From assembly GCF_001695835.1 (NCBI RefSeq), contig NZ_MBSO01000010.1, positions 1 to 64,000 of the forward strand: a stretch of DNA of 64,000 nucleotides. The letters are read 5' to 3'. Numbering within the stretch: position 1 is the first letter of the stretch; each line of letters begins with the position of its first letter. The position numbers and the translations under genes are program-made. Source of the DNA: Ensifer sp. LC11 (GTDB taxonomy: Bacteria > Pseudomonadota > Alphaproteobacteria > Rhizobiales > Rhizobiaceae). The notes under the pieces were generated by a model, which did not search any database, was not told the DNA's origin, and saw nothing but the letters and a program-made list of their open reading frames with translations. Shown in pieces: positions 1-64,000 of this stretch.

Positions 1-519
1 ATGGGTGCTGACCGCGCCATCCTGGTCGAGACCGAAGACCAGGTCGAGCCGCTCGCCGTCGCCAAGATCGTCAAGGGCGTCGCCGAGGCCGAACAGCCGG
101 GCCTGATCATCGTCGGCAAGCAGGCGATCGACGACGATTCGAACCAGACCGGCCAGATGCTGTCGGCGCTGCTCGGCTGGGCGCAGGGCACGTTCGCCTC
201 CAAGGTCGAGATATCAGATGGCAAGGCAACGGTGACGCGCGAAGTCGACGGCGGCCTGCAGACCATCGACATCAAACTGCCTGCGGTCGTCACCACCGAC
301 CTGCGTTTGAACGAGCCGCGCTACGCGTCGCTGCCGAACATCATGAAGGCGAAGAAGAAGCCGCTCGACAAGAAGTCGCCGGCCGATTTCGGCGTCGATA
401 CGTCCGCCCGCCTCAAGGTGCTGAAGACCGAGGAGCCGTCGGGCCGCAAGGCCGGCATCAAGGTCAAGTCGGTCGCCGAGCTCGTCGAAAAACTCAAGAC
501 CGAAGCCGGCGTATTGTAA
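1..519 (+). CDS. etfB: Electron transfer flavoprotein beta subunit (5' partial)
   Basis: C-terminal 172 residues of the beta subunit of electron transfer flavoprotein, the soluble FAD/AMP heterodimer that takes electrons from acyl-CoA and other dehydrogenases and passes them to ETF-ubiquinone oxidoreductase. The conserved stretch [17 protein letters not shown], near residue 36 of the fragment, is the hallmark of the AMP-binding part of EtfB. The family is normally about 250 residues, so roughly 75 N-terminal residues lie upstream of base 1, and the ATG at base 1 is probably an internal methionine. It is followed 23 bp later by etfA, the usual operon order. Confidence 0.93.
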
Positions 520-542
520 GTTCAGGAAAGGGAGATTTCATC

Positions 543-1472
543 ATGGCCATTCTTCTTCTGGCTGACCACGACAGCAACCACCTTTCCGACCAGACCGCCA
601 AGGCGCTGAGCGCCGCCTCCAAGATTGGCGGCGAGGTGCATGTGCTGGTCGCCGGCGCCGGCGCCAAGGCGGCGGCCGAACAGGCCGCGAAGCTTGCAGG
701 CGTCGCCAAGGTGCTCGTCGCCGACGACGCCTCGCTTGCCAACAACCTCGCCGAGCCCTTGGCAGCCCTGATCGTTTCGCTTGCCGGCAACTACGACACG
801 ATCGTCGCGGCTGCGACCTCGGTCGGCAAGAACGTCATGCCGCGCGTTGCAGCGCTGCTCGACGTCAGCCAGGTTTCGGAAATCATCGAGGTCGTCTCGT
901 CCGACACTTATCGGCGCCCGATCTACGCCGGCAATGCCATCCAGACGGTGCAGACGACGGAAGAAAAGCGCGTCATCACCGTGCGCACCGCCTCCTTCGC
1001 GTCTGCTGCCGAAGGCGGTTCGGCAACGATCGAAACCGTCTCGGCTGCGGCCAACCCGGGCCTCTCTTCCTTCGTCGCCGACGCGCTGTCGTCGTCCGAC
1101 CGTCCGGAACTGACCTCGGCCAAGATCATCATTTCCGGCGGCCGCGCGCTCGGCTCGTCGGAAAAGTTCCAGGAAGTGATCCTGCCGGTGGCCGACAAGC
1201 TCGGCGCTGCCGTCGGCGCATCGCGCGCCGCCGTCGATGCCGGTTATGCCCCGAACGACTGGCAGGTCGGTCAGACCGGCAAGGTGGTGGCGCCCGATCT
1301 CTACATCGCCTGCGGCATCTCCGGTGCGATCCAGCACCTCGCCGGCATGAAGGACAGCAAGGTCATCGTCGCGATCAACAAGGACGAAGAGGCGCCGATC
1401 TTCCAGGTCGCCGACTACGGCCTGGTTGCCGATCTCTTCGAGGCTCTGCCGGAGTTGCAGAAAGCGCTGTAA
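543..1472 (+). CDS. etfA: Electron transfer flavoprotein alpha subunit
   Basis: 309-residue alpha subunit of electron transfer flavoprotein, which carries the FAD and pairs with EtfB from the gene just upstream. The C-terminal FAD-binding signature [20 protein letters not shown] is present near residues 240-260, and total length matches the family. The ATG at 543 follows a purine-rich ribosome site (AAAGGGAGA). A strong GC-rich hairpin sits about 70 bp after the stop, suggesting etfBA transcription ends there, although the functionally related 3-hydroxybutyryl-CoA dehydrogenase follows in the same orientation. Confidence 0.95.
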
Positions 1473-1543
1473 GTCCAAATCAATGCCACCCGCCGCACCC
1501 ATGAAAAGGGCTGGCAAAAGCGCGGACTTGGCATTAACAATCT

Positions 1544-1571
1544 ACCGGGCCGGCCAAACCGGCCCGGTTTG
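1544..1571 (+). terminator. Hairpin terminator after etfA
   Basis: A perfect 10-bp inverted repeat (ACCGGGCCGG at 1544-1553 and CCGGCCCGGT at 1559-1568) around a CCAAA loop is followed by only a short T tract. It fits a rho-independent terminator of the etfBA transcript, although the weak T run may allow read-through into the next gene. Confidence 0.65.
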
Positions 1572-1623
1572 CATGTCTGATGGCGGCCTTGCCGCCAACT
1601 CTTGAAGATGGAAGTTCGCCGCG

Positions 1624-2496
1624 ATGATCAAGACGGTCGGAATTATCGGTGCTGGGCAAATGGGCTGCGGCATTGCGCATGTTTCGGCAATCGCCGGATA
1701 CAAGGTCCAGATCTACGATCTGGCCGCTGACCGGATTGAAGCAGGGCTTGCCACCGTCAACGGCAACCTCGCCCGCCAGGTATCCTCCGGCAAGATGACC
1801 GACGAGGCCCGCAAGGCGGCCCTGGCGCTGATCAAGGGCTCGACCGATATCAACGACCTGTCGCAGGCTGACCTCGTCATCGAAGCGGTCACCGAAGACG
1901 AGACGATCAAGCGCAAGATTTACGGTCAGGTGTGTCCGATCCTGAAGCCGGAAGCGATCCTCGCGACCAACACGTCGTCGCTGTCGATCACCCGCCTGGC
2001 CTCGGCGACCGATCGCCCCGAGCACTTCATGGGCATCCACTTCATGAACCCGGTTCCGGTCATGAAGCTCGTCGAACTCGTGCGCGGCATCGCCACCGAC
2101 GAACAGACCTTCAAGACCGCCAAGGAATTCGTCGCAACGCTCGACAAGACGGTAACGGTCGCCGAAGACTTTCCGGCCTTCATCGTCAACCGCATCCTGC
2201 TGCCGATGATCAACGAGGCGATCTATACGCTTTACGAAGGCGTCGGCAGCGTCGAGGCCATCGACACGGCGATGAAGCTTGGCGCCAACCACCCGATGGG
2301 CCCGTTGCAGCTCGCCGACTTCATCGGCCTCGACACCTGCCTGTCGATCATGCAGGTGCTTTATGACGGTCTGGCGGACTCGAAATACCGCCCCTGCCCG
2401 CTGCTGGTGAAATATGTCGAGGCCGGTTGGCTCGGCCGCAAGTCCGGCCGTGGCTTCTACGATTATCGCGGCGAGGTTCCGGTTCCGACCCGCTAA
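1624..2496 (+). CDS. hbdA: 3-hydroxybutyryl-CoA dehydrogenase
   Basis: 290-residue NAD(P)-dependent dehydrogenase acting on 3-hydroxybutyryl-CoA, in acyl-CoA or polyhydroxybutyrate-linked metabolism. The N terminus has the Rossmann dinucleotide loop GAGQMGCGIAHVSA (residues about 9-22). The catalytic His lies in GIHFMNPVPVMKLVE near residue 139, and the C-terminal helical domain carries the NRILLPMINEA segment. Length agrees with the single-domain bacterial enzymes rather than multifunctional FadB. Placement directly after etfBA fits a role in fatty acid or butyryl-CoA oxidation, with EtfBA accepting electrons from a partner acyl-CoA dehydrogenase. The symbol follows common rhizobial usage; paaH-like alternatives exist. 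Confidence 0.92.
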   Translation: MIKTVGIIGAGQMGCGIAHVSAIAGYKVQIYDLAADRIEAGLATVNGNLARQVSSGKMTDEARKAALALIKGSTDINDLSQADLVIEAVTEDETIKRKIYGQVCPILKPEAILATNTSSLSITRLASATDRPEHFMGIHFMNPVPVMKLVELVRGIATDEQTFKTAKEFVATLDKTVTVAEDFPAFIVNRILLPMINEAIYTLYEGVGSVEAIDTAMKLGANHPMGPLQLADFIGLDTCLSIMQVLYDGLADSKYRPCPLLVKYVEAGWLGRKSGRGFYDYRGEVPVPTR

Positions 2497-2526
2497 GACT
2501 GCTGCGGCCCCAAGGCCCTGATCAAG

Positions 2527-2550
2527 ACCCGGCGCAACGCCGGGTTTTTT
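2527..2550 (+). terminator. Rho-independent terminator after hbdA
   Basis: Perfect stem ACCCGGCG/CGCCGGGT with a CAA loop followed by TTTTT, starting 30 bp after the hbdA stop codon. The convergent Pr6Pr-type gene ends at 2561, so this hairpin separates the two transcripts. Confidence 0.85.
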
Positions 2551-2560
2551 CGTCATGGCT

Positions 2561-3202
2561 TCAGCGCGCCGGCGCGTCCGGGCGGCGCCAGCCGGCGAGC
2601 CCCCAATCGGCAAGCACGAGAAGAGCCCCGACTGCGAGGAAAGCGCCACTGAGAAGCAGGACGCTGCCGGCCAGGGCGACGAGCGCCATCTCTGCCGGAT
2701 TGAGGAACCAATAGGCATACCAGCCATCGAGACTGCCGCGTGTCAGCGCATAGGCGAAGTAGAGAAGCGGAGGAACGGCAACCCAGGCAACATCCTTGCG
2801 GTTCAGGTCCCCGTGGCTGCCGACAAGCCATGTCGCCAGAAACAGAATCGGCGTGATATCGTGCAGCAGATGGTCGGCAACCGCCTGCCAGCCCGTTGGC
2901 TGCCAGGTGGACCGAAGCGCTACGGAATAGACGAGGCCGACAAGCACGATCGCGGTTGTGGCCATCAGCCGGCCGCGTGGGGTAGCGAACCGACCATCGG
3001 GCCGAAAGACCAGTGCCGCAGAAATGAGAACCACGGCGCAATTTGCAAGGATCGTGAAAAAGCCGAAGAAGCGCCAGACGGCAAAAAGAACCGTCGCGCC
3101 ATTCGCGGTCATGCTGGAGAGCACGAGCTGCAGCTGGAGGCCGAGCGCTGCACAGGCCACAAGCGCCGTCAGGAGGGCCATTCCCGTCTCGAGCTTTTTC
3201 AT
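2561..3202 (-). CDS. Pr6Pr family integral membrane protein
   Basis: About 213 residues with six predicted hydrophobic segments and the pattern of the Pr6Pr (FAR-17a/AIG1-like) membrane family: an early WRFFGFFTILANCAVVL segment, a mid-protein VADHLLHDITPILFLATWL segment, and a late PLLYFAYALTRG motif followed by YAYWFLNP. The biochemical role of bacterial members is unknown; eukaryotic relatives include membrane hydrolases of fatty-acid esters. I chose the ATG at 3202 over an adjacent GTG because it is better spaced from the upstream GGGG-rich ribosome site. It stands alone between two converging or diverging neighbours. Confidence 0.8.
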   Translation of the reverse strand: MKKLETGMALLTALVACAALGLQLQLVLSSMTANGATVLFAVWRFFGFFTILANCAVVLISAALVFRPDGRFATPRGRLMATTAIVLVGLVYSVALRSTWQPTGWQAVADHLLHDITPILFLATWLVGSHGDLNRKDVAWVAVPPLLYFAYALTRGSLDGWYAYWFLNPAEMALVALAGSVLLLSGAFLAVGALLVLADWGLAGWRRPDAPAR

Positions 3203-3312
3203 CACACGCCCCTGCCCCGTTCACCGTCGGGAACAGTGATGGCAGAAAGGCAGCGCGGATTTCAAGTGCCGCCGCCTCAGACGGTGAAGTCGGCACCCGA
3301 CGGGCGGCGCCC

Positions 3313-3984
3313 TTAACTACCGGTAGCCGGAGCGAGCGCAGCGCTGATCAGCGCCTTGGCGTCGTCACTGTCCCAGGCGGCCGGACCGTTCATCGAGCCG
3401 ATAAGGCAGCCCTTGTCGTCGAGCAGCAGGGTTGCAGGAAGGCCAAAGGCAAGGCCTTCCTTCTTCATGTTGTTGAACACGCCCATGGAGGCATCGCGGT
3501 AGTAGGCAAGCTCGTGCACCGCAGTCTCGTCGAGGAAGGCCTTCGGCTTCTCATCGTCGCCGACATCGATGTTGATCGCCACGACCTCGAACTTGTCGCT
3601 GCCGAGCGATTTCTGCAGGGCGTTCAAGGCCGGCATTTCCTCGCGGCAGGGCACGCACCAGGTGGCCCAGAGGTTGACGAGCAGGGTCTTTCCGGCAAAA
3701 GCCGAGACATTGGTCGGCTTGCCGTCGGGACCGTTGAAGTCGAGCGCGATCGGGCGCGGTGATGACGCCGGCGACATGGCGGCGACCTGCCCCTTCATGA
3801 ACCGCGTCAGAGAGGCGACCTTGGCAGCCGTCAGCGGGCAGCTCGCGCTCGCCGTTTCAGCCGGCTCGCCATTGCCAGACCCCGTCTCCTTCACGTATAC
3901 CGCTGCCGCACCGACGATCACGCCGAACAGGGCGGCGAGCGCGAACAGTTTCACGGCCGGGGGGGATTTCTTCTGGTCGGGCAT
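3313..3984 (-). CDS. tlpA: TlpA-like thiol:disulfide oxidoreductase
   Basis: 223-residue membrane-anchored periplasmic thioredoxin-fold protein. It has one N-terminal transmembrane anchor (about residues 11-28) and then a thioredoxin domain with the redox motif WCVPC near residue 110 in the context [16 protein letters not shown]. TlpA proteins of alphaproteobacteria reduce copper chaperones and cytochrome oxidase subunits during cytochrome aa3 maturation. An upstream in-frame start exists at 4005, but GGAG six bases before the ATG at 3984 makes that the better start. It is transcribed divergently from argH only 26 bp away, an arrangement commonly seen in rhizobia. Confidence 0.9.
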
Positions 3985-4010
3985 TTCATTCTCCAAGGCG
4001 GGCATTCTTC

Positions 4011-5414
4011 ATGACTGACGGCAATTCCGAGACGAAATCCTCCAACCAGATGTGGGGCGGTCGCTTTGCCTCGGGTCCGGACGCGATCATGGAGGAAATA
4101 AATGCCTCGATCGGCTTCGACAAGAAGCTCTATGCCCAGGATATCCGCGGCTCAATAGCGCATGCGACGATGTTGGCGCATCAAGGCATCATTTCGGCAG
4201 AAGACAAAGACAAGATCGTTCACGGCCTCAACACGATCCTGTCAGAAATCGAAAGTGGTGCGTTCGAATTCTCGCGCCGCCTCGAAGACATTCATATGAA
4301 CATCGAAGCGCGGCTTGCGACCCTCATCGGTCCCTCAGCCGGCCGCCTGCACACCGCCCGCTCGCGTAACGACCAGGTGGCGCTCGACTTCCGTCTCTGG
4401 GTCAAGGAAGAGCTGCAGCGGACCGAAAAGGCGCTGACCGGCCTGATCGCCGCCTTCCTCGATCGCGCCGAGGAACATGCCGAAACGGTCATGCCGGGCT
4501 TCACGCATCTGCAGACGGCGCAGCCCGTCACCTTCGGCCATCATTGCATGGCCTATGTCGAGATGTTCGGCCGCGACCGCTCGCGCGTGCGCCACGCCAT
4601 CGAGCACATGGACGAAAGCCCGATCGGCGCCGCAGCACTTGCCGGCACCGGCTTCCCTATCGACCGGCACATGACCGCCAAGGCACTCGGCTTCACCGGC
4701 CCGACCCGCAACTCGATCGACACCGTTTCGGACCGTGACTTCGCGCTCGAATTCCTGTCGATGGCATCGATCACCGCGACGCACCTCTCGCGCCTGGCCG
4801 AAGAGATCGTTATCTGGTCCACGCCGCAGTTCGGCTTCATCCGCCTGTCGGACGCGTTTTCGACCGGCTCCTCGATCATGCCGCAGAAGAAGAACCCGGA
4901 CGCGGCCGAACTGGTGCGCGCCAAAACCGGCCGCATCAACGGCTCGCTGATCGCGTTGCTGACCGTCATGAAGGGCCTGCCGCTCGCCTATTCCAAGGAC
5001 ATGCAGGAAGACAAGGAACAGGTCTTCGACGCCGCCGAGAGCCTGGAACTGGCGATTGCCGCCATGACCGGCATGGTGCGCGACATGACCATCCGTGCCG
5101 ACCGCATGAAGGCGGCAGCCGGCTCCGGTTATTCGACCGCAACGGATCTCGCCGACTGGCTGGTGCGCGAGGCGGGCCTGCCCTTCCGCGATGCCCACCA
5201 TGTCACCGGCCGCGCCGTGGCACTTGCCGAACAGAAGGCCTGCGAACTCTCGGAGCTTTCGCTTGCCGACCTGCAGTCGATCCATGCCGCCATCACAGAA
5301 AATGTGTTCGACGTGCTGACGGTCGAGGCTTCCGTTGCCAGCCGCACGTCGTTTGGCGGCACGGCCCCCAACGAAGTGCGCAAGCAGATCGCCTGGTGGC
5401 GCGCCCGCAACTAG
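4011..5414 (+). CDS. argH: Argininosuccinate lyase
   Basis: 467-residue enzyme of the last arginine biosynthesis step, splitting argininosuccinate into arginine and fumarate. It carries the fumarase/aspartase superfamily signature [11 protein letters not shown] near residues 285-296, the early [14 protein letters not shown] segment, and the [15 protein letters not shown] region with a conserved catalytic His. Length is typical for ArgH. A hairpin lies about 20 bp after the stop, then the small LptM-like lipoprotein and lysA follow on the same strand, giving an argH-lptM-lysA amino-acid biosynthesis cluster. Confidence 0.96.
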
Positions 5415-5431
5415 GCCATCCGCTCCCAAGC

Positions 5432-5454
5432 CTGCGGGCAGTTTCCGCCCGCAG
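5432..5454 (+). other. Intergenic hairpin between argH and lptM
   Basis: Perfect 8-bp stem CTGCGGGC/GCCCGCAG around a 7-nt loop. No T run follows, so it is not a clear terminator; it could be an attenuating or mRNA-stabilising structure in the argH-lysA transcript. Confidence 0.45.
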
Positions 5455-5528
5455 AAACAGGGTGCACAAGTGCCTGAAAAATCGGTAAGACATCGCACCT
5501 GCATCAGTTCCCGCGAAGGAAAATCACG

Positions 5529-5723
5529 ATGACATTCACGAAGGCGGCCCGGCTTGCGCTTCTGCTGGCGATCCCCGGGCTGGTTCTTGTCGGTTGCGGA
5601 CGCAAGGGCGACCTCGATCGTCCCGGCTCGACCGCACCGATCAATACCAAGGCGCCCGCCGGAACCGTCGAGCAAAAGGAAAAGGCGGATGACCGCCCGT
5701 TCCTGCTCGACCCCCTTCTCTAG
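5529..5723 (+). CDS. lptM: LptM-type small lipoprotein
   Basis: 64-residue lipoprotein. An N-terminal signal peptide ends in a lipobox (LVLVGC, Cys near residue 22) followed directly by GRKGDL, the signature of the small LptM/YifL family next to lysA. In E. coli LptM assists assembly of the LPS translocon LptDE. The remainder is a short, polar, probably disordered tail ending in a PFLLDPLL motif. It sits immediately before lysA, the conserved neighbourhood of this family. The ATG at 5529 is preceded by an AAGGAAAA ribosome site. Confidence 0.82.
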   Translation: MTFTKAARLALLLAIPGLVLVGCGRKGDLDRPGSTAPINTKAPAGTVEQKEKADDRPFLLDPLL

Positions 5724-5733
5724 TTGAAATTAC

Positions 5734-5775
5734 GCAATTCCCAACGGAAACCGCTTCACACTTTCCTGGAATTGC
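5734..5775. repeat. Palindromic repeat copy 1 (GCAATTCC/GGAATTGC ends)
   Basis: 42-bp imperfect palindrome between lptM and lysA, with GCAATTCC at the left end, GGAATTGC at the right end, and an inner ACGGAAA / CTTTCC pairing. The same element recurs at 25729, 25786 and 38660. This copy is slightly shorter than the others. It begins 10 bases after the lptM stop and ends 20 bases before the lysA start. Confidence 0.85.
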
Positions 5776-5795
5776 CCAAAACCGAGCGTCTTGCC

Positions 5796-7064
5796 GTGAA
5801 CCACTTTCAGTACCGCGACGGAATTCTCTATGCCGAAGACGTGCCGGTGACCGACATCGCCCGCGCCGTCGGCACGCCCTTCTACTGCTATTCGACCGCG
5901 ACGCTCGAGCGCCACTACACGGTCTTTTCCCAGGCCTTCTCGGATGTGGACGCGATGGTCTGCTACGCCATGAAGGCCAATTCCAACCAGGCGGTGCTGA
6001 AGACGCTGGGCAACCTTGGCGCCGGCGTCGATGTCGTCTCCGGCGGCGAACTGCGCCGCGCGCTTGCGGCCGGCATTCCGGCAAGCCGGATCATGTTCTC
6101 CGGTGTCGGCAAGACGCCGCAGGAAATGGACCTGGCGCTCGAAGCCGGCATCTATTGCTTCAACGTCGAGTCCGAACCGGAACTCGAAGTCTTGAACCAG
6201 CGCGCCGTGCGCGCCGGCAAGCGCGCCCATGTCTCCTTCCGTATCAACCCTGACGTTGACGCGAAGACCCACGCCAAGATCTCGACGGGCAAGAAGGAAA
6301 ACAAGTTCGGTATTTCCTGGGAGCGCGCCCGCGCCGTCTACGCCCATGCGGCCACGCTGCCGGGTATCCAGGTGACTGGCATCGACATGCATATCGGCAG
6401 CCAGATCACCGAGCTTCAGCCCTTCGACGACGCCTTCAAGCTGCTGCGCGAACTGGTCGATACGTTGCGCTCCGACGGCCATGCGATCGACCACGTCGAT
6501 ATCGGCGGGGGCCTGGGCATTCCCTACAAGGACGACAATAACCCGCCGCCGCTGCCCGATGCCTATGCCGAGATCGTCAAGAGCCAGCTGCAGTCACTCG
6601 GCTGCAAGATCGTCACAGAGCCCGGCCGACTGATCGTCGGCAATGCCGGCATTCTCGTAACCGAAGTCATCTATGTGAAGGATGGCGGCGACAAGACCTT
6701 CGTCATCGTCGACGGCGCGATGAACGACCTCATCCGCCCGACGCTCTACGAGGCCTATCACGAGATCCGCCCGGTTCGCATCTCCGCAGCCAATGCGCCG
6801 CGCATCCGCGCTGACGTCGTTGGGCCGGTCTGCGAGACCGGCGACTACCTGGCACTCGATCGCGAGATGGCGATGCCGAAGCCCGGCGATCTCTTCGCCA
6901 TCAGCTCAGCCGGGGCCTATGGCGCCGTCCAGGCCAGCACCTACAACTCCCGCCTGTTGATCCCGGAAGTGCTGGTCAAGGGCGATCGTTTCCACGTGGT
7001 TCGACCGCGCCAGGATTACGATGCCCTGATCGGCCTCGATTCCGTTCCGGACTGGCTCGACTGA
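5796..7064 (+). CDS. lysA: Diaminopimelate decarboxylase
   Basis: 422-residue PLP enzyme converting meso-diaminopimelate to lysine. The PLP lysine is in CYAMKANSN (about residue 60). HIGSQI lies near residue 198, EPGRLIVGNAG near 274, and the catalytic Cys is in CETGDYLA near 345. An upstream in-frame TTG at 5724 would add 24 residues encoded by the palindromic repeat, so I chose the GTG at 5796 (protein starting MNHFQYRDG), which gives the standard length. The repeat lies in the untranslated leader and could shape lysA expression. Confidence 0.95.
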   Translation: MNHFQYRDGILYAEDVPVTDIARAVGTPFYCYSTATLERHYTVFSQAFSDVDAMVCYAMKANSNQAVLKTLGNLGAGVDVVSGGELRRALAAGIPASRIMFSGVGKTPQEMDLALEAGIYCFNVESEPELEVLNQRAVRAGKRAHVSFRINPDVDAKTHAKISTGKKENKFGISWERARAVYAHAATLPGIQVTGIDMHIGSQITELQPFDDAFKLLRELVDTLRSDGHAIDHVDIGGGLGIPYKDDNNPPPLPDAYAEIVKSQLQSLGCKIVTEPGRLIVGNAGILVTEVIYVKDGGDKTFVIVDGAMNDLIRPTLYEAYHEIRPVRISAANAPRIRADVVGPVCETGDYLALDREMAMPKPGDLFAISSAGAYGAVQASTYNSRLLIPEVLVKGDRFHVVRPRQDYDALIGLDSVPDWLD

Positions 7065-7271
7065 TCCAGCCCGCGCCAAGCGACGACAATCTGTGGATCG
7101 GCCATCCGGACGATCACGATTGTGTTTGCGCCCTCGTCTTCGCCACAAACGATGGTATCCTGAGCGCCAGCGGGATAAGCGAAACTGTGCGCCGTTTTCC
7201 GGAAGCATGTCGCTTTTATTATACTGGTCAGCCACGCGCGTTGATGGGCGACCGAAAGGAAACTTGGGCGG

Positions 7272-9905
7272 ATGACGCAATTCCGGCAGGATGAAACGCC
7301 ACAACCGAAGCCGTTTTCGAGAATTCTGGGGCTGAAGAGATGGCTGGCGCGCGCAGTTCTGGTCGCCGAGCAGCTTCTGCCGCGCATCCTGCTGCCCGGC
7401 TCCATCGCGCTTCTGTTTCTCGCCTTCGCCTGGCTCGGCTTCTTTCGCGTGGCGCCGTTCTGGCTGCATGCCGCAGTGCTTTTTGCCTTCGCGGTCGGTT
7501 TCCTCGCGGCCCTCGTTCCCGTAACGCGGATCCGCCTGCCCGCAAGCGCCGATGCCGATCGCATGCTGGAGGAGCGCAACGCGCTGCCGCATCAGGCAAT
7601 CCGTGTTCAGGACGATCGCCCGGCAACCGACGACCCCTTGGGCGAAGCGCTGTGGCGCGAACACCAGGCGCGCATGGCGCGTCTGATCGGCGCCCTCGAT
7701 ACCGGCTTGCCGCGCCCCGATATCGCCCGGCACGACCCCTTTGCACTGCGCACGGTCCCTGTGCTTCTTGCCTGCCTCGCCTTCGCCTATTCCTATTCCA
7801 ACCGCGCGGGACTGCTCAGCGATGCGTTGCGGTTGCCGCAGGCGTCGGTCGAGACGGCCAACATCCGCATCGACGCCTGGGTGACGCCACCGCCCTATAC
7901 CGGGCGCGCGCCGATCTTCCTCACCGGCAAACCGGGGGCCACACCGACGGCCGAGGACACCGGAACCATCACCATTCCCCAGTTCAGCGATCTGACGGTC
8001 CGCATCACGGGTGCCGGCCCGGATGAGATCGTCCACTATGCGGAGACTGGCGCGGCCGAACCAATCGCCATTCCAGCGGCCGGTGAGACGGCCAAGGAGG
8101 CACAGCCCCAATCAAAGGCTGCCGGCAACGCCGCTCAAGACACCGTGCGCAGCCCGAACGCCGTGCGCAATCACGTCTACAAGGTCGTCAAGGACGGCGA
8201 GCTCGTCGTCGGAGGCCAACGCTGGGCTTTCAAGATTACTCCGGATGGCGTGCCGCAGATCGCCTTCGACGGCATTCCGCGGCCGACCGTCAATGCGGCG
8301 CTGGAAATTGCCTTCGTCGCGACCGACGACTATGGCGTCGCCCAAGCCTGGGCCGAGATCAAGCCGCTCGATCAGGCCGCCGAGGGCGCGCGGCCGCTCT
8401 ACCCGCTGCCGGAGTACCGGCTTGACCTGCCGCGTCGCAACGCACGCGAAGCCAAGGGCACAACCAGCCGAAACCTCAGCGAACATCCGCTTGCGGGCAA
8501 ACGTGTGCAGGTCACGCTCGTTGCCCGTGACGCTGCCGGACAGGAGGGCCGTAGCCCGCCACAGGACATGATCCTGCCCGCCCGCCAGTTCCTGCAGCCG
8601 CTCGCCGGCGCGGTGGCCGAGCAGCGCCAGGTCTTCGCACTCAATGCCAATGATCTGCCGCGCGCCATCGACCTCAACGACGCCGTCGCCTCATTGGCCG
8701 AAGAATGGATTCCGAACCTCACCCATTTCCTGCTGTTGAAATCGGCGCGCACGCGCATGGCGCTCGCCTACAATGACGACATGCTGCGCGATGCCGCCGG
8801 ATACCTCTGGGAGATTGCGCTTGGCATCGAAGACGGCGACCTGTCGCTTGCGGAGCGGCGTTTGCGTGAAGCCCAACAGGCGCTGTCGGATGCCTTGGAG
8901 CGAAACGCGTCCGACCAGGAAATCGCCAAGCTGATGCAGGAACTGCGCCAGGCGATGCAGGAGTACATGCAGGCGCTCGCTCAGCAGGCGATGAAAAATC
9001 CGCGCATGACCGGCAAGCTCGATCCAAACAACATCATGCGTCAGCAGGATCTCGAAAAGATGATGGATCAGATCGAGAACCTGGCGCGATCAGGTGCACG
9101 CGATCAGGCGCGCCAGATGCTGTCAGAGCTGCAGCGCATGATGAACAATCTGCAAGCCGGCCGCGGCCAGCAGCAGATGGGCGAGCAGAACGACGCCATG
9201 CGCCAGCAGATAGACAAGCTCGGCAAGCTGCTGCAGCAGCAACAGCAGCTGATGGACGAGACGTTCAAGCTCGACCAGGCTCTGCGCGACCGGATGCAGC
9301 GCGGCGACCCGCTGCAAGGTGAAGACAACGAGCTTTTCGGTCAGGAAATGCCACAGGAGCCCGGACAGCGCAGCGATCCGAATGCTCAGCCCGATCCGCT
9401 CGACGGAATGACGGCCGAACAGTTGAAGGATGCGCTGAAGCAGCTGAAGGAGCAGCAGGACGCCCTTGGCAAGCAGCTTGGCGAGCTGAACCAGAGCCTG
9501 GAAAGCATGGGCATCAAGCCGGGCAAGGGTTTCGGCGACGCCAAGCGCGAGATGGAAGGCGCCTCCGGTGCGCTCGGCAAGGGCCAGGGCGAACAGGCCG
9601 TCGGCAACCAGGGCCGCGCGCTGCAGGCGCTCCGCGAGGGCGCCCAGGACATGATGAACCAGATGCAGGGCCAAGGTCAGGGCCCCGGCATGGGCATACC
9701 GCAATATGGCCAGAACGGTCGTGATCCGCTGGGCCGACGGCAGCAGAATTCCGGCCCGGATTTCGGCGACCAGGTCAAGGTTCCCGACGAAATCGACTCG
9801 CAACGTGCCCGGCAGATCCTCGAAGAAATCCGCCGCAGGCTTGGCGACAGCCTGTCACCGGAAGCGGAGCGTCAGTATCTCGAGCGCCTGCTCGACATGC
9901 GGTAA
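7272..9905 (+). CDS. TIGR02302 family (DUF4175) membrane protein
   Basis: 877-residue protein recognised as the TIGR02302 family of alphaproteobacteria, of unknown function. Two or three hydrophobic segments lie in the first 85 residues and another around residue 160. A large extracytoplasmic region follows, then from about residue 540 a long Gln/Met-rich, coiled-coil-prone region with runs such as LLQQQQQLMDE and low-complexity GQGQGPGMG. The C terminus returns to a structured motif (VPDEIDSQRARQILEEI). It is preceded by a 207-bp gap in which I see no gene. Family proteins are usually next to lysA in rhizobia, which supports the call; no function is claimed. Confidence 0.85.
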   Translation: MTQFRQDETPQPKPFSRILGLKRWLARAVLVAEQLLPRILLPGSIALLFLAFAWLGFFRVAPFWLHAAVLFAFAVGFLAALVPVTRIRLPASADADRMLEERNALPHQAIRVQDDRPATDDPLGEALWREHQARMARLIGALDTGLPRPDIARHDPFALRTVPVLLACLAFAYSYSNRAGLLSDALRLPQASVETANIRIDAWVTPPPYTGRAPIFLTGKPGATPTAEDTGTITIPQFSDLTVRITGAGPDEIVHYAETGAAEPIAIPAAGETAKEAQPQSKAAGNAAQDTVRSPNAVRNHVYKVVKDGELVVGGQRWAFKITPDGVPQIAFDGIPRPTVNAALEIAFVATDDYGVAQAWAEIKPLDQAAEGARPLYPLPEYRLDLPRRNAREAKGTTSRNLSEHPLAGKRVQVTLVARDAAGQEGRSPPQDMILPARQFLQPLAGAVAEQRQVFALNANDLPRAIDLNDAVASLAEEWIPNLTHFLLLKSARTRMALAYNDDMLRDAAGYLWEIALGIEDGDLSLAERRLREAQQALSDALERNASDQEIAKLMQELRQAMQEYMQALAQQAMKNPRMTGKLDPNNIMRQQDLEKMMDQIENLARSGARDQARQMLSELQRMMNNLQAGRGQQQMGEQNDAMRQQIDKLGKLLQQQQQLMDETFKLDQALRDRMQRGDPLQGEDNELFGQEMPQEPGQRSDPNAQPDPLDGMTAEQLKDALKQLKEQQDALGKQLGELNQSLESMGIKPGKGFGDAKREMEGASGALGKGQGEQAVGNQGRALQALREGAQDMMNQMQGQGQGPGMGIPQYGQNGRDPLGRRQQNSGPDFGDQVKVPDEIDSQRARQILEEIRRRLGDSLSPEAERQYLERLLDMR

Positions 9906-10020
9906 GCAGCCGGGTTCGGTCTCACCGATGAGATCACAAGCGGCAGCATGCCGCTTGTCGCTTGCGCGCGTCGGCGCGCCCTGCCGCGTTCTCAACGATC
10001 GGTCGCCAACCCGGGTTGCG

Positions 10021-10380
10021 TCAGGCAGCCAGCGCCAGTGCCACGGCCTTGCGGATATCGGGAAGAGAGAAGGGCTTGGAAATGACGTCGACGATCTTGT
10101 CGGTGAGGTCGTCGGCCCGTTCACGTTGCTCGGCATAGCCGGTCATCAGCAGGATTTTCATCGCCGGAAAGGCGGCTGAGGCCTGGTGTGTGAGCTCTAT
10201 GCCATCCATGACCGGCATGCGAATATCGGAAAGCAGAAGGTCGAAGGCTTCGGCCTTGAGGCACGCAAGGCCGTCGGCGCCATCGCCCGCCTCGACCGTC
10301 TCATGGCCATCGAGCCGCAAGGCCCGCGCGACAAAGGAACGCAATGCATCCTCGTCCTCGGTAATCAGGATCTTCGCCAT
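10021..10380 (-). CDS. cpdR: CpdR-like single-domain response regulator
   Basis: 119-residue stand-alone receiver domain. It shows the acidic pair at residues 8-9, phospho-acceptor Asp52 in LLLSDIRMPVMDG, Thr80 in LLMTGYAEQ and Lys102 in SKPFSLPDI. There is no output domain. Overall resemblance to CpdR, including AEQRERADDL and the MAKILITEDED start, is high. In Caulobacter and Sinorhizobium, unphosphorylated CpdR localises ClpXP to the cell pole and promotes degradation of CtrA and other cell-cycle proteins, while the CckA-ChpT relay phosphorylates it. GGAGG five bases upstream favours the ATG at 10380. A CtrA-box-controlled ftsEX unit lies 1.8 kb away. Confidence 0.88.
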   Translation of the reverse strand: MAKILITEDEDALRSFVARALRLDGHETVEAGDGADGLACLKAEAFDLLLSDIRMPVMDGIELTHQASAAFPAMKILLMTGYAEQRERADDLTDKIVDVISKPFSLPDIRKAVALALAA

Positions 10381-10598
10381 CATGGCCTCCGCGTTCGCTT
10401 CCGAGTCCGGCGTTCACACCAGCACCCGCACCTGATCCAAATGTACAGCGCGCGTGGGTCAACGGGACGCGCTGCGCTGCAGCACCGCGGATCCATGACG
10501 AATCACAGGCGGTACGCCCCAAAACAACCAGTTTTTCGTTTGTGTTCGGTAAACGCGGAACGACCGGATTTCAGGGCAGGCGCCCCGAAACGGTACAC

Positions 10599-11144
10599 TT
10601 ACTCGGCATCGCCGGTGACAACGCCGACAAAAGGCAGCTCGCGGAAGGCATAGGCCACGTCCATGCCATAGCCGACGACGAAATGATCGGGGCATTCGAA
10701 GCCGACATAATCCGCCTCGAGTTCGACCTTGCGCTTGACCCGCTTGTCGAGCAGCACCGCAATCGTCACGTTGCGTGCACCGCGCTCGTACATCAGTTCC
10801 TTGGCGAAGCGCAGCGTGCGTCCGGATTCGAGAATGTCGTCGATCAGCAGCACGTCGCGCCCGTGCACATCGCTGTCGATGTCCTTGGTGATCTTGACGC
10901 CCTGCGAGACGGTGCCGGTGCCATAGCTCGACAGCGTGATGAACTCGACTTCCGGCGCAAGACCTGCCGAATGCATGGCACGGATCAGGTCGGCGGCAAA
11001 AATGAACGAGCCCTTGAGCACCGCGATCACCAGCAGGTCCTTGTGCGGACCGTCGACGATCATGTCAGCAAGCTCGTGGTTGCGTGCAGCGATCGTCTCT
11101 GCCGTGTAAAGGGGCTCGATATTCTTACCGCGAACGACGGGCAT
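10599..11144 (-). CDS. hpt: Hypoxanthine phosphoribosyltransferase
   Basis: 181-residue purine salvage enzyme making IMP/GMP from hypoxanthine or guanine and PRPP. The PRPP-binding signature VLLIDDILESGRTL lies near residues 93-106, and the N-terminal LVIAVLKGSFIFAADLIRA segment supplies the second loop. The C-terminal ADYVGFECPDHFVVGYGMD is diagnostic for the Hpt branch. The ATG at 11144 was taken instead of the adjacent TTG. A 215-bp gap separates it from cpdR downstream; no feature was recognised in that gap. Confidence 0.94.
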   Translation of the reverse strand: MPVVRGKNIEPLYTAETIAARNHELADMIVDGPHKDLLVIAVLKGSFIFAADLIRAMHSAGLAPEVEFITLSSYGTGTVSQGVKITKDIDSDVHGRDVLLIDDILESGRTLRFAKELMYERGARNVTIAVLLDKRVKRKVELEADYVGFECPDHFVVGYGMDVAYAFRELPFVGVVTGDAE

Positions 11145-11207
11145 CAAGGCTTCTCCAGCGTTTCATCCGGAAGACCAGCGCCTTCCCATGCGCGCCGCTT
11201 AGCACAA

Positions 11208-11876
11208 TCAGCGCGGCGAAACACCGTTTTCGGCGAAGGAAACCGTTACATCGGGCATTTTTCCACCTGCATAGGGCAGTCTTGTCATGAAATGACGGCT
11301 CTCCCCGGGCGCAATGGCCGCGCCTTCCGGCATCACCCGCGTGGCCGTGACCTTGCGTCCGTTCGCGGCGATCTCAACCACGACGAGCGGCAATCGCTGC
11401 TCGGCAGCAGAGCGGTTGTCGATCGAGCCGTAAACGGAAAGCACCCGCATGCCGCCGGAATAGTCGAGTGCGCTCGTAATACCTGATATCGCCAGAGGCT
11501 GGACATCAGCCTGCCCGTTGCCGGCGAAACCCACGATCATCAAAAAGGACGCAAGCGCAAAACCTGCCACCAGACCGGCAAAGCGGCGCGCGGGCATATC
11601 GCGAAGCCGTGTTTCGGCAAGGCCCATCAGCCGCGTGGCAAGTGAGCTTTGATCCGCCACGACCGTCAGCGTCGGCCGCGCTCGACCGCCCGCCTTCGCA
11701 TTGTCGTTGAAAACGGGATAGGGCGTTCGGCGCGACGAGGCGGAGATGACTTCGAACTCTGCGTCAACATAATCGGTCCGTCTCGGCGCTGCCGCGCCAT
11801 CGCGTCCACTGCGCTCAGGCGGCAGGAAGTCGGTATAGGCGCTGGCGCCCGTGGTCTTGCTCCGGAATGCCTGCAT
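11208..11876 (-). CDS. Single-pass membrane protein divergent from ftsE (unknown function)
   Basis: About 222 residues. A polar N-terminal region of roughly 100 residues rich in Ser/Arg is followed by one transmembrane segment (FAGLVAGFALASFLMIVGFAG, written here in part, near residue 125) and an extracytoplasmic C-terminal domain of about 80 residues resembling the FxLYD/DUF3426 beta-domain (SVYGSIDNRSA, MPEGAAIAPGESRHF). Relatives divergent from ftsE often carry an N-terminal zinc ribbon; no CxxC pairs are visible here. A GGAGGA site sits eight bases before the ATG at 11876. It shares a regulatory region containing a CtrA box with ftsEX. Confidence 0.65.
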   Translation of the reverse strand: MQAFRSKTTGASAYTDFLPPERSGRDGAAAPRRTDYVDAEFEVISASSRRTPYPVFNDNAKAGGRARPTLTVVADQSSLATRLMGLAETRLRDMPARRFAGLVAGFALASFLMIVGFAGNGQADVQPLAISGITSALDYSGGMRVLSVYGSIDNRSAAEQRLPLVVVEIAANGRKVTATRVMPEGAAIAPGESRHFMTRLPYAGGKMPDVTVSFAENGVSPR

Positions 11877-12065
11877 GATCATTTCCTCCTGTCCCGCAAG
11901 AGGACGCAGCGCCGCTGGCCTGCCCCGATCCGCGAAACCATCGGGCAATGCTCTGACCCCGGCGGTGCAAGAATCTGGGCATTGCATCAAATCTTTCCGA
12001 CACGTAAACCGGAATGGTTAATGTTTCGGAAAGAGGTCGTGAAAGCGGCACCTTTTCATGAAAAA

Positions 12066-12080
12066 TTAACCGCTGCTTAA
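12066..12080. promoter_or_regulatory. CtrA-type binding box upstream of ftsE
   Basis: Perfect TTAA-N7-TTAA (TTAA at 12066-12069, spacer CCGCTGC, TTAA at 12077-12080), the full consensus of the alphaproteobacterial cell-cycle regulator CtrA. It lies 106 bp before the ftsE start and 190 bp from the divergent gene's start. A further TTAA half site is at about 12015. The region is more AT-rich than its surroundings. Confidence 0.7.
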
Positions 12081-12185
12081 CCATGGTTCCGGAGGCGGTT
12101 TTGCCTTTCGAGGCTGGTCGTCCTATGCGCGGAGGACCGGAACCGGCTGTCGGTTGCAGGACCGCAAGAGAGACTGGGCTGCCGC

Positions 12186-12845
12186 TTGATTCACTTTGAG
12201 AACGTCGGACTGCGCTATGGCATGGGACCGGAAATCCTCCGGGACCTGACTTTCGATATTCCGCGCCGTTCGTTCCAGTTTCTGACCGGCCCTTCGGGCG
12301 CCGGCAAGACGACGCTTTTGAAGCTGCTTTTCCTCTCGTTGCAGCCGACACGCGGTCTGATCCGGATGTTCGACCGTAACATTTCGTCGATCCCCCGCGA
12401 AGAATTCCCGATGCTGCGCCGGCGCGTCGGCATCGTCTTCCAGGACTTCCGCCTGCTGGATCATCTCACGACCTATGAAAACGTCGCCTTGCCGCTGCGC
12501 GTGCGCGGCAAGGAGGAGGCCAGTTACCGCGCCGACGTGCTCGAACTCTTGAAATGGGTGGGTCTCGGAGAGCGCATCAACGTTCTGCCGCCGGTGCTTT
12601 CAGGCGGGGAAAAGCAGCGCGCTGCGATCGCGCGGGCGCTGATCGACCGACCGGAGATCCTGCTCGCCGACGAACCGACCGGCAATGTCGATCCGCCGAT
12701 GGCGCGACGGCTCCTCAATCTCTTCCTTGAACTGAACCGGCTCGGCACAGCGGTGGTGATCGCCACGCACGATCTGTCGCTGATGGATCAGGTGGAAGCG
12801 CGGCGCATGATCCTCTCGCAGGGGCGGCTCGACATCTATGAGTGA
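12186..12845 (+). CDS. ftsE: Cell-division ATP-binding protein FtsE
   Basis: 219-residue cytoplasmic ABC ATPase that pairs with FtsX at the divisome to regulate peptidoglycan hydrolysis. Walker A GPSGAGKT is near residue 36, the signature LSGGEKQR near 138, Walker B ILLADEPTGN near 157, and the H-loop in VVIATHDLSL. The start is TTG at 12186 (protein MIHFENVGLRYG), which aligns with the usual FtsE N terminus; no ATG is suitably placed. The stop overlaps ftsX by 8 bp, so the two are translationally coupled. The upstream CtrA box suggests cell-cycle control. Confidence 0.95.
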   Translation: MIHFENVGLRYGMGPEILRDLTFDIPRRSFQFLTGPSGAGKTTLLKLLFLSLQPTRGLIRMFDRNISSIPREEFPMLRRRVGIVFQDFRLLDHLTTYENVALPLRVRGKEEASYRADVLELLKWVGLGERINVLPPVLSGGEKQRAAIARALIDRPEILLADEPTGNVDPPMARRLLNLFLELNRLGTAVVIATHDLSLMDQVEARRMILSQGRLDIYE

Positions 12846-13860
12846 CAGCCGCACCAAGCGCCAGACCAACGCACCCGAGCAGGCCGGAGAGCCGCAGCAA
12901 CGCCGGACGGAAATGCGTGTGCGGCCGACTGGCCCGATCGTACCCTCGAGCAATGTCTCCGGCCACGCGCTGATGTGCGTCATCGCCATCATGTCGTTCC
13001 TGGCATGCCTGACACTCGGCGGCGTCAGCATGGTGAGAGCCACCGCGCAGAGCTGGCAATCGCAGATCTCCCGCGAGATCACCATCCAGATCAAACCCGA
13101 CGACAGCCTCGACATGGAAAAGGCGCTTGCCGACGCCCGAGATCTGGCACTGACCTTCAGTGGCACGACGGATGGCAAGATCGTCGACCGTGCCGCAACG
13201 GCCCGCCTGCTCGAACCCTGGCTTGGCGAGGGCCTCGACCTCGACGAATTGCCGGTGCCGCGGCTTATCATCATCACCATCGACGAGAACAATCCGCCCG
13301 ATTTCGCCAGTATGCGCAAGGCATTGACCGAGACGATCCCGCAGGCTTTCCTCGACGATCACCGCACCTGGGTCGACCGGCTGGTCGCCATGGCCAACAC
13401 GACGGCTATGATCGGTACCGGCGTGCTGGCACTCGTGTTCTCGGCCATGGTGCTGACCGTGGTCTTTGCCACCCGCGGCGCGCTGTCGGGCAACCGCCAC
13501 ATCGTCGAGGTGCTGCATTTCGTCGGTGCAGAGGCCGGCTTCGTCGCATCCGAATTCCAGAAGCATTTCCTCAAAATCAGTATCAAGGGTGCCGGCGCCG
13601 GCGGCTTGCTCGCTGCCCTATCCTTTGCGCTTGCAGGCTTCTGGCAGTCACGCACACTCGCGACACCGCAGACCGATCAGGCGACTGCGCTCTTCGGTAC
13701 GTTCACGATCGGCTACGGCGGATATCTCGGCATCGCCGCGATCATCGTCGTCATCGCCATCCTGACGACCTTGACGGCACGCCTTACCGTCATGCGCACG
13801 ATCTACGAGATCGACCTCATCCGTTCGGACCCGGGACGCACCGACCTCTACCAAAGCTGA
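12838..13860 (+). CDS. ftsX: Cell-division protein FtsX
   Basis: 340-residue inner-membrane partner of FtsE. A polar N-terminal cytoplasmic tail of about 40 residues is followed by a first transmembrane helix (ALMCVIAIMSFLACLTLGG), an extracytoplasmic loop (about 65-185), and three further membrane helices between 190 and 330. The domain LVAMANTTAMIGTGVLALVF fits the FtsX permease family. Overlap with ftsE and shared orientation give a two-gene ftsEX operon. Confidence 0.93.
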   Translation: MSDSRTKRQTNAPEQAGEPQQRRTEMRVRPTGPIVPSSNVSGHALMCVIAIMSFLACLTLGGVSMVRATAQSWQSQISREITIQIKPDDSLDMEKALADARDLALTFSGTTDGKIVDRAATARLLEPWLGEGLDLDELPVPRLIIITIDENNPPDFASMRKALTETIPQAFLDDHRTWVDRLVAMANTTAMIGTGVLALVFSAMVLTVVFATRGALSGNRHIVEVLHFVGAEAGFVASEFQKHFLKISIKGAGAGGLLAALSFALAGFWQSRTLATPQTDQATALFGTFTIGYGGYLGIAAIIVVIAILTTLTARLTVMRTIYEIDLIRSDPGRTDLYQS

Positions 13861-13927
13861 ACCGCCTGATGTTTCACCGCCTCTCGATCTATTCCTTGCC
13901 GCAATCTGCGGCTATGTGAAGAGAATC

Positions 13928-14656
13928 ATGATGGCGCGAGAACTACGCGGGAACGGAATGGCTGGAGGAGGCAAATGGCAGGGCAACGCCGACGACCGCC
14001 GGCGACCCCGAAGCGTCTTGCGCAAGATTCTCCGTCGAACCTTCTTTGTCCTGCTCTTGCCGCTTGCGATCCTGGTCGCTGCCTTCCTGAATTTCGCAGA
14101 CACGGTCGCGTCCTTGCAGCCGCCCACGCATCCCCGGGCCGACGCGATCGTCGTTCTGACCGGTGGCTTCCAGCGTATCGATCAGGCCGTCGATCTCCTG
14201 AAAGCCGGCGCCGGCAAGCGACTGTTGATCTCCGGCGTCCATCCGACCACGACCGGCAGCCAGATCCGACGCAACACGCAGAGCTCAGCTGACCTTTTCA
14301 AGTGCTGCGTCGATATCGGTCATGAGGCGATCGACACCATTGGCAACGCCACGGAGGCGGCACAATGGATCAGCGATCGCGGCTATACGCGCGTGCTTGT
14401 CGTTACCAACAACTACCACATGCCGCGCAGCCTGCTGGAACTTCGCCGCACCCGCCCGGAAACGGAATTTATCCCCTACCCGGTGGTCAATTCCGATCTG
14501 AAGACGACGAACTGGCTGCGCAATCCGATGGTGCTGAAAGCCATCCTGCTGGAATTCGGCAAATACACCGTCGCTTCGCTGCGCGATCTTGCCGGCGCGC
14601 GCCCGACGAGCGGCTTGCGCACCGACGCCTCACGCGCAACCCCGGCCGAAGAGTAA
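13928..14656 (+). CDS. YdcF/DUF218 family envelope protein
   Basis: About 242 residues. An Arg-rich N terminus precedes one membrane anchor (TFFVLLLPLAILVAAFLNFA) and a DUF218 domain with ADAIVVLTGGFQRIDQAVDLL, the KRLLISGVHPTT segment and the conserved VTNNYHMPRSLLEL motif. Members include SanA and YdcF, linked to envelope barrier or cell-wall steps, but no reaction is established. Start choice is uncertain between GTG 13916 and ATGs at 13928 and 13931; the AAGAGA sequence just upstream supports 13928 or 13931. It lies after ftsEX and before plsC on the same strand. Confidence 0.82.
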   Translation: MMARELRGNGMAGGGKWQGNADDRRRPRSVLRKILRRTFFVLLLPLAILVAAFLNFADTVASLQPPTHPRADAIVVLTGGFQRIDQAVDLLKAGAGKRLLISGVHPTTTGSQIRRNTQSSADLFKCCVDIGHEAIDTIGNATEAAQWISDRGYTRVLVVTNNYHMPRSLLELRRTRPETEFIPYPVVNSDLKTTNWLRNPMVLKAILLEFGKYTVASLRDLAGARPTSGLRTDASRATPAEE

Positions 14657-14782
14657 GGGCACGCAGCTCTTTGCGAGCCGCAAAGTGAAGCGTGACAGTT
14701 TTCCTTTGGCACTTATTCGTGTAGGCAGCCATCAACCGGCCTGAAGCGCCAGCACAAGAAATCGCCAACGAGAGCGTGCCTG

Positions 14783-15574
14783 ATGATCGCCTTGCGTTCG
14801 ATCCTTTTCAACGTGGTTTTCTACGCTAATCTGATCGTGCAGATGATCGTGCTCACCCCGATCTATTTTCTGCTGCCGCGCAAGAAGGCCTGGTTCGTGC
14901 CCAAAAACTGGGTGCGCAGCAATCACTGGCTGCTCGAGAAGATCGTCGGCACGACCTTCGAAGTCGAAGGCGTGGAGAATATTCCCGATGTGCCCTACAT
15001 CTTCGCGCCCAAACACCAGTCCTTCTGGGACGCCTACGCGCTCTTGCCCTGGCTGAGCGATCCCTTCTACATTCTCAAGCGCGAGCTTACCTGGATCCCG
15101 CTCTTCGGCTGGTACATCCTCAAGCAGCGCATGGTCCCGGTAAACCGTGCAGCGCGCGGCAGAGCAATGACCGGCGTCATGGATCGCACAAAGCTGGAAA
15201 TGGCAACCGGCCGCGAGCTCATCATCTATCCGGAGGGCACGCGGCGCCCGCCGGGCGCTCCGCCGGAGTATAAGTACGGGATCGCCCGGCTCTACCGTGA
15301 TCTGAATGTGCCGGTCGTGCCGGTCGCCATGCATCCCGGCCTTTTCTGGCCGCGCCGCAAGTTCCTGCGTTTTCCCGGTCACTTCAAGGTCCGCATCCTG
15401 CCGCCGATCGAGGCCGGCCTGGATCCGGACGCCTTCCTCGCCAAGCTGGTGGAGGTGACGGAGAAGGCCAGCGACGAATTGCTCGTCGAAACCGTGCGGG
15501 ACAATCCGCATGTGCCGCTGCCGCCGACGGCGGAGCAACGGCTAAAGGAATTGAGGGCGGCAGGTCAGGCCTGA
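14783..15574 (+). CDS. plsC: 1-acyl-sn-glycerol-3-phosphate acyltransferase
   Basis: 263-residue membrane-associated acyltransferase that converts lysophosphatidic acid to phosphatidic acid in phospholipid synthesis. An N-terminal hydrophobic helix (VVFYANLIVQMIVLTPIYFL) is followed by the catalytic HX4D box HQSFWD near residue 77 and the substrate-binding EGTRRPPG near residue 150. Later PVVPVAMHPGLFWPRRKF fits PlsC block IV. The last 10 bp overlap the convergent ChaC-type gene. Confidence 0.92.
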   Translation: MIALRSILFNVVFYANLIVQMIVLTPIYFLLPRKKAWFVPKNWVRSNHWLLEKIVGTTFEVEGVENIPDVPYIFAPKHQSFWDAYALLPWLSDPFYILKRELTWIPLFGWYILKQRMVPVNRAARGRAMTGVMDRTKLEMATGRELIIYPEGTRRPPGAPPEYKYGIARLYRDLNVPVVPVAMHPGLFWPRRKFLRFPGHFKVRILPPIEAGLDPDAFLAKLVEVTEKASDELLVETVRDNPHVPLPPTAEQRLKELRAAGQA

Positions 15575-16116
15575 GCGCGCAGTCGCGTTTGCCTCAGCAA
15601 GGCGACCACTTCTTCCAGCCAGTGATCGCGGATACCCATCTCCTTGAGGTGGGTCAGCGTGTTGAACACATATTCGCTGTTCGGTCCCGACTTTCCGGTC
15701 GAAACGGCGACGATGCCGGCCGCCTCGGAGGTGCTGAGCGCACCGGCATACTGCACATGGTCGCGGTCGATGACGTAGGCAAGTGCCGGCACGCGTCGCC
15801 CGTCGGCCAGCGACACCGGCACCGTGCGTTCCTTGTAGACATGCGTCACAAGTTCACGCTCACGCAGATAGTCGATGACGTTTGCCTTTTGCCCGCGCTC
15901 GACGCGAAACGCCGTGCCGATGCAGGAGCCGCCGCGATCGAGGCCCAGAACCAGCCCCGGCCGCTGTTCCGTGCCGCGGTGAACCCAGGAATGCACGCAG
16001 AGCGAACGGCGAAAACCGAAGGCGCGTGCCGTCAGCTTCTCCTCGAAGACAAAGCCCGGGTTCCACATCAGCGACCCGTAGCCAAAGACCCAAAATTCGT
16101 CCATATCCACTGTCAT
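15565..16116 (-). CDS. ChaC-type gamma-glutamylcyclotransferase
   Basis: 183-residue enzyme predicted to split the gamma-glutamyl residue of glutathione as 5-oxoproline. It begins with the fold-defining FWVFGYGSLMWNPGF and contains the ChaC-like RSLCVHSWVHRGTEQRPGLV and GGSCIGTAFRV segments. Length is in the ChaC range. A second possible start (MDEFWVFG) lies at 16104. The gene converges on plsC with a 10-bp overlap of coding sequence, so both reading frames share their last codons. Confidence 0.9.
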   Translation of the reverse strand: MTVDMDEFWVFGYGSLMWNPGFVFEEKLTARAFGFRRSLCVHSWVHRGTEQRPGLVLGLDRGGSCIGTAFRVERGQKANVIDYLRERELVTHVYKERTVPVSLADGRRVPALAYVIDRDHVQYAGALSTSEAAGIVAVSTGKSGPNSEYVFNTLTHLKEMGIRDHWLEEVVALLRQTRLRAQA

Positions 16117-16319
16117 TCAACCCGCGCTGTCTGCTCTCGCCGCCGAATCACGATCGGCCCCCGTGGGACGGTCGGCCATGTCGGTTTCTACGGCACAGCA
16201 TCTCGGCACGAAAGAGACAAGGTCGTCCTCGTGCACCCGAAGGAAAGAATAGTTTTGCGGATCGACGGCGCCACCCGAAAGGCTGCCGCTATCCCGTATA
16301 GAGTGAGGTACCCGCGCCC

Positions 16320-17330
16320 ATGTCGGCAACCGCAGTTTCCAACCCCTCACCGGTCAGCCGGAAATTCCGCTGGCTGACGGCTGGCGTCGTGCTCGTCGCC
16401 GGCATCTATTCGGCCGGCTGGTTCCTGGCGGCCGATCAGATCGAAAAGCGGCTGGCGGCGCGCCTCGCCGAAGGGCAAGCGGCAGGTCTCGGCGGCGAAT
16501 GCGCGAACATGGACGTGCGCGGCTTTCCGTTCCGCATCGGGCTGTTCTGCGACAAGGTGCATCTCGACGACACCCGCCACGGCACGTCAGCCTCCTTCGG
16601 AGCACTTAGGACAGCCGCCCAGGTCTACCAGCCCGGCCACGCCGTGATCGAGCTTGACGGGCCGGCCGAGATCCGAGCGTCGCCGGGCCTCAACATTTTC
16701 GCCGACTGGACCCTGTTGCATGCGAGCCTGCGTGCGACCCTGTCCGGTGTCGACCGCACCTCACTCACCTATGACAATCTCACCGGCCGGGTGCGCCTGC
16801 CCCTTTCGGGCGACGGACTTGGCTTCGGTGCCAGCCACGGCGAACTCCATTTGCGCCAGAACGGTGCCGATCTCGATGCGGCCTTGAGCGTCGACAAGCT
16901 CGACCTTCGCCCCGAGGAAGGTCCGAGCTTCGCGCCACCGGCGACCGTCGCTGCGGACCTGACCTTCACCGACAAGGCCGCATGGCTGAAAGCCTCTCCG
17001 ACGCCGGAGATGTTTCGCGGCAGCAACGGCGAACTGAGGCAGCTCACCCTCGACCTTGGCTCCGGCATGAACGCCAAACTTTCCGGGCCGTTTTCGGTCA
17101 ACGATCAGGGACTGATCTCCGGCGAATTCTCGCTGACGATGACCAATATCGAGGCTTGGCGGGCCAATCTGGTCACCCTGATCCCCGACGACGCCAACCT
17201 CGTCGACAACACCGCGAACATGCTGAAGGCACTGGCCAATGGCAAGAACGAGGCGACGGTGAAACTCAACGTGCGCGACGGCACGGCGTTTCTCGCCTTC
17301 ATCCCGATCGGCGTGCTGCCGACGCTCTAA
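16320..17330 (+). CDS. DUF2125 domain protein
   Basis: 336 residues with an N-terminal membrane anchor (residues about 18-38, WLTAGVVLVAGIYSAGW) and a long beta-rich extracytoplasmic region matching the DUF2125 family of alphaproteobacteria. Conserved features seen are GECANMDVRGFPFRIGLFC and the C-terminal VRDGTAFLAFIPIGVLPTL. No function is established; its repeated GxPxR-type beta-strands recall large envelope lipid-transport-like proteins, which is inference. It converges on tyrC. Confidence 0.82.
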   Translation: MSATAVSNPSPVSRKFRWLTAGVVLVAGIYSAGWFLAADQIEKRLAARLAEGQAAGLGGECANMDVRGFPFRIGLFCDKVHLDDTRHGTSASFGALRTAAQVYQPGHAVIELDGPAEIRASPGLNIFADWTLLHASLRATLSGVDRTSLTYDNLTGRVRLPLSGDGLGFGASHGELHLRQNGADLDAALSVDKLDLRPEEGPSFAPPATVAADLTFTDKAAWLKASPTPEMFRGSNGELRQLTLDLGSGMNAKLSGPFSVNDQGLISGEFSLTMTNIEAWRANLVTLIPDDANLVDNTANMLKALANGKNEATVKLNVRDGTAFLAFIPIGVLPTL

Positions 17331-17380
17331 ACTCTGCTGCATGGCGCTGCGCGCCCCGTTGGACGCACAGCCTTACAGCG

Positions 17381-18304
17381 TTATTTCTGGTCCATGGCAT
17401 GCCGGCCGAAGTCCGGCATCGCCGTATCCTGGCCCGCCTGGATGATGGAGCGACGGATCGCACGGGTGCGCGTGAAGAGGTCGAAGAGCTTGTCGCCATC
17501 GCCCCAGCGGATCGCCCGCTGCAGATAGGCGAGATCTTCCGAAAACCGCGCCAGCATCTCCAGGATCGCATCCTTGTTGTGCAGGCAGACGTCGCGCCAC
17601 ATGGTCGGGTCGGATGCTGCAAGGCGGGTGAAATCGCGGAAACCCGAGGCGGAATACTTGATGACTTCGGATTCGGTCACCGTCTCCAGATCATCGGCGG
17701 TGCCGACGATGTTATAGGCGATGATGTGCGGCAAGTGCGAAACGATCGCCAGCACCTTGTCGTGATGCTCGGCGTCCATCTCCTCGACCATCGAGCCGAG
17801 CGTTTCCCAGAAACGCCGCAGCCGCGCGATGGCTTCCTCGTCAGCGCCATCGGGCGGTGTCAGGATGCACCAGCGGCCGCGGAAAAGGCCGACGAAACCG
17901 GCGTCCGGACCGGAATGCTCGGTGCCGGCGATCGGGTGCCCGGGCACGAAGTGGACGGTTTCCGGCAGATGCGGCGCCATCTGCGCAATGACGGAGCCCT
18001 TGGTCGAGCCGACGTCGGTGACGATCGCGCCAGGCTTCAAATGCGGAGCAATCTCGGCGGCGACGGCGCCGGACGCGCCGACGGGAACCGAGACGATGAC
18101 GAGATCCGCGTCGCGAACGGCATCTGCCGCCGACAATGTGTAGCGATCGCCGAGCCCGAGCTCCTTCGTGCGCTGCAGCGTCGCCTCGCTGCGCGTGGAG
18201 ACGACGAGGGTGCCGGCGAGCTGCTTCTCGCGGATTTCGCGGGCGATCGACGAGCCGATGAGGCCAATTCCGATGAGGGCGATCGTTTCAAACTGCTGTG
18301 CCAT
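17381..18304 (-). CDS. tyrC: Prephenate/arogenate dehydrogenase
   Basis: 307-residue NAD(P)-dependent enzyme of tyrosine biosynthesis. The Rossmann loop GIGLIGSSIA is at residues 12-21. Further conserved parts are VTDVGSTKGSV near residue 95, the catalytic His region FVPGHPIAGTEHSGP near residue 118, and the C-terminal helical dimerisation domain (ASGFRDFTRLAASDP). The start overlaps the hisC stop by one base (TAATG), so translation is coupled to the upstream aminotransferase, a conserved rhizobial pair. Whether prephenate or arogenate is preferred cannot be read from sequence. Confidence 0.92.
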   Translation of the reverse strand: MAQQFETIALIGIGLIGSSIAREIREKQLAGTLVVSTRSEATLQRTKELGLGDRYTLSAADAVRDADLVIVSVPVGASGAVAAEIAPHLKPGAIVTDVGSTKGSVIAQMAPHLPETVHFVPGHPIAGTEHSGPDAGFVGLFRGRWCILTPPDGADEEAIARLRRFWETLGSMVEEMDAEHHDKVLAIVSHLPHIIAYNIVGTADDLETVTESEVIKYSASGFRDFTRLAASDPTMWRDVCLHNKDAILEMLARFSEDLAYLQRAIRWGDGDKLFDLFTRTRAIRRSIIQAGQDTAMPDFGRHAMDQK

Positions 18305-19410
18305 TACTTTCGTCCCATGAATTCGGTCAGCGCCGCAATGACGCCCTCGTTGGCTTCCGCAGAGCCGATCGTCATGCGCAGCGCATTGGGGAAGCCGTAA
18401 CTGCGCACCGCGCGCAGGATGTAGCCGCGGCTCGTCAGGAAATCATCGGCATCCTCGGCGCGCTTGCCGTCCTCCTCAGGAAAATGGATCAGCACGAAAT
18501 TCGTGACCGAAGGCGTAACACGGAGGCCGATTGCCACAAGGGCCTCGCTGACGCGCGAAAGCCAGGTGAGATTGTGGTCGACGGCGGTCGCCGCAAACGC
18601 CTGGTCGCGGATCGCGGCAGCCCCTGCGGCAATCGCCGGCGCGCTGAGGTTGAAGGGTCCGCGAACCCGGTTGACCGCATCGATCACCTCCACCGGAGCA
18701 TACATCCAGCCGATCCTGAGGCCCGCAAGGCCATAGATCTTCGAGAAGGTGCGGGTCATCACCACGTTGCGGCTGGCAGAAACGAGCTCCAGACCGGCGG
18801 CATAGTCGTTGCGGCGCACATATTCGGCATAGGCGGCATCAAGCACCAGCAGCACGCCTTCGGGCAGACCCGCATGCAGGCGGCGTACTTCATCGACCGG
18901 GATGTAGGTGCCGGTCGGGTTGGCCGGATTGGCGAGGAAAACGATCTTGGTGCGCTCGGTCACCGCCGCAAGAATGGCGTCTACATCGACACGCGCATCC
19001 TTCTCCTTGACGGTAACAGGCGTGGCACCGGATGCCTGGATCTCGATCTTGTAGACGAGGAAACCGTGCTCGGTGATGATGCCCTCGTCGCCGGGACCGA
19101 GATAGGTGCGGCAGACAAGTCCGAGCAATTCGTCGGAACCGTTGCCGCACATGATGTTTGCCGGGTTGAGGCCATGAACGGCACCGATCGCCTCGCGCAA
19201 CGCCTTGGCCTGGCCATCCGGATAGCGCTCCAGATTGAACGCAGCCGCCTGGAAAGCCTCGATCGCCTTCGGGCTGGCACCGAGCGGCGTTTCGTTCGAC
19301 GACAGCTTGTGCACCTTGGCGACGCCAGGCGCGTGCTCCTTGCCCGGAACGTAGGCGTCAATATCCAAGATGCCGGGACGCGGCTCGGGGCTCTTCGAGG
19401 CAAGGCTCAT
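18304..19410 (-). CDS. hisC: Histidinol-phosphate/aromatic aminotransferase
   Basis: 368-residue class I/II PLP aminotransferase. The Schiff-base Lys is in [17 protein letters not shown] near residue 223. Conserved substrate and PLP contacts include [29 protein letters not shown] and DAAYAEYV. It is annotated as HisC, but its coupling to tyrC suggests it also, or mainly, acts as the aromatic aminotransferase of tyrosine/phenylalanine synthesis. A 143-bp gap follows on its 5' side before the end of the methyltransferase gene. Confidence 0.92.
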
Positions 19411-19553
19411 CGGGTCAGCTTTCTATGGCCATCAAAGTGCTACAGCGACGTTACGAGCCTCGTCAGACACGACGGCGCCATAGCGGGAAAGAGGTCAAGC
19501 CATTACCGGCGCAAGCGGGTTTTGTCGAGGGTCCGCCGCGGCCGCGGCATGGC

Positions 19554-20309
19554 TCATCGGGGAAGACGCGGCCGGTCGCGCGTGCTTGGAACGCCCTGTG
19601 GTGCCAGGACAGGCACGAAGACGCGGCGCGACGCCCGTGCCGCGACCGGCAGCCCCTGGTAGAGCCGCTTCTGCGCCTCGACGACAATGACGCCGGAAAA
19701 GACCGGCCAGAGCGACCGGCCGAGACGCTCGAAGCCGCGGCGAAGGCGCAGGATCATCTTCAGCTTCGACGGCGGAAAGAACAGCGCCTCCGACGTCGCG
19801 CCCGGGGTGAAGTTGGTTTCCCGCAGAAGCGCCGTCAGCTGGCTGCGCGAATAGGGCCGGCCGGAGCCGAAGGGCGTATGCTCCATGCGCGCCCAGACGC
19901 CGCGCCGGTTCGGCACCACGATGACGAGACGCCCACCCGGCGCCAGTACGCGCCAGATCTCCTTCATGGTCTCGCGTGGGCTTTCGGCGAACTCCAGCGA
20001 ATGCACCATCAGAACCCGGTCGATCGAAGCGTCGGGCAGCGGCAATTCCTCGTCGAAGACGAGGGCCGTGGAGGACAGTTCGGCAACCGGCCAGTTCACC
20101 GCCCCCTGCCCGGCAGGCATGAAGGCGAAGGTGCGCTCCGTATCCTTGCGGAACCGCTCGAGATAGGGAACGGCGTAACCGAGGCCGACCAGCCGCTCCT
20201 CCGGCAATCGCGCCCAGACGGACGAAAGCGCCATGGTGACGGACTGCTCCGCCATCCGGCCGAGCTCGGAGTGATAGAATTCGCGAAGGTCTACGATATC
20301 GGTGTGCAT
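19554..20309 (-). CDS. SAM-dependent methyltransferase (Methyltransf_11 type)
   Basis: About 251 residues. The core has the degraded motif I region, then LPLPDASIDRVLMVHSLEF (motif II/post-I) and WRVLAPGGRLVIVVPNRRG, which is typical of Methyltransf_11 enzymes. The substrate is unknown. Long upstream read-through exists in this frame, so I chose the ATG at 20309 (MHTDIVDLREFYHSELG); an ATG nine bases upstream is also possible. The gene is divergent from gloB with 91 bp between starts, a conserved rhizobial arrangement that may indicate a role near methylglyoxal detoxification, but that is only inference. Confidence 0.82.
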   Translation of the reverse strand: MHTDIVDLREFYHSELGRMAEQSVTMALSSVWARLPEERLVGLGYAVPYLERFRKDTERTFAFMPAGQGAVNWPVAELSSTALVFDEELPLPDASIDRVLMVHSLEFAESPRETMKEIWRVLAPGGRLVIVVPNRRGVWARMEHTPFGSGRPYSRSQLTALLRETNFTPGATSEALFFPPSKLKMILRLRRGFERLGRSLWPVFSGVIVVEAQKRLYQGLPVAARASRRVFVPVLAPQGVPSTRDRPRLPR

Positions 20310-20400
20310 TCGCAACATGTTAGCTTCGAAGCGGTAGACTTCAAGGCAAGCCTCGCTACATTCGGCAGCATCTGATCCCGCCTCGACCGGAGGACATGCC

Positions 20401-21171
20401 ATGGCCGCACTCGAACTCGATCTCTTTCTCTGCCGCACCGACAATTTCGGCGTGCTCGTGCATGATCCGGCAAGCGGCAAGACCGCGTCGATCGATGCGC
20501 CGGAGGAACAACCCATTCTGGAAGCGCTGGAGCGGCGCGGCTGGACGCTCACCCACATCCTGACGACGCATCACCACGGCGACCACGTGGCGGCCAACGC
20601 CGCCCTGAAGGAACGCTTCGGCGCCACGATCATCGGCCCCTTCGCCGAAGCCGCGCGGATTCCCGGGCTTGACAAGGCCGTTCGCCATGGCGAGCGCTTC
20701 GACTTTGCCGGCCGTTCCGTCGAAGTGATCGAGACGCCGGGCCACACGGCCGGCCATATCTGCTTCCATTTCCCCGAGGATAAGCTGCTTTTTGCCGCCG
20801 ACACGCTCTTTGCGCTCGGTTGCGGTCGCCTGTTCGAAGGGACCCCGCAAGCCATGTGGCAATCTCTCGGGCGGCTGATGGCATTGCCGGACGACACTAC
20901 CGTGTACTTCGGCCACGAATACACGCTCTCCAACGCCCACTTCGCCGTCACCATCGATCCCGCCAATTCCGAGCTCAAGGCGCGGGCCGCGGAAATCGAA
21001 GAAACGCGCTCTGACGGCGGCTTTACGGCGCCGACGACTATTGGTCTCGAAAAACGCACGAACCCGTTCCTGCGGGCTGCAGATCCCGGTATCCGCGCCC
21101 ATCTCGGCATGCGAGACGCGAGCGACGCTGCGGTCTTTGCCGAGATCCGCAAGCGCAAGGACAATTTCTGA
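20401..21171 (+). CDS. gloB: Hydroxyacylglutathione hydrolase (glyoxalase II)
   Basis: 256-residue metallo-beta-lactamase-fold enzyme hydrolysing S-lactoylglutathione to lactate and glutathione. The metal motif THHHGDH is near residue 56. Downstream ligands lie in [13 protein letters not shown] and [15 protein letters not shown], and [13 protein letters not shown] is the glyoxalase II-specific His segment. GGAGG seven bases upstream marks the ATG at 20401. The stop overlaps the start of the cupin gene (TGATG), so the two are coupled. Confidence 0.95.
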
Positions 21172-21605
21172 TGGCGGCGGTCGAGGCGGCAGCGATCATC
21201 GAAGCGCTGGGCCTGGCGCGCCACCCGGAGGGCGGCTGGTACAGGGAGACGTTTCGAGATGCGGCCGGCGATGCTCGCAGCCATTCGACCGCAATCTACT
21301 ATCTGCTGGAGCGCGGTGAACGCTCGCACTGGCACCGTGTCCGCGACGCCGTCGAGATCTGGCATTACCATGCCGGGGCGCCGCTCGAACTCAGCCTTGC
21401 CGAGGATGGAAAGCCCTCAGAAATGCTGCGGCTCGGGCCGGACATCTTCAGCGGCGAACGTCCCCAAGGGGTGGTTCCGGCCAATTGGTGGCAGTCAGCG
21501 GCATCGCTCGGCGCGTGGACACTGGTCGGCTGCACCGTGGCGCCGGGCTTTGATTTTGCCGCTTTCGAAATGGCGGCTCCCGATTGGCAGCCGCCTGAAC
21601 GATAG
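21171..21605 (+). CDS. DUF985 cupin-domain protein
   Basis: 144-residue single-domain cupin of the DUF985 type. Recognisable parts are LARHPEGGWYRETFR at the N terminus, ERSHWHRVRDAVEIWHYHAG (cupin His residues) in the middle, and LGAWTLVGCTVAPGFDFAAFE at the C terminus. The molecular function of the family is not settled. Translation is coupled to gloB by a one-base overlap, suggesting a shared role, possibly in carbonyl or sugar metabolism (inference). Confidence 0.88.
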   Translation: MAAVEAAAIIEALGLARHPEGGWYRETFRDAAGDARSHSTAIYYLLERGERSHWHRVRDAVEIWHYHAGAPLELSLAEDGKPSEMLRLGPDIFSGERPQGVVPANWWQSAASLGAWTLVGCTVAPGFDFAAFEMAAPDWQPPER

Positions 21606-21614
21606 GATTTCCAG

Positions 21615-22505
21615 CTATTCCGCCGGCTGCGCCGCTGCAGCCTGCTTGCGCAAGATCAGGTCCTTCGCCGCGAGCACCGCGCCGCCGGTCACAAACAGGC
21701 AGGCAAGCGCTATGCGCCAGGACGGCTCGGCAAAACCGAACAGGATCAGGATCAGCGTCGACAGCACCGGCGCCGCATAGCTCGATACGCCGAGAAGCTG
21801 GATGTTGCCGTTCTTCACGCCGAAATCCCAGGCATAGAAGGCCGCCCCAACCGGCAGCAACCCGAGGCCGGCAACCGCCAGCCACTCGAACGTCGTCGCT
21901 GGCCAGACCGTCGTTTCGAGGGCCAGGTGGCAGACGAAAGACAGGATCGAGGTGGCAAGGCAAAAGCCGGTGACAACATCCGTCGAAACCGCCTCGAAGC
22001 GGCGCGTGATCAGCGAGTAACCGGACCAGGTGAAGGCACAAAGAAACGCAGCGCCGTAGCCGAGCAGATAGGCATCGTCGAAAGCGACGCCGTTGCGCGC
22101 CACGATCAGGATCGTGCCCATGAGCCCTGCGAGCGCACCGGCGATGTGATACCAGCGCAGACGCTCACCCGGCAGCAAGGCGGAGCCGACGACGATCAGG
22201 AGCGGCCAGAGATAGGCGATTAGCCCGGCTTCCACCGCCGGCGCGCTGCGAAGCGCCGTGAAATAGAGAAAGTGATAGCCGAACAACCCGGCAATGCCGG
22301 TTATCCAGACCTTGGCGGGCTGCCTGAGCAGCGCCATGCGCTCCGGCTTCAACGCCAGCACAACCAGCCCGGGCAAGCTGCCGATCAGAAAGCAGATCGC
22401 CGAAAGCTGAAATGGCGGCATCTTGCCCGACGCCGCCGTGAACAGGGCGAGCAGCGACCACATCAGGATCGCGGAAAAGCCGATCAGCGTTGCCTTGAAT
22501 TTCAT
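21615..22505 (-). CDS. EamA/DMT family transporter
   Basis: 296-residue inner-membrane protein with about ten hydrophobic helices arranged as two EamA repeats, typical of drug/metabolite exporters. An aromatic-rich first helix (ATLIGFSAILMWSLLALFTA) and the second-half segment GAAFYAWDFGVKNG are seen. The pattern, including GYGAAFLCAFTWSGYS, resembles YddG-type aromatic amino acid exporters, but substrate is not certain. GGGGGA five bases upstream favours ATG 22505 over 22511. It converges on the gloB-cupin pair with 9 bp between stops. Confidence 0.88.
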   Translation of the reverse strand: MKFKATLIGFSAILMWSLLALFTAASGKMPPFQLSAICFLIGSLPGLVVLALKPERMALLRQPAKVWITGIAGLFGYHFLYFTALRSAPAVEAGLIAYLWPLLIVVGSALLPGERLRWYHIAGALAGLMGTILIVARNGVAFDDAYLLGYGAAFLCAFTWSGYSLITRRFEAVSTDVVTGFCLATSILSFVCHLALETTVWPATTFEWLAVAGLGLLPVGAAFYAWDFGVKNGNIQLLGVSSYAAPVLSTLILILFGFAEPSWRIALACLFVTGGAVLAAKDLILRKQAAAAQPAE

Positions 22506-22599
22506 AGTCATCCCCCGCGCAGATTTCCCTCCCGGAAATCTGCATCGATAAAATCATCCGGCAGTTGAATTTAGCCTTTTAGTTACACGCCATCGTGCG

Positions 22600-23376
22600 T
22601 CAACCACCAAATCGCGTCGCTGAAACCGTCACCGGCCCAAGCTTTGTGGGGATGCGAACATAGACAGGTGCATAGACGTTCACAGTCTGCGCCTTGGCGA
22701 ACCAGATTTCCATTGTCTGCAGCCGACGCAGATATTCGACGTCCTCGCGCCCCTTCTTGTAGCCGGCCTTCGGCACGAAGCGGATGCCGCACACGATCAC
22801 CTCTCCCTCGAAGCCCTTCGTCTTGAAGGGTCTCGTGCCCTTCGACGAAAGCTTGATGTCGAGCCGCGACTCGCCGTCAAAGATCGGCAGTGTATTGGGG
22901 CAGACCCGCGCGTCGGCGGGGATGATCAGTCCGGAAAGCGGGTCGAGCACGTTGCGCATGTCGCGGGATGTCACCGGTACCCAGTTCTTTGGCAGCGGCG
23001 TGCGCTTCGGCGTCATGCTCGCACGCACCACGTTGCCGTTGCGGTAGGTGACGCTGATCGCCCGGCTCTTCGAACCGCTGCGATAGGACATCGAATATTG
23101 CGAGGCACGCAGGTAGTCCTTGTCGACGACGCCCGAAACCTGCGTCTGCCCGGACGTGCGGCTCAGAATGTCGAGCAGACCGGCCGACTTCAGCGTCCCC
23201 GATATCGTGTAGCGATTCTTTTGAAGCTCCGTATGGAAAGAAGCGCGCGCCACCGGCAGACCGGCCAGCGAGATGCTGTAATCCGTCAGATGCTCGACAT
23301 CGGCGGCCGATGATGCTGTGGAAAACAAGACCGCGGATAGCAGCATTGCCCCGCGAAAGCCATTTCGCAACTTCAT
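22600..23376 (-). CDS. DUF3108 domain periplasmic protein
   Basis: 258 residues with a clear signal peptide (hydrophobic core LLSAVLFSTASSAAD, cleavage near residue 25) and a DUF3108 beta-rich domain. Visible conserved parts are DYSISLAGLPVARASF, the GLIIPADARVCPNTLPIFDG segment and the final RIPTKLGPVTVSATRFGG. Family function is unknown. It is single and divergent from the rpmB region, with a 381-bp gap upstream of its start. Confidence 0.82.
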   Translation of the reverse strand: MKLRNGFRGAMLLSAVLFSTASSAADVEHLTDYSISLAGLPVARASFHTELQKNRYTISGTLKSAGLLDILSRTSGQTQVSGVVDKDYLRASQYSMSYRSGSKSRAISVTYRNGNVVRASMTPKRTPLPKNWVPVTSRDMRNVLDPLSGLIIPADARVCPNTLPIFDGESRLDIKLSSKGTRPFKTKGFEGEVIVCGIRFVPKAGYKKGREDVEYLRRLQTMEIWFAKAQTVNVYAPVYVRIPTKLGPVTVSATRFGG

Positions 23377-23757
23377 GCCCTGAAAAATCCATCACTTGAA
23401 TATCGCCGCAATACCCTGAAATGCAGGCTCTTTGCGGCTTTTCTGCGCCAAGTTCGCTGCGTCAGCGCTTCTGCCTCTCGGTCGGGCTGTCACGCGTCCT
23501 TGTGGTAAGAAATAGCGCATGGCAAAACCGCTTGGAATGGGTCTAGCGAGGCATTATTCTCAATTCAACGATGCTTTCTACGTGAAGAACGGCCGGGAAA
23601 AACCGCGGTTTTCCGAGAATGCAAGAGGTTTGGCTTGACGGGCGGGCCGTCTCTGACTATAGAACCGCGACTTTCCAATAATGGCCTAGGAACGCGGCCT
23701 GGGCTCTGGGCCCGCTACCGCGCATTGTCCGGCGGCGATAAAGAGAATAGGTGTACC
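23377..23757. promoter_or_regulatory. 381-bp gap with the rpmB promoter
   Basis: No gene was recognised here. Near the right end is a typical alphaproteobacterial housekeeping promoter: TTGACG at 23635-23640 and CTATAG at 23657-23662 with a 16-base spacer, about 95 bp before the rpmB start. The sequence between 23575 and 23632 is AT-rich relative to its neighbours and may hold upstream promoter elements. A reading frame that runs from within this region into rpmB is not expected to be translated. Confidence 0.7.
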
Positions 23758-24048
23758 ATGTCCCGTAGTTGCGAATTGACCGGCAAGGGCGTCCAGTCGG
23801 GCAACAATGTTAGCCACGCCAACAACAAGACCAAGCGCCGGTTCCTGCCGAACCTGTGCAACGTCACGCTGATTTCCGATGCTCTCGGCCAGCGCTACCG
23901 TCTGCGCGTTTCCGCAGCTGCTCTCCGCTCGGTTGAACACCGTGGCGGCCTCGACGCCTTCCTGCTGAAGTCGGACGAGAACGAGCTGAGCATGCGTGCT
24001 CGCCTGCTGCGTCGCCAGATCGTCAAGAAGGTTGCTGAAGCCGCCTGA
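23758..24048 (+). CDS. rpmB: 50S ribosomal protein L28
   Basis: 96-residue large-subunit protein. It begins [20 protein letters not shown], includes [11 protein letters not shown] and the central [20 protein letters not shown] segment, and ends in a basic helix; length and sequence match the alphaproteobacterial L28 form. The frame extends upstream, but ATG 23758 is the conserved start. It is transcribed alone, from a strong promoter at 23635-23662 to a strong terminator at 24084. Confidence 0.97.
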
Positions 24049-24083
24049 TCGGCGCCAGCGTCCTGTCTTTGACACGCGTTTAA

Positions 24084-24116
24084 AAGGCTTGCGGGTTCAT
24101 CCGGCAAGCCTTTTTC
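24084..24116 (+). terminator. Rho-independent terminator after rpmB
   Basis: Stem AAGGCTTGC/GCAAGCCTT extended by CGG/CCG pairing around a short loop, followed by TTTTT at about 24110-24115. It is 36 bp after the rpmB stop codon and should isolate rpmB from the transporter gene downstream. Confidence 0.9.
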
Positions 24117-24145
24117 TCGTGTGCACGATTTTGCTTTCGTCGGCC

Positions 24146-24190
24146 GGGAGCTCTACCCTGCCTTGATCCCTCTAGCTGGTGGCATCTCCC
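24146..24190 (+). promoter_or_regulatory. Hairpin leader before the queuosine-precursor transporter
   Basis: GGGAG (24146-24150) can pair with CTCCC (24186-24190), and CTACC (24153-24157) with GGTGG (24178-24182), giving a long stem with a 20-nt apical loop. AGGATAAAAAA and the start codon at 24202 follow directly. The stem could control access to the ribosome site. The A-rich tail and neighbouring gene recall preQ1 riboswitches, but the preQ1-I core is not convincingly present. Confidence 0.35.
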
Positions 24191-24201
24191 AGGATAAAAA
24201 A

Positions 24202-24846
24202 ATGCTGATCAACCGCACGTTCTTCATCTATGTCGCGCTGATGACCCTCGTGGTCGTGGCCTCGAACTTCCTCGTTCAGTATCCTTTGCCGGGCTCGATT
24301 GCCGGCATGCAGCTCGGTGACCTGCTCACCTGGGGCGCTTTCAGCTATCCCTTCGCCTTCCTGGTGACCGACCTCACCAACCGCCACTTCGGTCCACGGA
24401 TTGCACGCCGCGTCGTGGTTGTCGGCTTCATCGTCGCGATCCTGCTCTCCTTCCTCGCCGCCACGCCGCGCATTGCGATCGCTTCCGGCTCGGCCTTCCT
24501 GTTCGGTCAGCTTCTGGATATCTCGGTGTTCAACAGGCTGCGTCGCCAGAGCTGGTGGCGTGCACCGCTCGCCGGCTCGCTGATCGGCTCGGCGCTCGAT
24601 ACCGCGATGTTCTTCTCCTTCGCCTTTGCGCCATTCTTCGTGTTCTTCGGACCGAACGACAGCTTCGCGCTGGAAACCGCTCCGCTTCTCGGCGTGCTTT
24701 CGTCCGAGGCGCCGCGCTGGATTTCCTGGGCGATCGGCGACTTGAGCGTCAAGATCCTCTGCGGCCTCGTCATGCTGCTGCCCTATGGCGCCCTGATGAA
24801 CGTGATCAAGCCTATGCCATCAACCGAAGCAAAGGCATCGGCCTGA
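24202..24846 (+). CDS. yhhQ: YhhQ/VUT-type queuosine precursor transporter
   Basis: 214-residue inner-membrane protein with about six helices, recognised as the YhhQ (VUT, COG1738) family that imports 7-deazaguanine queuosine precursors such as preQ0/preQ1. Diagnostic parts are SYPFAFLVTDLTNRHFG near residue 50, the SAFLFGQLLDISVFNRL segment and RAPLAGSLIGSALDTAMFF. An earlier in-frame start exists at 24121, but the ATG at 24202, behind AGGATAAAAAA, gives the family N terminus. It is preceded by a possible structured leader. Confidence 0.88.
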   Translation: MLINRTFFIYVALMTLVVVASNFLVQYPLPGSIAGMQLGDLLTWGAFSYPFAFLVTDLTNRHFGPRIARRVVVVGFIVAILLSFLAATPRIAIASGSAFLFGQLLDISVFNRLRRQSWWRAPLAGSLIGSALDTAMFFSFAFAPFFVFFGPNDSFALETAPLLGVLSSEAPRWISWAIGDLSVKILCGLVMLLPYGALMNVIKPMPSTEAKASA

Positions 24847-24953
24847 TACGCGTCACGCAAGCCGCCTGCAGACACGCTGCCGGCGGCATGACGTCTTCAT
24901 TCGGCACTGGGCAGGGAAGGACGGCGACCGCCACCCTTCCCCTGCCTGACCGG

Positions 24954-25059
24954 CTAGAGCGCCGTGCGTTCATATGAACGCACTAAGGACGCTCTAGCAC
25001 TTTGATTCTAGAGCATCTTTCCGCCTCATGTGAACCCACTTGAGAGCGGGATGCTCTAG
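24954..25059. repeat. Two adjacent palindromes with CTAGAGC/GCTCTAG ends
   Basis: First element 24954-24997: CTAGAGC...GCTCTAG outer arms enclosing a perfect 20-bp inner palindrome at 24964-24983 (GTGCGTTCAT/ATGAACGCAC). Second element 25008-25059: CTAGAGCATC...GATGCTCTAG arms around a less perfect interior. They fill the 209-bp gap between the transporter and the broken GNAT gene, whose stop is at 25056, so the second element overlaps the end of that gene. Confidence 0.8.
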
Positions 25060-25510
25060 CGCCCCTTCAGAAGCATCTGAGCGTTTTCGAATGGCAGGCC
25101 CTCATCGTCACTTGGCCGCCGCGACAGCTCTTCAAAGCCCAGATTTTCGTAGAAGGCATAGGCTTGCGTGTTGGCGGTGTAGACCTCCAGCCGAAGTTGA
25201 CCCTTCTGCCGCAGGGCGTGCGATATCAGCAGGCGCCCGATGCCAGCGCCCTGGTGTTTCGGAGAAACAAACAGTCCGCCGATGAAATCGTCGAGCAGGC
25301 TGATGAACCCGGCCGGTGCGCCGTCGCGTACCGCAACCCATGTCTCTGCCTTGGGCAGATAGACGGTCTCAATCAGCACACGCTGTTCGCTGAGACGGGT
25401 CTCGCCGACAAATGCGTGCGCCGTTATCGAGGCCTCGAACCACAGATGGCCGAAAGCTCTTCCATATCCGCAGCCTGATAGGCGCGGATGTTCACATCCA
25501 TATTTTTCAT
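25056..25510 (-). pseudogene. GNAT acetyltransferase with frameshift
   Basis: The C-terminal part reads as a GNAT N-acetyltransferase (AWVAVRDGAPAGFISL-like beta strands, acetyl-CoA loop SPKHQGAGIGRLLI, then AYAFYENLGFEE). The natural N terminus, MKNMDVNIRAYQAADMEELS, starts at 25510 in a different frame and runs into a stop within about 28 residues. The two frames meet at about 25438-25446, where the sequence reads GCCATCTGTGGTTCGAG on the coding strand; removing two bases (one TG) or adding one would restore a continuous protein. The gene is therefore either inactivated or contains a sequencing error. The long open frame starting at 25631 is not the original N terminus. Confidence 0.8.
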
Positions 25511-25728
25511 GATTTTCCGTTTGGTAGATATGCGTCAAGAGACGGCGCCTGTTCGGCGCCTTGAACAACCGCGAATGCGGACAGATTGTCAGCCTCTGCG
25601 CATAGGTCTCCTTCAACGGACGATCGGCCAATAGGCCCGCGCAGGAAGCGCGTCAAGCACTGGAGCCGATCTTCTCACAAATGCAGCTCGCGCAGGGCAG
25701 ACCTTGACGCTCTCTTGTATGAACCTTC

Positions 25729-25772
25729 GCAACTCCGGACGGAAAACCGCTGCGCACTTTTCCTGGAATTGT
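25729..25772. repeat. Palindromic repeat copy 2
   Basis: 44-bp element with GGACGGAAAACCGCTGCGCA core and TTTTCC arm, ending GGAATTGT. It differs from the neighbouring copy 3 at only a few bases near its ends (GCAACTCC instead of GCAATTCC). Confidence 0.85.
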
Positions 25773-25785
25773 CGTTCAAGGGTTC

Positions 25786-25829
25786 GCAATTCCGGACGGA
25801 AAACCGCTGCGCACTTTTCCTGGAATTGC
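25786..25829. repeat. Palindromic repeat copy 3, at the esterase-like gene end
   Basis: 44-bp palindrome GCAATTCC...GGAATTGC with inner GGAAAA/TTTTCC pairing. On the minus strand it starts one base after the stop codon (TAA) of the esterase-like gene at 25831, so it forms a hairpin at the very 3' end of that message and may act as terminator or RNA stabiliser. Confidence 0.88.
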
Positions 25830-25830
25830 T

Positions 25831-26901
25831 TTACTGCGTCAAAGCCGTCGTCAGCCGGAACTCGAGCATCAGGTTGCGCTCGAGGATCGAATGGTTGTCA
25901 TCGGAGACGACGACGACGCGGACTTCGCCGTCGGGCCGCACGATGACATCGAGACCTTCCATGTTGTCGATCTGGTAGCGCATGTCGGCTTCGAAGATCA
26001 CCTCGCCATCGACCACGGCACCAGGCTTGATCGTATCCCCGGCAATCCTGCGGATCTGCATGCCAAGACCTGAGCCGAACGAGAAGCGCCGCTCTAAGAG
26101 CAGGAGGTCGCCGTTGGGCAGGAAGGCGCCATCGGTCGCCGCATAGGGGTCTTTGCGCACGACGCTGAACGCGCCGCGTTGCGGCCCGTCGAGAATGCCG
26201 GCCAAGAGATTGTCCGCCTTGTCGACGCTGCGCTCGGCAATGGCAATCATCGCGCCGGCCAGGGGGCTGTCCTTCGGTGAGACGGCGATCGTCTCGATAC
26301 CGGCATTGCTTCGTAGTTCGTTTATCGGGAACGGCAAGGCGAGGCTTCCGATTGGCGTTGCAGCGGCAAAGCCCGGATCCGGATAGATGTCGATGCGGTG
26401 AGCCTGCTCATAGCTGACGACCACCTGCCCCGCCCGCAGGGCAAGCCCCTCGGAATCCACCTTCCACTTCGCAAGGCCAACGTCACCATTCCGATCCGCC
26501 ATCGGGGTAGCGATGAGATTGGTGACACCGGAGAGCCGCCCCTGCGCATCGCGGGTCACCGCACCTTCGAGCCAATGGCCGGTATCCATGACGGCGACGA
26601 ACGAGACGCCATCAGGACGAAAACGGATCGCCGAAACGGCACCGAACAGCGAATTCGGCGACGTCATCTCGAGCCCACCGACAAATTCGAGCGCGCCGAA
26701 CCGGGTCGTGCTCGCTCCGACCTCGAAATTGCTGATCTGGCGGCTACGGATCGGCAGGTTTTCGCTGTCTGGAGCGGACCATGCCGAGCTGGCCGAAGCC
26801 AGGAGGAAAAGGGCTAGAAGTCCGCGGCCAAGCATGGAGAGAAGTACCTTCAGGGAAGCATCGGGAATGAAGCGGCGTGCGACCACAGGGAGCGCCACCA
26901 C
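25831..26901 (-). CDS. Secreted esterase-like phytase-family protein
   Basis: 356 residues. A signal peptide lies at about residues 23-43 (MLGRGLLALFLLASASSAWS), followed by a beta-propeller-like domain of the 'esterase-like activity of phytase' (Phytase-like) family. Recognisable strands are GGLEMTSPNSLFGAVSAIRF, VAVMDTGHWLEG, AIAERSV and the C-terminal YQIDNMEGLDVIVRPDGEVR. Bacterial members are exported; substrate is not established. The true start may be ATG 26835 rather than GTG 26901, since that places the signal peptide at the very N terminus. The stop is immediately followed by a palindromic repeat. Confidence 0.78.
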   Translation of the reverse strand: MVALPVVARRFIPDASLKVLLSMLGRGLLALFLLASASSAWSAPDSENLPIRSRQISNFEVGASTTRFGALEFVGGLEMTSPNSLFGAVSAIRFRPDGVSFVAVMDTGHWLEGAVTRDAQGRLSGVTNLIATPMADRNGDVGLAKWKVDSEGLALRAGQVVVSYEQAHRIDIYPDPGFAAATPIGSLALPFPINELRSNAGIETIAVSPKDSPLAGAMIAIAERSVDKADNLLAGILDGPQRGAFSVVRKDPYAATDGAFLPNGDLLLLERRFSFGSGLGMQIRRIAGDTIKPGAVVDGEVIFEADMRYQIDNMEGLDVIVRPDGEVRVVVVSDDNHSILERNLMLEFRLTTALTQ

Positions 26902-27020
26902 TCACGGTAGCTTGGTAGACTGTAAAACTTTGTCCGTAAATTGACCTCGACCACCGGCAGAATTTGCAAACGCCGATAGGAGGTCCGGAAGCGGCACAAC
27001 ACCGCTCCCGGTCGGACGGA

Positions 27021-28916
27021 TCACCCGGCGCGGCGAAGACGCGAGGGACCGCGGCGCTGGCTCTCATCCTCGAAAAGCGCCGCAAGCTGCTCGGTCATGG
27101 CGCCGGCCAGTTCGTCGGCATCGACGATGGTCACGGCGCGACGATAGTAGCGCGTCACGTCGTGTCCGATGCCGATCGCCAGCAGTTCCACCGGCGAGCG
27201 CGTTTCGATCTGCTCGATCACCGCGCGCAGGTGGCGCTCCAGGTAGTTTCCGGGGTTCACCGACAGCGTCGAGTCATCGACCGGCGCGCCATCGGAGATC
27301 ATCATCAGGATGCGGCGCTGCTCGCGACGCGCCATCAGTCGCTCATGCGCCCACATCAGCGCCTCGCCGTCGATGTTCTCCTTCAGCAGTCCCTCGCGCA
27401 TCATCAGGCCGAGATTGCGGCGCGCCCGGCGCCAGGGCGCATCAGCGGACTTGTAGATGATGTGACGCAGATCGTTGAGCCGGCCCGGCGCCTGCGGCTT
27501 GCCGCCGGCGAGCCACTTCTCGCGCGACTGCCCGCCCTTCCACGCCTTGGTGGTGAAGCCGAGGATCTCGACCTTGACGCCGCAGCGCTCAAGCGTGCGC
27601 GCCAGGATATCGGCGCAGGTGGCAGCAACCGTGATCGGGCGGCCGCGCATCGAGCCGGAATTGTCGATCAAAAGCGTCACGACGGTGTCGCGGAAATTGG
27701 TGTCCTTCTCGCGCTTGAAGGAAAGCGGCTGCATCGGGTCGATGATGATGCGCTGCAGCCGTGCCGTGTCGAGGTAGCCCTCTTCGAGGTCAAATTCCCA
27801 GGAGCGGTTCTGCTGCGCCATCAGCCGGCGCTGCAGCCGGTTGGCAAGACGGCCCACCGCGCCCTGGAGATGGGCAAGCTGTTTGTCGAGAAAGGCGCGC
27901 AGCCGGTCGAGCTCGGCCTCGTCGCAAAGCTCTTCCGAGGCGATGGTCTCATCGAACTCGCGGGTGAAGACCGCGTAGTCGACCTTCTCGTTGAAGTCGG
28001 CAAAGGGCTGGTTCGGCCGCTTGACCTCGCCCGGCGTTTCGCTGTCCTCGTCGCCCTCGTCCTGGAGATCGTCGTCGGAGATCTCCGCGCCGTCCATCTC
28101 GCCTTCTTCCATCTGCTCTTCGGCAGCCTGGTTTTCATCGGCGGGGGCGGCATCGTCGCCGGCTTCCTCGTCGCTGGCGTTCTCGTCCTGCTCCTGGCTG
28201 CGCGGCTGGTCCTCGTCGGTCTCGCTTTCCTGCTCGTCCGGCTCGACGTCGTCGTCGCCGTACTTCTCCGCGACCTCCATCGAGGTCAGCATGTCGCGCA
28301 CGACCCGGGCAAAGGCCTGCTGGTCGTTGATCGCCGACGACAGGTTCCTGATGTCGCCGGACGCCTTGCCTTCGATGAATTCGCGCCAGAGGTCGAGCAC
28401 CTTGCCGGCCGATGCCGGTGGTTTTTCACCGGTCAGCTTCTCGCGCACCAGAAGCGCCACGGCTTCTCCGAGCGGCGCGTCCGCCTGCCGCTCGATCGTC
28501 GCGAAATTGGCCTTGGCGTATTTCTCCTCGAGCATGACGTTGAGGTTCTTGGCAACACCCGCCATGCGCAGCGCACCGATCGCCTCGACGCGAGCCTGCT
28601 CCACAGCGTCGAAGATTGCCCGCGCGTCGGCCCCCTGCGGCGACATGGTCGCGTGGATGCGCGCGTCGTGGCAGGCCTTGCGCAGCGCCATGCTGTCGCC
28701 GAGACCACGGGTGACGGCAAGCTCCTGCAGCGTCGGACGTTTCGAAAGCTCCGGCAGGCGAATGCGCTCGCCGCTCATGCCGGGCCGCTCGTTGGCGAAG
28801 GCGACTTCCACCTCGGCATCGCCCGCGATCGACCGGATGCAGCCGGAAAGCGCCCGTTTGAACGGTTCGGCAGCATTCTCGCGCGTGGTTGGCTTTGCCT
28901 TCGAATTCGAGCTCAC
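27021..28916 (-). CDS. cobT: Cobaltochelatase subunit CobT
   Basis: 631 residues, the length of the Pseudomonas denitrificans CobT. With CobN and CobS it forms the ATP-dependent aerobic cobaltochelatase that inserts cobalt into hydrogenobyrinic acid a,c-diamide during B12 synthesis. An N-terminal helical domain is followed by a strongly acidic segment (about residues 220-310, rich in Asp/Glu) and a C-terminal VWA domain with MIDAS motif [11 protein letters not shown] near residue 415. The start is GTG 28916 with AAGGAA upstream; the ATG at 28985 lies within a palindrome-rich leader. cobS lies upstream on the same strand, so the order is cobS then cobT. Confidence 0.95.
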
Positions 28917-28965
28917 GACAGTTCCTTCTTCAGCCAGAGGCGATGGCGCCCCGACTGCATGTTTC

Positions 28966-29057
28966 CTTTGATCGCAATCGATCAAAGGACAAAAACATGC
29001 AGCAATTCAAGTACTGCAGCGACCTTTGCGCGTCTGACAAGACGCGCGGCGCTGCAG
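28966..29057. repeat. Palindrome pair between cobS and cobT
   Basis: Left: CTTTGATCG/CGATCAAAG around CAAT at 28966-28987. Right: a compound hairpin at 29014-29057 with outer arms CTGCAGC/GCTGCAG and a perfect inner stem GCGCGTCT/AGACGCGC with a GACA loop at 29028-29047. This resembles an intergenic element I have seen repeatedly in rhizobial genomes, though no second copy was found in this window. Confidence 0.7.
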
Positions 29058-29121
29058 GGCATCATCAAGTTTGCCACAGCGTCATAGCCCGCCCTCCCCC
29101 GCGGGGGACGGCAGGCCGGGA

Positions 29122-30117
29122 TCAGGCGGTGGCTTCGAGCACGATGTTGGCAGCGCTTTCCTTCAGCTCGATGCCGAAGGCGCGCTGGTAGTGCTCGGCG
29201 ACCAGCGCCCGCTCCAGCTCGTCGCACTTGTTGAGGAAGGTCACACGGAAGGCGAACGCGATGTCGCCGAAGATATGGGCGTTCTCTGCCCAGGTGATGA
29301 CCGTACGCGGGCTCATGACCGTCGACAGATCGCCATTGATGAAGGCCGCACGGGTGAGGTCGGCAACACGCACCATCTTGGAAACGGTCTCGCGACCCTT
29401 GTCGGCGGTGAAACCCTTGACCTTGGCGGCGACGATGTCGACTTCCTTGTCATGCGGCAGGTAGTTGAGCGTCGTGACGATCGACCAACGGTCCATCTGC
29501 GCCTGGTTGATCTGCTGCGTACCATGGTAAAGGCCCGTCGTATCGCCGAGGCCGACCGTGTTGGCGGTCGCAAACAGGCGGAAGGCCGGGTGCGGACGGA
29601 TGACGCGGCTCTGGTCAAGCAGCGTCAGACGGCCGGAAGACTCCAGCACGCGCTGGATGACGAACATCACGTCCGGTCGGCCGGCGTCGTATTCGTCGAA
29701 GACGAGCGCGACATTGTGCTGGTAGGCCCAGGGCAGGATGCCGTCCTTGAACTCGGTCACCTGCAGGCCGTCCTTGACGACGATCGCGTCCTTGCCGACG
29801 AGATCGATACGGCTGACATGGCTGTCGAGGTTGACGCGCACGCACGGCCAGTTGAGGCGGGCGGCGACCTGCTCGATATGGGTGGACTTGCCGGTACCGT
29901 GATAGCCCGAGACCATCACGCGTCGGTTGTGGGCGAAGCCTGCGAGAATGGCGAGCGTCGTTTCGCGGTCAAAGAGATAGTCCGGATCGAGGTCCGGCAC
30001 GTAGGCGTCGCCCTTCGAATAGGCAGGAACGCGCAAATCCGTATCAATGCCGAAGACCTCCCGGACAGAGATCGTCGTGTCGGGGAGGTTGGAAATGTCG
30101 AGGTCAATCTTGCTCAT
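29122..30117 (-). CDS. cobS: Cobaltochelatase subunit CobS
   Basis: 331-residue AAA+ ATPase subunit of the aerobic cobaltochelatase. Walker [11 protein letters not shown] is near residue 70 and Walker [14 protein letters not shown] near residue 139, with an arginine-finger-bearing segment [13 protein letters not shown] after it. The N terminus ([20 protein letters not shown]) is characteristic of CobS. GGAG five bases upstream favours the ATG at 30117 over 30120. It lies 205 bp ahead of cobT with palindromes in between, which may balance the amounts of the two subunits. Confidence 0.96.
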
Positions 30118-30191
30118 CATGTCTCCAGAGCGGCCACCGGACGGCACCCGCGCATTCGCCTGCAAAAGTGCTTCTGTAATAATCCGGGTTG

Positions 30192-30818
30192 TTAGCAGAA
30201 ACCAGCCTGTTTTAACAATTGGTAGGCTTGAATAACCGCGCGAAAACGCTCTTCCGATCCTCTATCTCCGCCATTGGCATCGGGGTGATGCTTCTTGACG
30301 AGATCCTTGTAGGCAGCCTTGATGTCGGCAGCTGTCGCCGAGGCGCCGAGACCGAGCGTTTCGAAGGCCTTCGCCTCGAGCGTCTTCAGTTTGCGCTGGC
30401 GCGGCTCCGGGCGGCCGGAACGGGCGCGCGCCTCGCTGACGAAGCCGAAGGGATCGCGCATGCGGGCCTGGGCGCCGGCCGAGCCCGACCGCATCTGCGA
30501 CTGGCTCGGGCCGTTCTTGGCATTCTTGTTGACGCCGACAGTCCAAGTCGGCCGGTGACCGGTCACCGCCTCCTTCTGGTAGCGGGCAACCTCGCTGTCG
30601 GACAGGCCAGAGAAAAAATTGTAGCCCTTGTTGTACTCCTTCACATGCTCGAAGCAGAACATGAAGTACTGGCCCTCGGCATTGCGGCCGACCGGAGCCC
30701 GGTGCACGCCCTTCTGATCGCAGCCGTCCCACTGGCAGACCGGTGCAGCCGGCTCCGCCTGCGGCTCAACCTTGCGCCGGGTGCGAATGCGATCGAAGTA
30801 TTTTGAATCGAGTCTCAT
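30192..30818 (-). CDS. DnaJ-domain protein upstream of cobS
   Basis: About 208 residues with an unusual layout: the J domain is C-terminal. [20 protein letters not shown] is followed by HPD ([10 protein letters not shown], near residue 180). The N-terminal half carries a Cys-containing segment ([15 protein letters not shown] and [16 protein letters not shown]) that could bind a metal through C-x4-C and C-x2-H. Hsp70 interaction is expected from the HPD motif; client is unknown. The start could also be ATG 30827. The order DnaJ-like, cobS, cobT on one strand is conserved in rhizobia. Confidence 0.87.
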
Positions 30819-30975
30819 GGCGCTCATTATGGGGTTTGGCCGCAGCCACAACAAGAATTGACAAAGCGGAATGTTGCTGGCTTTGTGCGGGCATTTTGCG
30901 CCGCCAAGCCAGCGACTACCGGGTACTGCAGATCCGCGAGGGGGCGTCAAGCAACCAAGGAAATGGGACGGAAGA

Positions 30976-31257
30976 ATGTCGCTCACGGACACGATCGAAA
31001 AGAAGCTGATCGAGGCCTTCCATCCAGAGAGATTGGTGGTCATCAACGAGAGCCACATGCATGCCGGGCATCAGCCGGATTTCGATGGCGGCGGCGAGAC
31101 GCACATGCGGGTGCGCATCGTTTCAAGCGCGTTTACGGGCATGAGCCGCGTCGCCCGTCACCGCGCCATCAATGACCTCTTGAAGCCCGAACTCGATGCC
31201 GGTCTGCACGCACTGGCCGTCGAGCCGGCAGCGCCTGGCGAACCGACCCGCTGGTAG
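30976..31257 (+). CDS. BolA-family protein
   Basis: 93-residue BolA/IbaG-like protein. It shows MSLTDTIEKKLIEAFHPERL, then VINESHMHAGH (conserved His), FDGGGETHMRVRIVSSAF and RHRAINDLLKPEL with the helix-turn-helix-like positively charged motif. BolA proteins bind glutaredoxin [2Fe-2S] clusters and can affect cell shape and iron signalling. The ATG at 30976 follows GGACGGAAG. It is divergent from the DnaJ-domain gene, with 157 bp between their starts. Confidence 0.93.
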   Translation: MSLTDTIEKKLIEAFHPERLVVINESHMHAGHQPDFDGGGETHMRVRIVSSAFTGMSRVARHRAINDLLKPELDAGLHALAVEPAAPGEPTRW

Positions 31258-31272
31258 GCGATAGCGCGGCGA

Positions 31273-32580
31273 TCAGACCGGTGGGGCACCCTCTTCCGCC
31301 GGACGGATGCGCAGCTTGGTGATCCGGTTTTTCACCCGCTTCATCACGATGAAGCGCTTGCCATGGAAGGTGAAAGCCTGGCGCTCCTCGGGAATGCTCT
31401 TGGATTCGTGGATCACCAGCCCGGCGACCGTCGTCGCCTCCTCGTCGGGCAACGTCCAGTCGAGCGCACGGTTGAGATCACGGATCGGCACCGAACCATC
31501 GACGACGATCGAACCATCGGCCTCCTGGCGCACACCTTGGATGTCGAGATCGTGCTCATCGGCAATGTCGCCGACAATCTCTTCCAGAATATCCTCCAGC
31601 GTCACCAGCCCCTGAACCTGCCCGTACTCGTCGACGACGATCGCCAGATGCAGCTTGCGCCGCAGGAAGGCATTCAGCTGGTCCTTGAGATTGGTCGTAT
31701 CGGGTACGAACCAGGGTTTTTGCGCGATCTTGACGATATCGAGGTTTTCCGGCTCGACATTGGGCTCCGCCAGCGCCCTGAGCAGATCCTTCGAATGCAC
31801 GACGCCGATGATGTTGTCGGTCGAGCCGCGCCAGAGCGGCAGCCGCGTGAACGGACTTTCGAGGATGTCGCGGACACAGCTTTCGGGCGGCTCATCGGCA
31901 TTGATCGCCCGCATGCTGGTGCGGTGGATCATGATGTCAGAGATTTCGAGCTCGCCGAGATCGAGCACGCCGCCCAGCCGGTCGCGGTCAGCCTTGATCA
32001 CCGAGCCCTCGCGGTGCAAAAGGTCCACCGCGCCGCGCAACTCCTCATGCGCCGAGAGCATCGACATATCGGCGGCAAGATTGACGCCGAAGAGATGGAG
32101 AAGACGCCGGACGATGCCGTTGACCAGGCTGGAAACCGGGCCGACGACCGCGACGAAGGGCCGGACCAGAGGGGCGACGGCGATCGCGAAGCGGTCCGGC
32201 GATGCAATCGCCCAGCTCTTCGGCAGCACTTCCGAAAAAATGACGAGCAGCACAGTCATCGCGAGCGTCGCAATCGCCACGCCGGAATCTCCGAAGAGGC
32301 CGATCAGGAGGCTCGTCGTCAGCGACGAAGCGAGAATATTGACGAGATTGTTGCCGATCAGCAGCGTCCCGATCAGCCGGTCGCGCCGCTCAATCAGTCG
32401 GTTGACGATGCCGGCGCGCTCCTCGCCATTGTTCTCCAGCGTATGCATGCGCGAGCGCGAGGCTGCCGTCAGGGCCGTTTCCGAGCCGGAGAAGAAGGCC
32501 GACAGCAGGAGCAGGCAGAAGACCGAGACGATCGACAGCCAGTATTCCGCCAGGAAGGCAATGAAGGCTTCGCCGGTCAT
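31273..32580 (-). CDS. CNNM/CorC-type (HlyC) membrane protein with CBS domains
   Basis: 435 residues. DUF21 membrane domain at about 1-190 with four hydrophobic stretches (starting WLSIVSVFCLLLLSAFFSGS); paired CBS domains at about 205-330 (MIHRTSMRAINADEPPESCV, GVVHSKDLLRAL and LHLAIVVDEYGQVQGLVTLE); and a C-terminal CorC_HlyC domain. Family proteins are linked to magnesium or cobalt efflux. The start overlaps the aroB stop by 4 bp (ATGA), so expression is coupled to aroK-aroB, a conserved rhizobial arrangement. Confidence 0.93.
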   Translation of the reverse strand: MTGEAFIAFLAEYWLSIVSVFCLLLLSAFFSGSETALTAASRSRMHTLENNGEERAGIVNRLIERRDRLIGTLLIGNNLVNILASSLTTSLLIGLFGDSGVAIATLAMTVLLVIFSEVLPKSWAIASPDRFAIAVAPLVRPFVAVVGPVSSLVNGIVRRLLHLFGVNLAADMSMLSAHEELRGAVDLLHREGSVIKADRDRLGGVLDLGELEISDIMIHRTSMRAINADEPPESCVRDILESPFTRLPLWRGSTDNIIGVVHSKDLLRALAEPNVEPENLDIVKIAQKPWFVPDTTNLKDQLNAFLRRKLHLAIVVDEYGQVQGLVTLEDILEEIVGDIADEHDLDIQGVRQEADGSIVVDGSVPIRDLNRALDWTLPDEEATTVAGLVIHESKSIPEERQAFTFHGKRFIVMKRVKNRITKLRIRPAEEGAPPV

Positions 32581-33710
32581 TGCGGGTGTTTTTCCCTCAG
32601 GAAGCTCAAGACCTCCGACGCCGGAACGTCATCGGCAACAAAGGATTGTCCAATGCCGCGCGTCAGAATGAAAGTGAGCTTGCCGCCCTTAACCTTCTTG
32701 TCCTGAGCGATCGCATCCATCAGCCGTTCGGCCGGCGGCAGCGTGCCGGGGATCTCCGACATGCGCGTCGGCAGGCCGACTGCCTTCAGATGCGCCTCGA
32801 CGCGGGCTGCATCGTCGGGGCTCGCAAGGTTCATGCGTGCCGAGAACTGATGCGCCAGCACCATGCCGATCGAAACGCCCTCGCCATGCACCAGCCGGGC
32901 ACTGTCATATTCGGTTGCCGCCTCCAGCGCATGGCCGAAGGTGTGGCCGAGATTGAGAAGCGCGCGCAAGCCGTTCTCGCGCTCGTCCGCGGCAACAACA
33001 TCCGCCTTGGCCTGGCAGCTGACCGCAATCGCCTCGATACGGGCGCTACCTCCGGCAAAGACCGCCTGCCAGTTCTTCTCGAGCCAGGCAAAGAAGTCCG
33101 GCTTGTCGATCAGCCCGTATTTGGCGACCTCCGCATAGCCGGCACGGAACTCGCGCGGGCTCAGCGTGTCGAGCACGTCCGTATCGGCCAGCACCAGATC
33201 CGGCTGGTGGAAGACGCCAATCAGGTTCTTGCCGTGCGGCGAGTTGATACCAGTCTTGCCGCCGACGGAGGAATCGACCTGCGCCAGCAGCGAGGTCGGG
33301 ATCTGAATGAAGCGCGAGCCACGACGCACGATGCCGGCGGCAAAGCCGGTGAGGTCGCCGATGACGCCGCCACCAAGCGCAATCACCGCGTCGTTGCGCT
33401 CGATCCGGGCGCCAAGCACGGTTTCGCAGACCGGGATCAGATGCTCGAAGCTCTTGGTCTTCTCGCCCGCCGGCAGCACAAGAGACACAGCCTCGATGTC
33501 GTGCCCCTTGAAGCTCGCCATCAACGGCTCGAGATAGCGCGGCGCCACATTCTCATCGGTGATCACAGCCATCTTGCGCCCCTTGAGGCGGGCGGCAATC
33601 TCCTGGCCGGCAGCGGCGATCAGCCCGGGACCGATGAGGATATCGTAGGAGCGGTCGCCGAGGTCGACGCGGACCTTGCGTTCGGCTGCGGGCATCGCGT
33701 GGCTATTCAT
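32577..33710 (-). CDS. aroB: 3-dehydroquinate synthase
   Basis: 377-residue NAD- and metal-dependent enzyme closing the ring in the second shikimate-pathway step. NAD-binding GGGVIGDLTGFAAG lies near residue 110, with FIQIPTSLLAQVDSSVGGKT next to it. Metal-binding His residues lie in LNLGHTFGHALE and VHGEGVSIGM. Length and motif order are standard. The start overlaps the aroK stop by 8 bp. A second start (MPAAERK) five codons in is possible. Confidence 0.96.
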   Translation of the reverse strand: MNSHAMPAAERKVRVDLGDRSYDILIGPGLIAAAGQEIAARLKGRKMAVITDENVAPRYLEPLMASFKGHDIEAVSLVLPAGEKTKSFEHLIPVCETVLGARIERNDAVIALGGGVIGDLTGFAAGIVRRGSRFIQIPTSLLAQVDSSVGGKTGINSPHGKNLIGVFHQPDLVLADTDVLDTLSPREFRAGYAEVAKYGLIDKPDFFAWLEKNWQAVFAGGSARIEAIAVSCQAKADVVAADERENGLRALLNLGHTFGHALEAATEYDSARLVHGEGVSIGMVLAHQFSARMNLASPDDAARVEAHLKAVGLPTRMSEIPGTLPPAERLMDAIAQDKKVKGGKLTFILTRGIGQSFVADDVPASEVLSFLREKHPQ

Positions 33711-34293
33711 GGTTCTTCTTGTCCTGGTGTTCGATGACGGCAGAGAGAACTTCCTCGACCATCGTCTCTTTCTTCACATCGCGCGACAGCACCGTCAGAT
33801 CGGCTTCGGCATAGACCGGGTAACGCGCATTCATCAGGTTTTCGAGTGTCTGCCTGGGGTTCTCCGTCTTTAGGAGCGGTCGGGTATCACGCTTGTTGAC
33901 CCGCTCCCACAAGACATCGAGCTCGGCATTGAGCCAGACCGTCAGACCACCCTTCTTGATCTGGCGGCGCGAGCGTTCATTGATGTAGGCGCCGCCACCG
34001 GTCGAGACCACGCGTGGTCCGCTCCTCAAGAGCCGTTTCAGCACCCGCGTTTCCAAGGCTCGGAACTCCTCCTCGCCGTAGCGGGCGAAAAGGTCCGAGA
34101 TCGTCATGCGCGAGACGCGCTCGATCTCATGATCGGAATCGACGAAGGGAATGCCGAGTGCCTGGGCCGTCAACCGACCGATCGCCGACTTGCCGGCGCC
34201 CATCAGGCCGATGAACACGAGATTGCGTTTACCGAGTACAAGCTTCGCCCGCTCGGCAAGCGTTGCGGAAACCGGTTCGATCACGTCGTTCAT
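33703..34293 (-). CDS. aroK: Shikimate kinase
   Basis: 196-residue kinase making shikimate 3-phosphate. Walker A GLMGAGKSAIGR is near residue 32, shikimate-binding DSDHEIER near residue 55, and FRALETRVLKRLL and STGGGAYI follow as expected. The upstream open frame extends to 34371, but ATG 34293 (MNDVIEPVS) gives normal length. aroK, aroB and the CNNM-type gene overlap consecutively as one operon. The 237 bp between aroK and the small gene at 34531 hold no other gene that I can see. Confidence 0.95.
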   Translation of the reverse strand: MNDVIEPVSATLAERAKLVLGKRNLVFIGLMGAGKSAIGRLTAQALGIPFVDSDHEIERVSRMTISDLFARYGEEEFRALETRVLKRLLRSGPRVVSTGGGAYINERSRRQIKKGGLTVWLNAELDVLWERVNKRDTRPLLKTENPRQTLENLMNARYPVYAEADLTVLSRDVKKETMVEEVLSAVIEHQDKKNHE

Positions 34294-34530
34294 TGGACTT
34301 CTTATTCCCCATTCCCTTCCGGTATCGACAAATCGGGGATGAGCGTCAAGTCGTCGCGCACGTTGGCTCACGGTTCTTGAACTTGGCCGAAGTGGCGTTC
34401 ATATAGGTCTGGCACCCGCCATGGCGCGGCGCATTCATTTCGGGTGCGCGTACCGCCCCGGCTGTTCGAACACCTGCATGGGTTTCCTTACGTCCGCTTC
34501 GATCGCAGGAGACATGCAGAGGAGACTGAA

Positions 34531-34680
34531 ATGCCGACGCTCTTCCGCTTCCTGTTCTTTTGTCTGGTTGTCGCCGGGATAGTGTACGGCACGATGGTCT
34601 CCCTCGTCACCTTCGTCGAGCCGACGGAGCGCGACGTGACCGTAAAGATTCCGTCCGAGCGGGTGAACAAAACCCAATGA
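34531..34680 (+). CDS. Small single-pass membrane protein coupled to xerD
   Basis: 49 residues, with one transmembrane helix ([19 protein letters not shown]) and a short basic and acidic tail ([18 protein letters not shown]). I recognise it as a conserved but uncharacterised small protein that commonly precedes xerD in rhizobia. GAGGAGACTGAA immediately before ATG 34531 is a good ribosome site. Its stop overlaps the xerD start (ATGA), so translation is coupled. Confidence 0.75.
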
Positions 34681-35633
34681 GCGATTTCTCCGCCGCCCAT
34701 GTCGAGGCCTTCCTCGAAATGATGAGCGCCGAGCGAGGTGCTGCGGTCAATACGCTACAGTCCTACGAGCGCGACCTTGAGGATGCCTCCTCGCATCTGC
34801 GGACACGCGGAACCGGGTTGACGGGGGCGACCCCGGACGACCTTCGCGCCTACCTCGCCCACCTCGCCGGCCAAGGCTTCAAAGCCTCCTCCCAGGCGCG
34901 GCGCCTGTCGGCGCTCAGGCAATTCTACAAGTTTCTCTATGCCGAGGGCCTGCGCGGCGACGACCCGACCGGCATCCTCGACGCCCCGAAGAAAGGGCGC
35001 AGCCTACCGAAGACGCTGAGCGTCGATGACGTCTCGCGGCTGATCGGACAGGCCGAGAACGAAGCCGCATCAGGCGGTCCGGACCATCTAGCGAAACTGC
35101 GCATGCATGCGCTGATCGAGCTTCTCTATGCCACCGGCATGCGCGTCAGCGAACTTGTTTCGCTTCCGGCAAGCGTTCTTGCGCAGAACGGCCGCTTCCT
35201 CGTCATCCGCGGCAAGGGCAACAAGGACCGGCTTGTGCCGCTTTCGCAGGCGGCCATCCGGGCGATGCGCGTCTATGGTGAGGCGCTCGCGGCGGAGATG
35301 GCGCGCGAGGAAGCGGGCAACAGCGAGAGCCCGTGGCTCTTCCCCTCCTCCGGCAAGCAGGGTTTCCTGCCGCGGCAGGTCTTTGCCAGGGATCTGAAAT
35401 CACTCGCCGCACGCGCCGGCATAAGGGTCGCCACAATCTCCCCGCATGTACTCAGGCACGCCTTCGCCAGCCACCTCTTGGCCAATGGCGCCGACCTTCG
35501 CGCCGTGCAGGAACTGCTGGGGCATTCGGACATTTCAACGACACAAATCTATACGCATGTGCTGGAAGAACGGCTGCACAACCTCGTGCAAAACCATCAC
35601 CCTCTTGCCAAACAGGCGAAAAAACAGGATTAG
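34677..35633 (+). CDS. xerD: Site-specific tyrosine recombinase XerD
   Basis: 318-residue recombinase that resolves chromosome dimers at dif with XerC. The N-terminal core-binding domain (about 1-100, [16 protein letters not shown]) precedes a catalytic domain with Arg in [13 protein letters not shown] near residue 155, [12 protein letters not shown] near 256, LGHSDI near 280 and the nucleophilic Tyr in TTQIYTHV near 292. All catalytic residues are present. It starts inside the small gene's stop codon. No integrated element is nearby, so it is the housekeeping enzyme and not a phage integrase. Confidence 0.94.
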
Positions 35634-35696
35634 GACCGCCGGGAAGCTGGTTTCGGCCCGCATATCCTTGTCGCAAAATGATCGGAAACGCATCTC

Positions 35697-36650
35697 ATGC
35701 ACAACTATCTCGATTTCGAAAAACCCATCTCCGACCTCGAAGGCAAGATTCTCGAATTGAAGAAGCTCGCCGGCGAAGACGAGAGCGTGAACACTTCGGA
35801 TGAGATCGAACGCCTGGAGACGCGCGTCCGCGACGCGATGGTCGAGATCTATTCCAAGCTGACGCCCTGGCAGAAGACCCAGGTCGCCCGTCACCCCTCG
35901 CGCCCGCACTTCCTGGATTATGCCGCCGAACTCTTCACCGAGTTCACGCCGCTTGCCGGCGACCGCAACTTCGCCAACGACGACGCCATCCAGGCCGGCC
36001 TTGCGCGGTTCCGCGGCATGCCGGTCGCCGTTCTCGGCCAGGAAAAGGGCAACGACACCAAGTCACGCATCAAACACAATTTCGGCAGCCCCCGTCCTGA
36101 AGGTTACCGCAAGGCGATCCGCGTCATGGAAATGGCCGACCGCTTCGGCCTGCCGCTGATCACGCTCGTCGATACCGCAGGCGCCTATCCGGGGGTTAAC
36201 GCCGAAGAGCGCGGCCAGGCGGAGGCGATTGCCCGCTCGACCGAGATGTGCCTCAATGTCCGCGTGCCGATCGTCACCGTCGTTATCGGCGAAGGTGGCT
36301 CCGGCGGCGCCATCGCGATCGCCACCGGTAACCGCGTCTACATGCTGGAACACGCGATCTACAGCGTCATTTCGCCGGAAGGCGCTGCCTCCATCCTGTG
36401 GCGCGATTCCACCCGCGCCAAGGAAGCCGCCAGCAACATGAAGATCACGTCCGAGGACCTGAAGGCACTTGGCGTCATCGACGGCATCATTCAGGAGCCG
36501 GTCGGCGGAGCCCATCGCGATCCGAGCGCGGTCATCGGCCGCACCGGCACCGTGATCGCCGACGCGCTGAAGGAATTGTCCGGACGCAGTGGCGACCAGT
36601 TGCGCACGGATCGCCGACAGAAGTACCTCAATATCGGCCGCAACCTCTGA
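35697..36650 (+). CDS. accA: Acetyl-CoA carboxylase carboxyltransferase subunit alpha
   Basis: 317-residue subunit which, with AccD, transfers the carboxyl group from biotin carboxyl carrier protein to acetyl-CoA for fatty acid synthesis. It starts [18 protein letters not shown] and contains [12 protein letters not shown], the crotonase-like [20 protein letters not shown] segment and [17 protein letters not shown], all AccA hallmarks. Length is normal. A weak hairpin (GCGGGC/GCCCG) follows at about 36664. The 259-bp gap to the next gene shows a TTAAGAATTC stretch near 36810 but no second half of a CtrA box. Confidence 0.96.
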
Positions 36651-36909
36651 GCTGAAACAGGATGCGGGCCGAAGCCCGTATCTCGTTTGGTCGGACGGCG
36701 CGCGATTGCGACAGTGGATTTCGCAACCGCAAATCGGACTATGGCCAAATCTTGGCCATATTCATGAGGTCATGAACAGCGTCGTCGGCAGGGCTCCCTG
36801 CAGGGTTAAGAATTCGTGAAGTATAATCGCTTAGTGATTCTCTGAAGAGCCCACCCCTTGCGAACTTGGGCTCTCCTAGTTGAGTTTGGGTTTGAACGGG
36901 CCTCTGCTG

Positions 36910-38370
36910 ATGCGTTTCTGGAACCTTTTAGCTTCCGCCGCCATTGTCGCTGCACTTGCCGGCTGCACCAACGAGGCGCTCGACGCCACGACGTCGGTCG
37001 ATATCAAGTCCGTCAAGAACAAGACCGAGTACCAGGTCTCTGCCCCGATGGTCAAAAAGATGAGCGAGCTCGGGATGCAGAAAACTGCCCCGATCGCGCT
37101 GCGCATCTTCAAGGAGGAGGGCACGCTCGAGGTCTGGAAGGCCAACACCGCCAACCGTTTCCAGCTCTTGAAAACCTACAAGATCTGTGCCTGGTCCGGG
37201 AAGCTTGGGCCCAAGGTAAAGGAAGGCGATCGTCAGGCTCCGGAAGGCTTCTATCCGCTCTTCCCGCACCAGATGAACCCCAACTCGAACTATTATCTGG
37301 CGATCAACACCGGCTATCCCAACGCCTTCGACAAGGCGAATGGCCGCCAGGGCACGCATCTGATGATCCATGGCGCCTGCTCGTCGTCGGGCTGCTACTC
37401 GATGACCGACGAACAGATGATCGAGATCTTCGCGCTCGCGCGGGATAGCTTCAAGGGCGGCCAGGAGAGCGTTCAACTCCAGGCCTTCCCTTTCCGCATG
37501 ACCGCGGAAAACATGGCGCGCCACCGCAACAATCCGAACATCGACTTCTGGAAGATGCTGAAGGTCGGCTACGACCAGTTCGAAATCACCAAGCGTCCGC
37601 CTGAAGTGAACGTCTGCGAGAAGAAATACGTCTTCAACCAGCAGGCCTCGGGCCCGTTCAATCCGGGTGGCCAGTGCCCGGCCATGTCGACCCCACCGGC
37701 GCTGCAGGTGGCGATGGCAGGTTTCGAGAAGACCTACCAGACCGACTATGACAAGGCCATGAAGAAGTATGACGGCATGGTCTGGTACGAGCCGAGCGAA
37801 GCCGAACGCAAGGCGATCGTCGCCAAGCAGCGCGTCGGCCGCGAGCTCGCCTATGCGCCGACCGGCAACTCCTTCGACGCCGGCAAGCTGATGAAGGCGA
37901 GCGATCTTGAAAAGAAGATCGCCGATCAGAAGGAAGCGGAAGAGACCAAGCAGGCCATCGAGATCCAGAAGAAGGAACTCGAAAAGGCGACCCAGGGCGG
38001 CAAGCATGTCCCGGTTCCGGCCGCCAATCCCGTTCCGCAGCCGGTGATGCAGGCAGCCGTCGAACAGCCCGCGAAGAAATCCTTCTGGAGCCTGTTCTCG
38101 AAGAACGAGCCCGAACTGCAGATGCCCGCTCCTGTCGTCGTGACGCCGGATCAGCCGGCGAACGGGCAGCAGGCAGCCGTCGCACCACAGGCACTGGCGC
38201 CGGCGAAGGTCGAGAAGCAGACGCCGGCAGTGGCCACGGCCGCTGCCCAGCAGCAAACCGCCGCCGCTTCAACGGCGACGACGCCCGCTGCGGACGCGGC
38301 TGCCGAGACGCCCGTCGTGACCGAAGAGCCGCCGAAGAAGCGCCCGTTCTGGAAGATCTGGGGCAATTGA
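36910..38370 (+). CDS. Lipoprotein L,D-transpeptidase (YkuD/YafK-like)
   Basis: 486 residues. The lipoprotein signal has lipobox LAGC with Cys near residue 18. The YkuD-type catalytic domain spans about residues 40-210, with the conserved HLMIHGACSSSGCYSMTD motif (catalytic Cys near residue 164). The remaining 270 residues form an extended region, first Lys/Glu-rich (about 320-370, probable coiled coil), then Ala/Pro/Gln-rich, ending KKRPFWKIWGN. Such enzymes make 3-3 peptidoglycan cross-links or anchor proteins to the wall; the long tail could bind wall or envelope partners. The start is ATG 36910; TusA-like coding sequence follows with a 1-bp overlap. Confidence 0.9.
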   Translation: MRFWNLLASAAIVAALAGCTNEALDATTSVDIKSVKNKTEYQVSAPMVKKMSELGMQKTAPIALRIFKEEGTLEVWKANTANRFQLLKTYKICAWSGKLGPKVKEGDRQAPEGFYPLFPHQMNPNSNYYLAINTGYPNAFDKANGRQGTHLMIHGACSSSGCYSMTDEQMIEIFALARDSFKGGQESVQLQAFPFRMTAENMARHRNNPNIDFWKMLKVGYDQFEITKRPPEVNVCEKKYVFNQQASGPFNPGGQCPAMSTPPALQVAMAGFEKTYQTDYDKAMKKYDGMVWYEPSEAERKAIVAKQRVGRELAYAPTGNSFDAGKLMKASDLEKKIADQKEAEETKQAIEIQKKELEKATQGGKHVPVPAANPVPQPVMQAAVEQPAKKSFWSLFSKNEPELQMPAPVVVTPDQPANGQQAAVAPQALAPAKVEKQTPAVATAAAQQQTAAASTATTPAADAAAETPVVTEEPPKKRPFWKIWGN

Positions 38371-38606
38371 TGCCTGACGAAAAAAAGATCGTCTACGACC
38401 TGAGGGGGCTTAAGTGCCCCCTTCCCGTCTTGAAGACACGCAAGCGCATGTCCTCGTTGGCGCCGGGCGCGCTGATCGAGATCGAAACGACCGATCCGCT
38501 GGCGGTGATCGATATCCCGCATTTCTGCAGCGAAGACGGCCACACGCTCGAAGCGTCCGCGGCCGCCGACGGCGGCCACCGATTTCTCATCCGCAAGGGC
38601 AGCTGA
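38370..38606 (+). CDS. TusA-family sulfurtransferase-like protein
   Basis: 78-residue TusA/SirA-like protein. The conserved N terminus is YDLRGLKCPLPVLKTRKRM, with the sulfur-carrying Cys near residue 17, followed by the fold motif TTDPLAVIDIPHFCSEDGH. The ATG shares its first base with the stop of the L,D-transpeptidase (TGATG). The family takes part in sulfur trafficking for tRNA thiolation or other sulfur chemistry. Its coupling to a cell-wall enzyme is not an obvious partnership. Confidence 0.9.
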   Translation: MPDEKKIVYDLRGLKCPLPVLKTRKRMSSLAPGALIEIETTDPLAVIDIPHFCSEDGHTLEASAAADGGHRFLIRKGS

Positions 38607-38659
38607 GACGCCGCGGCAGGTCCCAGCATCGCTCTGACTTCGCTTGGCTGGTCAGCGCA

Positions 38660-38701
38660 GCTTAGGACGGAAAACCGCTTCGCACTTTTCCTGGAGCTTG
38701 C
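38660..38701. repeat. Palindromic repeat copy 4, at the CobW-like gene end
   Basis: Diverged copy of the same element, sharing GGACGGAAAACCGCTTCGCA and TTTTCCTGGA. Its terminal arms have changed together (AGCTTA... on the left, GGAGCTTGC on the right). As at 25786-25829, it sits one base beyond the stop codon of a minus-strand gene (TAA at 38703-38705). Confidence 0.8.
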
Positions 38702-38702
38702 T

Positions 38703-39842
38703 TTAGAACCGCATGCCGGGGACTGCGAGCGGATTGTCGGACAGCGCCTGGGCGTCTGGCCGGTCGATGCGCGGCTTGCCGGTAAAGGCATCGAAAAGGT
38801 CGCGGACAAAGTCTTCCGTCAATCCCTTGGTGATCAGCACCATGCGGGTGCGCCGGTCATTCGGGTCGGGCCAGGCGGCAAGCCGCTCCGGCGTGTGGAA
38901 GAGGTTCTGCACGCCATGCAGCACCAGCGGCCGATCCGGCCTGTCGGCAACCGCGACGATCGCCTTCATCCTGAGCAGCTTTTCACCGTGTGCCGAGCGC
39001 AGGAGGTCGATGAACATGTCGAGCGCCATCGGCTCGATCGGCCGGTCATGCACGATGCTGAACGAGCGGATGTCGCCGCCATGCCGCGTCACATCATGAT
39101 GATGGTGGTGATCGTGGCCGTGATGATGGTCACCGTGATCGTGGTGGTGATGATCGTGATCGTGGTGCGCCTCGTCCTGCAGCCAGCGGCCGACGTCGGC
39201 GATCTTCGAGGACGGGTCATAGAGACCGCAGTCAAACAGAGTGGCCCGTCCCGCCTCGGCGCTATCGCCGCCGATGAGCGGCGCGCGCGGGTTGAGCGCC
39301 CGGATGCGAGCCGTCACGGCGTCGCGCTCAGGCGCTTCGGCAAGACCCGTCTTGCTGATGACGATGCGGTCGGCAACGGCCACCTGCTTTAAGGCCTCCT
39401 CATGGTTGGCGATCGTCTGCAGACCGTTGACGGCATCAACGACGGTGACCACGCCATCCAGACGGAAATTCTGCGCAATGATTGGATTGCCGATCACCGA
39501 TTGCAGCACCGGCGCCGGGTCGGCAAGTCCGGTCGTCTCGATGACGACGCGCTTCAGCGGCTTGATCTTGCCGGTCTGCATCCGATCCATGAGATCGGCG
39601 AGCGTGTCGACCAGTTCGCCACGCACGGTGCAGCAGAGGCAGCCGTCGGAAAGCTCGATGACGCCGTCGCTGGAGGCTTCCACCAGCAGATGGTCGATCG
39701 AGACGTCGCCGAATTCGTTGATGATGACGGCGGTGTCGGAGAGATCCGGATCCTTCAGAAGCCGGTTGAGCAATGTCGTCTTGCCCGCACCGAGAAAGCC
39801 GGTGAGGATCGAGACCGGCACCGCCGGCAAGGAACTAGACAT
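38703..39842 (-). CDS. CobW/COG0523 family metallochaperone GTPase
   Basis: 379 residues. Walker A GFLGAGKTTLLNRLL lies near residue 16, the metal-binding GCLCC in SDGCLCCTVRGEL near residue 69, and the CobW C-terminal domain from about 265. A strongly His/Asp-rich segment near residues 225-250 (HDHDHHHHDHGDHHHGHDH) is typical of the zinc-linked branch of COG0523 rather than of cobalamin CobW itself. Predicted role: GTP-driven delivery of zinc to client proteins. It converges on the TusA-like gene and is followed at its 3' end by a palindromic repeat. Confidence 0.9.
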   Translation of the reverse strand: MSSSLPAVPVSILTGFLGAGKTTLLNRLLKDPDLSDTAVIINEFGDVSIDHLLVEASSDGVIELSDGCLCCTVRGELVDTLADLMDRMQTGKIKPLKRVVIETTGLADPAPVLQSVIGNPIIAQNFRLDGVVTVVDAVNGLQTIANHEEALKQVAVADRIVISKTGLAEAPERDAVTARIRALNPRAPLIGGDSAEAGRATLFDCGLYDPSSKIADVGRWLQDEAHHDHDHHHHDHGDHHHGHDHHHHHDVTRHGGDIRSFSIVHDRPIEPMALDMFIDLLRSAHGEKLLRMKAIVAVADRPDRPLVLHGVQNLFHTPERLAAWPDPNDRRTRMVLITKGLTEDFVRDLFDAFTGKPRIDRPDAQALSDNPLAVPGMRF

Positions 39843-39854
39843 CATGAACTCCGA

Positions 39855-40973
39855 TCAGAACGTCGGCCGCGGCACGGGGATCGGCACATTGGCGGCGTCG
39901 CCCTGGCCGACCGGGTCGCCGGCAACTTTCGGCGCCTTTTCGCCGCTGCCGGCGATAAGACCGGCGAAGGCAAGCTTCAGCGGCCGGTTGATTTCGTGGA
40001 TATAGGGCGAAAGCAGTTTCTGGCGTCCGGCCTCGTCGCGGCCCTCGCTGCGGACCTTGGCGGCCGCCTTGGAGCAGATCTGCTTGCTGACGTCGGCGAC
40101 CATGTCGCGCGTCTCGCCATAGGCCGGGATTTGCACCAGCGACGGCTTGCCGTTGCCGCTCGTCGTCAGCGCCATCTGCAGGAGCCGCGCGGATTCGTTG
40201 GCGCGGGCGCCCAGGCTGTCCTCGCCGAGCACGACCGAGACGACGCTGCGCCCGTCACGGGTGGCGGACGAAACCTGGTTGAAACCGGAGGCGCAGATGA
40301 AGCCGGTCTTCATGCCATCGGCACCTTCGAAGCGGCCGATCAGCATGTTGTAGTTCGAATAGTTCTTCTTGCCGGTGGTGAAGCCCTCCAGCGAGAAATA
40401 GGACGCGTACTGCGGGAACTCGCGCTTGAGCGTGATCGCCAGAACCGCGAGGTCGCGCGCCGTCGTATACTGGCCGGGACCCGGCAGACCGTTGGGATTG
40501 GTAAAGTTCGACGACGTCATGCCGATGCGGCGCGCCTCGGCGTTCATGCGCTCGATGAAGGCCGGCTCCGAGCCGCCGACCGTTTCGGCGATCGCGACCG
40601 CCACGTCGTTTGCCGACTTGACCAGCATCATCTTCAGCGCGCTGTCGAGCGTCATCGCCTGGCCGGGCTTGTAGAACATCTTGCTCGGCGGCTCAGATGC
40701 CGCATTCTTGGTCATGATGACCGGGCTCTCAAGCGTGAGCTGCCCGGTCTTGATCGCACGGAACGCCGTATAGGCCGTCATCAGCTTCGTCAGCGACGCC
40801 GGATACCACTTCTGGAAGATGTCCTGGTGCTCGTAGACCTTCAGCGAATTGACGTCGACGACCAGCCTCGGATTGGCTGCAGCCGGCAGCGCCGCAAGAA
40901 GCGTCGCGCAAGTCGCCGCCGTGACGCCGAGCGCCTTCATCTTGCCACGCGTGAAAAATCCTGCTGTCACCAC
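39855..40973 (-). CDS. dac: D-alanyl-D-alanine carboxypeptidase (penicillin-binding protein)
   Basis: 372-residue periplasmic serine DD-carboxypeptidase (peptidase S11) that trims peptidoglycan pentapeptides. The active-site motifs are SxxK (PASLTKLMTAY, near residue 60), SxN (KSANDVAVAIAE, about 118) and KTG (GMKTGFICASG, about 226). A signal peptide precedes, ending near AANPRL. The start is GTG 40973; ATG 40940 would also leave a functional signal. A C-terminal Pro-rich tail (VPIPVPRPTF) follows the catalytic domain. The gene follows the CobW-like gene on the same strand, which lies downstream. Confidence 0.92.
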   Translation of the reverse strand: MVTAGFFTRGKMKALGVTAATCATLLAALPAAANPRLVVDVNSLKVYEHQDIFQKWYPASLTKLMTAYTAFRAIKTGQLTLESPVIMTKNAASEPPSKMFYKPGQAMTLDSALKMMLVKSANDVAVAIAETVGGSEPAFIERMNAEARRIGMTSSNFTNPNGLPGPGQYTTARDLAVLAITLKREFPQYASYFSLEGFTTGKKNYSNYNMLIGRFEGADGMKTGFICASGFNQVSSATRDGRSVVSVVLGEDSLGARANESARLLQMALTTSGNGKPSLVQIPAYGETRDMVADVSKQICSKAAAKVRSEGRDEAGRQKLLSPYIHEINRPLKLAFAGLIAGSGEKAPKVAGDPVGQGDAANVPIPVPRPTF

Positions 40974-41118
40974 GATAGAACCTCGAAAATCCGCTGTTGC
41001 CTCGTCTCGTCCGGCTATTTAGCCTATATGGCAAGGAGATGGCAAAGCCCATTCGCAGGCCCCCCTGCCAATCCACCGCAGATACTCTAGTGATCGAACA
41101 GACCGACAGGACGAACCG

Positions 41119-42282
41119 ATGCCAATACTCAACCGTGCCGCCGAGCTCCAGAACGAAGTCGCCGAATGGCGGCGCCACCTGCACAGGAACCCGGAGCTCC
41201 TGTTTGCGGTCGAAAATACGGCATCCTTCGTCGAAAAGAAACTGAAGGAGTTCGGCGTTGACGAAGTCGTGACGGGCCTCGGCCGCACCGGCGTCGTCGG
41301 CCTGATCCGCGGTAGTCTTGGTGCTGGCCGCACCATCGGGCTTCGCGCCGACATGGATGCGCTGCCGATCACCGAGACCAGCGGCAAGCCGTGGGCGTCC
41401 CAGACTGAAGGCAAGATGCACGCCTGCGGCCATGACGGCCACACGGCCATGCTGCTCGGCGCGGCCAAGTACCTGGCCGAAACCCGCAACTTCGCGGGCA
41501 GCGTCGCGGTCATCTTCCAGCCGGCCGAAGAAGGCGGCGGCGGCGGCAACGAGATGGTCAAGGACGGCATGATGGAGCGCTTCGCCATCGAGGAGGTCTA
41601 CGGCATGCACAACATGCCGGGCATGGCCATCGGCCAGTTCGGCAGCCGCGTCGGCCCGATCATGGCCTCGACCGACGAATTCACCATCACCATCAAGGGC
41701 CGCGGCGGCCATGCGGCCCAGCCGCACAAGACGATCGACCCGATCGTCGTCGGCACGCAGATCGTCACCGCTCTGCAGACGATCGCCTCGCGCACCGTCG
41801 ATCCGCTTGCGTCGGTCGTCGTCTCCGTCACCAAGTTCAATGCCGGCTTTGCCCACAACGTCATTCCGGAAGAAGCCGTTCTCGGCGGCACCGTGCGCAC
41901 CCTGATGCCGGAAGTGCGCGACGTCGGCGAAAGCCGCATCCGCGCGATCGCCGAGGGTGTCGCCGGCATCTACGGTGCGACCGTCGATGTAGCCTACAAC
42001 CGCAACTACCCGGTGACCGTGAACCATGCGGACGAGACTGGCTATGCACTGCAGGCGGCAGCCGAGATCGCCGGGACAAGCAACGTCAAGCCGTCGCTCG
42101 ACCCGATGATGGGTGGCGAGGATTTTTCCTATATGCTGCTGGCGCGCCCCGGCGCCTTCGTGTTCATGGGCAACGGCAACACCGCCGGGCTGCATCACCC
42201 GGCATACGATTTTAACGACGAGGCGATCCCGCACGGCATCTCCTATTGGGTGAAGCTCGCGGAAACGCGACTTGCCGCCTGA
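41119..42282 (+). CDS. M20-family amidohydrolase (hippurate hydrolase type)
   Basis: 387-residue metal-dependent amidohydrolase. Recognisable motifs are EWRRHLHRNPELLF near the N terminus, GLRADMDALPITE, the metal ligands in MHACGHDGHTAML near residue 100, IFQPAEEGGGGG near 135, and late MMGGEDFSYML. This is the HipO/AmaA type acting on N-acyl amino acids such as hippurate or N-acetyl amino acids. It is followed 19 bp later by an Lrp-type regulator, presumably co-transcribed. Confidence 0.92.
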   Translation: MPILNRAAELQNEVAEWRRHLHRNPELLFAVENTASFVEKKLKEFGVDEVVTGLGRTGVVGLIRGSLGAGRTIGLRADMDALPITETSGKPWASQTEGKMHACGHDGHTAMLLGAAKYLAETRNFAGSVAVIFQPAEEGGGGGNEMVKDGMMERFAIEEVYGMHNMPGMAIGQFGSRVGPIMASTDEFTITIKGRGGHAAQPHKTIDPIVVGTQIVTALQTIASRTVDPLASVVVSVTKFNAGFAHNVIPEEAVLGGTVRTLMPEVRDVGESRIRAIAEGVAGIYGATVDVAYNRNYPVTVNHADETGYALQAAAEIAGTSNVKPSLDPMMGGEDFSYMLLARPGAFVFMGNGNTAGLHHPAYDFNDEAIPHGISYWVKLAETRLAA

Positions 42283-42301
42283 AGCACGGGTGGGAGGCAC
42301 C

Positions 42302-42766
42302 ATGCATCAGATCGACAAGATTGACCGCAGAATTCTCAACATCCTCCAGGCGGATGGCCGCATCACCAATCTGGAGCTCGCCGATCGTATCGGCCTGTCG
42401 CCGACGGCGACCAGCGAACGCCTGCGCCGGCTGTTGAAGGAAGGGTATGTTTCGGGTTTCGGCGCGCGGCTCGACCCGCACAAGCTCGGCTTCGGCCTGC
42501 TGGTTTTCATCGAGGTCATGCTCGACAAGACGACGCCTGACGTCTTCGACCAGTTCGCCGCCGCCGTCAAACAGGCGCCGGCCGTGCTCGAATGTCATAT
42601 GGTGGCGGGCGGCTTCGACTATCTGGTGAAGACCAGGTTCGAGGACATGGCGGCCTACCGCAACTTCCTCGGCCAGGTGCTCTGGACGCTCCCGGGCGTC
42701 AAGGAGACCCGCACCTATGCGGTGATGGAAGAGATCAAGAACGACGGGCCGCTGCCGCTCGTGTGA
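42302..42766 (+). CDS. lrp: Lrp/AsnC-family regulator (Lrp type)
   Basis: 154-residue regulator. The N-terminal winged helix (DKIDRRILNILQADGRITN, LSPTATSERLRRLLKEGYV) is followed by the ligand-sensing AsnC domain (ECHMVAGGFDYLVKTRFEDM, WTLPGVKETRTYAVMEEIKN). Its C-terminal half is notably close to enterobacterial Lrp, so it may respond to leucine; homologues beside putA in rhizobia act as PutR. ATG 42302 is preceded by GGGAGG. It is in tandem with the M20 hydrolase gene. Confidence 0.87.
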   Translation: MHQIDKIDRRILNILQADGRITNLELADRIGLSPTATSERLRRLLKEGYVSGFGARLDPHKLGFGLLVFIEVMLDKTTPDVFDQFAAAVKQAPAVLECHMVAGGFDYLVKTRFEDMAAYRNFLGQVLWTLPGVKETRTYAVMEEIKNDGPLPLV

Positions 42767-43104
42767 GGCCGCGTGCTGTTGCTGCGGCGCGGTGGGTAGA
42801 ACACCCCCCTCTGCCCTGCCGGGCATCTCCCCCACAAGGGGGGAGATTGGATGGAGCACCGCCCTACCCCAATCGTGAGATCGGTACTGCAGCAACGCCG
42901 CGTCCTGGCCGAGGCGTCTTAACTGAAGTGTCGGATAGTCCGCATCGGATCGATCGGAAAGTTGGTGGACGAAGCATCACCTCTGGCCGATCTCCCCCTT
43001 GTGGGGAGATGCCCGGCAGGGCAGAGGGGGGTATCAACGCCCGCCGCGGCCGCTGTCGTCCTGAATAGCGCGGCATGCCCCGAGACAGCCGCGCCACAAT
43101 CGCA
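42767..43104. other. 338-bp gap with inverted repeat pair
   Basis: No gene was recognised. Two elements about 45 bp long lie in opposite orientation: 42803-42850 (CCCCCCTCTGCCCTGCCGGG at its left end) and 42989-43033 (its reverse complement at the right). Each also holds an internal palindrome, CTCCCCCxxxAAGGGGGAG. They flank about 140 bp of unremarkable sequence. Confidence 0.7.
42803..43033. repeat. Inverted pair of RIME-like elements
   Basis: Left arm 42803-42850 and right arm 42989-43033 are near-perfect reverse complements over about 45 bp (TGCCCTGCCGGGCATCTCC against GGAGATGCCCGGCAGGGCA), each with a CTCCCC/GGGGAG hairpin. The element resembles RIME-type rhizobial intergenic repeats. 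The two arms could form a long stem in a transcript or mark a small mobile unit. Confidence 0.75.
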
Positions 43105-44151
43105 TCACGCCGCCAGCGACGCCATGTCGATCACGAAGCGGTAGCGCACGTCGCTCTTGACGACGCGTTCGTAGGCCGCGTTGATCTCCTGAATGCGGAT
43201 CGTTTCGATTTCCGAGACGATATTGTGCTCGCCGCAGAAATCGAGCATCTCCTGGGTTTCCTTGATCGAACCGATCATCGAACCGGAAATGCTGCGGCGC
43301 GCCGGCACCAGCGAGAAGGCATGCACAGGCACGGCATTTTCCGGAATGCCGACCAGGACGAAATCGCCGTCGACCTTCAGGAGGCTGACATAGGCGTTCC
43401 AGTCGATCTCGGCAGCAACCGTGCAGATAATCAGGTCGAACGTTCCGGCCAGCGCCTTGAAGGTTTCGGGGTCGTTGGTGGCGTAGTAGTAGTCGGCGCC
43501 GAGCTTCAGCCCGTCTTCCTTTTTGGAAAGGGTCTGGCTGAGCACGGTGACATCCGCGCCCATGGCGTGCGCCAGCTTGACGCCCATGTGGCCGAGACCG
43601 CCCATGCCGACGATCGCAACCTTCTTGCCGGGACCGGCCTTCCAGTGACGCAGCGGCGAATAGAGCGTGATGCCGGCGCAAAGAAGCGGAGCCGTAGCAT
43701 CGAGCGGCAGGTTCTCCGGGATCGAAAGCACGTAGCCTTCCTTGACGACGATATGGTCTGAGTAACCGCCCTGGGTCGGCGTCTTGCCGTCGGCCTCGAC
43801 GCCGTTATAGGTCACGATCAGGCCCGGCATATAGTGTTCCAGATCCAGATCGCGCGTGGCGCAGGTGGTGCAGGAATCGACGAAGCAGCCAACGCCCGCA
43901 CGGTCGCCGACCTTGAACTTGGTGACCTTGGAGCCGACGGCCGTCACAATGCCGACGATCTCGTGGCCGGGCACCATCGGGAAGGCCGAATTGCCCCACT
44001 CGTTGCGAGCCTGGTGGATGTCGGAGTGGCAGACGCCGCAATATTTGATCTCGATCACCACATCGTCGTCGCGCGGTTCGCGGCGCTCGAAGGTGAAGGG
44101 CGTCAGCGGCTTCGACGCATCGGTCGCCGCATATCCTCTTGCAATGGCCAT
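43105..44151 (-). CDS. NAD(P)-dependent zinc alcohol dehydrogenase (cinnamyl-type)
   Basis: 348-residue medium-chain dehydrogenase. Catalytic zinc ligands are in [13 protein letters not shown] and [10 protein letters not shown]. The Rossmann loop [13 protein letters not shown] is near residue 178. The structural zinc loop reads [17 protein letters not shown] where four Cys are usual; only two of the four remain. Predicted reduction of aldehydes with NADPH, as in YahK/AdhC relatives. It is divergent from the AraC-type gene across 218 bp, which suggests regulation by that neighbour. Confidence 0.92.
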
Positions 44152-44369
44152 CAGTCTGTCCTCATTTTGGGAAAGGGTGCAGGTCCGGAGGGAACCCGGC
44201 CTGACGCACCTCGGACTATGGGGGCGCAGCCGCGGTGAGCGTTAGAGCGATCCTGCAAAGTTTTTGCACGATCCTACAAGATTGACAGTGAGATCCTGGA
44301 GATGACACGTCAAAACCCTATCTGAGCGTTGCCTCACACAACGCTAAGCCGCTGGAAAGACCGCAGATT

Positions 44370-45308
44370 ATGACAGCCACGCGACAGACTGCCCGTCCCG
44401 AGATGATCGACGTCATTGCCCGGTTTGCCGAAACCGATGGCGATCACATGACCCAAATTCCCGGCCTGACCCTGCATCGCCATGGCGGCGACGCCCCGGT
44501 CAATTGCTCCGCCTATCGGCCAAGCCTGGCGATCATCGTGCAAGGGGCCAAACGTGTGGTTCTCGGCGACGAGACACTGATCTACGGGGCGTCGGACTAT
44601 CTGCTGACGTCGATCGACCTGCCTGTTCTCTCCCAGGTCTGCCAGGCCTCCGCGGAGGAACCCTATCTCAGCATGGCCTTCACGCTCGATCCCGGCAAGA
44701 TCCAGGCGCTGCTCTCGTCGTTCAGCCAATGGCCGGCGCCCGCGGCCTCGGCGCTCGGCATGACCGTCAGCAAGATCACCGCGGATCTCGAAGACGCGGC
44801 GCTCCGGCTCTTGCGTCTGCTCGAACGGCCACATGATATCCCCGCTCTCTTGCCGCTGATCGAACAGGAGATCCTCTATCGGCTGTTGACCGGCCCGCAT
44901 GGCCACCGCCTGCGGCAGATGGCGACGACCGACAGCCAGCCGCATCAGGTTGGCCGCGCCGTCGCCTGGCTGAAGGAGCACTATTCGCGCCCCTTGCGGA
45001 TCGACGATCTCGCCAACCGTGTTTCCATGAGCGTTTCGTCGCTGCACCACCACTTCAAGGCGATCACTGCGATGAGCCCGCTGCAGTACCAGAAGCAGCT
45101 CCGGCTGCAGGAGGCGCGGCGGCTGATGCTGGAGGAGAGCCTCGACGCCGGCGACGCCGGCCATCAGGTCGGCTACGAAAGCCAGTCGCAGTTCAGCCGC
45201 GAATATGCCCGTCATTTCGGCGAGCCACCCATGCGTGACATCGGCCGCGTGCGCCGATCGCTGCTCGAAAGGCTAGGACCGCAGACGGAGATGCTGAGCG
45301 AGGGCTGA
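44370..45308 (+). CDS. AraC-family regulator
   Basis: 312 residues. The N-terminal AraC_N domain (about residues 25-175, SAYRPSLAIIVQGAKRVVLG and LSQVCQASAEEPYLSM) precedes a C-terminal double helix-turn-helix (RIDDLANRVSMSVSSLHHHF, then GDAGHQVGYESQSQFSREYA with the typical second-HTH PF/FSREYARHFG). Homologues of this architecture often control a divergently placed dehydrogenase; here the zinc alcohol dehydrogenase starts 218 bp away on the other strand. Confidence 0.92.
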   Translation: MTATRQTARPEMIDVIARFAETDGDHMTQIPGLTLHRHGGDAPVNCSAYRPSLAIIVQGAKRVVLGDETLIYGASDYLLTSIDLPVLSQVCQASAEEPYLSMAFTLDPGKIQALLSSFSQWPAPAASALGMTVSKITADLEDAALRLLRLLERPHDIPALLPLIEQEILYRLLTGPHGHRLRQMATTDSQPHQVGRAVAWLKEHYSRPLRIDDLANRVSMSVSSLHHHFKAITAMSPLQYQKQLRLQEARRLMLEESLDAGDAGHQVGYESQSQFSREYARHFGEPPMRDIGRVRRSLLERLGPQTEMLSEG

Positions 45309-45347
45309 GCGGGCACCCATTCAACTCCGCTCGACATCCCCGGGGTA

Positions 45348-45782
45348 TCAGCTCCGCTCGATATCCCTTCTGAGCACGATCGACGTCGTCAGGTCCTCGA
45401 CATTGTCCATCGTCGCGACCTCATTGCGCAGTTCGTTCAGCGCATTGATCGAGCCGACCTCCACCTCGACGACCAGATCGAGCTGACCGCTGACGGACGA
45501 CACCTTGCGCACGGCGGAAAAGCCGGCGAGCTGGTCAAGCACACCGATCGACGGCGTGCGCTTCAAGGTCACCAGCAAAAAGGCCTGGATCGTGCCCTCC
45601 TCCAGCTGGCCGATGTCGGCGCGGTAGCCACGTATAACGCCGGCTTTTTCGAGCCGGCTGACCCGTTCGGTCGTTGCACTTCTGGAGAGGCCGATCCGGC
45701 CGGCCAGCGACTTCATCGGGATGCGTGCCTCCTGCGACAGGATGCTGAGGATGGTGCGGTCGATCGCGTCTATATCCTGCAT
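45348..45782 (-). CDS. Lrp/AsnC-family regulator beside the tri-domain gene
   Basis: 144 residues. The winged helix (DAIDRTILSILSQEARIPMK, LSRSATTERVSRLEKAGVI) is followed by an AsnC ligand domain (VRKVSSVSGQLDLVVEVEVG). ATG 45782 (MQDIDAIDRT) is preferred over upstream in-frame codons. It is divergent from the large kinase-M23-PLP gene with 125 bp between starts, so it is the natural candidate to regulate that gene in response to the amino-acid or amine substrate. Confidence 0.87.
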   Translation of the reverse strand: MQDIDAIDRTILSILSQEARIPMKSLAGRIGLSRSATTERVSRLEKAGVIRGYRADIGQLEEGTIQAFLLVTLKRTPSIGVLDQLAGFSAVRKVSSVSGQLDLVVEVEVGSINALNELRNEVATMDNVEDLTTSIVLRRDIERS

Positions 45783-45907
45783 GTCTTGTCCTTGGGGCCC
45801 GCCGACAAGATGACGGTTATTATAAACATAGTGCCGGGGCAACCGGCATATTGCCGGATGCATCACAGCACAGCTCATGTAACTCTCGATGACAGATGAG
45901 GATCCCC

Positions 45908-48900
45908 ATGAACGATATGCTGAAGACGACGCCTGACTTTTCGACCGATGCCGCAGCGGCGCTCTTGAAGGAGCACTATGGCCTGACCGGCGCGCTTTCG
46001 CTGCTAGCCAGCGAACGCGATCAGAATTTCAAGGTCGAGGCCGAAGGCGGCAGCACCTATATTCTGAAGATCATCAATGCCGCTGAGCCCGAAGTCGAAA
46101 GCGATTTCCAGACGGCGCTGCTCGGTCACGTCGGCACCCATGCCGCCGATCTGCCGGTGCCGCATATCCGCCCGACGCTCACCGGCACGAGCCTCGCTTC
46201 GACCGTGAGCCCGCGCGGCGTCACCCACCGCCTGCGGCTCGTGAGCTGGGTCGAGGGCCTGCCGCTTGCCGAAACCGGACGCAGCGACGCGGCCCTTCAG
46301 TCGCTCGGGCAGATGCTCGGCCGCTTCGACGCGTCGCTCAAAGGCTTCATGCATCCGGGGGCGCTGCGCGATCTCGACTGGGACATCCGCCATGCCGGCC
46401 GTTCGGCCGCCCGGCTGCATCACGTCGCTTCCGCCGAAGACCGCGCGCTGCTGGAGCGCTTCCTCGCCCGCTTCGAAAAATCCGTCGCGCCGCGGCTTGC
46501 GACCCTTCGCGCCGCGGTCATCCACAACGACGCCAACGACTGGAACGTGCTCGTCGCCAAGGCCGATCACGACCAGATCTCCGGCCTGATCGATTTCGGC
46601 GACGCGCTACATGCGCCCGTCATCGCAGAGGTCGCGATCGCCGCCGCCTATGCCGGGCTCGATCATCCCGACCCGATCGGCGCTGCCGCCGCGATTGCCC
46701 GCGGCTTCCATCAGGAATATCCGCTGATCGAGGAGGAGGTCGATCTCCTCTTTGATCTCATCGCCATGCGCCTCGTCACCTCGGTCACCATCTCGGCCTC
46801 GCGTCGGGCCCATACCGACGACAACCCCTATCTCGCGATCAGCGAACGGCCGGCCTGGGCGCTGCTGCGCAAGCTCGACCGGATGAACCCGCGGTTTGCC
46901 ACCGCCATCCTGCGCAAGGCCTGCGGCTTCGAGGCAACCCCAGGGGCCTGCAGAGTCGCCGCCTGGATCAACGCCAACCGCAAGACGCTGAAGCCGCTGC
47001 TCGAACGGCCGGCCGCCACCTACCCGGCAGCGCTGGTGCCCTACGGCGACCCCAAGCATCCGATGACGGTAAAATCTTCAGGCGAACAGCCGGACGAAGC
47101 CCAGGCGATCTGGGAAGATTATTGCCGCGAGCACGGTATCGCGCTCGGTATCGGCCCCTTCGGCGAGGAACGCACGGTCTATGCGGGCGAGATGTTCGTC
47201 TCGCGCTTCATCGACCACACCCGCCGCACCCGCCATCTCGGCCTCGACCTGTTCATGGCTGCCGGCACCAAGGTCTACACACCGCTCGCCGCCACCGTCG
47301 TCAGCGTCGAGATCGAGAAAGACCCGCTCGGCTACGGCTGCCTGATCGCACTTCGCCACGAGCCCGAGGGCTGCCCGCCCTTCGTCACCCTCTGGGGCCA
47401 CATGGCGCATGAAGCCATGGCCCGCATCAAGGCCGGCGATCGGCTGGAAGCCGGCGCGCTCGTCGGCGAGATGGGTGCACCGAAGGAAAATGGCGGCTGG
47501 GCGCCGCATCTGCACCTGCAGCTTTCGACCGACACCAGCCTGACGGCGACCGAAATCCTCGGCGTCGGCGAACCCCAGTTTCTCGACGTCTGGGCCGAGC
47601 TGTTCCCGGATGCCCGCACCTTTGCCGGCATCGCCGAAGAGTTCTACGAAAAGAAGGGCCGCTCGCACGAAGAGATCGTCAGGCGGCGCAAGGAATTGCT
47701 GCTGCCGAACCTGTCGATCTCCTACGACAAGCCGATCAAGTTCGTGCGCGGCGAAGGCGTCTGGCTGATCGACGACAGCGGCCGCGCCTATCTCGACTGC
47801 TTCAACAATGTCTGCCACATCGGCCATGCGCATCCGGCTGTTGTCGAGGCGATGGCGAAACAGGCGGCGATCCTCAACACCAACACCCGCTACCTGCACG
47901 ACAACATCGTCGCCTATGCCGAGCGGCTGACTTCGACGCTGCCGAAGGAGTTGACGGTTGCCGGTTTCGTCAACAGCGGCTCGGAGGCCAACAGCCTGGC
48001 GCTCAGGCTGATGCGCGCCCATACCGGCCGGGAAAACGCGATCACGCTCGACTGGTCCTATCACGGCACGACCCAGGAGCTGATCGACATCAGCCCCTAC
48101 AAGTTCCGCCGCAAGGGCGGCAAAGGACCAAAGCCGCATGTCCATGTGGCGACCATTCCCGACAGCTACCATGCGCCGGCGGACTGGCCGGCCGAGGAAC
48201 ACGGCAAGCGTTTTGCCGAAAGCGTCGCCGAACTGATCGCAGCCATGAAGGCCAAGGGCGAAGGTCCGGGCTTCTTCATCGCGGAATCGATCCCGAGCGT
48301 CGCCGGTCAGGTGTTCCTGCCGGAGGGTTACTTGCAGGAAGTCTATCGCCTGGTGCGCGAGGCGGGCGGCGTCTGCATCGCCGACGAAGTGCAGGTCGGA
48401 TTCGGCCGCGTCGGCAGCCATTGGTGGGCCTTCGAGACGCAAGGGGTCGTGCCAGACATCGTCACCATGGGCAAGCCGATCGGCGACGGCCATCCGCTGG
48501 CAGCGGTCGTCACCACCCGCGAGGTCACCGACAGCTTCAACAACGGCATGGAATATTTCAACACCTTCGGCGGCAACCCGGTCTCCTGCGCCGTCGGCCT
48601 TGCCGTACTCGACGTGATCGAGGGACAGGATCTGCGCGGCAACGCGCTTTCGATCGGCAACTATCTGATCGACGCCTTCCGCGCCATGCAGGCCCGCTAT
48701 GAAGTGATCGGCGACGTGCGCGGCATGGGCCTGTTCCTCGGCATCGAGCTCGTCTCGGACCGCAAGACGAAGGCACCGGCAACCGAGTTCGCTCGCGCCG
48801 TCTCCAACGGCGCACGGCGACGCGGGGTGCTGATGGGCACCGAGGGGCCGCATGACAACATCTTGAAGATGCGTCCGCCGATGATCTTCTCGATGCGTGA

Positions 48901-48964
48901 TGCCGATCATCTGATCGCCGTGCTCGAAGAGACTTTCGCAGACGTGGCGAAATCGCTCGGCTAG
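45908..48964 (+). CDS. Tri-domain APH kinase - M23 peptidase-like - class III PLP enzyme
   Basis: 1018 residues in three domains. (1) Aminoglycoside-phosphotransferase/choline-kinase fold at about 1-330, with catalytic loop [13 protein letters not shown] near 203 and DFGD-type metal motif LIDFGDALH near 228. (2) LytM/M23-like domain at about 430-550 with all expected zinc ligands: HLGLD near 441, LWGHM near 493 and HLHLQL near 534. (3) Class III aminotransferase/phospho-lyase at about 590-1015 with [10 protein letters not shown] and the PLP Lys in [10 protein letters not shown] near 855. Known analogy: hydroxylysine kinase with 5-phosphohydroxylysine phospho-lyase, and ethanolamine-phosphate phospho-lyase. 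Predicted two-step breakdown of an amino alcohol; the M23 part's role is unknown. ATG 45908 follows GAGGA. Confidence 0.88.
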
Positions 48965-49068
48965 CGCCGGGTCGAACAGCAGCAAAACAACATGGATTGG
49001 CCGGGATGTGAACGCGTCCCGGCAGCGAAGACGCATGCCCTAAAAACATCAAAGAGGAGAACAGGACA

Positions 49069-50091
49069 ATGAAACTTGGAGTGAAACTTGGAGTTCTGGC
49101 ACTGGCGAGCACGGCGTTGCTCGCCGGCACCGCCGCACATGCCGGCACGCTCGACGTCATCAAGGAGCGCGGCGAACTTCGCTGCGGCGTCAGCCAGGGC
49201 GTGCTCGGCTTTTCCGCGCCCAACGACAAGGGCGAGTGGAGCGGCTTCGACATTGATTTCTGCCGCGCGGTCGCTGCCGCGGCCCTCGGCAACCCCGACA
49301 AGGTGAAGTATGTGCCGCTCTCGACCAAGGAGCGCTTCACCGCGCTGCAGTCGGGCGAGGCTGACCTTCTGTCGCGCCAGACCACCTGGACGCTGTCGCG
49401 CGACACCGACCTCGGCATGAGCTTCGTCGGCGTCAACTACTACGACGGCCAGGCCTTCATGGTGCGCAACGATCTCGGCGTGAAGAGCGTCAAGGACCTT
49501 TCGGGCGCCTCCGTCTGCACCGAGACCGGCACGACGACCGAGCAGAACATGGCGGATTACTTCGGCGCCAACAACATCCAGTACCACGTGGTCGCCTTCG
49601 AAAAGGCCGATCAGACGATCCAGGCCTTCAACACCGCGCGCTGCGACGTCTATTCGACCGACGCCTCCGCGCTTTATGCCCAGCGCCTGACGCTCAACGA
49701 CCCGGATCGCTTTGTCGTGCTGCCGGAAGTGATCTCCAAGGAGCCTCTCGGCCCAGCCGTCCGCCAGGGCGACGACCAGTGGTTCAAGGTCGTGCGCTGG
49801 ACGCTGTTTGCGCTGACGGAAGCCGAAGAGCTCGGCATCACCAAGGACAATGCCGCCAAGCTCATCGAAAGCGGCACCACCGCCCAGAAGCGCTTCCTCG
49901 GCATCGAGAACGAAGCCGGAAAGTCGCTCGGCCTCGATCCGAAATGGGCTTACCAGGCGGTTTCCGCCGTCGGCAACTACGGCGAAGTTTTCGAACGTCA
50001 CCTGGGCAAGGACAGCCCGCTGAAGATCGAGCGCGGCCTCAACAAACTCTGGAGCCAGGGCGGCCTGATGTACGCTCCGCCGGCACGCTGA
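49069..50091 (+). CDS. Polar amino-acid ABC transporter substrate-binding protein (AapJ-like)
   Basis: 340-residue periplasmic binding protein with a clean signal peptide (cleavage at AHA-GT near residue 25). The SBP_bac_3 domain shows GELRCGVSQGVLGFSAPNDKG, FDIDFCRAVAAA, LTFQSGEADLLSRQTTWTLS-type strands and a final LWSQGGLMYAPPAR, matching the AapJ/BztA family for general L-amino acids. No cognate permease or ATPase genes of that family are nearby, so it is an orphan. It lies 105 bp after the tri-domain gene on the same strand and is closed by a terminator. AGAGGAG precedes ATG 49069. Confidence 0.9.
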   Translation: MKLGVKLGVLALASTALLAGTAAHAGTLDVIKERGELRCGVSQGVLGFSAPNDKGEWSGFDIDFCRAVAAAALGNPDKVKYVPLSTKERFTALQSGEADLLSRQTTWTLSRDTDLGMSFVGVNYYDGQAFMVRNDLGVKSVKDLSGASVCTETGTTTEQNMADYFGANNIQYHVVAFEKADQTIQAFNTARCDVYSTDASALYAQRLTLNDPDRFVVLPEVISKEPLGPAVRQGDDQWFKVVRWTLFALTEAEELGITKDNAAKLIESGTTAQKRFLGIENEAGKSLGLDPKWAYQAVSAVGNYGEVFERHLGKDSPLKIERGLNKLWSQGGLMYAPPAR

Positions 50092-50096
50092 TCCCC

Positions 50097-50130
50097 TCGA
50101 GCAATTCCGGCCCCGCTCGGAATTGCTCGA
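50097..50130. repeat. Perfect 13-bp stem after the binding-protein gene
   Basis: TCGAGCAATTCCG (50097-50109) and CGGAATTGCTCGA (50118-50130) are exact reverse complements with an 8-nt loop. The GCAATTCC/GGAATTGC arms match the termini of the palindromic repeat family found at 5734, 25729 and 25786, suggesting a shortened derivative. It begins five bases after the stop codon. Confidence 0.75.
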
Positions 50131-50152
50131 TCAAGGAAAAGCGCCAACGAGA

Positions 50153-50186
50153 CGCCGCGGCCCTCCCCGCGGCGTTTTCGGTTTTC
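50153..50186 (+). terminator. Rho-independent terminator
   Basis: Stem CGCCGCGG (50153-50160)/CCGCGGCG (50167-50174) with a 6-nt loop, followed by a T-rich TTTTCGGTTTT. It ends the transcript of the orphan substrate-binding protein. Confidence 0.8.
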
Positions 50187-50493
50187 CGAACTAGGGAGCG
50201 CCATCACCAAGGACCGGGAACGCCCCGGCCAGCTAACGCCTCCCTCATTCCTGAGCTTGTCACAGGAATCTCTAGCAATTCCTATGGAATTGCGGACCAG
50301 CCCAAGTCCTTGGGCTGAAAGAGTCTTTGACCCGACAGACGTCGGGTCGCTGGATCCCCGCCACAAGGGCGAGGATGACGGAGGGTGGAATGGCCCCTTC
50401 CGAACACGGCGAAGGGCTTTCAGTTGTCTGGAGCTGCAACACATTGAACGTGTTTCAGCACACACGCCTGCCCGTCTAGCAGCCGCAGCCTAG
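50187..50493. other. Gap of about 300 bp with four consecutive hairpins
   Basis: No gene was recognised. Four perfect or near-perfect inverted repeats follow one another at 50247-50269, 50275-50293, 50299-50316 and 50329-50348. The last is continued by GATCCCCGCCACAAGGGCGAGGATGACGG, a motif typical of RIME-like rhizobial repeats. The rest (50350-50493) shows nothing that I can identify before the stop of the permease gene at 50494. Confidence 0.65.
50247..50348. repeat. Mosaic array of four adjacent palindromes
   Basis: ATTCCTG/CAGGAAT (50247-50269), GCAATTCC/GGAATTGC (50275-50293), AGCCCAAG/CTTGGGCT (50299-50316) and GACCCGAC/GTCGGGTC (50329-50348). Each has a 7-8 bp exact stem and a short loop, spaced 5-12 bp apart, with no open reading frame. 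This has the look of a mosaic intergenic repeat. Confidence 0.75.
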
Positions 50494-51381
50494 TTAGAGC
50501 TTGACGATCGTCTTGCGGGCAAGCAGGCCCTGCGGCGCGAAGAGAAGCACGCCGATGACGAGCAGGATGGTAAAGGCGTCACGGTAGCTGAGCAGGCTTT
50601 CCGGCAGATAGGCCTGCAGGAACACCTCGATGAAGCCGAGCAGGAAGCCGCCGGCAACCGCACCCGACAGGCTGCCGAGCCCGCCGATGATTGCGGCGAT
50701 GAAGGCTTTGAGCACCGGCAGGAAGCCCATCAGCGGATCGACGCTGCCGCGCTGCGCCACCCAGAGGATGCCGGCGACACCGGCAAGCAGGCCGGAGATC
50801 GCAAAGGCGGTGGCAACCACCGCATTGGCGCGGATGCCCATCAGCCGGACGATGGCGAAATCTTCGGAAGCCGCGCGCATGGCACGACCAAGCACGGTCG
50901 TGCGCAGAAAGAGATTGAGGCCGACCAGCATGATGATCGTCACCAGGATCGACGTGCCCTGGATGAGGCCGAGATGCAGGCCGCCAATCTCGATTGTCCC
51001 TGAAAAGCTTTCGGGCATCGGCACCGGCTTCGGCCGGGCTGAAATGAAGTTCTGGAAGATGACGCGCAGGATGGCGCTGACGGCAAAGCTCGTCAGAAGC
51101 AGCGTCGTCCCACTGGCGCCGCGTACCGGCCGAAAGGCGATGCGCTCCATCAGCATGGCAAGCACGATGGCGATCATCAGCGCCGCGCAGACGGCGAGCG
51201 GAAACGGCAGCCCCAGCAACAGGGCGAAGCAGAGGCCGTAGCCGGCTGCCGTCATCAGCTCGCCATGGGCGAAGTTGATGAGCCCCATGATCGAGAAGAC
51301 GACCGCAAGCCCAAGCGCTAGAAGCGCATAGGTGCCGCCGAGGCTCAGCGCATTGACGAGCTGCTGCAGGAACATGTCCAT
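50494..51381 (-). CDS. livH: Branched-chain-amino-acid-type ABC permease LivH
   Basis: 295-residue membrane permease. The start is MDMFLQQLVNALSLGGTYAL, and LINFAHGELMTAAGYG is the LivH signature. About eight hydrophobic helices follow, with RAASEDFAIVRLMGI as the coupling (EAA-like) loop and LGSLSGAVAGGFLLGFIEVF near the end. ATG 51381 has GAGG upstream. It is the last gene of a four-gene minus-strand transporter operon, 25 bp after livF. Substrate could be an amide or amine related to the enzymes encoded next door. Confidence 0.92.
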   Translation of the reverse strand: MDMFLQQLVNALSLGGTYALLALGLAVVFSIMGLINFAHGELMTAAGYGLCFALLLGLPFPLAVCAALMIAIVLAMLMERIAFRPVRGASGTTLLLTSFAVSAILRVIFQNFISARPKPVPMPESFSGTIEIGGLHLGLIQGTSILVTIIMLVGLNLFLRTTVLGRAMRAASEDFAIVRLMGIRANAVVATAFAISGLLAGVAGILWVAQRGSVDPLMGFLPVLKAFIAAIIGGLGSLSGAVAGGFLLGFIEVFLQAYLPESLLSYRDAFTILLVIGVLLFAPQGLLARKTIVKL

Positions 51382-51406
51382 GGTCTTGACCTCTTGCCCG
51401 CGGGCC

Positions 51407-52144
51407 TCAGGCGCCGAGATAGGCGCCCTGAATTTCGGATGAATTGCGCAGATCGGCGGCCGTACCCGACAGCACGATCCGGCCATTGGCCATGACGTAG
51501 CCGGCGTCCGCGATCTCGAGCGACAGCGACACGTTCTGCTCGACGAGAAGGATCGTCAGGCCTTTTTGCCTGAGCCCGGCGATCAGGTCGAAGATCAGGT
51601 CGACCACCTGTGGCGCAAGGCCGAGCGAGGGTTCGTCAAGCAACAACAGATCAGGCGACGACATCATCGAGCGGGCGATCGCCAGCATCTGCTGTTCGCC
51701 GCCGGAGAGCGAACCGGCCTTCTGGGTCAGCCGCTCCTTCAGGATCGGGAAGCGCGACAGCATATCCTCGCGCACCTCGAAGATCGCGCCGCGCGCCTTG
51801 TGCATGGCGCCGCCGAGCAAGAGGTGTTCGTCGACTGTGAGACTTGGAAAGATCCGCCGCCCCTCCGGCGTCAGCGTCATGCCGAGCCGGACGATCTGCT
51901 CCGGTGCGAGGCCTGAAATATCCTGGCCGTTGAATGCGACGCGTCCCGCCTTCTTCGCCGCCAGCCCGACAAGGGAATTCAAGGTTGAACTCTTGCCGGC
52001 ACCATTGGCGCCGAGAAGCGTCACGATCTGCCCCTTGCCGACGGTGAGATCGACGCCCTTCAGCGCCTCGACCGCGCCATAGGCGACCTTGAGACCGCTG
52101 ACTTCGAGCAGCGGTTTCGGAACGGGAATTTCACTCATCATCAT
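51407..52144 (-). CDS. livF: ABC transporter ATPase LivF
   Basis: About 245-residue ATP-binding subunit. Walker A LLGANGAGKSS is near residue 40, the signature LSGGEQQMLAIAR near 145, Walker B LLLLDEPSLGL near 165, and the LivF-specific MTLTPEGRRIFPSLTV lies between. Three consecutive ATGs (52144, 52141, 52138) could start it; I took the first. It follows the binding-protein gene after 85 bp and precedes livH. Confidence 0.93.
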   Translation of the reverse strand: MMMSEIPVPKPLLEVSGLKVAYGAVEALKGVDLTVGKGQIVTLLGANGAGKSSTLNSLVGLAAKKAGRVAFNGQDISGLAPEQIVRLGMTLTPEGRRIFPSLTVDEHLLLGGAMHKARGAIFEVREDMLSRFPILKERLTQKAGSLSGGEQQMLAIARSMMSSPDLLLLDEPSLGLAPQVVDLIFDLIAGLRQKGLTILLVEQNVSLSLEIADAGYVMANGRIVLSGTAADLRNSSEIQGAYLGA

Positions 52145-52229
52145 CGGGGCAAAGTCCTTGCCGTGGATTGCAGTGCGGGCAGCCGCAGGAGCGATCCCCG
52201 GCAAACCGGGGACCGTCCCGTGAGGTCGA

Positions 52230-53393
52230 TCAGGGTGCCGGAACGTCGGCGGCGGCCGGAACGCCCTGGCTGATCAGCTGGCGGTTGCCGCCTTCGATCT
52301 GCACCAGCGAGACCGAGCGCATCGGCATGCCTTGCGTGCCGGCATAGCTGATCGGGCCGGTGACACCCTGGACGTTTTCGAGCGAGGCAATGGCGTTGCG
52401 GATCGCGACCGGGTCTATGCTGTTGGCTTCCGTCACCGCTGCGTCGATCACCTTGCCGAGATCGTAGCCGTTGGCGATGTAGACCGTGTCCGGTTCCTGA
52501 CCGAATTTTTCCTTGTACTTCACGTTGAAGTCCGCGAGCGGGCTGCCGTCGCTGGCAAAGCCGGCAGTCGTAAAGACGACACCGTCGACCGTCGCGCCGA
52601 GACCGAAGGTCGTCGGAGAATCGATGCCGTCGCTGCCGAGGATCGGGGTCGTGACACCGGCGCCGCGCAGCTGGCGGATGAAGGCCGGGAAGTCCGGCTC
52701 GTAGGCCGCCGTCATGATCACGTCGGGCGCCGGATTCATCGCCTTGATCTTGGTGACCTCGGCGCCGAAGTCCTGCTGGCCCATGCTGTAGGTACCCTCA
52801 CCGAGGAGCTCGCCGCCCTTGGCCTTGAAAGCGGTAGCGAAATATTCAGGGAGCTTCAGCGTATAAGCGCTGTCCGGCGACTTCAGGATGTAGGCCTTCT
52901 TGTAACCCTTCTCGGTGGCATAGGTGGCAAGCACCGAAGCCTGGACGTTGTCGGCCGGATAGTTGCCGAACATGTAGTCGCCAACCGCAAGCGGCATGGT
53001 CGGGGTCGTGGCGCAGAAAGAGAAGGCCGGGATCTGCGCCGCCTGGGTCACCTGTCCGGCGGCAATCGACGGATCGGCGTCGCAGGGCGTGATCACGATC
53101 TTGACGCCCTCATCGACCAGCTCCTGCGCCACCAGCGCCGTCTGCGCCGCATCCGAGCGGGTATCCTTGGCGACGAGCTTGATCGGGAACTTGCCGGCGG
53201 CCCCACCAGCCGCGTTGATTTCCTCGACGGCCATTTCCAGACCCTTCAGCGACGGCTGGTCGTAGGGCGCAAGGCCGCCGGTCTGCGCGGTTGCAAGGCC
53301 GATGACCAGGTCTTCGGCCAGCGCCGGCAGCGGCGAGAGGGCGAAGCCAGTAAGAATGGTGGTGAGGCAGAGTGCCCTAGCGTTGGTTTTCAT
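52230..53393 (-). CDS. livK: Branched-chain-type ABC substrate-binding protein LivK-like
   Basis: 387-residue periplasmic protein. The signal peptide (LCLTTILTGFALSPLPALAE, cleavage near residue 25) is followed by a Peripla_BP_6 domain with GLATAQTGGLAPYDQPSLKG, VITPCDADPSIAAGQV and PIKLVAKDTRSDAAQTA. The binding pocket differs enough from true LivK that substrate cannot be assigned. AGGGAGC lies nine bases before ATG 53393. It lies 20 bp behind the livMG fusion gene, and downstream order is livF, then livH. Confidence 0.92.
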   Translation of the reverse strand: MKTNARALCLTTILTGFALSPLPALAEDLVIGLATAQTGGLAPYDQPSLKGLEMAVEEINAAGGAAGKFPIKLVAKDTRSDAAQTALVAQELVDEGVKIVITPCDADPSIAAGQVTQAAQIPAFSFCATTPTMPLAVGDYMFGNYPADNVQASVLATYATEKGYKKAYILKSPDSAYTLKLPEYFATAFKAKGGELLGEGTYSMGQQDFGAEVTKIKAMNPAPDVIMTAAYEPDFPAFIRQLRGAGVTTPILGSDGIDSPTTFGLGATVDGVVFTTAGFASDGSPLADFNVKYKEKFGQEPDTVYIANGYDLGKVIDAAVTEANSIDPVAIRNAIASLENVQGVTGPISYAGTQGMPMRSVSLVQIEGGNRQLISQGVPAAADVPAP

Positions 53394-53413
53394 CCGAAAA
53401 GCTCCCTCTTTGA

Positions 53414-55294
53414 TTATGCAGGTTTGTGAAGGCCCGGCGCACCGGACGGAATGTCTGCGGTGACGGCGGTTTCCGTCCGCGCCTGGGCCGTTGACCGGCG
53501 GCGGCCGATATAGGCCTCGATGACAGCCGGATTGGCCTGGATTTCCGCCGGCGTGCCGATGGCGATCTGCTGGCCCTTGTTCAAGACGACGACGACATCG
53601 CAAAGCCGCATGATCAGCTTCAGGTCGTGTTCGACGACGAGCAGGCCGAGGCGATACTTCATGCGGATGCGGTCGAGCACATGCATCAGTTCCTCGGTTT
53701 CGGCCGGGTTCATGCCGGCGGCCGGCTCGTCGAGCAGCAGGTAGCGCGGCTTCAGCGCCAACGCGCGTGCGATCTCCAGCCGCCGCTGTGCGCCATAGGA
53801 AAGCGTGCCGGCCAGCCGGCCGGCAAAATCCTCAAGACCCACTTCCGAAAGCACGACACGTGCACGGGCCGCGGGATCTTCGCCGGTCGCCTTCAGAGCG
53901 CTAGCGGCGACCGTGACGTTTTCCAGCACCGTCAGGTTCTTGAACAGGCGGATGTTCTGGAAGGTGCGGGCAAGGCCTGCGACCGGAACGGCATGGACCG
54001 GCAGCGACGCGACATCCTGACCGTCGATCAGCACGCGGCCGGTCGATGGCGGCACGACGCCGGAAACGCTGTTGATCAAGGTCGATTTGCCTGCACCATT
54101 CGGGCCGATGAGACCCGTGACGAGGCCAGGCTTGATCTCGAAATTGGCATTTTCGAGCGCAACGAGACCGGCGAACTTCTTGCCGAGGCTCTCGACCCGC
54201 AGCGTGCCGTGGCCAATTGCAGGTGCCGCGGCCGCCGGTGCGGCGCTCGCCACAGTGCCGTCCTTCGCTGCGGAGCGTTTGAACCAGCCGAAACGCTCAT
54301 CGAGCTCGCGCACGCCGAAGAGCCCGTCCTGCAGGCAGTACATGACGACGAGGATCGCCACACCGATGCCAAGGTCGGTGAGACCGAAGACCGTCGGCAA
54401 CTTCAGGAAACCGAGATCGACACCGCCTTCGAGCTTACGCAGGAGCTCGACGATCAGCATGATGACGGCAGCCCCGCCAACTGCGCCCGAAACCGTGGTG
54501 ATGCCGCCGAGGATCAGCATCGCCAGCAGCATGAAGGTCAGGTTGAAGTAGAAATCCTTGGGTGAAAAGGCCCCGAGGAAATGCGCCAGCAGCGCACCGG
54601 CGGCACCAGCCAGCACCGCACCCAGAACCCAGCCGAAGAAGCGATGCAGCTTGACATTGACGCCGACGGCCGTCGAGGCGATCTCGTCTTCGCGCGAGGC
54701 CCGAAGTTTCAGGCCGGCGCTCGAATCCCGATAGAGACGCGCAACCGCAACGGCCGCAATGGCAAAGGGCAGCGCCACCCAGAGATTGACGGCGCGCGGG
54801 ATGCCGAAAAAGGTCTGGCTACCACGGGTGAAATCGGTCGAGGCGACGAGCACGACGTGGACGATGACGAGGAAACCGAGTGTCGCGATCGAGGCCGACG
54901 AACCGGCCAGCCGCGCGACCGGAATGCCGATCAGCACCGCGACCAGCGCGACCACCACAAGCGCAATCGCAAGTGCTGGCAGGAAGGGCATGCCGATGCC
55001 CGCCAGCCATTCCGGCAGGTGCGGCAGCGCCGTCTTCTGGATGATCGGATTGAGAGTGAGGAGGCCGGAGGCATAGGCGCCGATCGCCATGAAGCCGACG
55101 TGACCGAAGGAAACGATGCCGGAATTGCCGGCATAGATGCCGATGCCAAGCACGGCGATGACGTTGATCATGTAGAGCGTCACCAGGCGCTCGCCGCTGC
55201 CTGGAAAGAACAGCGAGGCGACGGCGGCGGCGGCCAGAAGCGGCAGCGACGTTACAAGGATACCAACGACGGTTTCTCGCCTGACGCGCACCAT
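53414..55294 (-). CDS. Fused ABC permease-ATPase LivM-LivG
   Basis: 626 residues joining a LivM permease (about residues 1-330, with GIYAGNSGIVSFGHVGFMA and LRASREDEIASTAVGVN coupling loop) to a LivG ATPase. An Ala/Pro-rich linker spans about residues 330-350. LivG Walker A LIGPNGAGKSTLINSV is near residue 388, the signature LSYGAQRRLEIARAL near 500, Walker B LLLDEPAAGMNP, and a final tail follows the LivG core. LivM and LivG are usually separate genes. The ATG at 55294 lies six bases after GGGGGA and is preferred to 55300. It is divergent from the RpiR gene. Confidence 0.9.
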   Translation of the reverse strand: MVRVRRETVVGILVTSLPLLAAAAVASLFFPGSGERLVTLYMINVIAVLGIGIYAGNSGIVSFGHVGFMAIGAYASGLLTLNPIIQKTALPHLPEWLAGIGMPFLPALAIALVVVALVAVLIGIPVARLAGSSASIATLGFLVIVHVVLVASTDFTRGSQTFFGIPRAVNLWVALPFAIAAVAVARLYRDSSAGLKLRASREDEIASTAVGVNVKLHRFFGWVLGAVLAGAAGALLAHFLGAFSPKDFYFNLTFMLLAMLILGGITTVSGAVGGAAVIMLIVELLRKLEGGVDLGFLKLPTVFGLTDLGIGVAILVVMYCLQDGLFGVRELDERFGWFKRSAAKDGTVASAAPAAAAPAIGHGTLRVESLGKKFAGLVALENANFEIKPGLVTGLIGPNGAGKSTLINSVSGVVPPSTGRVLIDGQDVASLPVHAVPVAGLARTFQNIRLFKNLTVLENVTVAASALKATGEDPAARARVVLSEVGLEDFAGRLAGTLSYGAQRRLEIARALALKPRYLLLDEPAAGMNPAETEELMHVLDRIRMKYRLGLLVVEHDLKLIMRLCDVVVVLNKGQQIAIGTPAEIQANPAVIEAYIGRRRSTAQARTETAVTADIPSGAPGLHKPA

Positions 55295-55473
55295 CCGCAT
55301 TCCCCCAGATTTTCTGGCCCGCTCATATTTTTGGCTCGGGCCCGTTCCCGAAATAAACGTTAACGCAGATCGATCAAATGTCAATCTTGTTTCAAAAAAC
55401 ATTCTCTGCTAGCAATTATGTAACAAAAATTAGAAAGCGGAATTCGCGCCATCGTTTTTGGGAGGCAGAAATC
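55295..55473. promoter_or_regulatory. Divergent AT-rich control region of the island
   Basis: Sequence between the divergent livMG and RpiR starts is markedly AT-rich (55360-55440) in an otherwise GC-rich region. It contains a perfect inverted repeat TGTTT-N4-AAACA at 55388-55401, a plausible operator for the RpiR-type protein. AT-rich stretches such as TAACAAAAATTAG at about 55421 may supply the promoters for both directions. Confidence 0.5.
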
Positions 55474-56355
55474 GTGGCAATCCGGGACCGACTGACAGAC
55501 GGCGCCATCACCTTCACGCGCTCTGAACTGAAGATCGTCAGGCAGCTTCTGTCGAACTATCCGGCTGCTGGGCTGAACACGGTTGCGCATCTGGCCGCCG
55601 CCGCCGGCGTCAGCAACCCGACCGTCGTGCGCTTCGCCAACACGCTGGGCTTCGAAGGCTATCCGGAATTCCAGAAGGCGCTGCTCAGCGAAGTGCAGGA
55701 GCGCATGAGTTCGCCGCTCTCCATGCTCGACGAGCGGCGCCCGTCGCTGGAGCAGGAGAACTTCTACCAGTACTTCCTGCGCGCCAGCATCCATGCGCTG
55801 GAATCCTCGATGCAGATGCTGCCTTCGGAGGATTTCGAGGCTGCGGTCGACGCGGCCGCCGACATGAGCGCCCGCATCCATTGCCTCGGCGGCCGCTTCA
55901 GCGGCTTTCTCGCCGGTCTGCTCTGGTCGCACATGAAGCAACTGCGCGGCGACACCCGCTGGATCAACGGCAGCCAGGCCGATCAGGTCGACCAGCTGGT
56001 CGATCTCGGCAAGCGTGACGTGCTCTTCGTCTACGACTACCGCCGCTACCAGAACGACACGATCCGGTTTGCCCGCCGGGCAGCGGCGCAAGGCGCGCGC
56101 ATCGTGCTCTTCACCGACCGCTGGCTCTCGCCGATCGCCGATTTCGCGACCGTGACGCTGACGGCACCGGTGGACACGGTGTCGCCCTACGACACGATGG
56201 TGCCGGCGATCGCCCAGACGGAGGCGGTGATCGCCGCACTCACCGCCCGCCTTGCGACGCAGTCGCGCGGCCGCATCGAGCGCATGGAGGAACTGCGCCG
56301 CGGCTATGCGATCACCGAGGACGCGTTCAGCGCGCCCGTTGAAGACGACCGCTGA
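55474..56355 (+). CDS. RpiR-family regulator with SIS domain
   Basis: 293 residues. The N-terminal HTH_6 domain (SELKIVRQLLSNYPAAGLNT, VSNPTVVRFANTLGFEGYPEF) is followed by a C-terminal SIS sugar-isomerase-fold domain (about 125-260, RIHCLGGRFSGFLAGLLWSH, QGARIVLFTDRWLSPIADFA). RpiR proteins normally sense phosphorylated compounds, which fits a cluster containing kinase-like domains. The start is GTG 55474, eight bases after GGAGG; the longer upstream frame (ATG 55378) runs through the AT-rich operator region. It is co-directional with the catabolic operon that follows 47 bp later. Confidence 0.9.
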   Translation: MAIRDRLTDGAITFTRSELKIVRQLLSNYPAAGLNTVAHLAAAAGVSNPTVVRFANTLGFEGYPEFQKALLSEVQERMSSPLSMLDERRPSLEQENFYQYFLRASIHALESSMQMLPSEDFEAAVDAAADMSARIHCLGGRFSGFLAGLLWSHMKQLRGDTRWINGSQADQVDQLVDLGKRDVLFVYDYRRYQNDTIRFARRAAAQGARIVLFTDRWLSPIADFATVTLTAPVDTVSPYDTMVPAIAQTEAVIAALTARLATQSRGRIERMEELRRGYAITEDAFSAPVEDDR

Positions 56356-56402
56356 CCCTTTCCGCCGCCATGGCGGACCAGACAAACCGAGGAGAATTTC
56401 GA

Positions 56403-57065
56403 ATGAGTGCAGTCACTGTAAAGGTTGGCGACGATCTCTTGAGGCGCGACAGCGCCTATGAGGCGGGCCGAACGTCGCTGCTGTTCGTCGACATGCAGCG
56501 CATCTGGTGCGAGCCGAACCTCGACCCGACCCACCCGCAGGATGCCGACAGCTACTATCACAAGCGCCTGCGCCAGACGGTCATTCCCAATCAGGTCCGC
56601 ATCCTTGAAGCGGCACGAAGGGCCGGTTGCGAGGTGCTACACACCATCATCGAGAGCCTGACGCTCGACGGCCGCGACCGTTCGCTCGACCACAAGCTCT
56701 CCGACATGCATGTGCCGAAGGGATCTCCCGAGGGCCAGGTCATTCCGGAACTCGCACCCGTAGATAACGAGATCGTGCTGCCGAAGACCTCATCTGGCGT
56801 CTTCAACTCGACCAACATCGACTACGTCCTGCGCAATCTCAACACCCGCTACCTGATCATATCAGGCGTCATCACCGACCAGTGTGTCGACATGGCGGTG
56901 CGTGACGCTGCCGACCGCGGCTACCTCGTCACCGTCGTCAACGACGCCTGCGCCACCTACAGCGAACAACGCCACGAAGGCGCGCTTCGCGCCTACTCCG
57001 GCTATTGCTGGACGACCGACACCGAGACCGTTGTCAGCCGCCTCAACGGCCTGCGCCAGGCCTGA
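56403..57065 (+). CDS. Isochorismatase-like cysteine hydrolase
   Basis: 220-residue cysteine hydrolase of the isochorismatase fold. The Asp-Lys-Cys triad is visible in LLFVDMQRIW (Asp near residue 30), VLPKTSSGVFNST (Lys near 127) and SGVITDQCVDMAVRDAADRG (Cys near 163). Family members hydrolyse amides such as nicotinamide, biuret, ureidoacrylate or N-carbamoyl compounds; the long loop RSLDHKLSDMHVPKGSPEG resembles the ureidoacrylate/biuret branch, but the substrate is unproven. GAGGAGAATTTCG lies before ATG 56403. It is the first enzyme gene of the operon. Confidence 0.88.
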   Translation: MSAVTVKVGDDLLRRDSAYEAGRTSLLFVDMQRIWCEPNLDPTHPQDADSYYHKRLRQTVIPNQVRILEAARRAGCEVLHTIIESLTLDGRDRSLDHKLSDMHVPKGSPEGQVIPELAPVDNEIVLPKTSSGVFNSTNIDYVLRNLNTRYLIISGVITDQCVDMAVRDAADRGYLVTVVNDACATYSEQRHEGALRAYSGYCWTTDTETVVSRLNGLRQA

Positions 57066-57095
57066 GCGCGCAAAAACAAGACTGGAGGGGAACTC

Positions 57096-58439
57096 ATGAC
57101 CGAAACCAACAACGGCAAGGCGGCCGCCGAACTGACGGAACTCGCCACCTTCGTGACCACCGACATCGCCGGCATCACCCGCGGCCGCAGCTTCGCCGCG
57201 ACCGAGATCGACAGCTATCTCCGCAAGGGTGTCGGCTGGGTGCCGGCCAATCTGGCGCTCACCCCCTTCGACCTGATTGCCGAAAACAATCCCTGGGGCT
57301 CTGCCGGTGACCTCCGGCTGATGGCCGATCCCGAAAGCAAGGCACGCGTCACCTGCCTGCCCGACGAAACGCCGCTGCATTTCTACCACTCCGACATCAC
57401 CGACCTTCAGGGCAATGCCTGGGACTGCTGCGTGCGCAGCTTCCTGAAACGGACGCTGAAGGAATACGAAGACGCCGGTCTCAAGGTCATCTCCGCCGTC
57501 GAGCAGGAATTCCAGCTTCTCGGCGTCGACTGGCCGGATGCCCCCTCCTTCGGTCTGCGCGCACAGCGCCGGGCCGAGCCTTTCGGCTCGCTGCTGATGA
57601 CCGCCTTGCAGGAGGCGGGCGCCGAGCCGGAAATGTTCCTGCCGGAGTATGGAAAAGACCAATTCGAAATTACCTGCCGTCCGGCCGACGCACTGACCGC
57701 CGCCGACCGCGGCGCCACCATCCGCGCGATCACCAAGGAAGTCGCCGCGCTCTTCGGCTGGAACGCGAGCTTCGCGCCGAAGACGGCTTCTAACGGCGTC
57801 GGCAACGGCGTGCACCTGCATGTGAGCTTCACCGATCTTGACGGCAATCCGGTCACCTTCGACGCATCGCGTCCTGGCCGCCTCTCCATGGTTGCCGGCT
57901 CCTTCGCCGCCGGAGTCATCCGGCATCTGCCGGCGCTCACCGCCTTCACCGCTCCGTCCGTGCTTTCGTACATGCGGCTCGTGCCACACCATTGGAGCGC
58001 CGCCTACACCTGCCTCGGCGAAAAGAACCGCGAAGCGACGCTCCGCATCTGCCCGACGCTCGACCTGCCCGGCAGCAATCCAGCCAAACAGTTCAACATG
58101 GAGTATCGCGCCGCCGATGCCTGCGCCAGCCCGCACCTCTCGCTGGCGGTGCTCTTGAAGGCCGGGCTCGAAGGCATCAAAGCCGGGCTCGAGCAGCCGC
58201 CTTTGATCAATTCCGACCCGTCCGATTTCTCGACCGTAGAACAGGAGACGCTCGGCATCCGCCGCTTGCCGTCCAGTCTCCCCGAAGCACTCGACACGCT
58301 GGCGGCCGATCCCGTCGTCACCGGCTGGTTCTCCAAGGATTTCCTCGACTGCTACGTCGCGATGAAACGCAAGGAGATCGAGATCGTCGATGGGCTCTCG
58401 CCCGATGAACTCTGCGCCCGCTATGCGGCGGTCTACTGA
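57096..58439 (+). CDS. Glutamine-synthetase-family ligase
   Basis: 447 residues of type I GlnA fold. Active-site segments are SAVEQEFQLLGVD (metal Glu residues, near 130), NGVGNGVHLHVSF (metal and ATP site, near 230), EKNREATLRICPT (glutamate-binding Arg, near 308) and EYRAADACASPHLSLAVLL (late Glu/Arg). The N-terminal domain is reduced compared with true GlnA. Members beside class III aminotransferases typically join glutamate to an amine (gamma-glutamylpolyamine or -ethanolamine synthetases, PuuA-like). GGAGGGGAACTC lies before ATG 57096. It lies 30 bp after the cysteine hydrolase gene. Confidence 0.88.
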   Translation: MTETNNGKAAAELTELATFVTTDIAGITRGRSFAATEIDSYLRKGVGWVPANLALTPFDLIAENNPWGSAGDLRLMADPESKARVTCLPDETPLHFYHSDITDLQGNAWDCCVRSFLKRTLKEYEDAGLKVISAVEQEFQLLGVDWPDAPSFGLRAQRRAEPFGSLLMTALQEAGAEPEMFLPEYGKDQFEITCRPADALTAADRGATIRAITKEVAALFGWNASFAPKTASNGVGNGVHLHVSFTDLDGNPVTFDASRPGRLSMVAGSFAAGVIRHLPALTAFTAPSVLSYMRLVPHHWSAAYTCLGEKNREATLRICPTLDLPGSNPAKQFNMEYRAADACASPHLSLAVLLKAGLEGIKAGLEQPPLINSDPSDFSTVEQETLGIRRLPSSLPEALDTLAADPVVTGWFSKDFLDCYVAMKRKEIEIVDGLSPDELCARYAAVY

Positions 58440-58457
58440 TTGACGGATGGGCAGCCC

Positions 58458-59276
58458 ATGACCTCGAAAACGGCCATCAAGAGCCCCGAAATCGGTGCGC
58501 GACACGATCCGAGCACGCCCCTGCTTTCGATCGACGAACTGCCGCCCTATGCGGTGTTCAACCCGGACGGCACTTCGCCGATCCTGCTTCTGTGCGAGCA
58601 TGCGTCCAACCGGATGCCGCGCGCGCTCGGCGACATGGGGCTGCCGCTCCATGAACGCCAGCGCCACATCGCCTGGGACCTCGGCGCCATGGCACTGGCG
58701 CAGCGCTTAAGCCTCAGCCTCGACGCGCCACTGTTCTTCACCAACTATTCGCGCCTGGTGATCGACTGCAACAGGCCATTGGCGGCACCCTCGATGATCC
58801 CCGAGATCAGCGAGGCGACGGAGATCGCCGCCAACAGGAACCTGAGCGACGCAGAGCGACAGCAGCGGATCGACACGCTGTTTGCGCCCTACGCCGATGC
58901 CGTCAGCCGACGTCTCGACCGGCTCGAAGGCGAAGGCAAACGGTCCTTTGTCGTCGGCATCCATAGCTTCACACCCGTCTACTTCGGCAAGCCGCGCCCG
59001 TGGCAGGCCGGTATCCTCTATCGCGATGCGGTCGACTTCGCCGGCTCTTTGATCCGTGAGTTGGCGAGTGAAAGCCATCTGATGATCGGCGACAACGAAC
59101 CCTACAACATCCATCCGGACGAGGACTACACCGTGCCGGTGCATGCCGATGCACGCGGATTGCCGGGCGTGCTGGTCGAGGTGCGGCACGATCTGATCGA
59201 CACTGATGCCGGCGTTGCCGCCTGGGGCGAGCGGCTGACACGGTGTCTCAAGGCCAGCATCGGGCAAGGCTCGTGA
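58458..59276 (+). CDS. N-formylglutamate amidohydrolase-family protein
   Basis: About 272 residues matching the N-formylglutamate amidohydrolase (FGase/HutG2) family. Visible parts are PILLLCEHASNRMP near residue 40 (metal-binding Glu-His), RHIAWDLGAMALAQRL, NYSRLVIDCNRPL and VGIHSFTPVYFGKPRPWQ. The true enzyme removes formate from N-formylglutamate in histidine breakdown, but this family also includes amidohydrolases of other substrates. A TTG at 58440 could start it immediately after the previous stop; I chose ATG 58458. Its stop overlaps the next start (GTGA). Confidence 0.85.
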   Translation: MTSKTAIKSPEIGARHDPSTPLLSIDELPPYAVFNPDGTSPILLLCEHASNRMPRALGDMGLPLHERQRHIAWDLGAMALAQRLSLSLDAPLFFTNYSRLVIDCNRPLAAPSMIPEISEATEIAANRNLSDAERQQRIDTLFAPYADAVSRRLDRLEGEGKRSFVVGIHSFTPVYFGKPRPWQAGILYRDAVDFAGSLIRELASESHLMIGDNEPYNIHPDEDYTVPVHADARGLPGVLVEVRHDLIDTDAGVAAWGERLTRCLKASIGQGS

Positions 59277-60583
59277 CCGCGCTCTATGAGAGGGACAAGG
59301 CGGCAATCGCCACCCTGCAGAAGCTGCGCTTCTTCCCGCTCGCCATTACCGGCGGCCGCGGCGCGCGGGTCGTAGAGGAAGATGGTCGTGAACTGATCGA
59401 CCTCTCCGGCGCCTGGGGTGCGGCGAGCCTCGGCTATGGTCACCCGGCACTTGTCGCAGCGATATCGAATGCCGCAGCCAATCCCGCAGGCGCGAGCGTG
59501 CTTTCGGGCGCCAACCGGCCGGCGACCGAACTCGCCGAAAGGCTGCTCGCCGTCTTCCCGGGACAGAGCGACAACAAGGTCTGGTTCGGCCATTCCGGCT
59601 CCGATGCCAACGAGACGGTCTTTCGTGCCGTTACCAAGGCGACGGGGCGCACGGGTGTCATCGCCTTCCTCGGCGCCTATCACGGCTGCACTGTGGGCTC
59701 GATGGCCTTTTCCGGCCACAGCGTCCAGGCGGGTGCTGCCAAGGCCGAAGGGTTGCTGCTGCTTCCCTACCCCGATCCCTACCGGCCCTATCGCGACGAC
59801 CCGACCGGCGGGGCGATCCTCGCCGAATTGCGGCAGCGCCTCGAAGCGGCACCGGACCAGTTCGCCGCCGCCTTTATCGAGCCCATCCAGTCCGATGGCG
59901 GACTGATCGTTCCGCCACCCGGCTTCTTCACGGCGTTCGCCGCGATCTGCCGCGAATTCGGCGTGCTCGTCGTCTGCGACGAGGTGAAGGTCGGGCTCGG
60001 CCGCAGCGGTCGACTGCACTGCTTCGAGCACGAGGGTTTCACACCGGATATCCTGACCATCGGCAAGGGGCTCGGCGGCGGACTGCCGCTGTCAGCCGCG
60101 ATCGGCCCGGCGCGCATACTCGATTGCGCCAGCGCCTTTGCCATGCAGACGCTGCACGGCAACCCGATCTCTGCCGCGGCGGGCCTTGCGGTGCTGGAAA
60201 CGATCGAACACGAAGCGCTGGCTCAAAACGCCGAGCACAAAGGGCAGCGGCTGCGCCAGGGCCTGCAGCGCTTGGCCGAGCGCCATCGCCTGATCGGCAA
60301 CGTTCGCGGACGCGGCCTTGCCTGTGGCGTCGAACTGGTCGCCGACCGGGAGGCCCGCGCTCCGGCCTCGCGCGAAACGGCCAAGCTCGTCTACCGCGCC
60401 TATGAACTCGGCCTCGTTGTCTATTACGTCGGCATGAATTCGAACGTGCTGGAGATGACACCGCCGCTGACGATCACCGACCAGGACATCGACGCAGCGC
60501 TCGATCTTCTCGACCAGGCATTCGACGACGTAGTGGCCGGTCGCGTCTCTGACGACGTTCTGGCGGATTTTGCCGGCTGGTAG
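59273..60583 (+). CDS. Class III aminotransferase (GABA/omega-amino-acid type)
   Basis: 436-residue PLP enzyme. The active Lys lies in TIGKGLGGGLPLSAAI near residue 265 and Asp in VVCDEVKVGLGRSGRL near 235. SGSDANETVFRAVTK and LGAYHGCTVGSMAF are the usual PLP phosphate and ring contacts. Predicted to transfer an omega-amino group (GABA, beta-amino acid or similar) to a keto acid. The start is GTG 59273, whose TGA overlaps the stop of the amidohydrolase gene. It closes the operon of four coupled genes and converges with the second tri-domain gene. Confidence 0.9.
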   Translation: MTALYERDKAAIATLQKLRFFPLAITGGRGARVVEEDGRELIDLSGAWGAASLGYGHPALVAAISNAAANPAGASVLSGANRPATELAERLLAVFPGQSDNKVWFGHSGSDANETVFRAVTKATGRTGVIAFLGAYHGCTVGSMAFSGHSVQAGAAKAEGLLLLPYPDPYRPYRDDPTGGAILAELRQRLEAAPDQFAAAFIEPIQSDGGLIVPPPGFFTAFAAICREFGVLVVCDEVKVGLGRSGRLHCFEHEGFTPDILTIGKGLGGGLPLSAAIGPARILDCASAFAMQTLHGNPISAAAGLAVLETIEHEALAQNAEHKGQRLRQGLQRLAERHRLIGNVRGRGLACGVELVADREARAPASRETAKLVYRAYELGLVVYYVGMNSNVLEMTPPLTITDQDIDAALDLLDQAFDDVVAGRVSDDVLADFAGW

Positions 60584-60613
60584 CTGGCCCCGGGGGCGTT
60601 GCCGCCTAAGCCC

Positions 60614-63538
60614 TTACCAGCCTTCCTCGAGCACGCGACCCAGCATGTCGGCGAAGAAGTCGGCGCTCTCCTTGGTCAGGCAGAGCGGCGGCTTGATCTT
60701 CAGCACGTTCAAGTGATCGCCGGTCGGCTGCATGATGACGCCGAGATCAAGCAGGCGGTCGCAGATCGCCGCCGTCTCTTCCGTCGCCGGCACGAGGGTC
60801 TCGCGGTCGCGCACGAACTCAACGCCAAGATAAAGCCCCATGCCATGCACGGCACCGATCAGCGGGAAGCGTTGCCCAAGCGCTTCGAGGCGGGCTTTCA
60901 GATAGCCTCCGACGACACGGGCGTTCTCTGGTAACCGTTCTTCCGTCAGGAGGTCGAGCACGGTCTGGCCGACGACGGAACTGACGGGGCTGCCGCCGGA
61001 AGACGAGAAGAAATATCCCTCCTTCTCCAGTGCATCGGCAATTTCGCGCCGGGTGATGACGGCGCCGAGCGGGTGGCCGTTGCCCATGCCCTTGGCGACC
61101 GTGATGATATCGGGCACGACGCCCTGTTCCTCGAAACCCCAGAAATAGTCGCCAAGGCGGCCATAGCCGACCTGTACTTCGTCGGCGATGCACACACCAC
61201 CACGCGCGCGCACCATCGCGTAGACCGCATCGAGATAGCCCTTGGGCAGGGGAATGCCGCCGGCATTGCCATAGACCGGCTCGCAGATAAAACCGGCCAG
61301 CTTTTCACCCGCGGCATCGAGCGCCGTGAGCTTGGTAACGACGGAGCGGGGATAGCTGTCGCGCGTATCGTCGCCGCGGAACTCGCCGCGATAGGTGTTG
61401 GGCGCCGTGACCGGATGGACCCAGGCCGGACGGGTCTGAAGTGCCTGCGGATTGTCGGCGATCGACGTGGACACCGCATCGCTCGCGACCGTCCAGCCAT
61501 GATAGGCCTCCAGCAGGCTGACGACGTTGCGCGCACCGGAATAGGCCCAGGCAAGCCGGAGTGCCAGGTCGTTGGCCTCCGAGCCACTATTGACCAGGAA
61601 CACCGTGTCCAGTCCATCCGGCGCAAGCGCTGCCAGCCGGGCCGAGAATTCGGCAACCGACGCATAGTGGAAGCGCGAATTGGTGTTGAGCAGCGACCAT
61701 TGCCGCCCGACCGCGGCTGCCAGCCGTGGATGCCCATGGCCAAGAATCGTCACGTTGTTGACCATGTCGAGATAGCTGCGACCCTCGATGTCGAAGAGGT
61801 GTTCCTTCCAGCCGCGCTCGATCTGGGGTGGGTGCCGGTAGTACTTCTTCTGCGGCTTGGCAAAGTGCTGCTGGCGACGGGCAAGCAGCGCCTCGCTATG
61901 TGGTTCCGGCGCATCGCATTCGAACCCGAGGATACCTGCCGGCGACGGGCACAGCGCTTTCCAGGCGTCCGCCTGATGCGGCATCACAAAGAGCGGTGGA
62001 ACGAGACCGTGCTCGCGGCAAAGCTGAACGCGGATCAGGCCGAGGGACTGTTGTTCGCCCGTTACGACCCCCAACGCGGACCCGGCAACGATTGTCTCCG
62101 AGAGGCCCGCGCCGACTTCCACCCCTTCGAGAAACAGGTTGGCCTCAGCTCCCTCCAGCACCAGCAGCCCGTCCTGCTGCACGACGCGCGCTGCAAAGGG
62201 GGCGACGATCTCGCTGCCGGCCGCAAGGCAGATATCGACGTGCAGCGCGAAGGTTGCGTCGGGCTTCGGCGATCGCAGCTGGGTCTCGGTCATGCGATAC
62301 TCGCCGTAGCGCGTGGTCGCGATGCCGATCGCGTGCGCCGCATGCTGGAGCAGCGAGACCGGCAATCCCTGGTGTTGCCAGCGCTCCTCCGGCAGGAGCG
62401 GGCTCAGGATCGACAGGTCGATGTGGCGTACATCCGTTGGACCGAGTCCCTGGATCAGGCTCGCTCCGGTCACCGGAGCCGGTTCCGGCGTAAAGCCGAC
62501 GGCCGAAAGAATGGCCTGTTCCATCAGCGCCGAAGGAACCGAGGATGCGACGTCGAATATCTCCCGCTCATGGACGGCATTGCCCTCGACGTAAGTGTTT
62601 TCAGGCTCGCGCGCGAGCTGGTGTTCGGAGCTTGCGACCAGCACGGCGGCGCGGGCGACGATCAGTGGCCAGAGTGCCTTAAGCTCCGTCTCGGTCAAAG
62701 GGCATGCCGCGTGAAACGCCCTGACCGCTGGCAGCATGAACCAGGGGTCGCCGTCGGCATGATGCAGCAGCGAAGCGCAGGTGACGGCGAGTTCAGCGAC
62801 CAGCCAGCCGTTCAGAATGTCGCCGAAATCGATGACGCCATCCGGGATCGCCCGGCCAGCGGCATCCGGCTGGCTCACGACATTGTCGTCGGTGATGTCG
62901 TGGTGGATCGCCTGGATCCGCAGATCCGGTATCAACGGTTGCAGGCGCCGCATGGCGCCAACCACGACTTCGGCGATACGTTTCTTGCGCTGCTGGTCCG
63001 ACATTTCGGCGAGGAGATGGAGAATGACCGGGCCGGCGCGGCGCAGATCCCACTGCAGTTCGCGTTCGAGGCCGGGATGTTCGAAATCTCGTAGAGCCGA
63101 GGCGAGCTGTCCCGCGAGCGCGCCGAGCGCTGCAATCGCCCCCGGCGACAGGTGCTTGCGTCGGGTCAAGGGCTCGCCGTCGAGATAGCTGAGCAGCCGG
63201 ATTCGGTAGGCCTGGTCGCGGACGATCACATTCTCGATCACCTCGCCTTTGAGCGACGGCATGACCTGCGCAACCCGTGCCGATACCAGCCTCTCGGCGA
63301 GATGCTGCAAGGCCGCGTTCTGCGCTTCAAGCTCAAGCAGCCCGTACTCCGCCCGGCAGATCTTCAGCACGTAGCGCCGCTCGCCGGTATCAAGCAGGTA
63401 GTTGCGGTCCTGCTGGCTGCCGAGCTCGCGGATCGCGCCTGACAGACCGTAGTGCTCAGCCAGAAGCGTGGCCGCCTCCTCGGCACTGATATCGGGCCTC
63501 GGCAGCTCGGTACGAAGCTTCAGCGCGTCCTCAACCAT
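60614..63538 (-). CDS. Second tri-domain APH kinase - degenerate M23 - class III PLP enzyme
   Basis: 974-residue paralogue of the protein at 45908-48964. The APH-type kinase domain (about 1-330) keeps AIHHDITDDNVVS near residue 211 and VIDFGDIL near 236. The middle M23-like part (about 430-540) has lost its zinc site: the first His is Ala (TFALHVDICLAAG, Asp kept), no WGH motif is present, and HLHLQL is replaced by LIRVQL. The class III domain (about 570-970) is intact, with ADEVQVGYGRLG and PLP Lys in VAKGMGNGHPLGAV near 814. Predicted amino-alcohol kinase plus phospho-lyase. It starts at ATG 63538 with GGAGG upstream. Confidence 0.88.
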   Translation of the reverse strand: MVEDALKLRTELPRPDISAEEAATLLAEHYGLSGAIRELGSQQDRNYLLDTGERRYVLKICRAEYGLLELEAQNAALQHLAERLVSARVAQVMPSLKGEVIENVIVRDQAYRIRLLSYLDGEPLTRRKHLSPGAIAALGALAGQLASALRDFEHPGLERELQWDLRRAGPVILHLLAEMSDQQRKKRIAEVVVGAMRRLQPLIPDLRIQAIHHDITDDNVVSQPDAAGRAIPDGVIDFGDILNGWLVAELAVTCASLLHHADGDPWFMLPAVRAFHAACPLTETELKALWPLIVARAAVLVASSEHQLAREPENTYVEGNAVHEREIFDVASSVPSALMEQAILSAVGFTPEPAPVTGASLIQGLGPTDVRHIDLSILSPLLPEERWQHQGLPVSLLQHAAHAIGIATTRYGEYRMTETQLRSPKPDATFALHVDICLAAGSEIVAPFAARVVQQDGLLVLEGAEANLFLEGVEVGAGLSETIVAGSALGVVTGEQQSLGLIRVQLCREHGLVPPLFVMPHQADAWKALCPSPAGILGFECDAPEPHSEALLARRQQHFAKPQKKYYRHPPQIERGWKEHLFDIEGRSYLDMVNNVTILGHGHPRLAAAVGRQWSLLNTNSRFHYASVAEFSARLAALAPDGLDTVFLVNSGSEANDLALRLAWAYSGARNVVSLLEAYHGWTVASDAVSTSIADNPQALQTRPAWVHPVTAPNTYRGEFRGDDTRDSYPRSVVTKLTALDAAGEKLAGFICEPVYGNAGGIPLPKGYLDAVYAMVRARGGVCIADEVQVGYGRLGDYFWGFEEQGVVPDIITVAKGMGNGHPLGAVITRREIADALEKEGYFFSSSGGSPVSSVVGQTVLDLLTEERLPENARVVGGYLKARLEALGQRFPLIGAVHGMGLYLGVEFVRDRETLVPATEETAAICDRLLDLGVIMQPTGDHLNVLKIKPPLCLTKESADFFADMLGRVLEEGW

Positions 63539-63654
63539 GGTCTCGTCATCCTCCCATTCGGCGGTCGATCCTCCGAATCGACCGGAATGTTGTCGAGATT
63601 AGAGCGGGACGAGGAAAAGTCTGCGCGGTTATGCGCCCTTATCCTGCTCGCGTG

Positions 63655-64000
63655 CTACTGCGACATGCCTTCCAGGCGATAGCGCGTGCCGGGGTAGAGC
63701 AGCCGCGCCGTCGTCACATTGCCCGCATCCGACCAGGTGCGGCGCCGGATCATCAGGCATGGCTCGTTGCGGTCGATGCCGAGCAACTTGCATTCCCAGA
63801 GCTGCGGCGACACGGCTTCGACGATCTGTTCGGTGCGGGTGATCGGCGCCATCGCGGTCAGATAGGCATTCGGCGTCATCGTCTGGAAATCCTGTTCCAG
63901 ATAGCGCGGGCAGATCGCCGGATTGACGAAACGATCCTCGATCTGGATCGGCAGGCCGTTTTCCGAATGCACCATGATCGAGTGGAAAACGCGGGCGCCG
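63655..64000 (-). CDS. hutC: HutC-type GntR regulator (5' partial)
   Basis: Only the C-terminal UTRA ligand-binding domain is in the window; the GntR DNA-binding domain lies beyond base 64000. Reading on the minus strand gives GARVFHSIMVHSENGLPIQI then EDRFVNPAICPRYLEQDF and PCLMIRRRTWSDAGNVTTAR, near-identical in pattern to histidine-utilisation repressors HutC. HutC senses urocanate and represses hut genes. The frame is open to the window edge; the internal ATG at 63975 is not the start. Its direction implies that hut genes may lie outside the window. Confidence 0.87.
   Translation of the reverse strand, partial: GARVFHSIMVHSENGLPIQIEDRFVNPAICPRYLEQDFQTMTPNAYLTAMAPITRTEQIVEAVSPQLWECKLLGIDRNEPCLMIRRRTWSDAGNVTTARLLYPGTRYRLEGMSQ

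What the first reader, a model, noticed from the sequence alone, without database searches (positions are those of the whole stretch)
45908..63538. Two paralogous kinase-M23-PLP tri-domain enzymes bracket a catabolic island
Both proteins combine an APH-type kinase ([16 protein letters not shown]), a LytM/M23-like domain and a class III PLP domain (intact Lys and Asp). In animals, hydroxylysine kinase and phospho-lyases AGXT2L1/2 are separate proteins of the same two families, acting in sequence: phosphorylate an amino alcohol, then eliminate phosphate and ammonia. Fusion of both steps, plus a peptidase-like module, and two copies in 18 kb suggests a dedicated pathway. A peptidase-fold domain in such an enzyme has no explained role; it could bind substrate or peptide-linked hydroxylysine.
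Basis: partly seen in the sequence, partly recalled or inferred. Interest (0 to 1): 0.75.

Follow-up and report, generated by a model that had tools for sequence, protein, structure and literature searches.

The report
Kinase–peptidase–lyase fusion enzymes in Ensifer
Two large fused enzymes in a soil bacterium most likely phosphorylate a hydroxylated amine and then split off phosphate and ammonia; the fusion is an already catalogued type, but one of the two has also kept a complete zinc-peptidase active site of unknown purpose, while the other has lost it.

Summary
The two proteins are real and lie where stated. P1 (45908-48964 +) is APH-type kinase + M23 domain + class III PLP domain. P2 (60614-63538 -) is kinase + PLP domain with a shrunken, ligand-less M23 remnant. 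Both are catalogued NCBIfam families (PRK06148, PRK06149). Their PLP domains match human ethanolamine-phosphate phospho-lyase best in the PDB, by sequence and predicted fold: phosphorylation followed by phosphate/ammonia elimination is well supported by homology but untested. New here: five M23 zinc/catalytic residues are invariant in 85 of 85 P1-type rows, and none of 37 P2-type rows keeps more than two, although kinase and PLP domains are about equally conserved in both sets. The genome has a third tri-domain copy, and a split kinase + lyase pair beside homoprotocatechuate genes. P1 has a divergent Lrp/AsnC regulator in 77 of 80 loci and an AapJ-like binding protein in 50 of 80, pointing to an amino-acid-like substrate; hydroxylysine is the leading, unproven candidate. 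The 'island' is a separable amine-glutamylation module, only sometimes next to a tri-domain gene. P2 lies beside a hut-gene neighbourhood.

The parts
45908..48964 (+). P1: kinase-M23-class III PLP tri-domain protein (1018 aa), NCBIfam PRK06148
   Evidence: AlphaFold2 model mean pLDDT 89.4, pTM 0.75
46007..46723 (+). P1 APH-type kinase domain (residues 34-272)
   Evidence: Pfam PF01636 4.7e-27; K54, H206, D208, N213, D229, D232
47231..47533 (+). P1 M23 peptidase domain (residues 442-542) with intact H443, D447, H498, H534, H536
   Evidence: Pfam PF01551 7.4e-13; residues invariant in 85 of 85 P1-type rows
47732..48931 (+). P1 class III PLP domain (residues 609-1008), phospholyase type, K856, D826
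60614..63538 (-). P2: kinase-(M23 remnant)-class III PLP protein (974 aa), NCBIfam PRK06149
   Evidence: AlphaFold2 model mean pLDDT 85.4, pTM 0.85
62741..63433 (-). P2 APH-type kinase domain (residues 36-266)
   Evidence: Pfam 5.7e-25
62012..62269 (-). P2 degenerate M23-like segment (residues about 424-509), metal ligands lost
60632..61822 (-). P2 class III PLP domain (residues 573-969)
45348..45878 (-). Lrp/AsnC-type regulator, divergent from P1
   Evidence: Pfam AsnC domains; found next to P1 by tblastn in 77 of 80 loci
49069..50091 (+). family-3 amino-acid binding protein (called AapJ-like by eye), downstream of P1
   Evidence: Pfam SBP_bac_3, TIGR01096 198 bits, below its cut-off of 256; present in 50 of 80 P1 loci
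50494..55402 (-). branched-chain-type ABC transporter: permease, ATPase, binding protein, permease-ATPase fusion
   Evidence: Pfam for the last three; ORFs; first permease by its conservation as LivPerm and by eye
55378..56355 (+). RpiR-type regulator with SIS domain
   Evidence: Pfam
56370..57065 (+). isochorismatase-like cysteine hydrolase; nearest solved relatives are biuret-hydrolase-type cysteine hydrolases
57096..58439 (+). glutamine-synthetase-like protein, probable gamma-glutamyl amine ligase; nearest PDB 4hpp (PA5508)
58440..59276 (+). N-formylglutamate amidohydrolase-like protein; not HutG by NCBIfam cut-off
   Evidence: Pfam FGase 1.5e-39; TIGR02017 29 bits against 279 needed
59276..60583 (+). 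class III aminotransferase of the island
   Evidence: Pfam
63655..64000 (-). GntR/UTRA-type regulator (cut by the window edge) upstream of P2; hutF follows beyond the window
   Evidence: UTRA; hutF TIGR02022 705 bits, cut-off 413 (L222)

Best explanation
Both proteins are fused catabolic enzymes that act on a compound bearing a hydroxyl next to a primary amine (HO-CHR-CH2-NH2). The N-terminal APH domain uses a nucleoside triphosphate to phosphorylate the hydroxyl. The C-terminal PLP domain binds the amine through its lysine and eliminates phosphate and ammonia, leaving the aldehyde R-CH2-CHO. P1 additionally keeps a complete zinc-peptidase site; I infer that it first releases the hydroxy-amine from a peptide or amide, so that P1 runs hydrolysis, phosphorylation and elimination on one chain. 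P2 works on free substrate and has lost that step. For P1 the local Lrp/AsnC regulator and amino-acid binding protein favour a hydroxylated amino acid: 5-hydroxylysine first (product 2-aminoadipate semialdehyde, for which the genome has downstream enzymes), 4-hydroxyornithine (product glutamate semialdehyde) as an alternative. Shown by sequence: domains, intact sites, gene neighbourhood. Inferred by homology: reaction type. Guess: substrate identity and the role of M23.
For: Phospholyase type: P1 PLP domain vs 6tor 467 bits and 5g4i 348 bits, the only two PDB sequences at E<=1e-80; fold matches 1-4 are chains of these two entries, 49% and 41% identity, same entries first for P2, 42% and 34%. 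Kinase: catalytic D, N and both D of DFGD present in all 135 aligned rows that have the domain. Coupling: kinase and PLP domain also occur fused without M23 (L171) and as a gene pair (L098; 17 of 18 relatives' loci). M23: H443, D447, H498, H534, H536 all present in 85/85 P1-type rows (65/65 representatives under 97% PLP identity), 9/9 other tri-domain rows (7 representatives) and 1/1 kinase-less M23-PLP protein; none of 37 P2-type rows keeps three or more. At matched PLP identity (0.76 and 0.77) M23 identity is 0.72 in P1-type pairs and 0.39 in P2-type pairs, kinase 0.62 and 0.60. Amino-acid-like substrate for P1: Lrp-type gene divergent in 77/80 loci, binding protein in 50/80. Hydroxylysine: HglS and L-piperidine-6-carboxylate dehydrogenase over their cut-offs at another locus; HglS in 19/26 genomes with P1 against 43/173 others. 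No EutB found in this genome.
Against: No activity of any of these proteins has been measured in anything I could read. The HglS association is confounded by kinship and genome size, HglS also serves ordinary lysine breakdown, and 7 of 26 P1 genomes lack it, among them G229, whose P1 is in an island-type operon. No aminoadipate-pathway gene was recognised next to P1. The M23 domain is absent from four kinase-PLP fusions, so it is not needed for the pair. P2's PLP domain differs at positions shared by P1, 6tor and 5g4i (NTFGGNP in P1 reads SSSGGSP), so its substrate or even its reaction may differ. The linker before M23 is also less conserved in P2-type (0.36 against 0.56), so relaxation is not confined to M23. 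The P1 model (pTM 0.75) says nothing about channelling.
Confidence: 0.65

Rival explanations
1. The M23 domain of P1 is a non-peptidase metal or ligand binder (structural or regulatory), not a third catalytic step.
For: Four kinase-PLP fusions lack it (architecture only). By eye P1 has no signal peptide (no predictor was run), while M23 enzymes usually act on the cell wall (recalled).
Against: All five zinc/catalytic positions, including the His of the WGH motif, are invariant in 85/85, 9/9 and 1/1 rows; a merely structural domain should tolerate changes, as the P2 remnant does.
Confidence: 0.4
2. P1 and the island between it and P2 form one pathway: the branched-chain-type transporter imports an amine or amide, the GS-like ligase and hydrolases process it, and P1 completes its breakdown.
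For: Tri-domain gene + GS-like + RpiR + FGase-like + isochorismatase-like + transporter recur together in L074, L081, L191, L175, L176, L180 and Paracoccus L224, with tri-domain proteins only 38-68% identical to P1 or to the third copy (in L175 no isochorismatase was seen within the stretch).
Against: 7 of 8 plasmid loci opened (of 57 matching records) have no tri-domain gene in the 10-12 kb on either side, checked by tblastn at E<=1e-5 because the plasmid gene table is incomplete (L228 shows only part of the island). Only 8 of 80 P1 loci show the island within the flank held, 6 of them Ensifer-type. In G343 P1 and P2 are adjacent without it.
Confidence: 0.35
3. The substrate is ethanolamine (phosphorylated, then split to acetaldehyde), not an amino acid.
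For: Best PDB match of the PLP domain is ethanolamine-phosphate phospho-lyase; no EutB in the genome.
Against: Phosphohydroxylysine phospho-lyase is a sister enzyme of the same family in animals (recalled), and no structure of it appeared among the hits, so the match cannot discriminate. Lrp regulator and amino-acid binding protein beside P1. Four kinase-lyase systems in one genome are unlikely all to serve ethanolamine.
Confidence: 0.25
4. The PLP domains are ordinary class III transaminases and the kinase acts on something else.
For: Most characterised Aminotran_3 members are transaminases (PMC8154272, passage); P2's PLP domain is the more divergent one.
Against: For P1 the two phospholyases outrank the next PDB sequence by more than 150 bits, for P2 by 52 bits or more; kinase and lyase recur together as fusions and as a gene pair.
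Confidence: 0.08

Closest known systems
NCBIfam PRK06148 (NF004799) and PRK06149 (NF004800)
   Same: P1 scores 1666 bits (cut-off 1128), P2 1548 bits (cut-off 973), end to end
   Different: Nothing; these are the families. They carry no informative functional name ('hypothetical protein'; 'aminotransferase').
Ethanolamine-phosphate phospho-lyase (ETNPPL, 6tor) and Arthrobacter phospholyase A1RDF1 (5g4i)
   Same: PLP domain, 49% and 41% identity for P1 in the fold alignment
   Different: Stand-alone in the PDB entries; in P1/P2 fused to a kinase, in P1 also to an intact M23 domain.
Animal hydroxylysine kinase (HYKK) and 5-phosphohydroxylysine phospho-lyase (PHYKPL)
   Same: Same two superfamilies acting in sequence (recalled; Veiga-da-Cunha et al. 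2012, not held)
   Different: Separate proteins; no sequence of either was available here, so closeness was not measured.
Split kinase + phospholyase beside homoprotocatechuate genes (own genome, L098)
   Same: Same two activities expected; lyase 422 bits to 5g4i
   Different: Two genes, no M23, aromatic catabolic neighbourhood.
Peptidase family M23 (LytM/lysostaphin type)
   Same: P1 has H, D, HxH and the WGH His
   Different: Inside a metabolic fusion protein; P2's copy has lost the site.
PA5508-type gamma-glutamyl amine ligase (P. aeruginosa PA5506-PA5509)
   Same: Island GS-like protein, 449 bits to 4hpp, next best 122. PA5508 is said to prefer bulky amines (passage in PMC6478659); other papers call it a mono-/polyamine enzyme (passages)
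   Different: Belongs to the island, not to P1/P2.

Membership tests
PRK06148 / PRK06149 (NCBIfam) | score over curated cut-off, full length | tested here: met
   P1 1666.2 > 1128; P2 1547.6 > 973
Class III PLP phospholyase (ETNPPL/PHYKPL group) | sequence and fold closest to characterised phospholyases, PLP Lys and Asp present | tested here: met
Class III PLP phospholyase (ETNPPL/PHYKPL group) | releases phosphate and ammonia from a phospho-amino alcohol | not testable with these tools
   needs enzyme assay
APH-type small-molecule kinase | Pfam APH over cut-off; catalytic Asp, Asn, DFGD and Lys | tested here: met
Hydroxylysine kinase (HYKK) specifically | closest relative is HYKK; phosphorylates 5-hydroxylysine | not tested
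   no PDB sequence matched the P1 kinase domain at E<=0.01; no HYKK sequence at hand; no assay
Peptidase M23 (P1) | H, D, HxH zinc ligands and base His; Pfam over cut-off | tested here: met
   85 of 85 P1-type rows; Pfam 48.9 bits, cut-off 28.7
Peptidase M23 (P2) | H, D, HxH zinc ligands and base His; Pfam over cut-off | tested here: not met
   first His is A in 36 and T in 1 of 37; Asp kept in 26 of 37; base-His column a gap in 37; first HxH His kept in 3, second in 0 of 37; no Pfam match
Peptidase M23 (P1) | hydrolyses a peptide bond | not testable with these tools
   needs enzyme assay

The most novel reading that the evidence does not exclude
P1 is a three-step enzyme: a cytosolic zinc peptidase of the M23 fold frees a hydroxylated amino acid (for instance hydroxylysine from a small peptide or amide), the kinase phosphorylates it and the lyase converts it to an aldehyde, all on one chain. 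As far as I recall it would be the first M23 enzyme built into amino-acid catabolism rather than cell-wall work, and P2 is the same machine after losing the first step.
Probability: 0.3. Interest if true: 0.65.

Novelty: new member of a known kind. Interest (0 to 1): 0.45.

Why it matters
Hundreds of relatives of these proteins exist in alphaproteobacteria under family names that say 'hypothetical protein' or 'aminotransferase'. If the reaction assignment holds, those names are uninformative or wrong, and a bacterial counterpart of the human hydroxylysine/phosphoethanolamine pathway becomes testable in a soil bacterium. The contrast between P1-type (third site frozen) and P2-type (third site lost, other two kept) makes the role of the M23 module a clean experimental question: same scaffold, with and without it.

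Tried and rejected
Rejected: P2 as a working tri-domain enzyme. Rejected: island FGase-like protein as HutG (29 bits against a 279 cut-off). Weakened: one 18-kb pathway, because the island stood alone in 7 of 8 plasmid loci opened. P2 neighbourhoods vary: of 20 loci fetched (from the 29 genomes over cut-off) the GntR/UTRA cluster is in 4, the hutF cluster in 4, and a Pot-type transporter (judged by eye) in another 4.

Tried without result: the 2012 JBC paper and two structure papers are not held. Of the ten paper searches, aimed at these proteins or this chemistry (30, 58, 85 at neighbours); in listings and opened passages I saw no account of the tri-domain proteins, which means only not in the open-licence library by those terms. 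The single PRK06148 mention is a domain label on a Mycoplasma lipoprotein in a table; the two SMc00679 mentions concern a regulator. The kinase domain gave nothing in the PDB at E<=0.01. The VIA-align library was not installed. The lyase-kinase frame in L214 (741 aa) was not used as evidence for fusion, since its PLP domain lacks the last 46 profile positions.

Counts and their limits: an ORF-based count of P1 neighbours (Lrp 40, binding protein 44, both 19 of 79 loci) was replaced by the tblastn count (77, 50 and 49 of 80) because my ORF caller picks the longest start and often hid the short upstream gene; it missed P1 in L029 altogether. The 136-row alignment holds only proteins over 640 aa that my ORF caller found and that matched P1; it contains the window's P1 twice, some genomes twice under different names, and L097/L103 are the same locus; representatives under 97% PLP identity are 65 P1-type, 31 P2-type, 7 other. 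Pairs are not independent. The group 'P1 genome' in the HglS table is my cut at over 1500 bits; three genomes with only other tri-domain proteins count among the 173.
Full report
What is there. The window lies in an Ensifer-like genome (nearest named loci are Ensifer at 94-95% protein identity). P1 (45908-48964 +, 1018 aa) contains APH, Peptidase_M23 and Aminotran_3 domains; P2 (60614-63538 -, 974 aa) contains APH and Aminotran_3, and no M23 at E<=0.001. NCBIfam files them as PRK06148 (P1, 1666 bits, cut-off 1128) and PRK06149 (P2, 1548 bits, cut-off 973). So the architecture is catalogued.

More copies. The genome holds a third tri-domain protein (G000:C3:97018-100011, 1371 bits to PRK06148) and a stand-alone relative of the PLP domain (G000:C23:371429-372709, 523 bits). 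The third copy follows a family-3 binding protein, a permease and a short-chain dehydrogenase (Pfam); these three precede its relatives in 7 of 7 loci fetched for it (L182-L188), and a LacI-type gene (judged by eye) in 5 of 7. In G262 (L189) the same LacI-binding protein-permease-dehydrogenase set lies directly behind P1 and its binding protein, which hints that P1 and the third copy serve related substrates.

Reaction type. The PLP domain of P1 gives 467 bits against human ethanolamine-phosphate phospho-lyase (6tor) and 348 against Arthrobacter phospholyase 5g4i, whereas the next PDB sequence in the whole-protein search, a racemase, has 192. P2 gives 337 and 260, then 208; the third copy 482 and 307. 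AlphaFold2 models (mean pLDDT 89.4 for P1; 85.4 for P2) have chains of 6tor and 5g4i in ranks 1-4 of a library of 350,542 PDB chains. PLP Lys and Asp are in all 136 aligned rows; the kinase catalytic Asp, Asn and both Asp of DFGD are in all 135 rows with a kinase domain. That a kinase precedes a phospholyase is supported by kinase-PLP fusions without M23 (L171 by Pfam; L172, L173 and L102 by alignment) and by a split pair in this same genome (below). The reaction itself is inferred.

The M23 module. H443, D447, H498, H534 and H536 of P1 are identical in 85 of 85 P1-type rows (65 of 65 representatives under 97% PLP identity), in 9 of 9 other tri-domain rows (7 representatives) and in the one kinase-less M23-PLP protein, L174. 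In the 37 P2-type rows the first His is replaced (A 36, T 1), the Asp is kept in 26, the column of the WGH His is a gap in 37, the first HxH His is kept in 3 and the second in none; no row keeps three of the five. The P2 segment is nevertheless homologous to the P1 domain (hhalign 89% probability, E 2e-6). As a control I compared pairs with the same PLP divergence: mean identity in P1-type pairs is 0.76 PLP, 0.62 kinase, 0.56 linker before M23, 0.72 M23; in P2-type pairs 0.77, 0.60, 0.36, 0.39 (1960 and 450 pairs, not independent). So in P2-type proteins M23 and the linker before it are relaxed while kinase and PLP domains are held. The PLP tree puts P2-type on its own branch (100/98), L174 with the third copy (100/90), and the M23-less fusions L171-L173 as a clade (100/100) inside the non-P2 group, which fits repeated loss of single modules from a tri-domain ancestor; the outgroup branch is very long, so the root is unsure.

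Neighbourhood of P1. By tblastn, a divergent Lrp/AsnC-type gene lies within 600 bp upstream in 77 of 80 P1 loci and the binding-protein gene just downstream in 50 of 80, both in 49. Two of the three loci without Lrp (L074, L081) are loci in which P1 is the last gene of an island-type operon. Local Lrp/AsnC regulators usually respond to amino acids (general knowledge), so an amino-acid-like substrate is favoured. For 5-hydroxylysine the product would be 2-aminoadipate semialdehyde; the genome encodes L-piperidine-6-carboxylate dehydrogenase (817 bits, cut-off 730) and 2-oxoadipate dioxygenase HglS (754, cut-off 550) in one cluster on another contig. HglS occurs in 19 of 26 P1 genomes and 43 of 173 others (Fisher p 3e-6, ignoring kinship and genome size); 7 P1 genomes lack it. 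This is suggestive only.

The island. Transporter of the branched-chain type, RpiR regulator, isochorismatase-like hydrolase, GS-like ligase, N-formylglutamate-amidohydrolase-like protein and class III aminotransferase. The GS-like protein matches 4hpp (PA5508) at 449 bits, next best 122. PA5508 is reported to prefer bulky amines such as catecholamines over linear polyamines (passage in PMC6478659), though other papers describe it as a mono-/polyamine enzyme (passages). Similar sets accompany tri-domain genes in L074, L081, L191, L175, L176, L180 and in Paracoccus seriniphilus L224 (tri-domain protein 45% identical to P1), in at least three families. Against an obligatory link: of 8 plasmid loci opened (of 57 records with a match) only L224 has a tri-domain or kinase match in the stretch (tblastn), and only 8 of 80 P1 loci show the island within the flank held. 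The link is recurrent, not obligatory.

Neighbourhood of P2. In the window a GntR/UTRA regulator lies upstream on the same strand and hutF beyond it (705 bits, cut-off 413). Among 20 fetched P2 loci that regulator cluster occurs in 4 and the hutF cluster in 4. In G343 P1 and P2 are 1.2 kb apart with no island, and in G327 P2 sits by the regulator and hutF while no P1 was found (G327 is not among the matches). P2's presence here is thus better explained by a hut-side position than by the island.

Split pair. At C23 (L098) a stand-alone APH kinase and a stand-alone phospholyase (422 bits to 5g4i) lie beside HpaE, HpaH and CHMI, an aminotransferase, a transporter and an aldehyde dehydrogenase. 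In 18 relatives' loci fetched (of 19 other genomes matching) the pair is present in 17 and HpaE with further hpa genes in 9. Chemistry suggests a beta-hydroxylated phenethylamine such as octopamine or noradrenaline; this is a prediction.

Published knowledge. Recalled, not read: Veiga-da-Cunha et al. 2012 (J Biol Chem; reference seen in the list of PMC8154272) used bacterial bi- or tri-functional homologues with an APH-type kinase to find human hydroxylysine kinase and the two phospholyases. The paper is not held. Seven searches of the open library aimed at these proteins or this chemistry showed no experimental work on them in the listings; only a few of the listed papers were opened, at passages.

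Verdict. The point of real interest is the frozen zinc site in P1-type and its loss in P2-type proteins.

Noticed in passing
L098 (G000:C23:362500-382000), 7906-10207 -: Stand-alone APH kinase and stand-alone phospholyase next to a PRK07481 aminotransferase, an aldehyde dehydrogenase, an amino-acid transporter and homoprotocatechuate genes (HpaE 785 bits, cut-off 638; HpaH 448, cut-off 352; CHMI). The pair is in 17 and hpa genes in 9 of 18 relatives' loci. This predicts breakdown of octopamine- or noradrenaline-like amines by phosphorylation and elimination to an arylacetaldehyde.
   Followed up: partly
L174, 8220-10295 -: A tri-domain relative that lost the kinase but kept an intact M23 site and the PLP domain (692 aa); no P1-, P2- or third-copy-type kinase matched anywhere in the 19.9-kb stretch at E<=1e-5.
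   Followed up: partly
L171, L172, L173, L102: Kinase-PLP fusions of 776-788 aa with no M23 domain (Pfam for L171 only).
   Followed up: partly
L189 (G262:C1:267000-286900), 7670-18272: P1 with Lrp and binding protein is followed by the LacI-binding protein-permease-dehydrogenase set that elsewhere accompanies the third copy; related clusters also appear in about 5 of 80 P1 loci.
   Followed up: no
L221 (G000:C25:1-16000), 2738-8497 -: Probable lysine/aminoadipate breakdown cluster: HglS, FAD-linked oxidase, L-piperidine-6-carboxylate dehydrogenase, aminotransferase (the last below its family's cut-off).
   Followed up: partly
window 40553-40632 -: ARAGORN reports a tRNA-like gene of undetermined type with a four-base anticodon (cgcg), probably a false call.
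   Followed up: no
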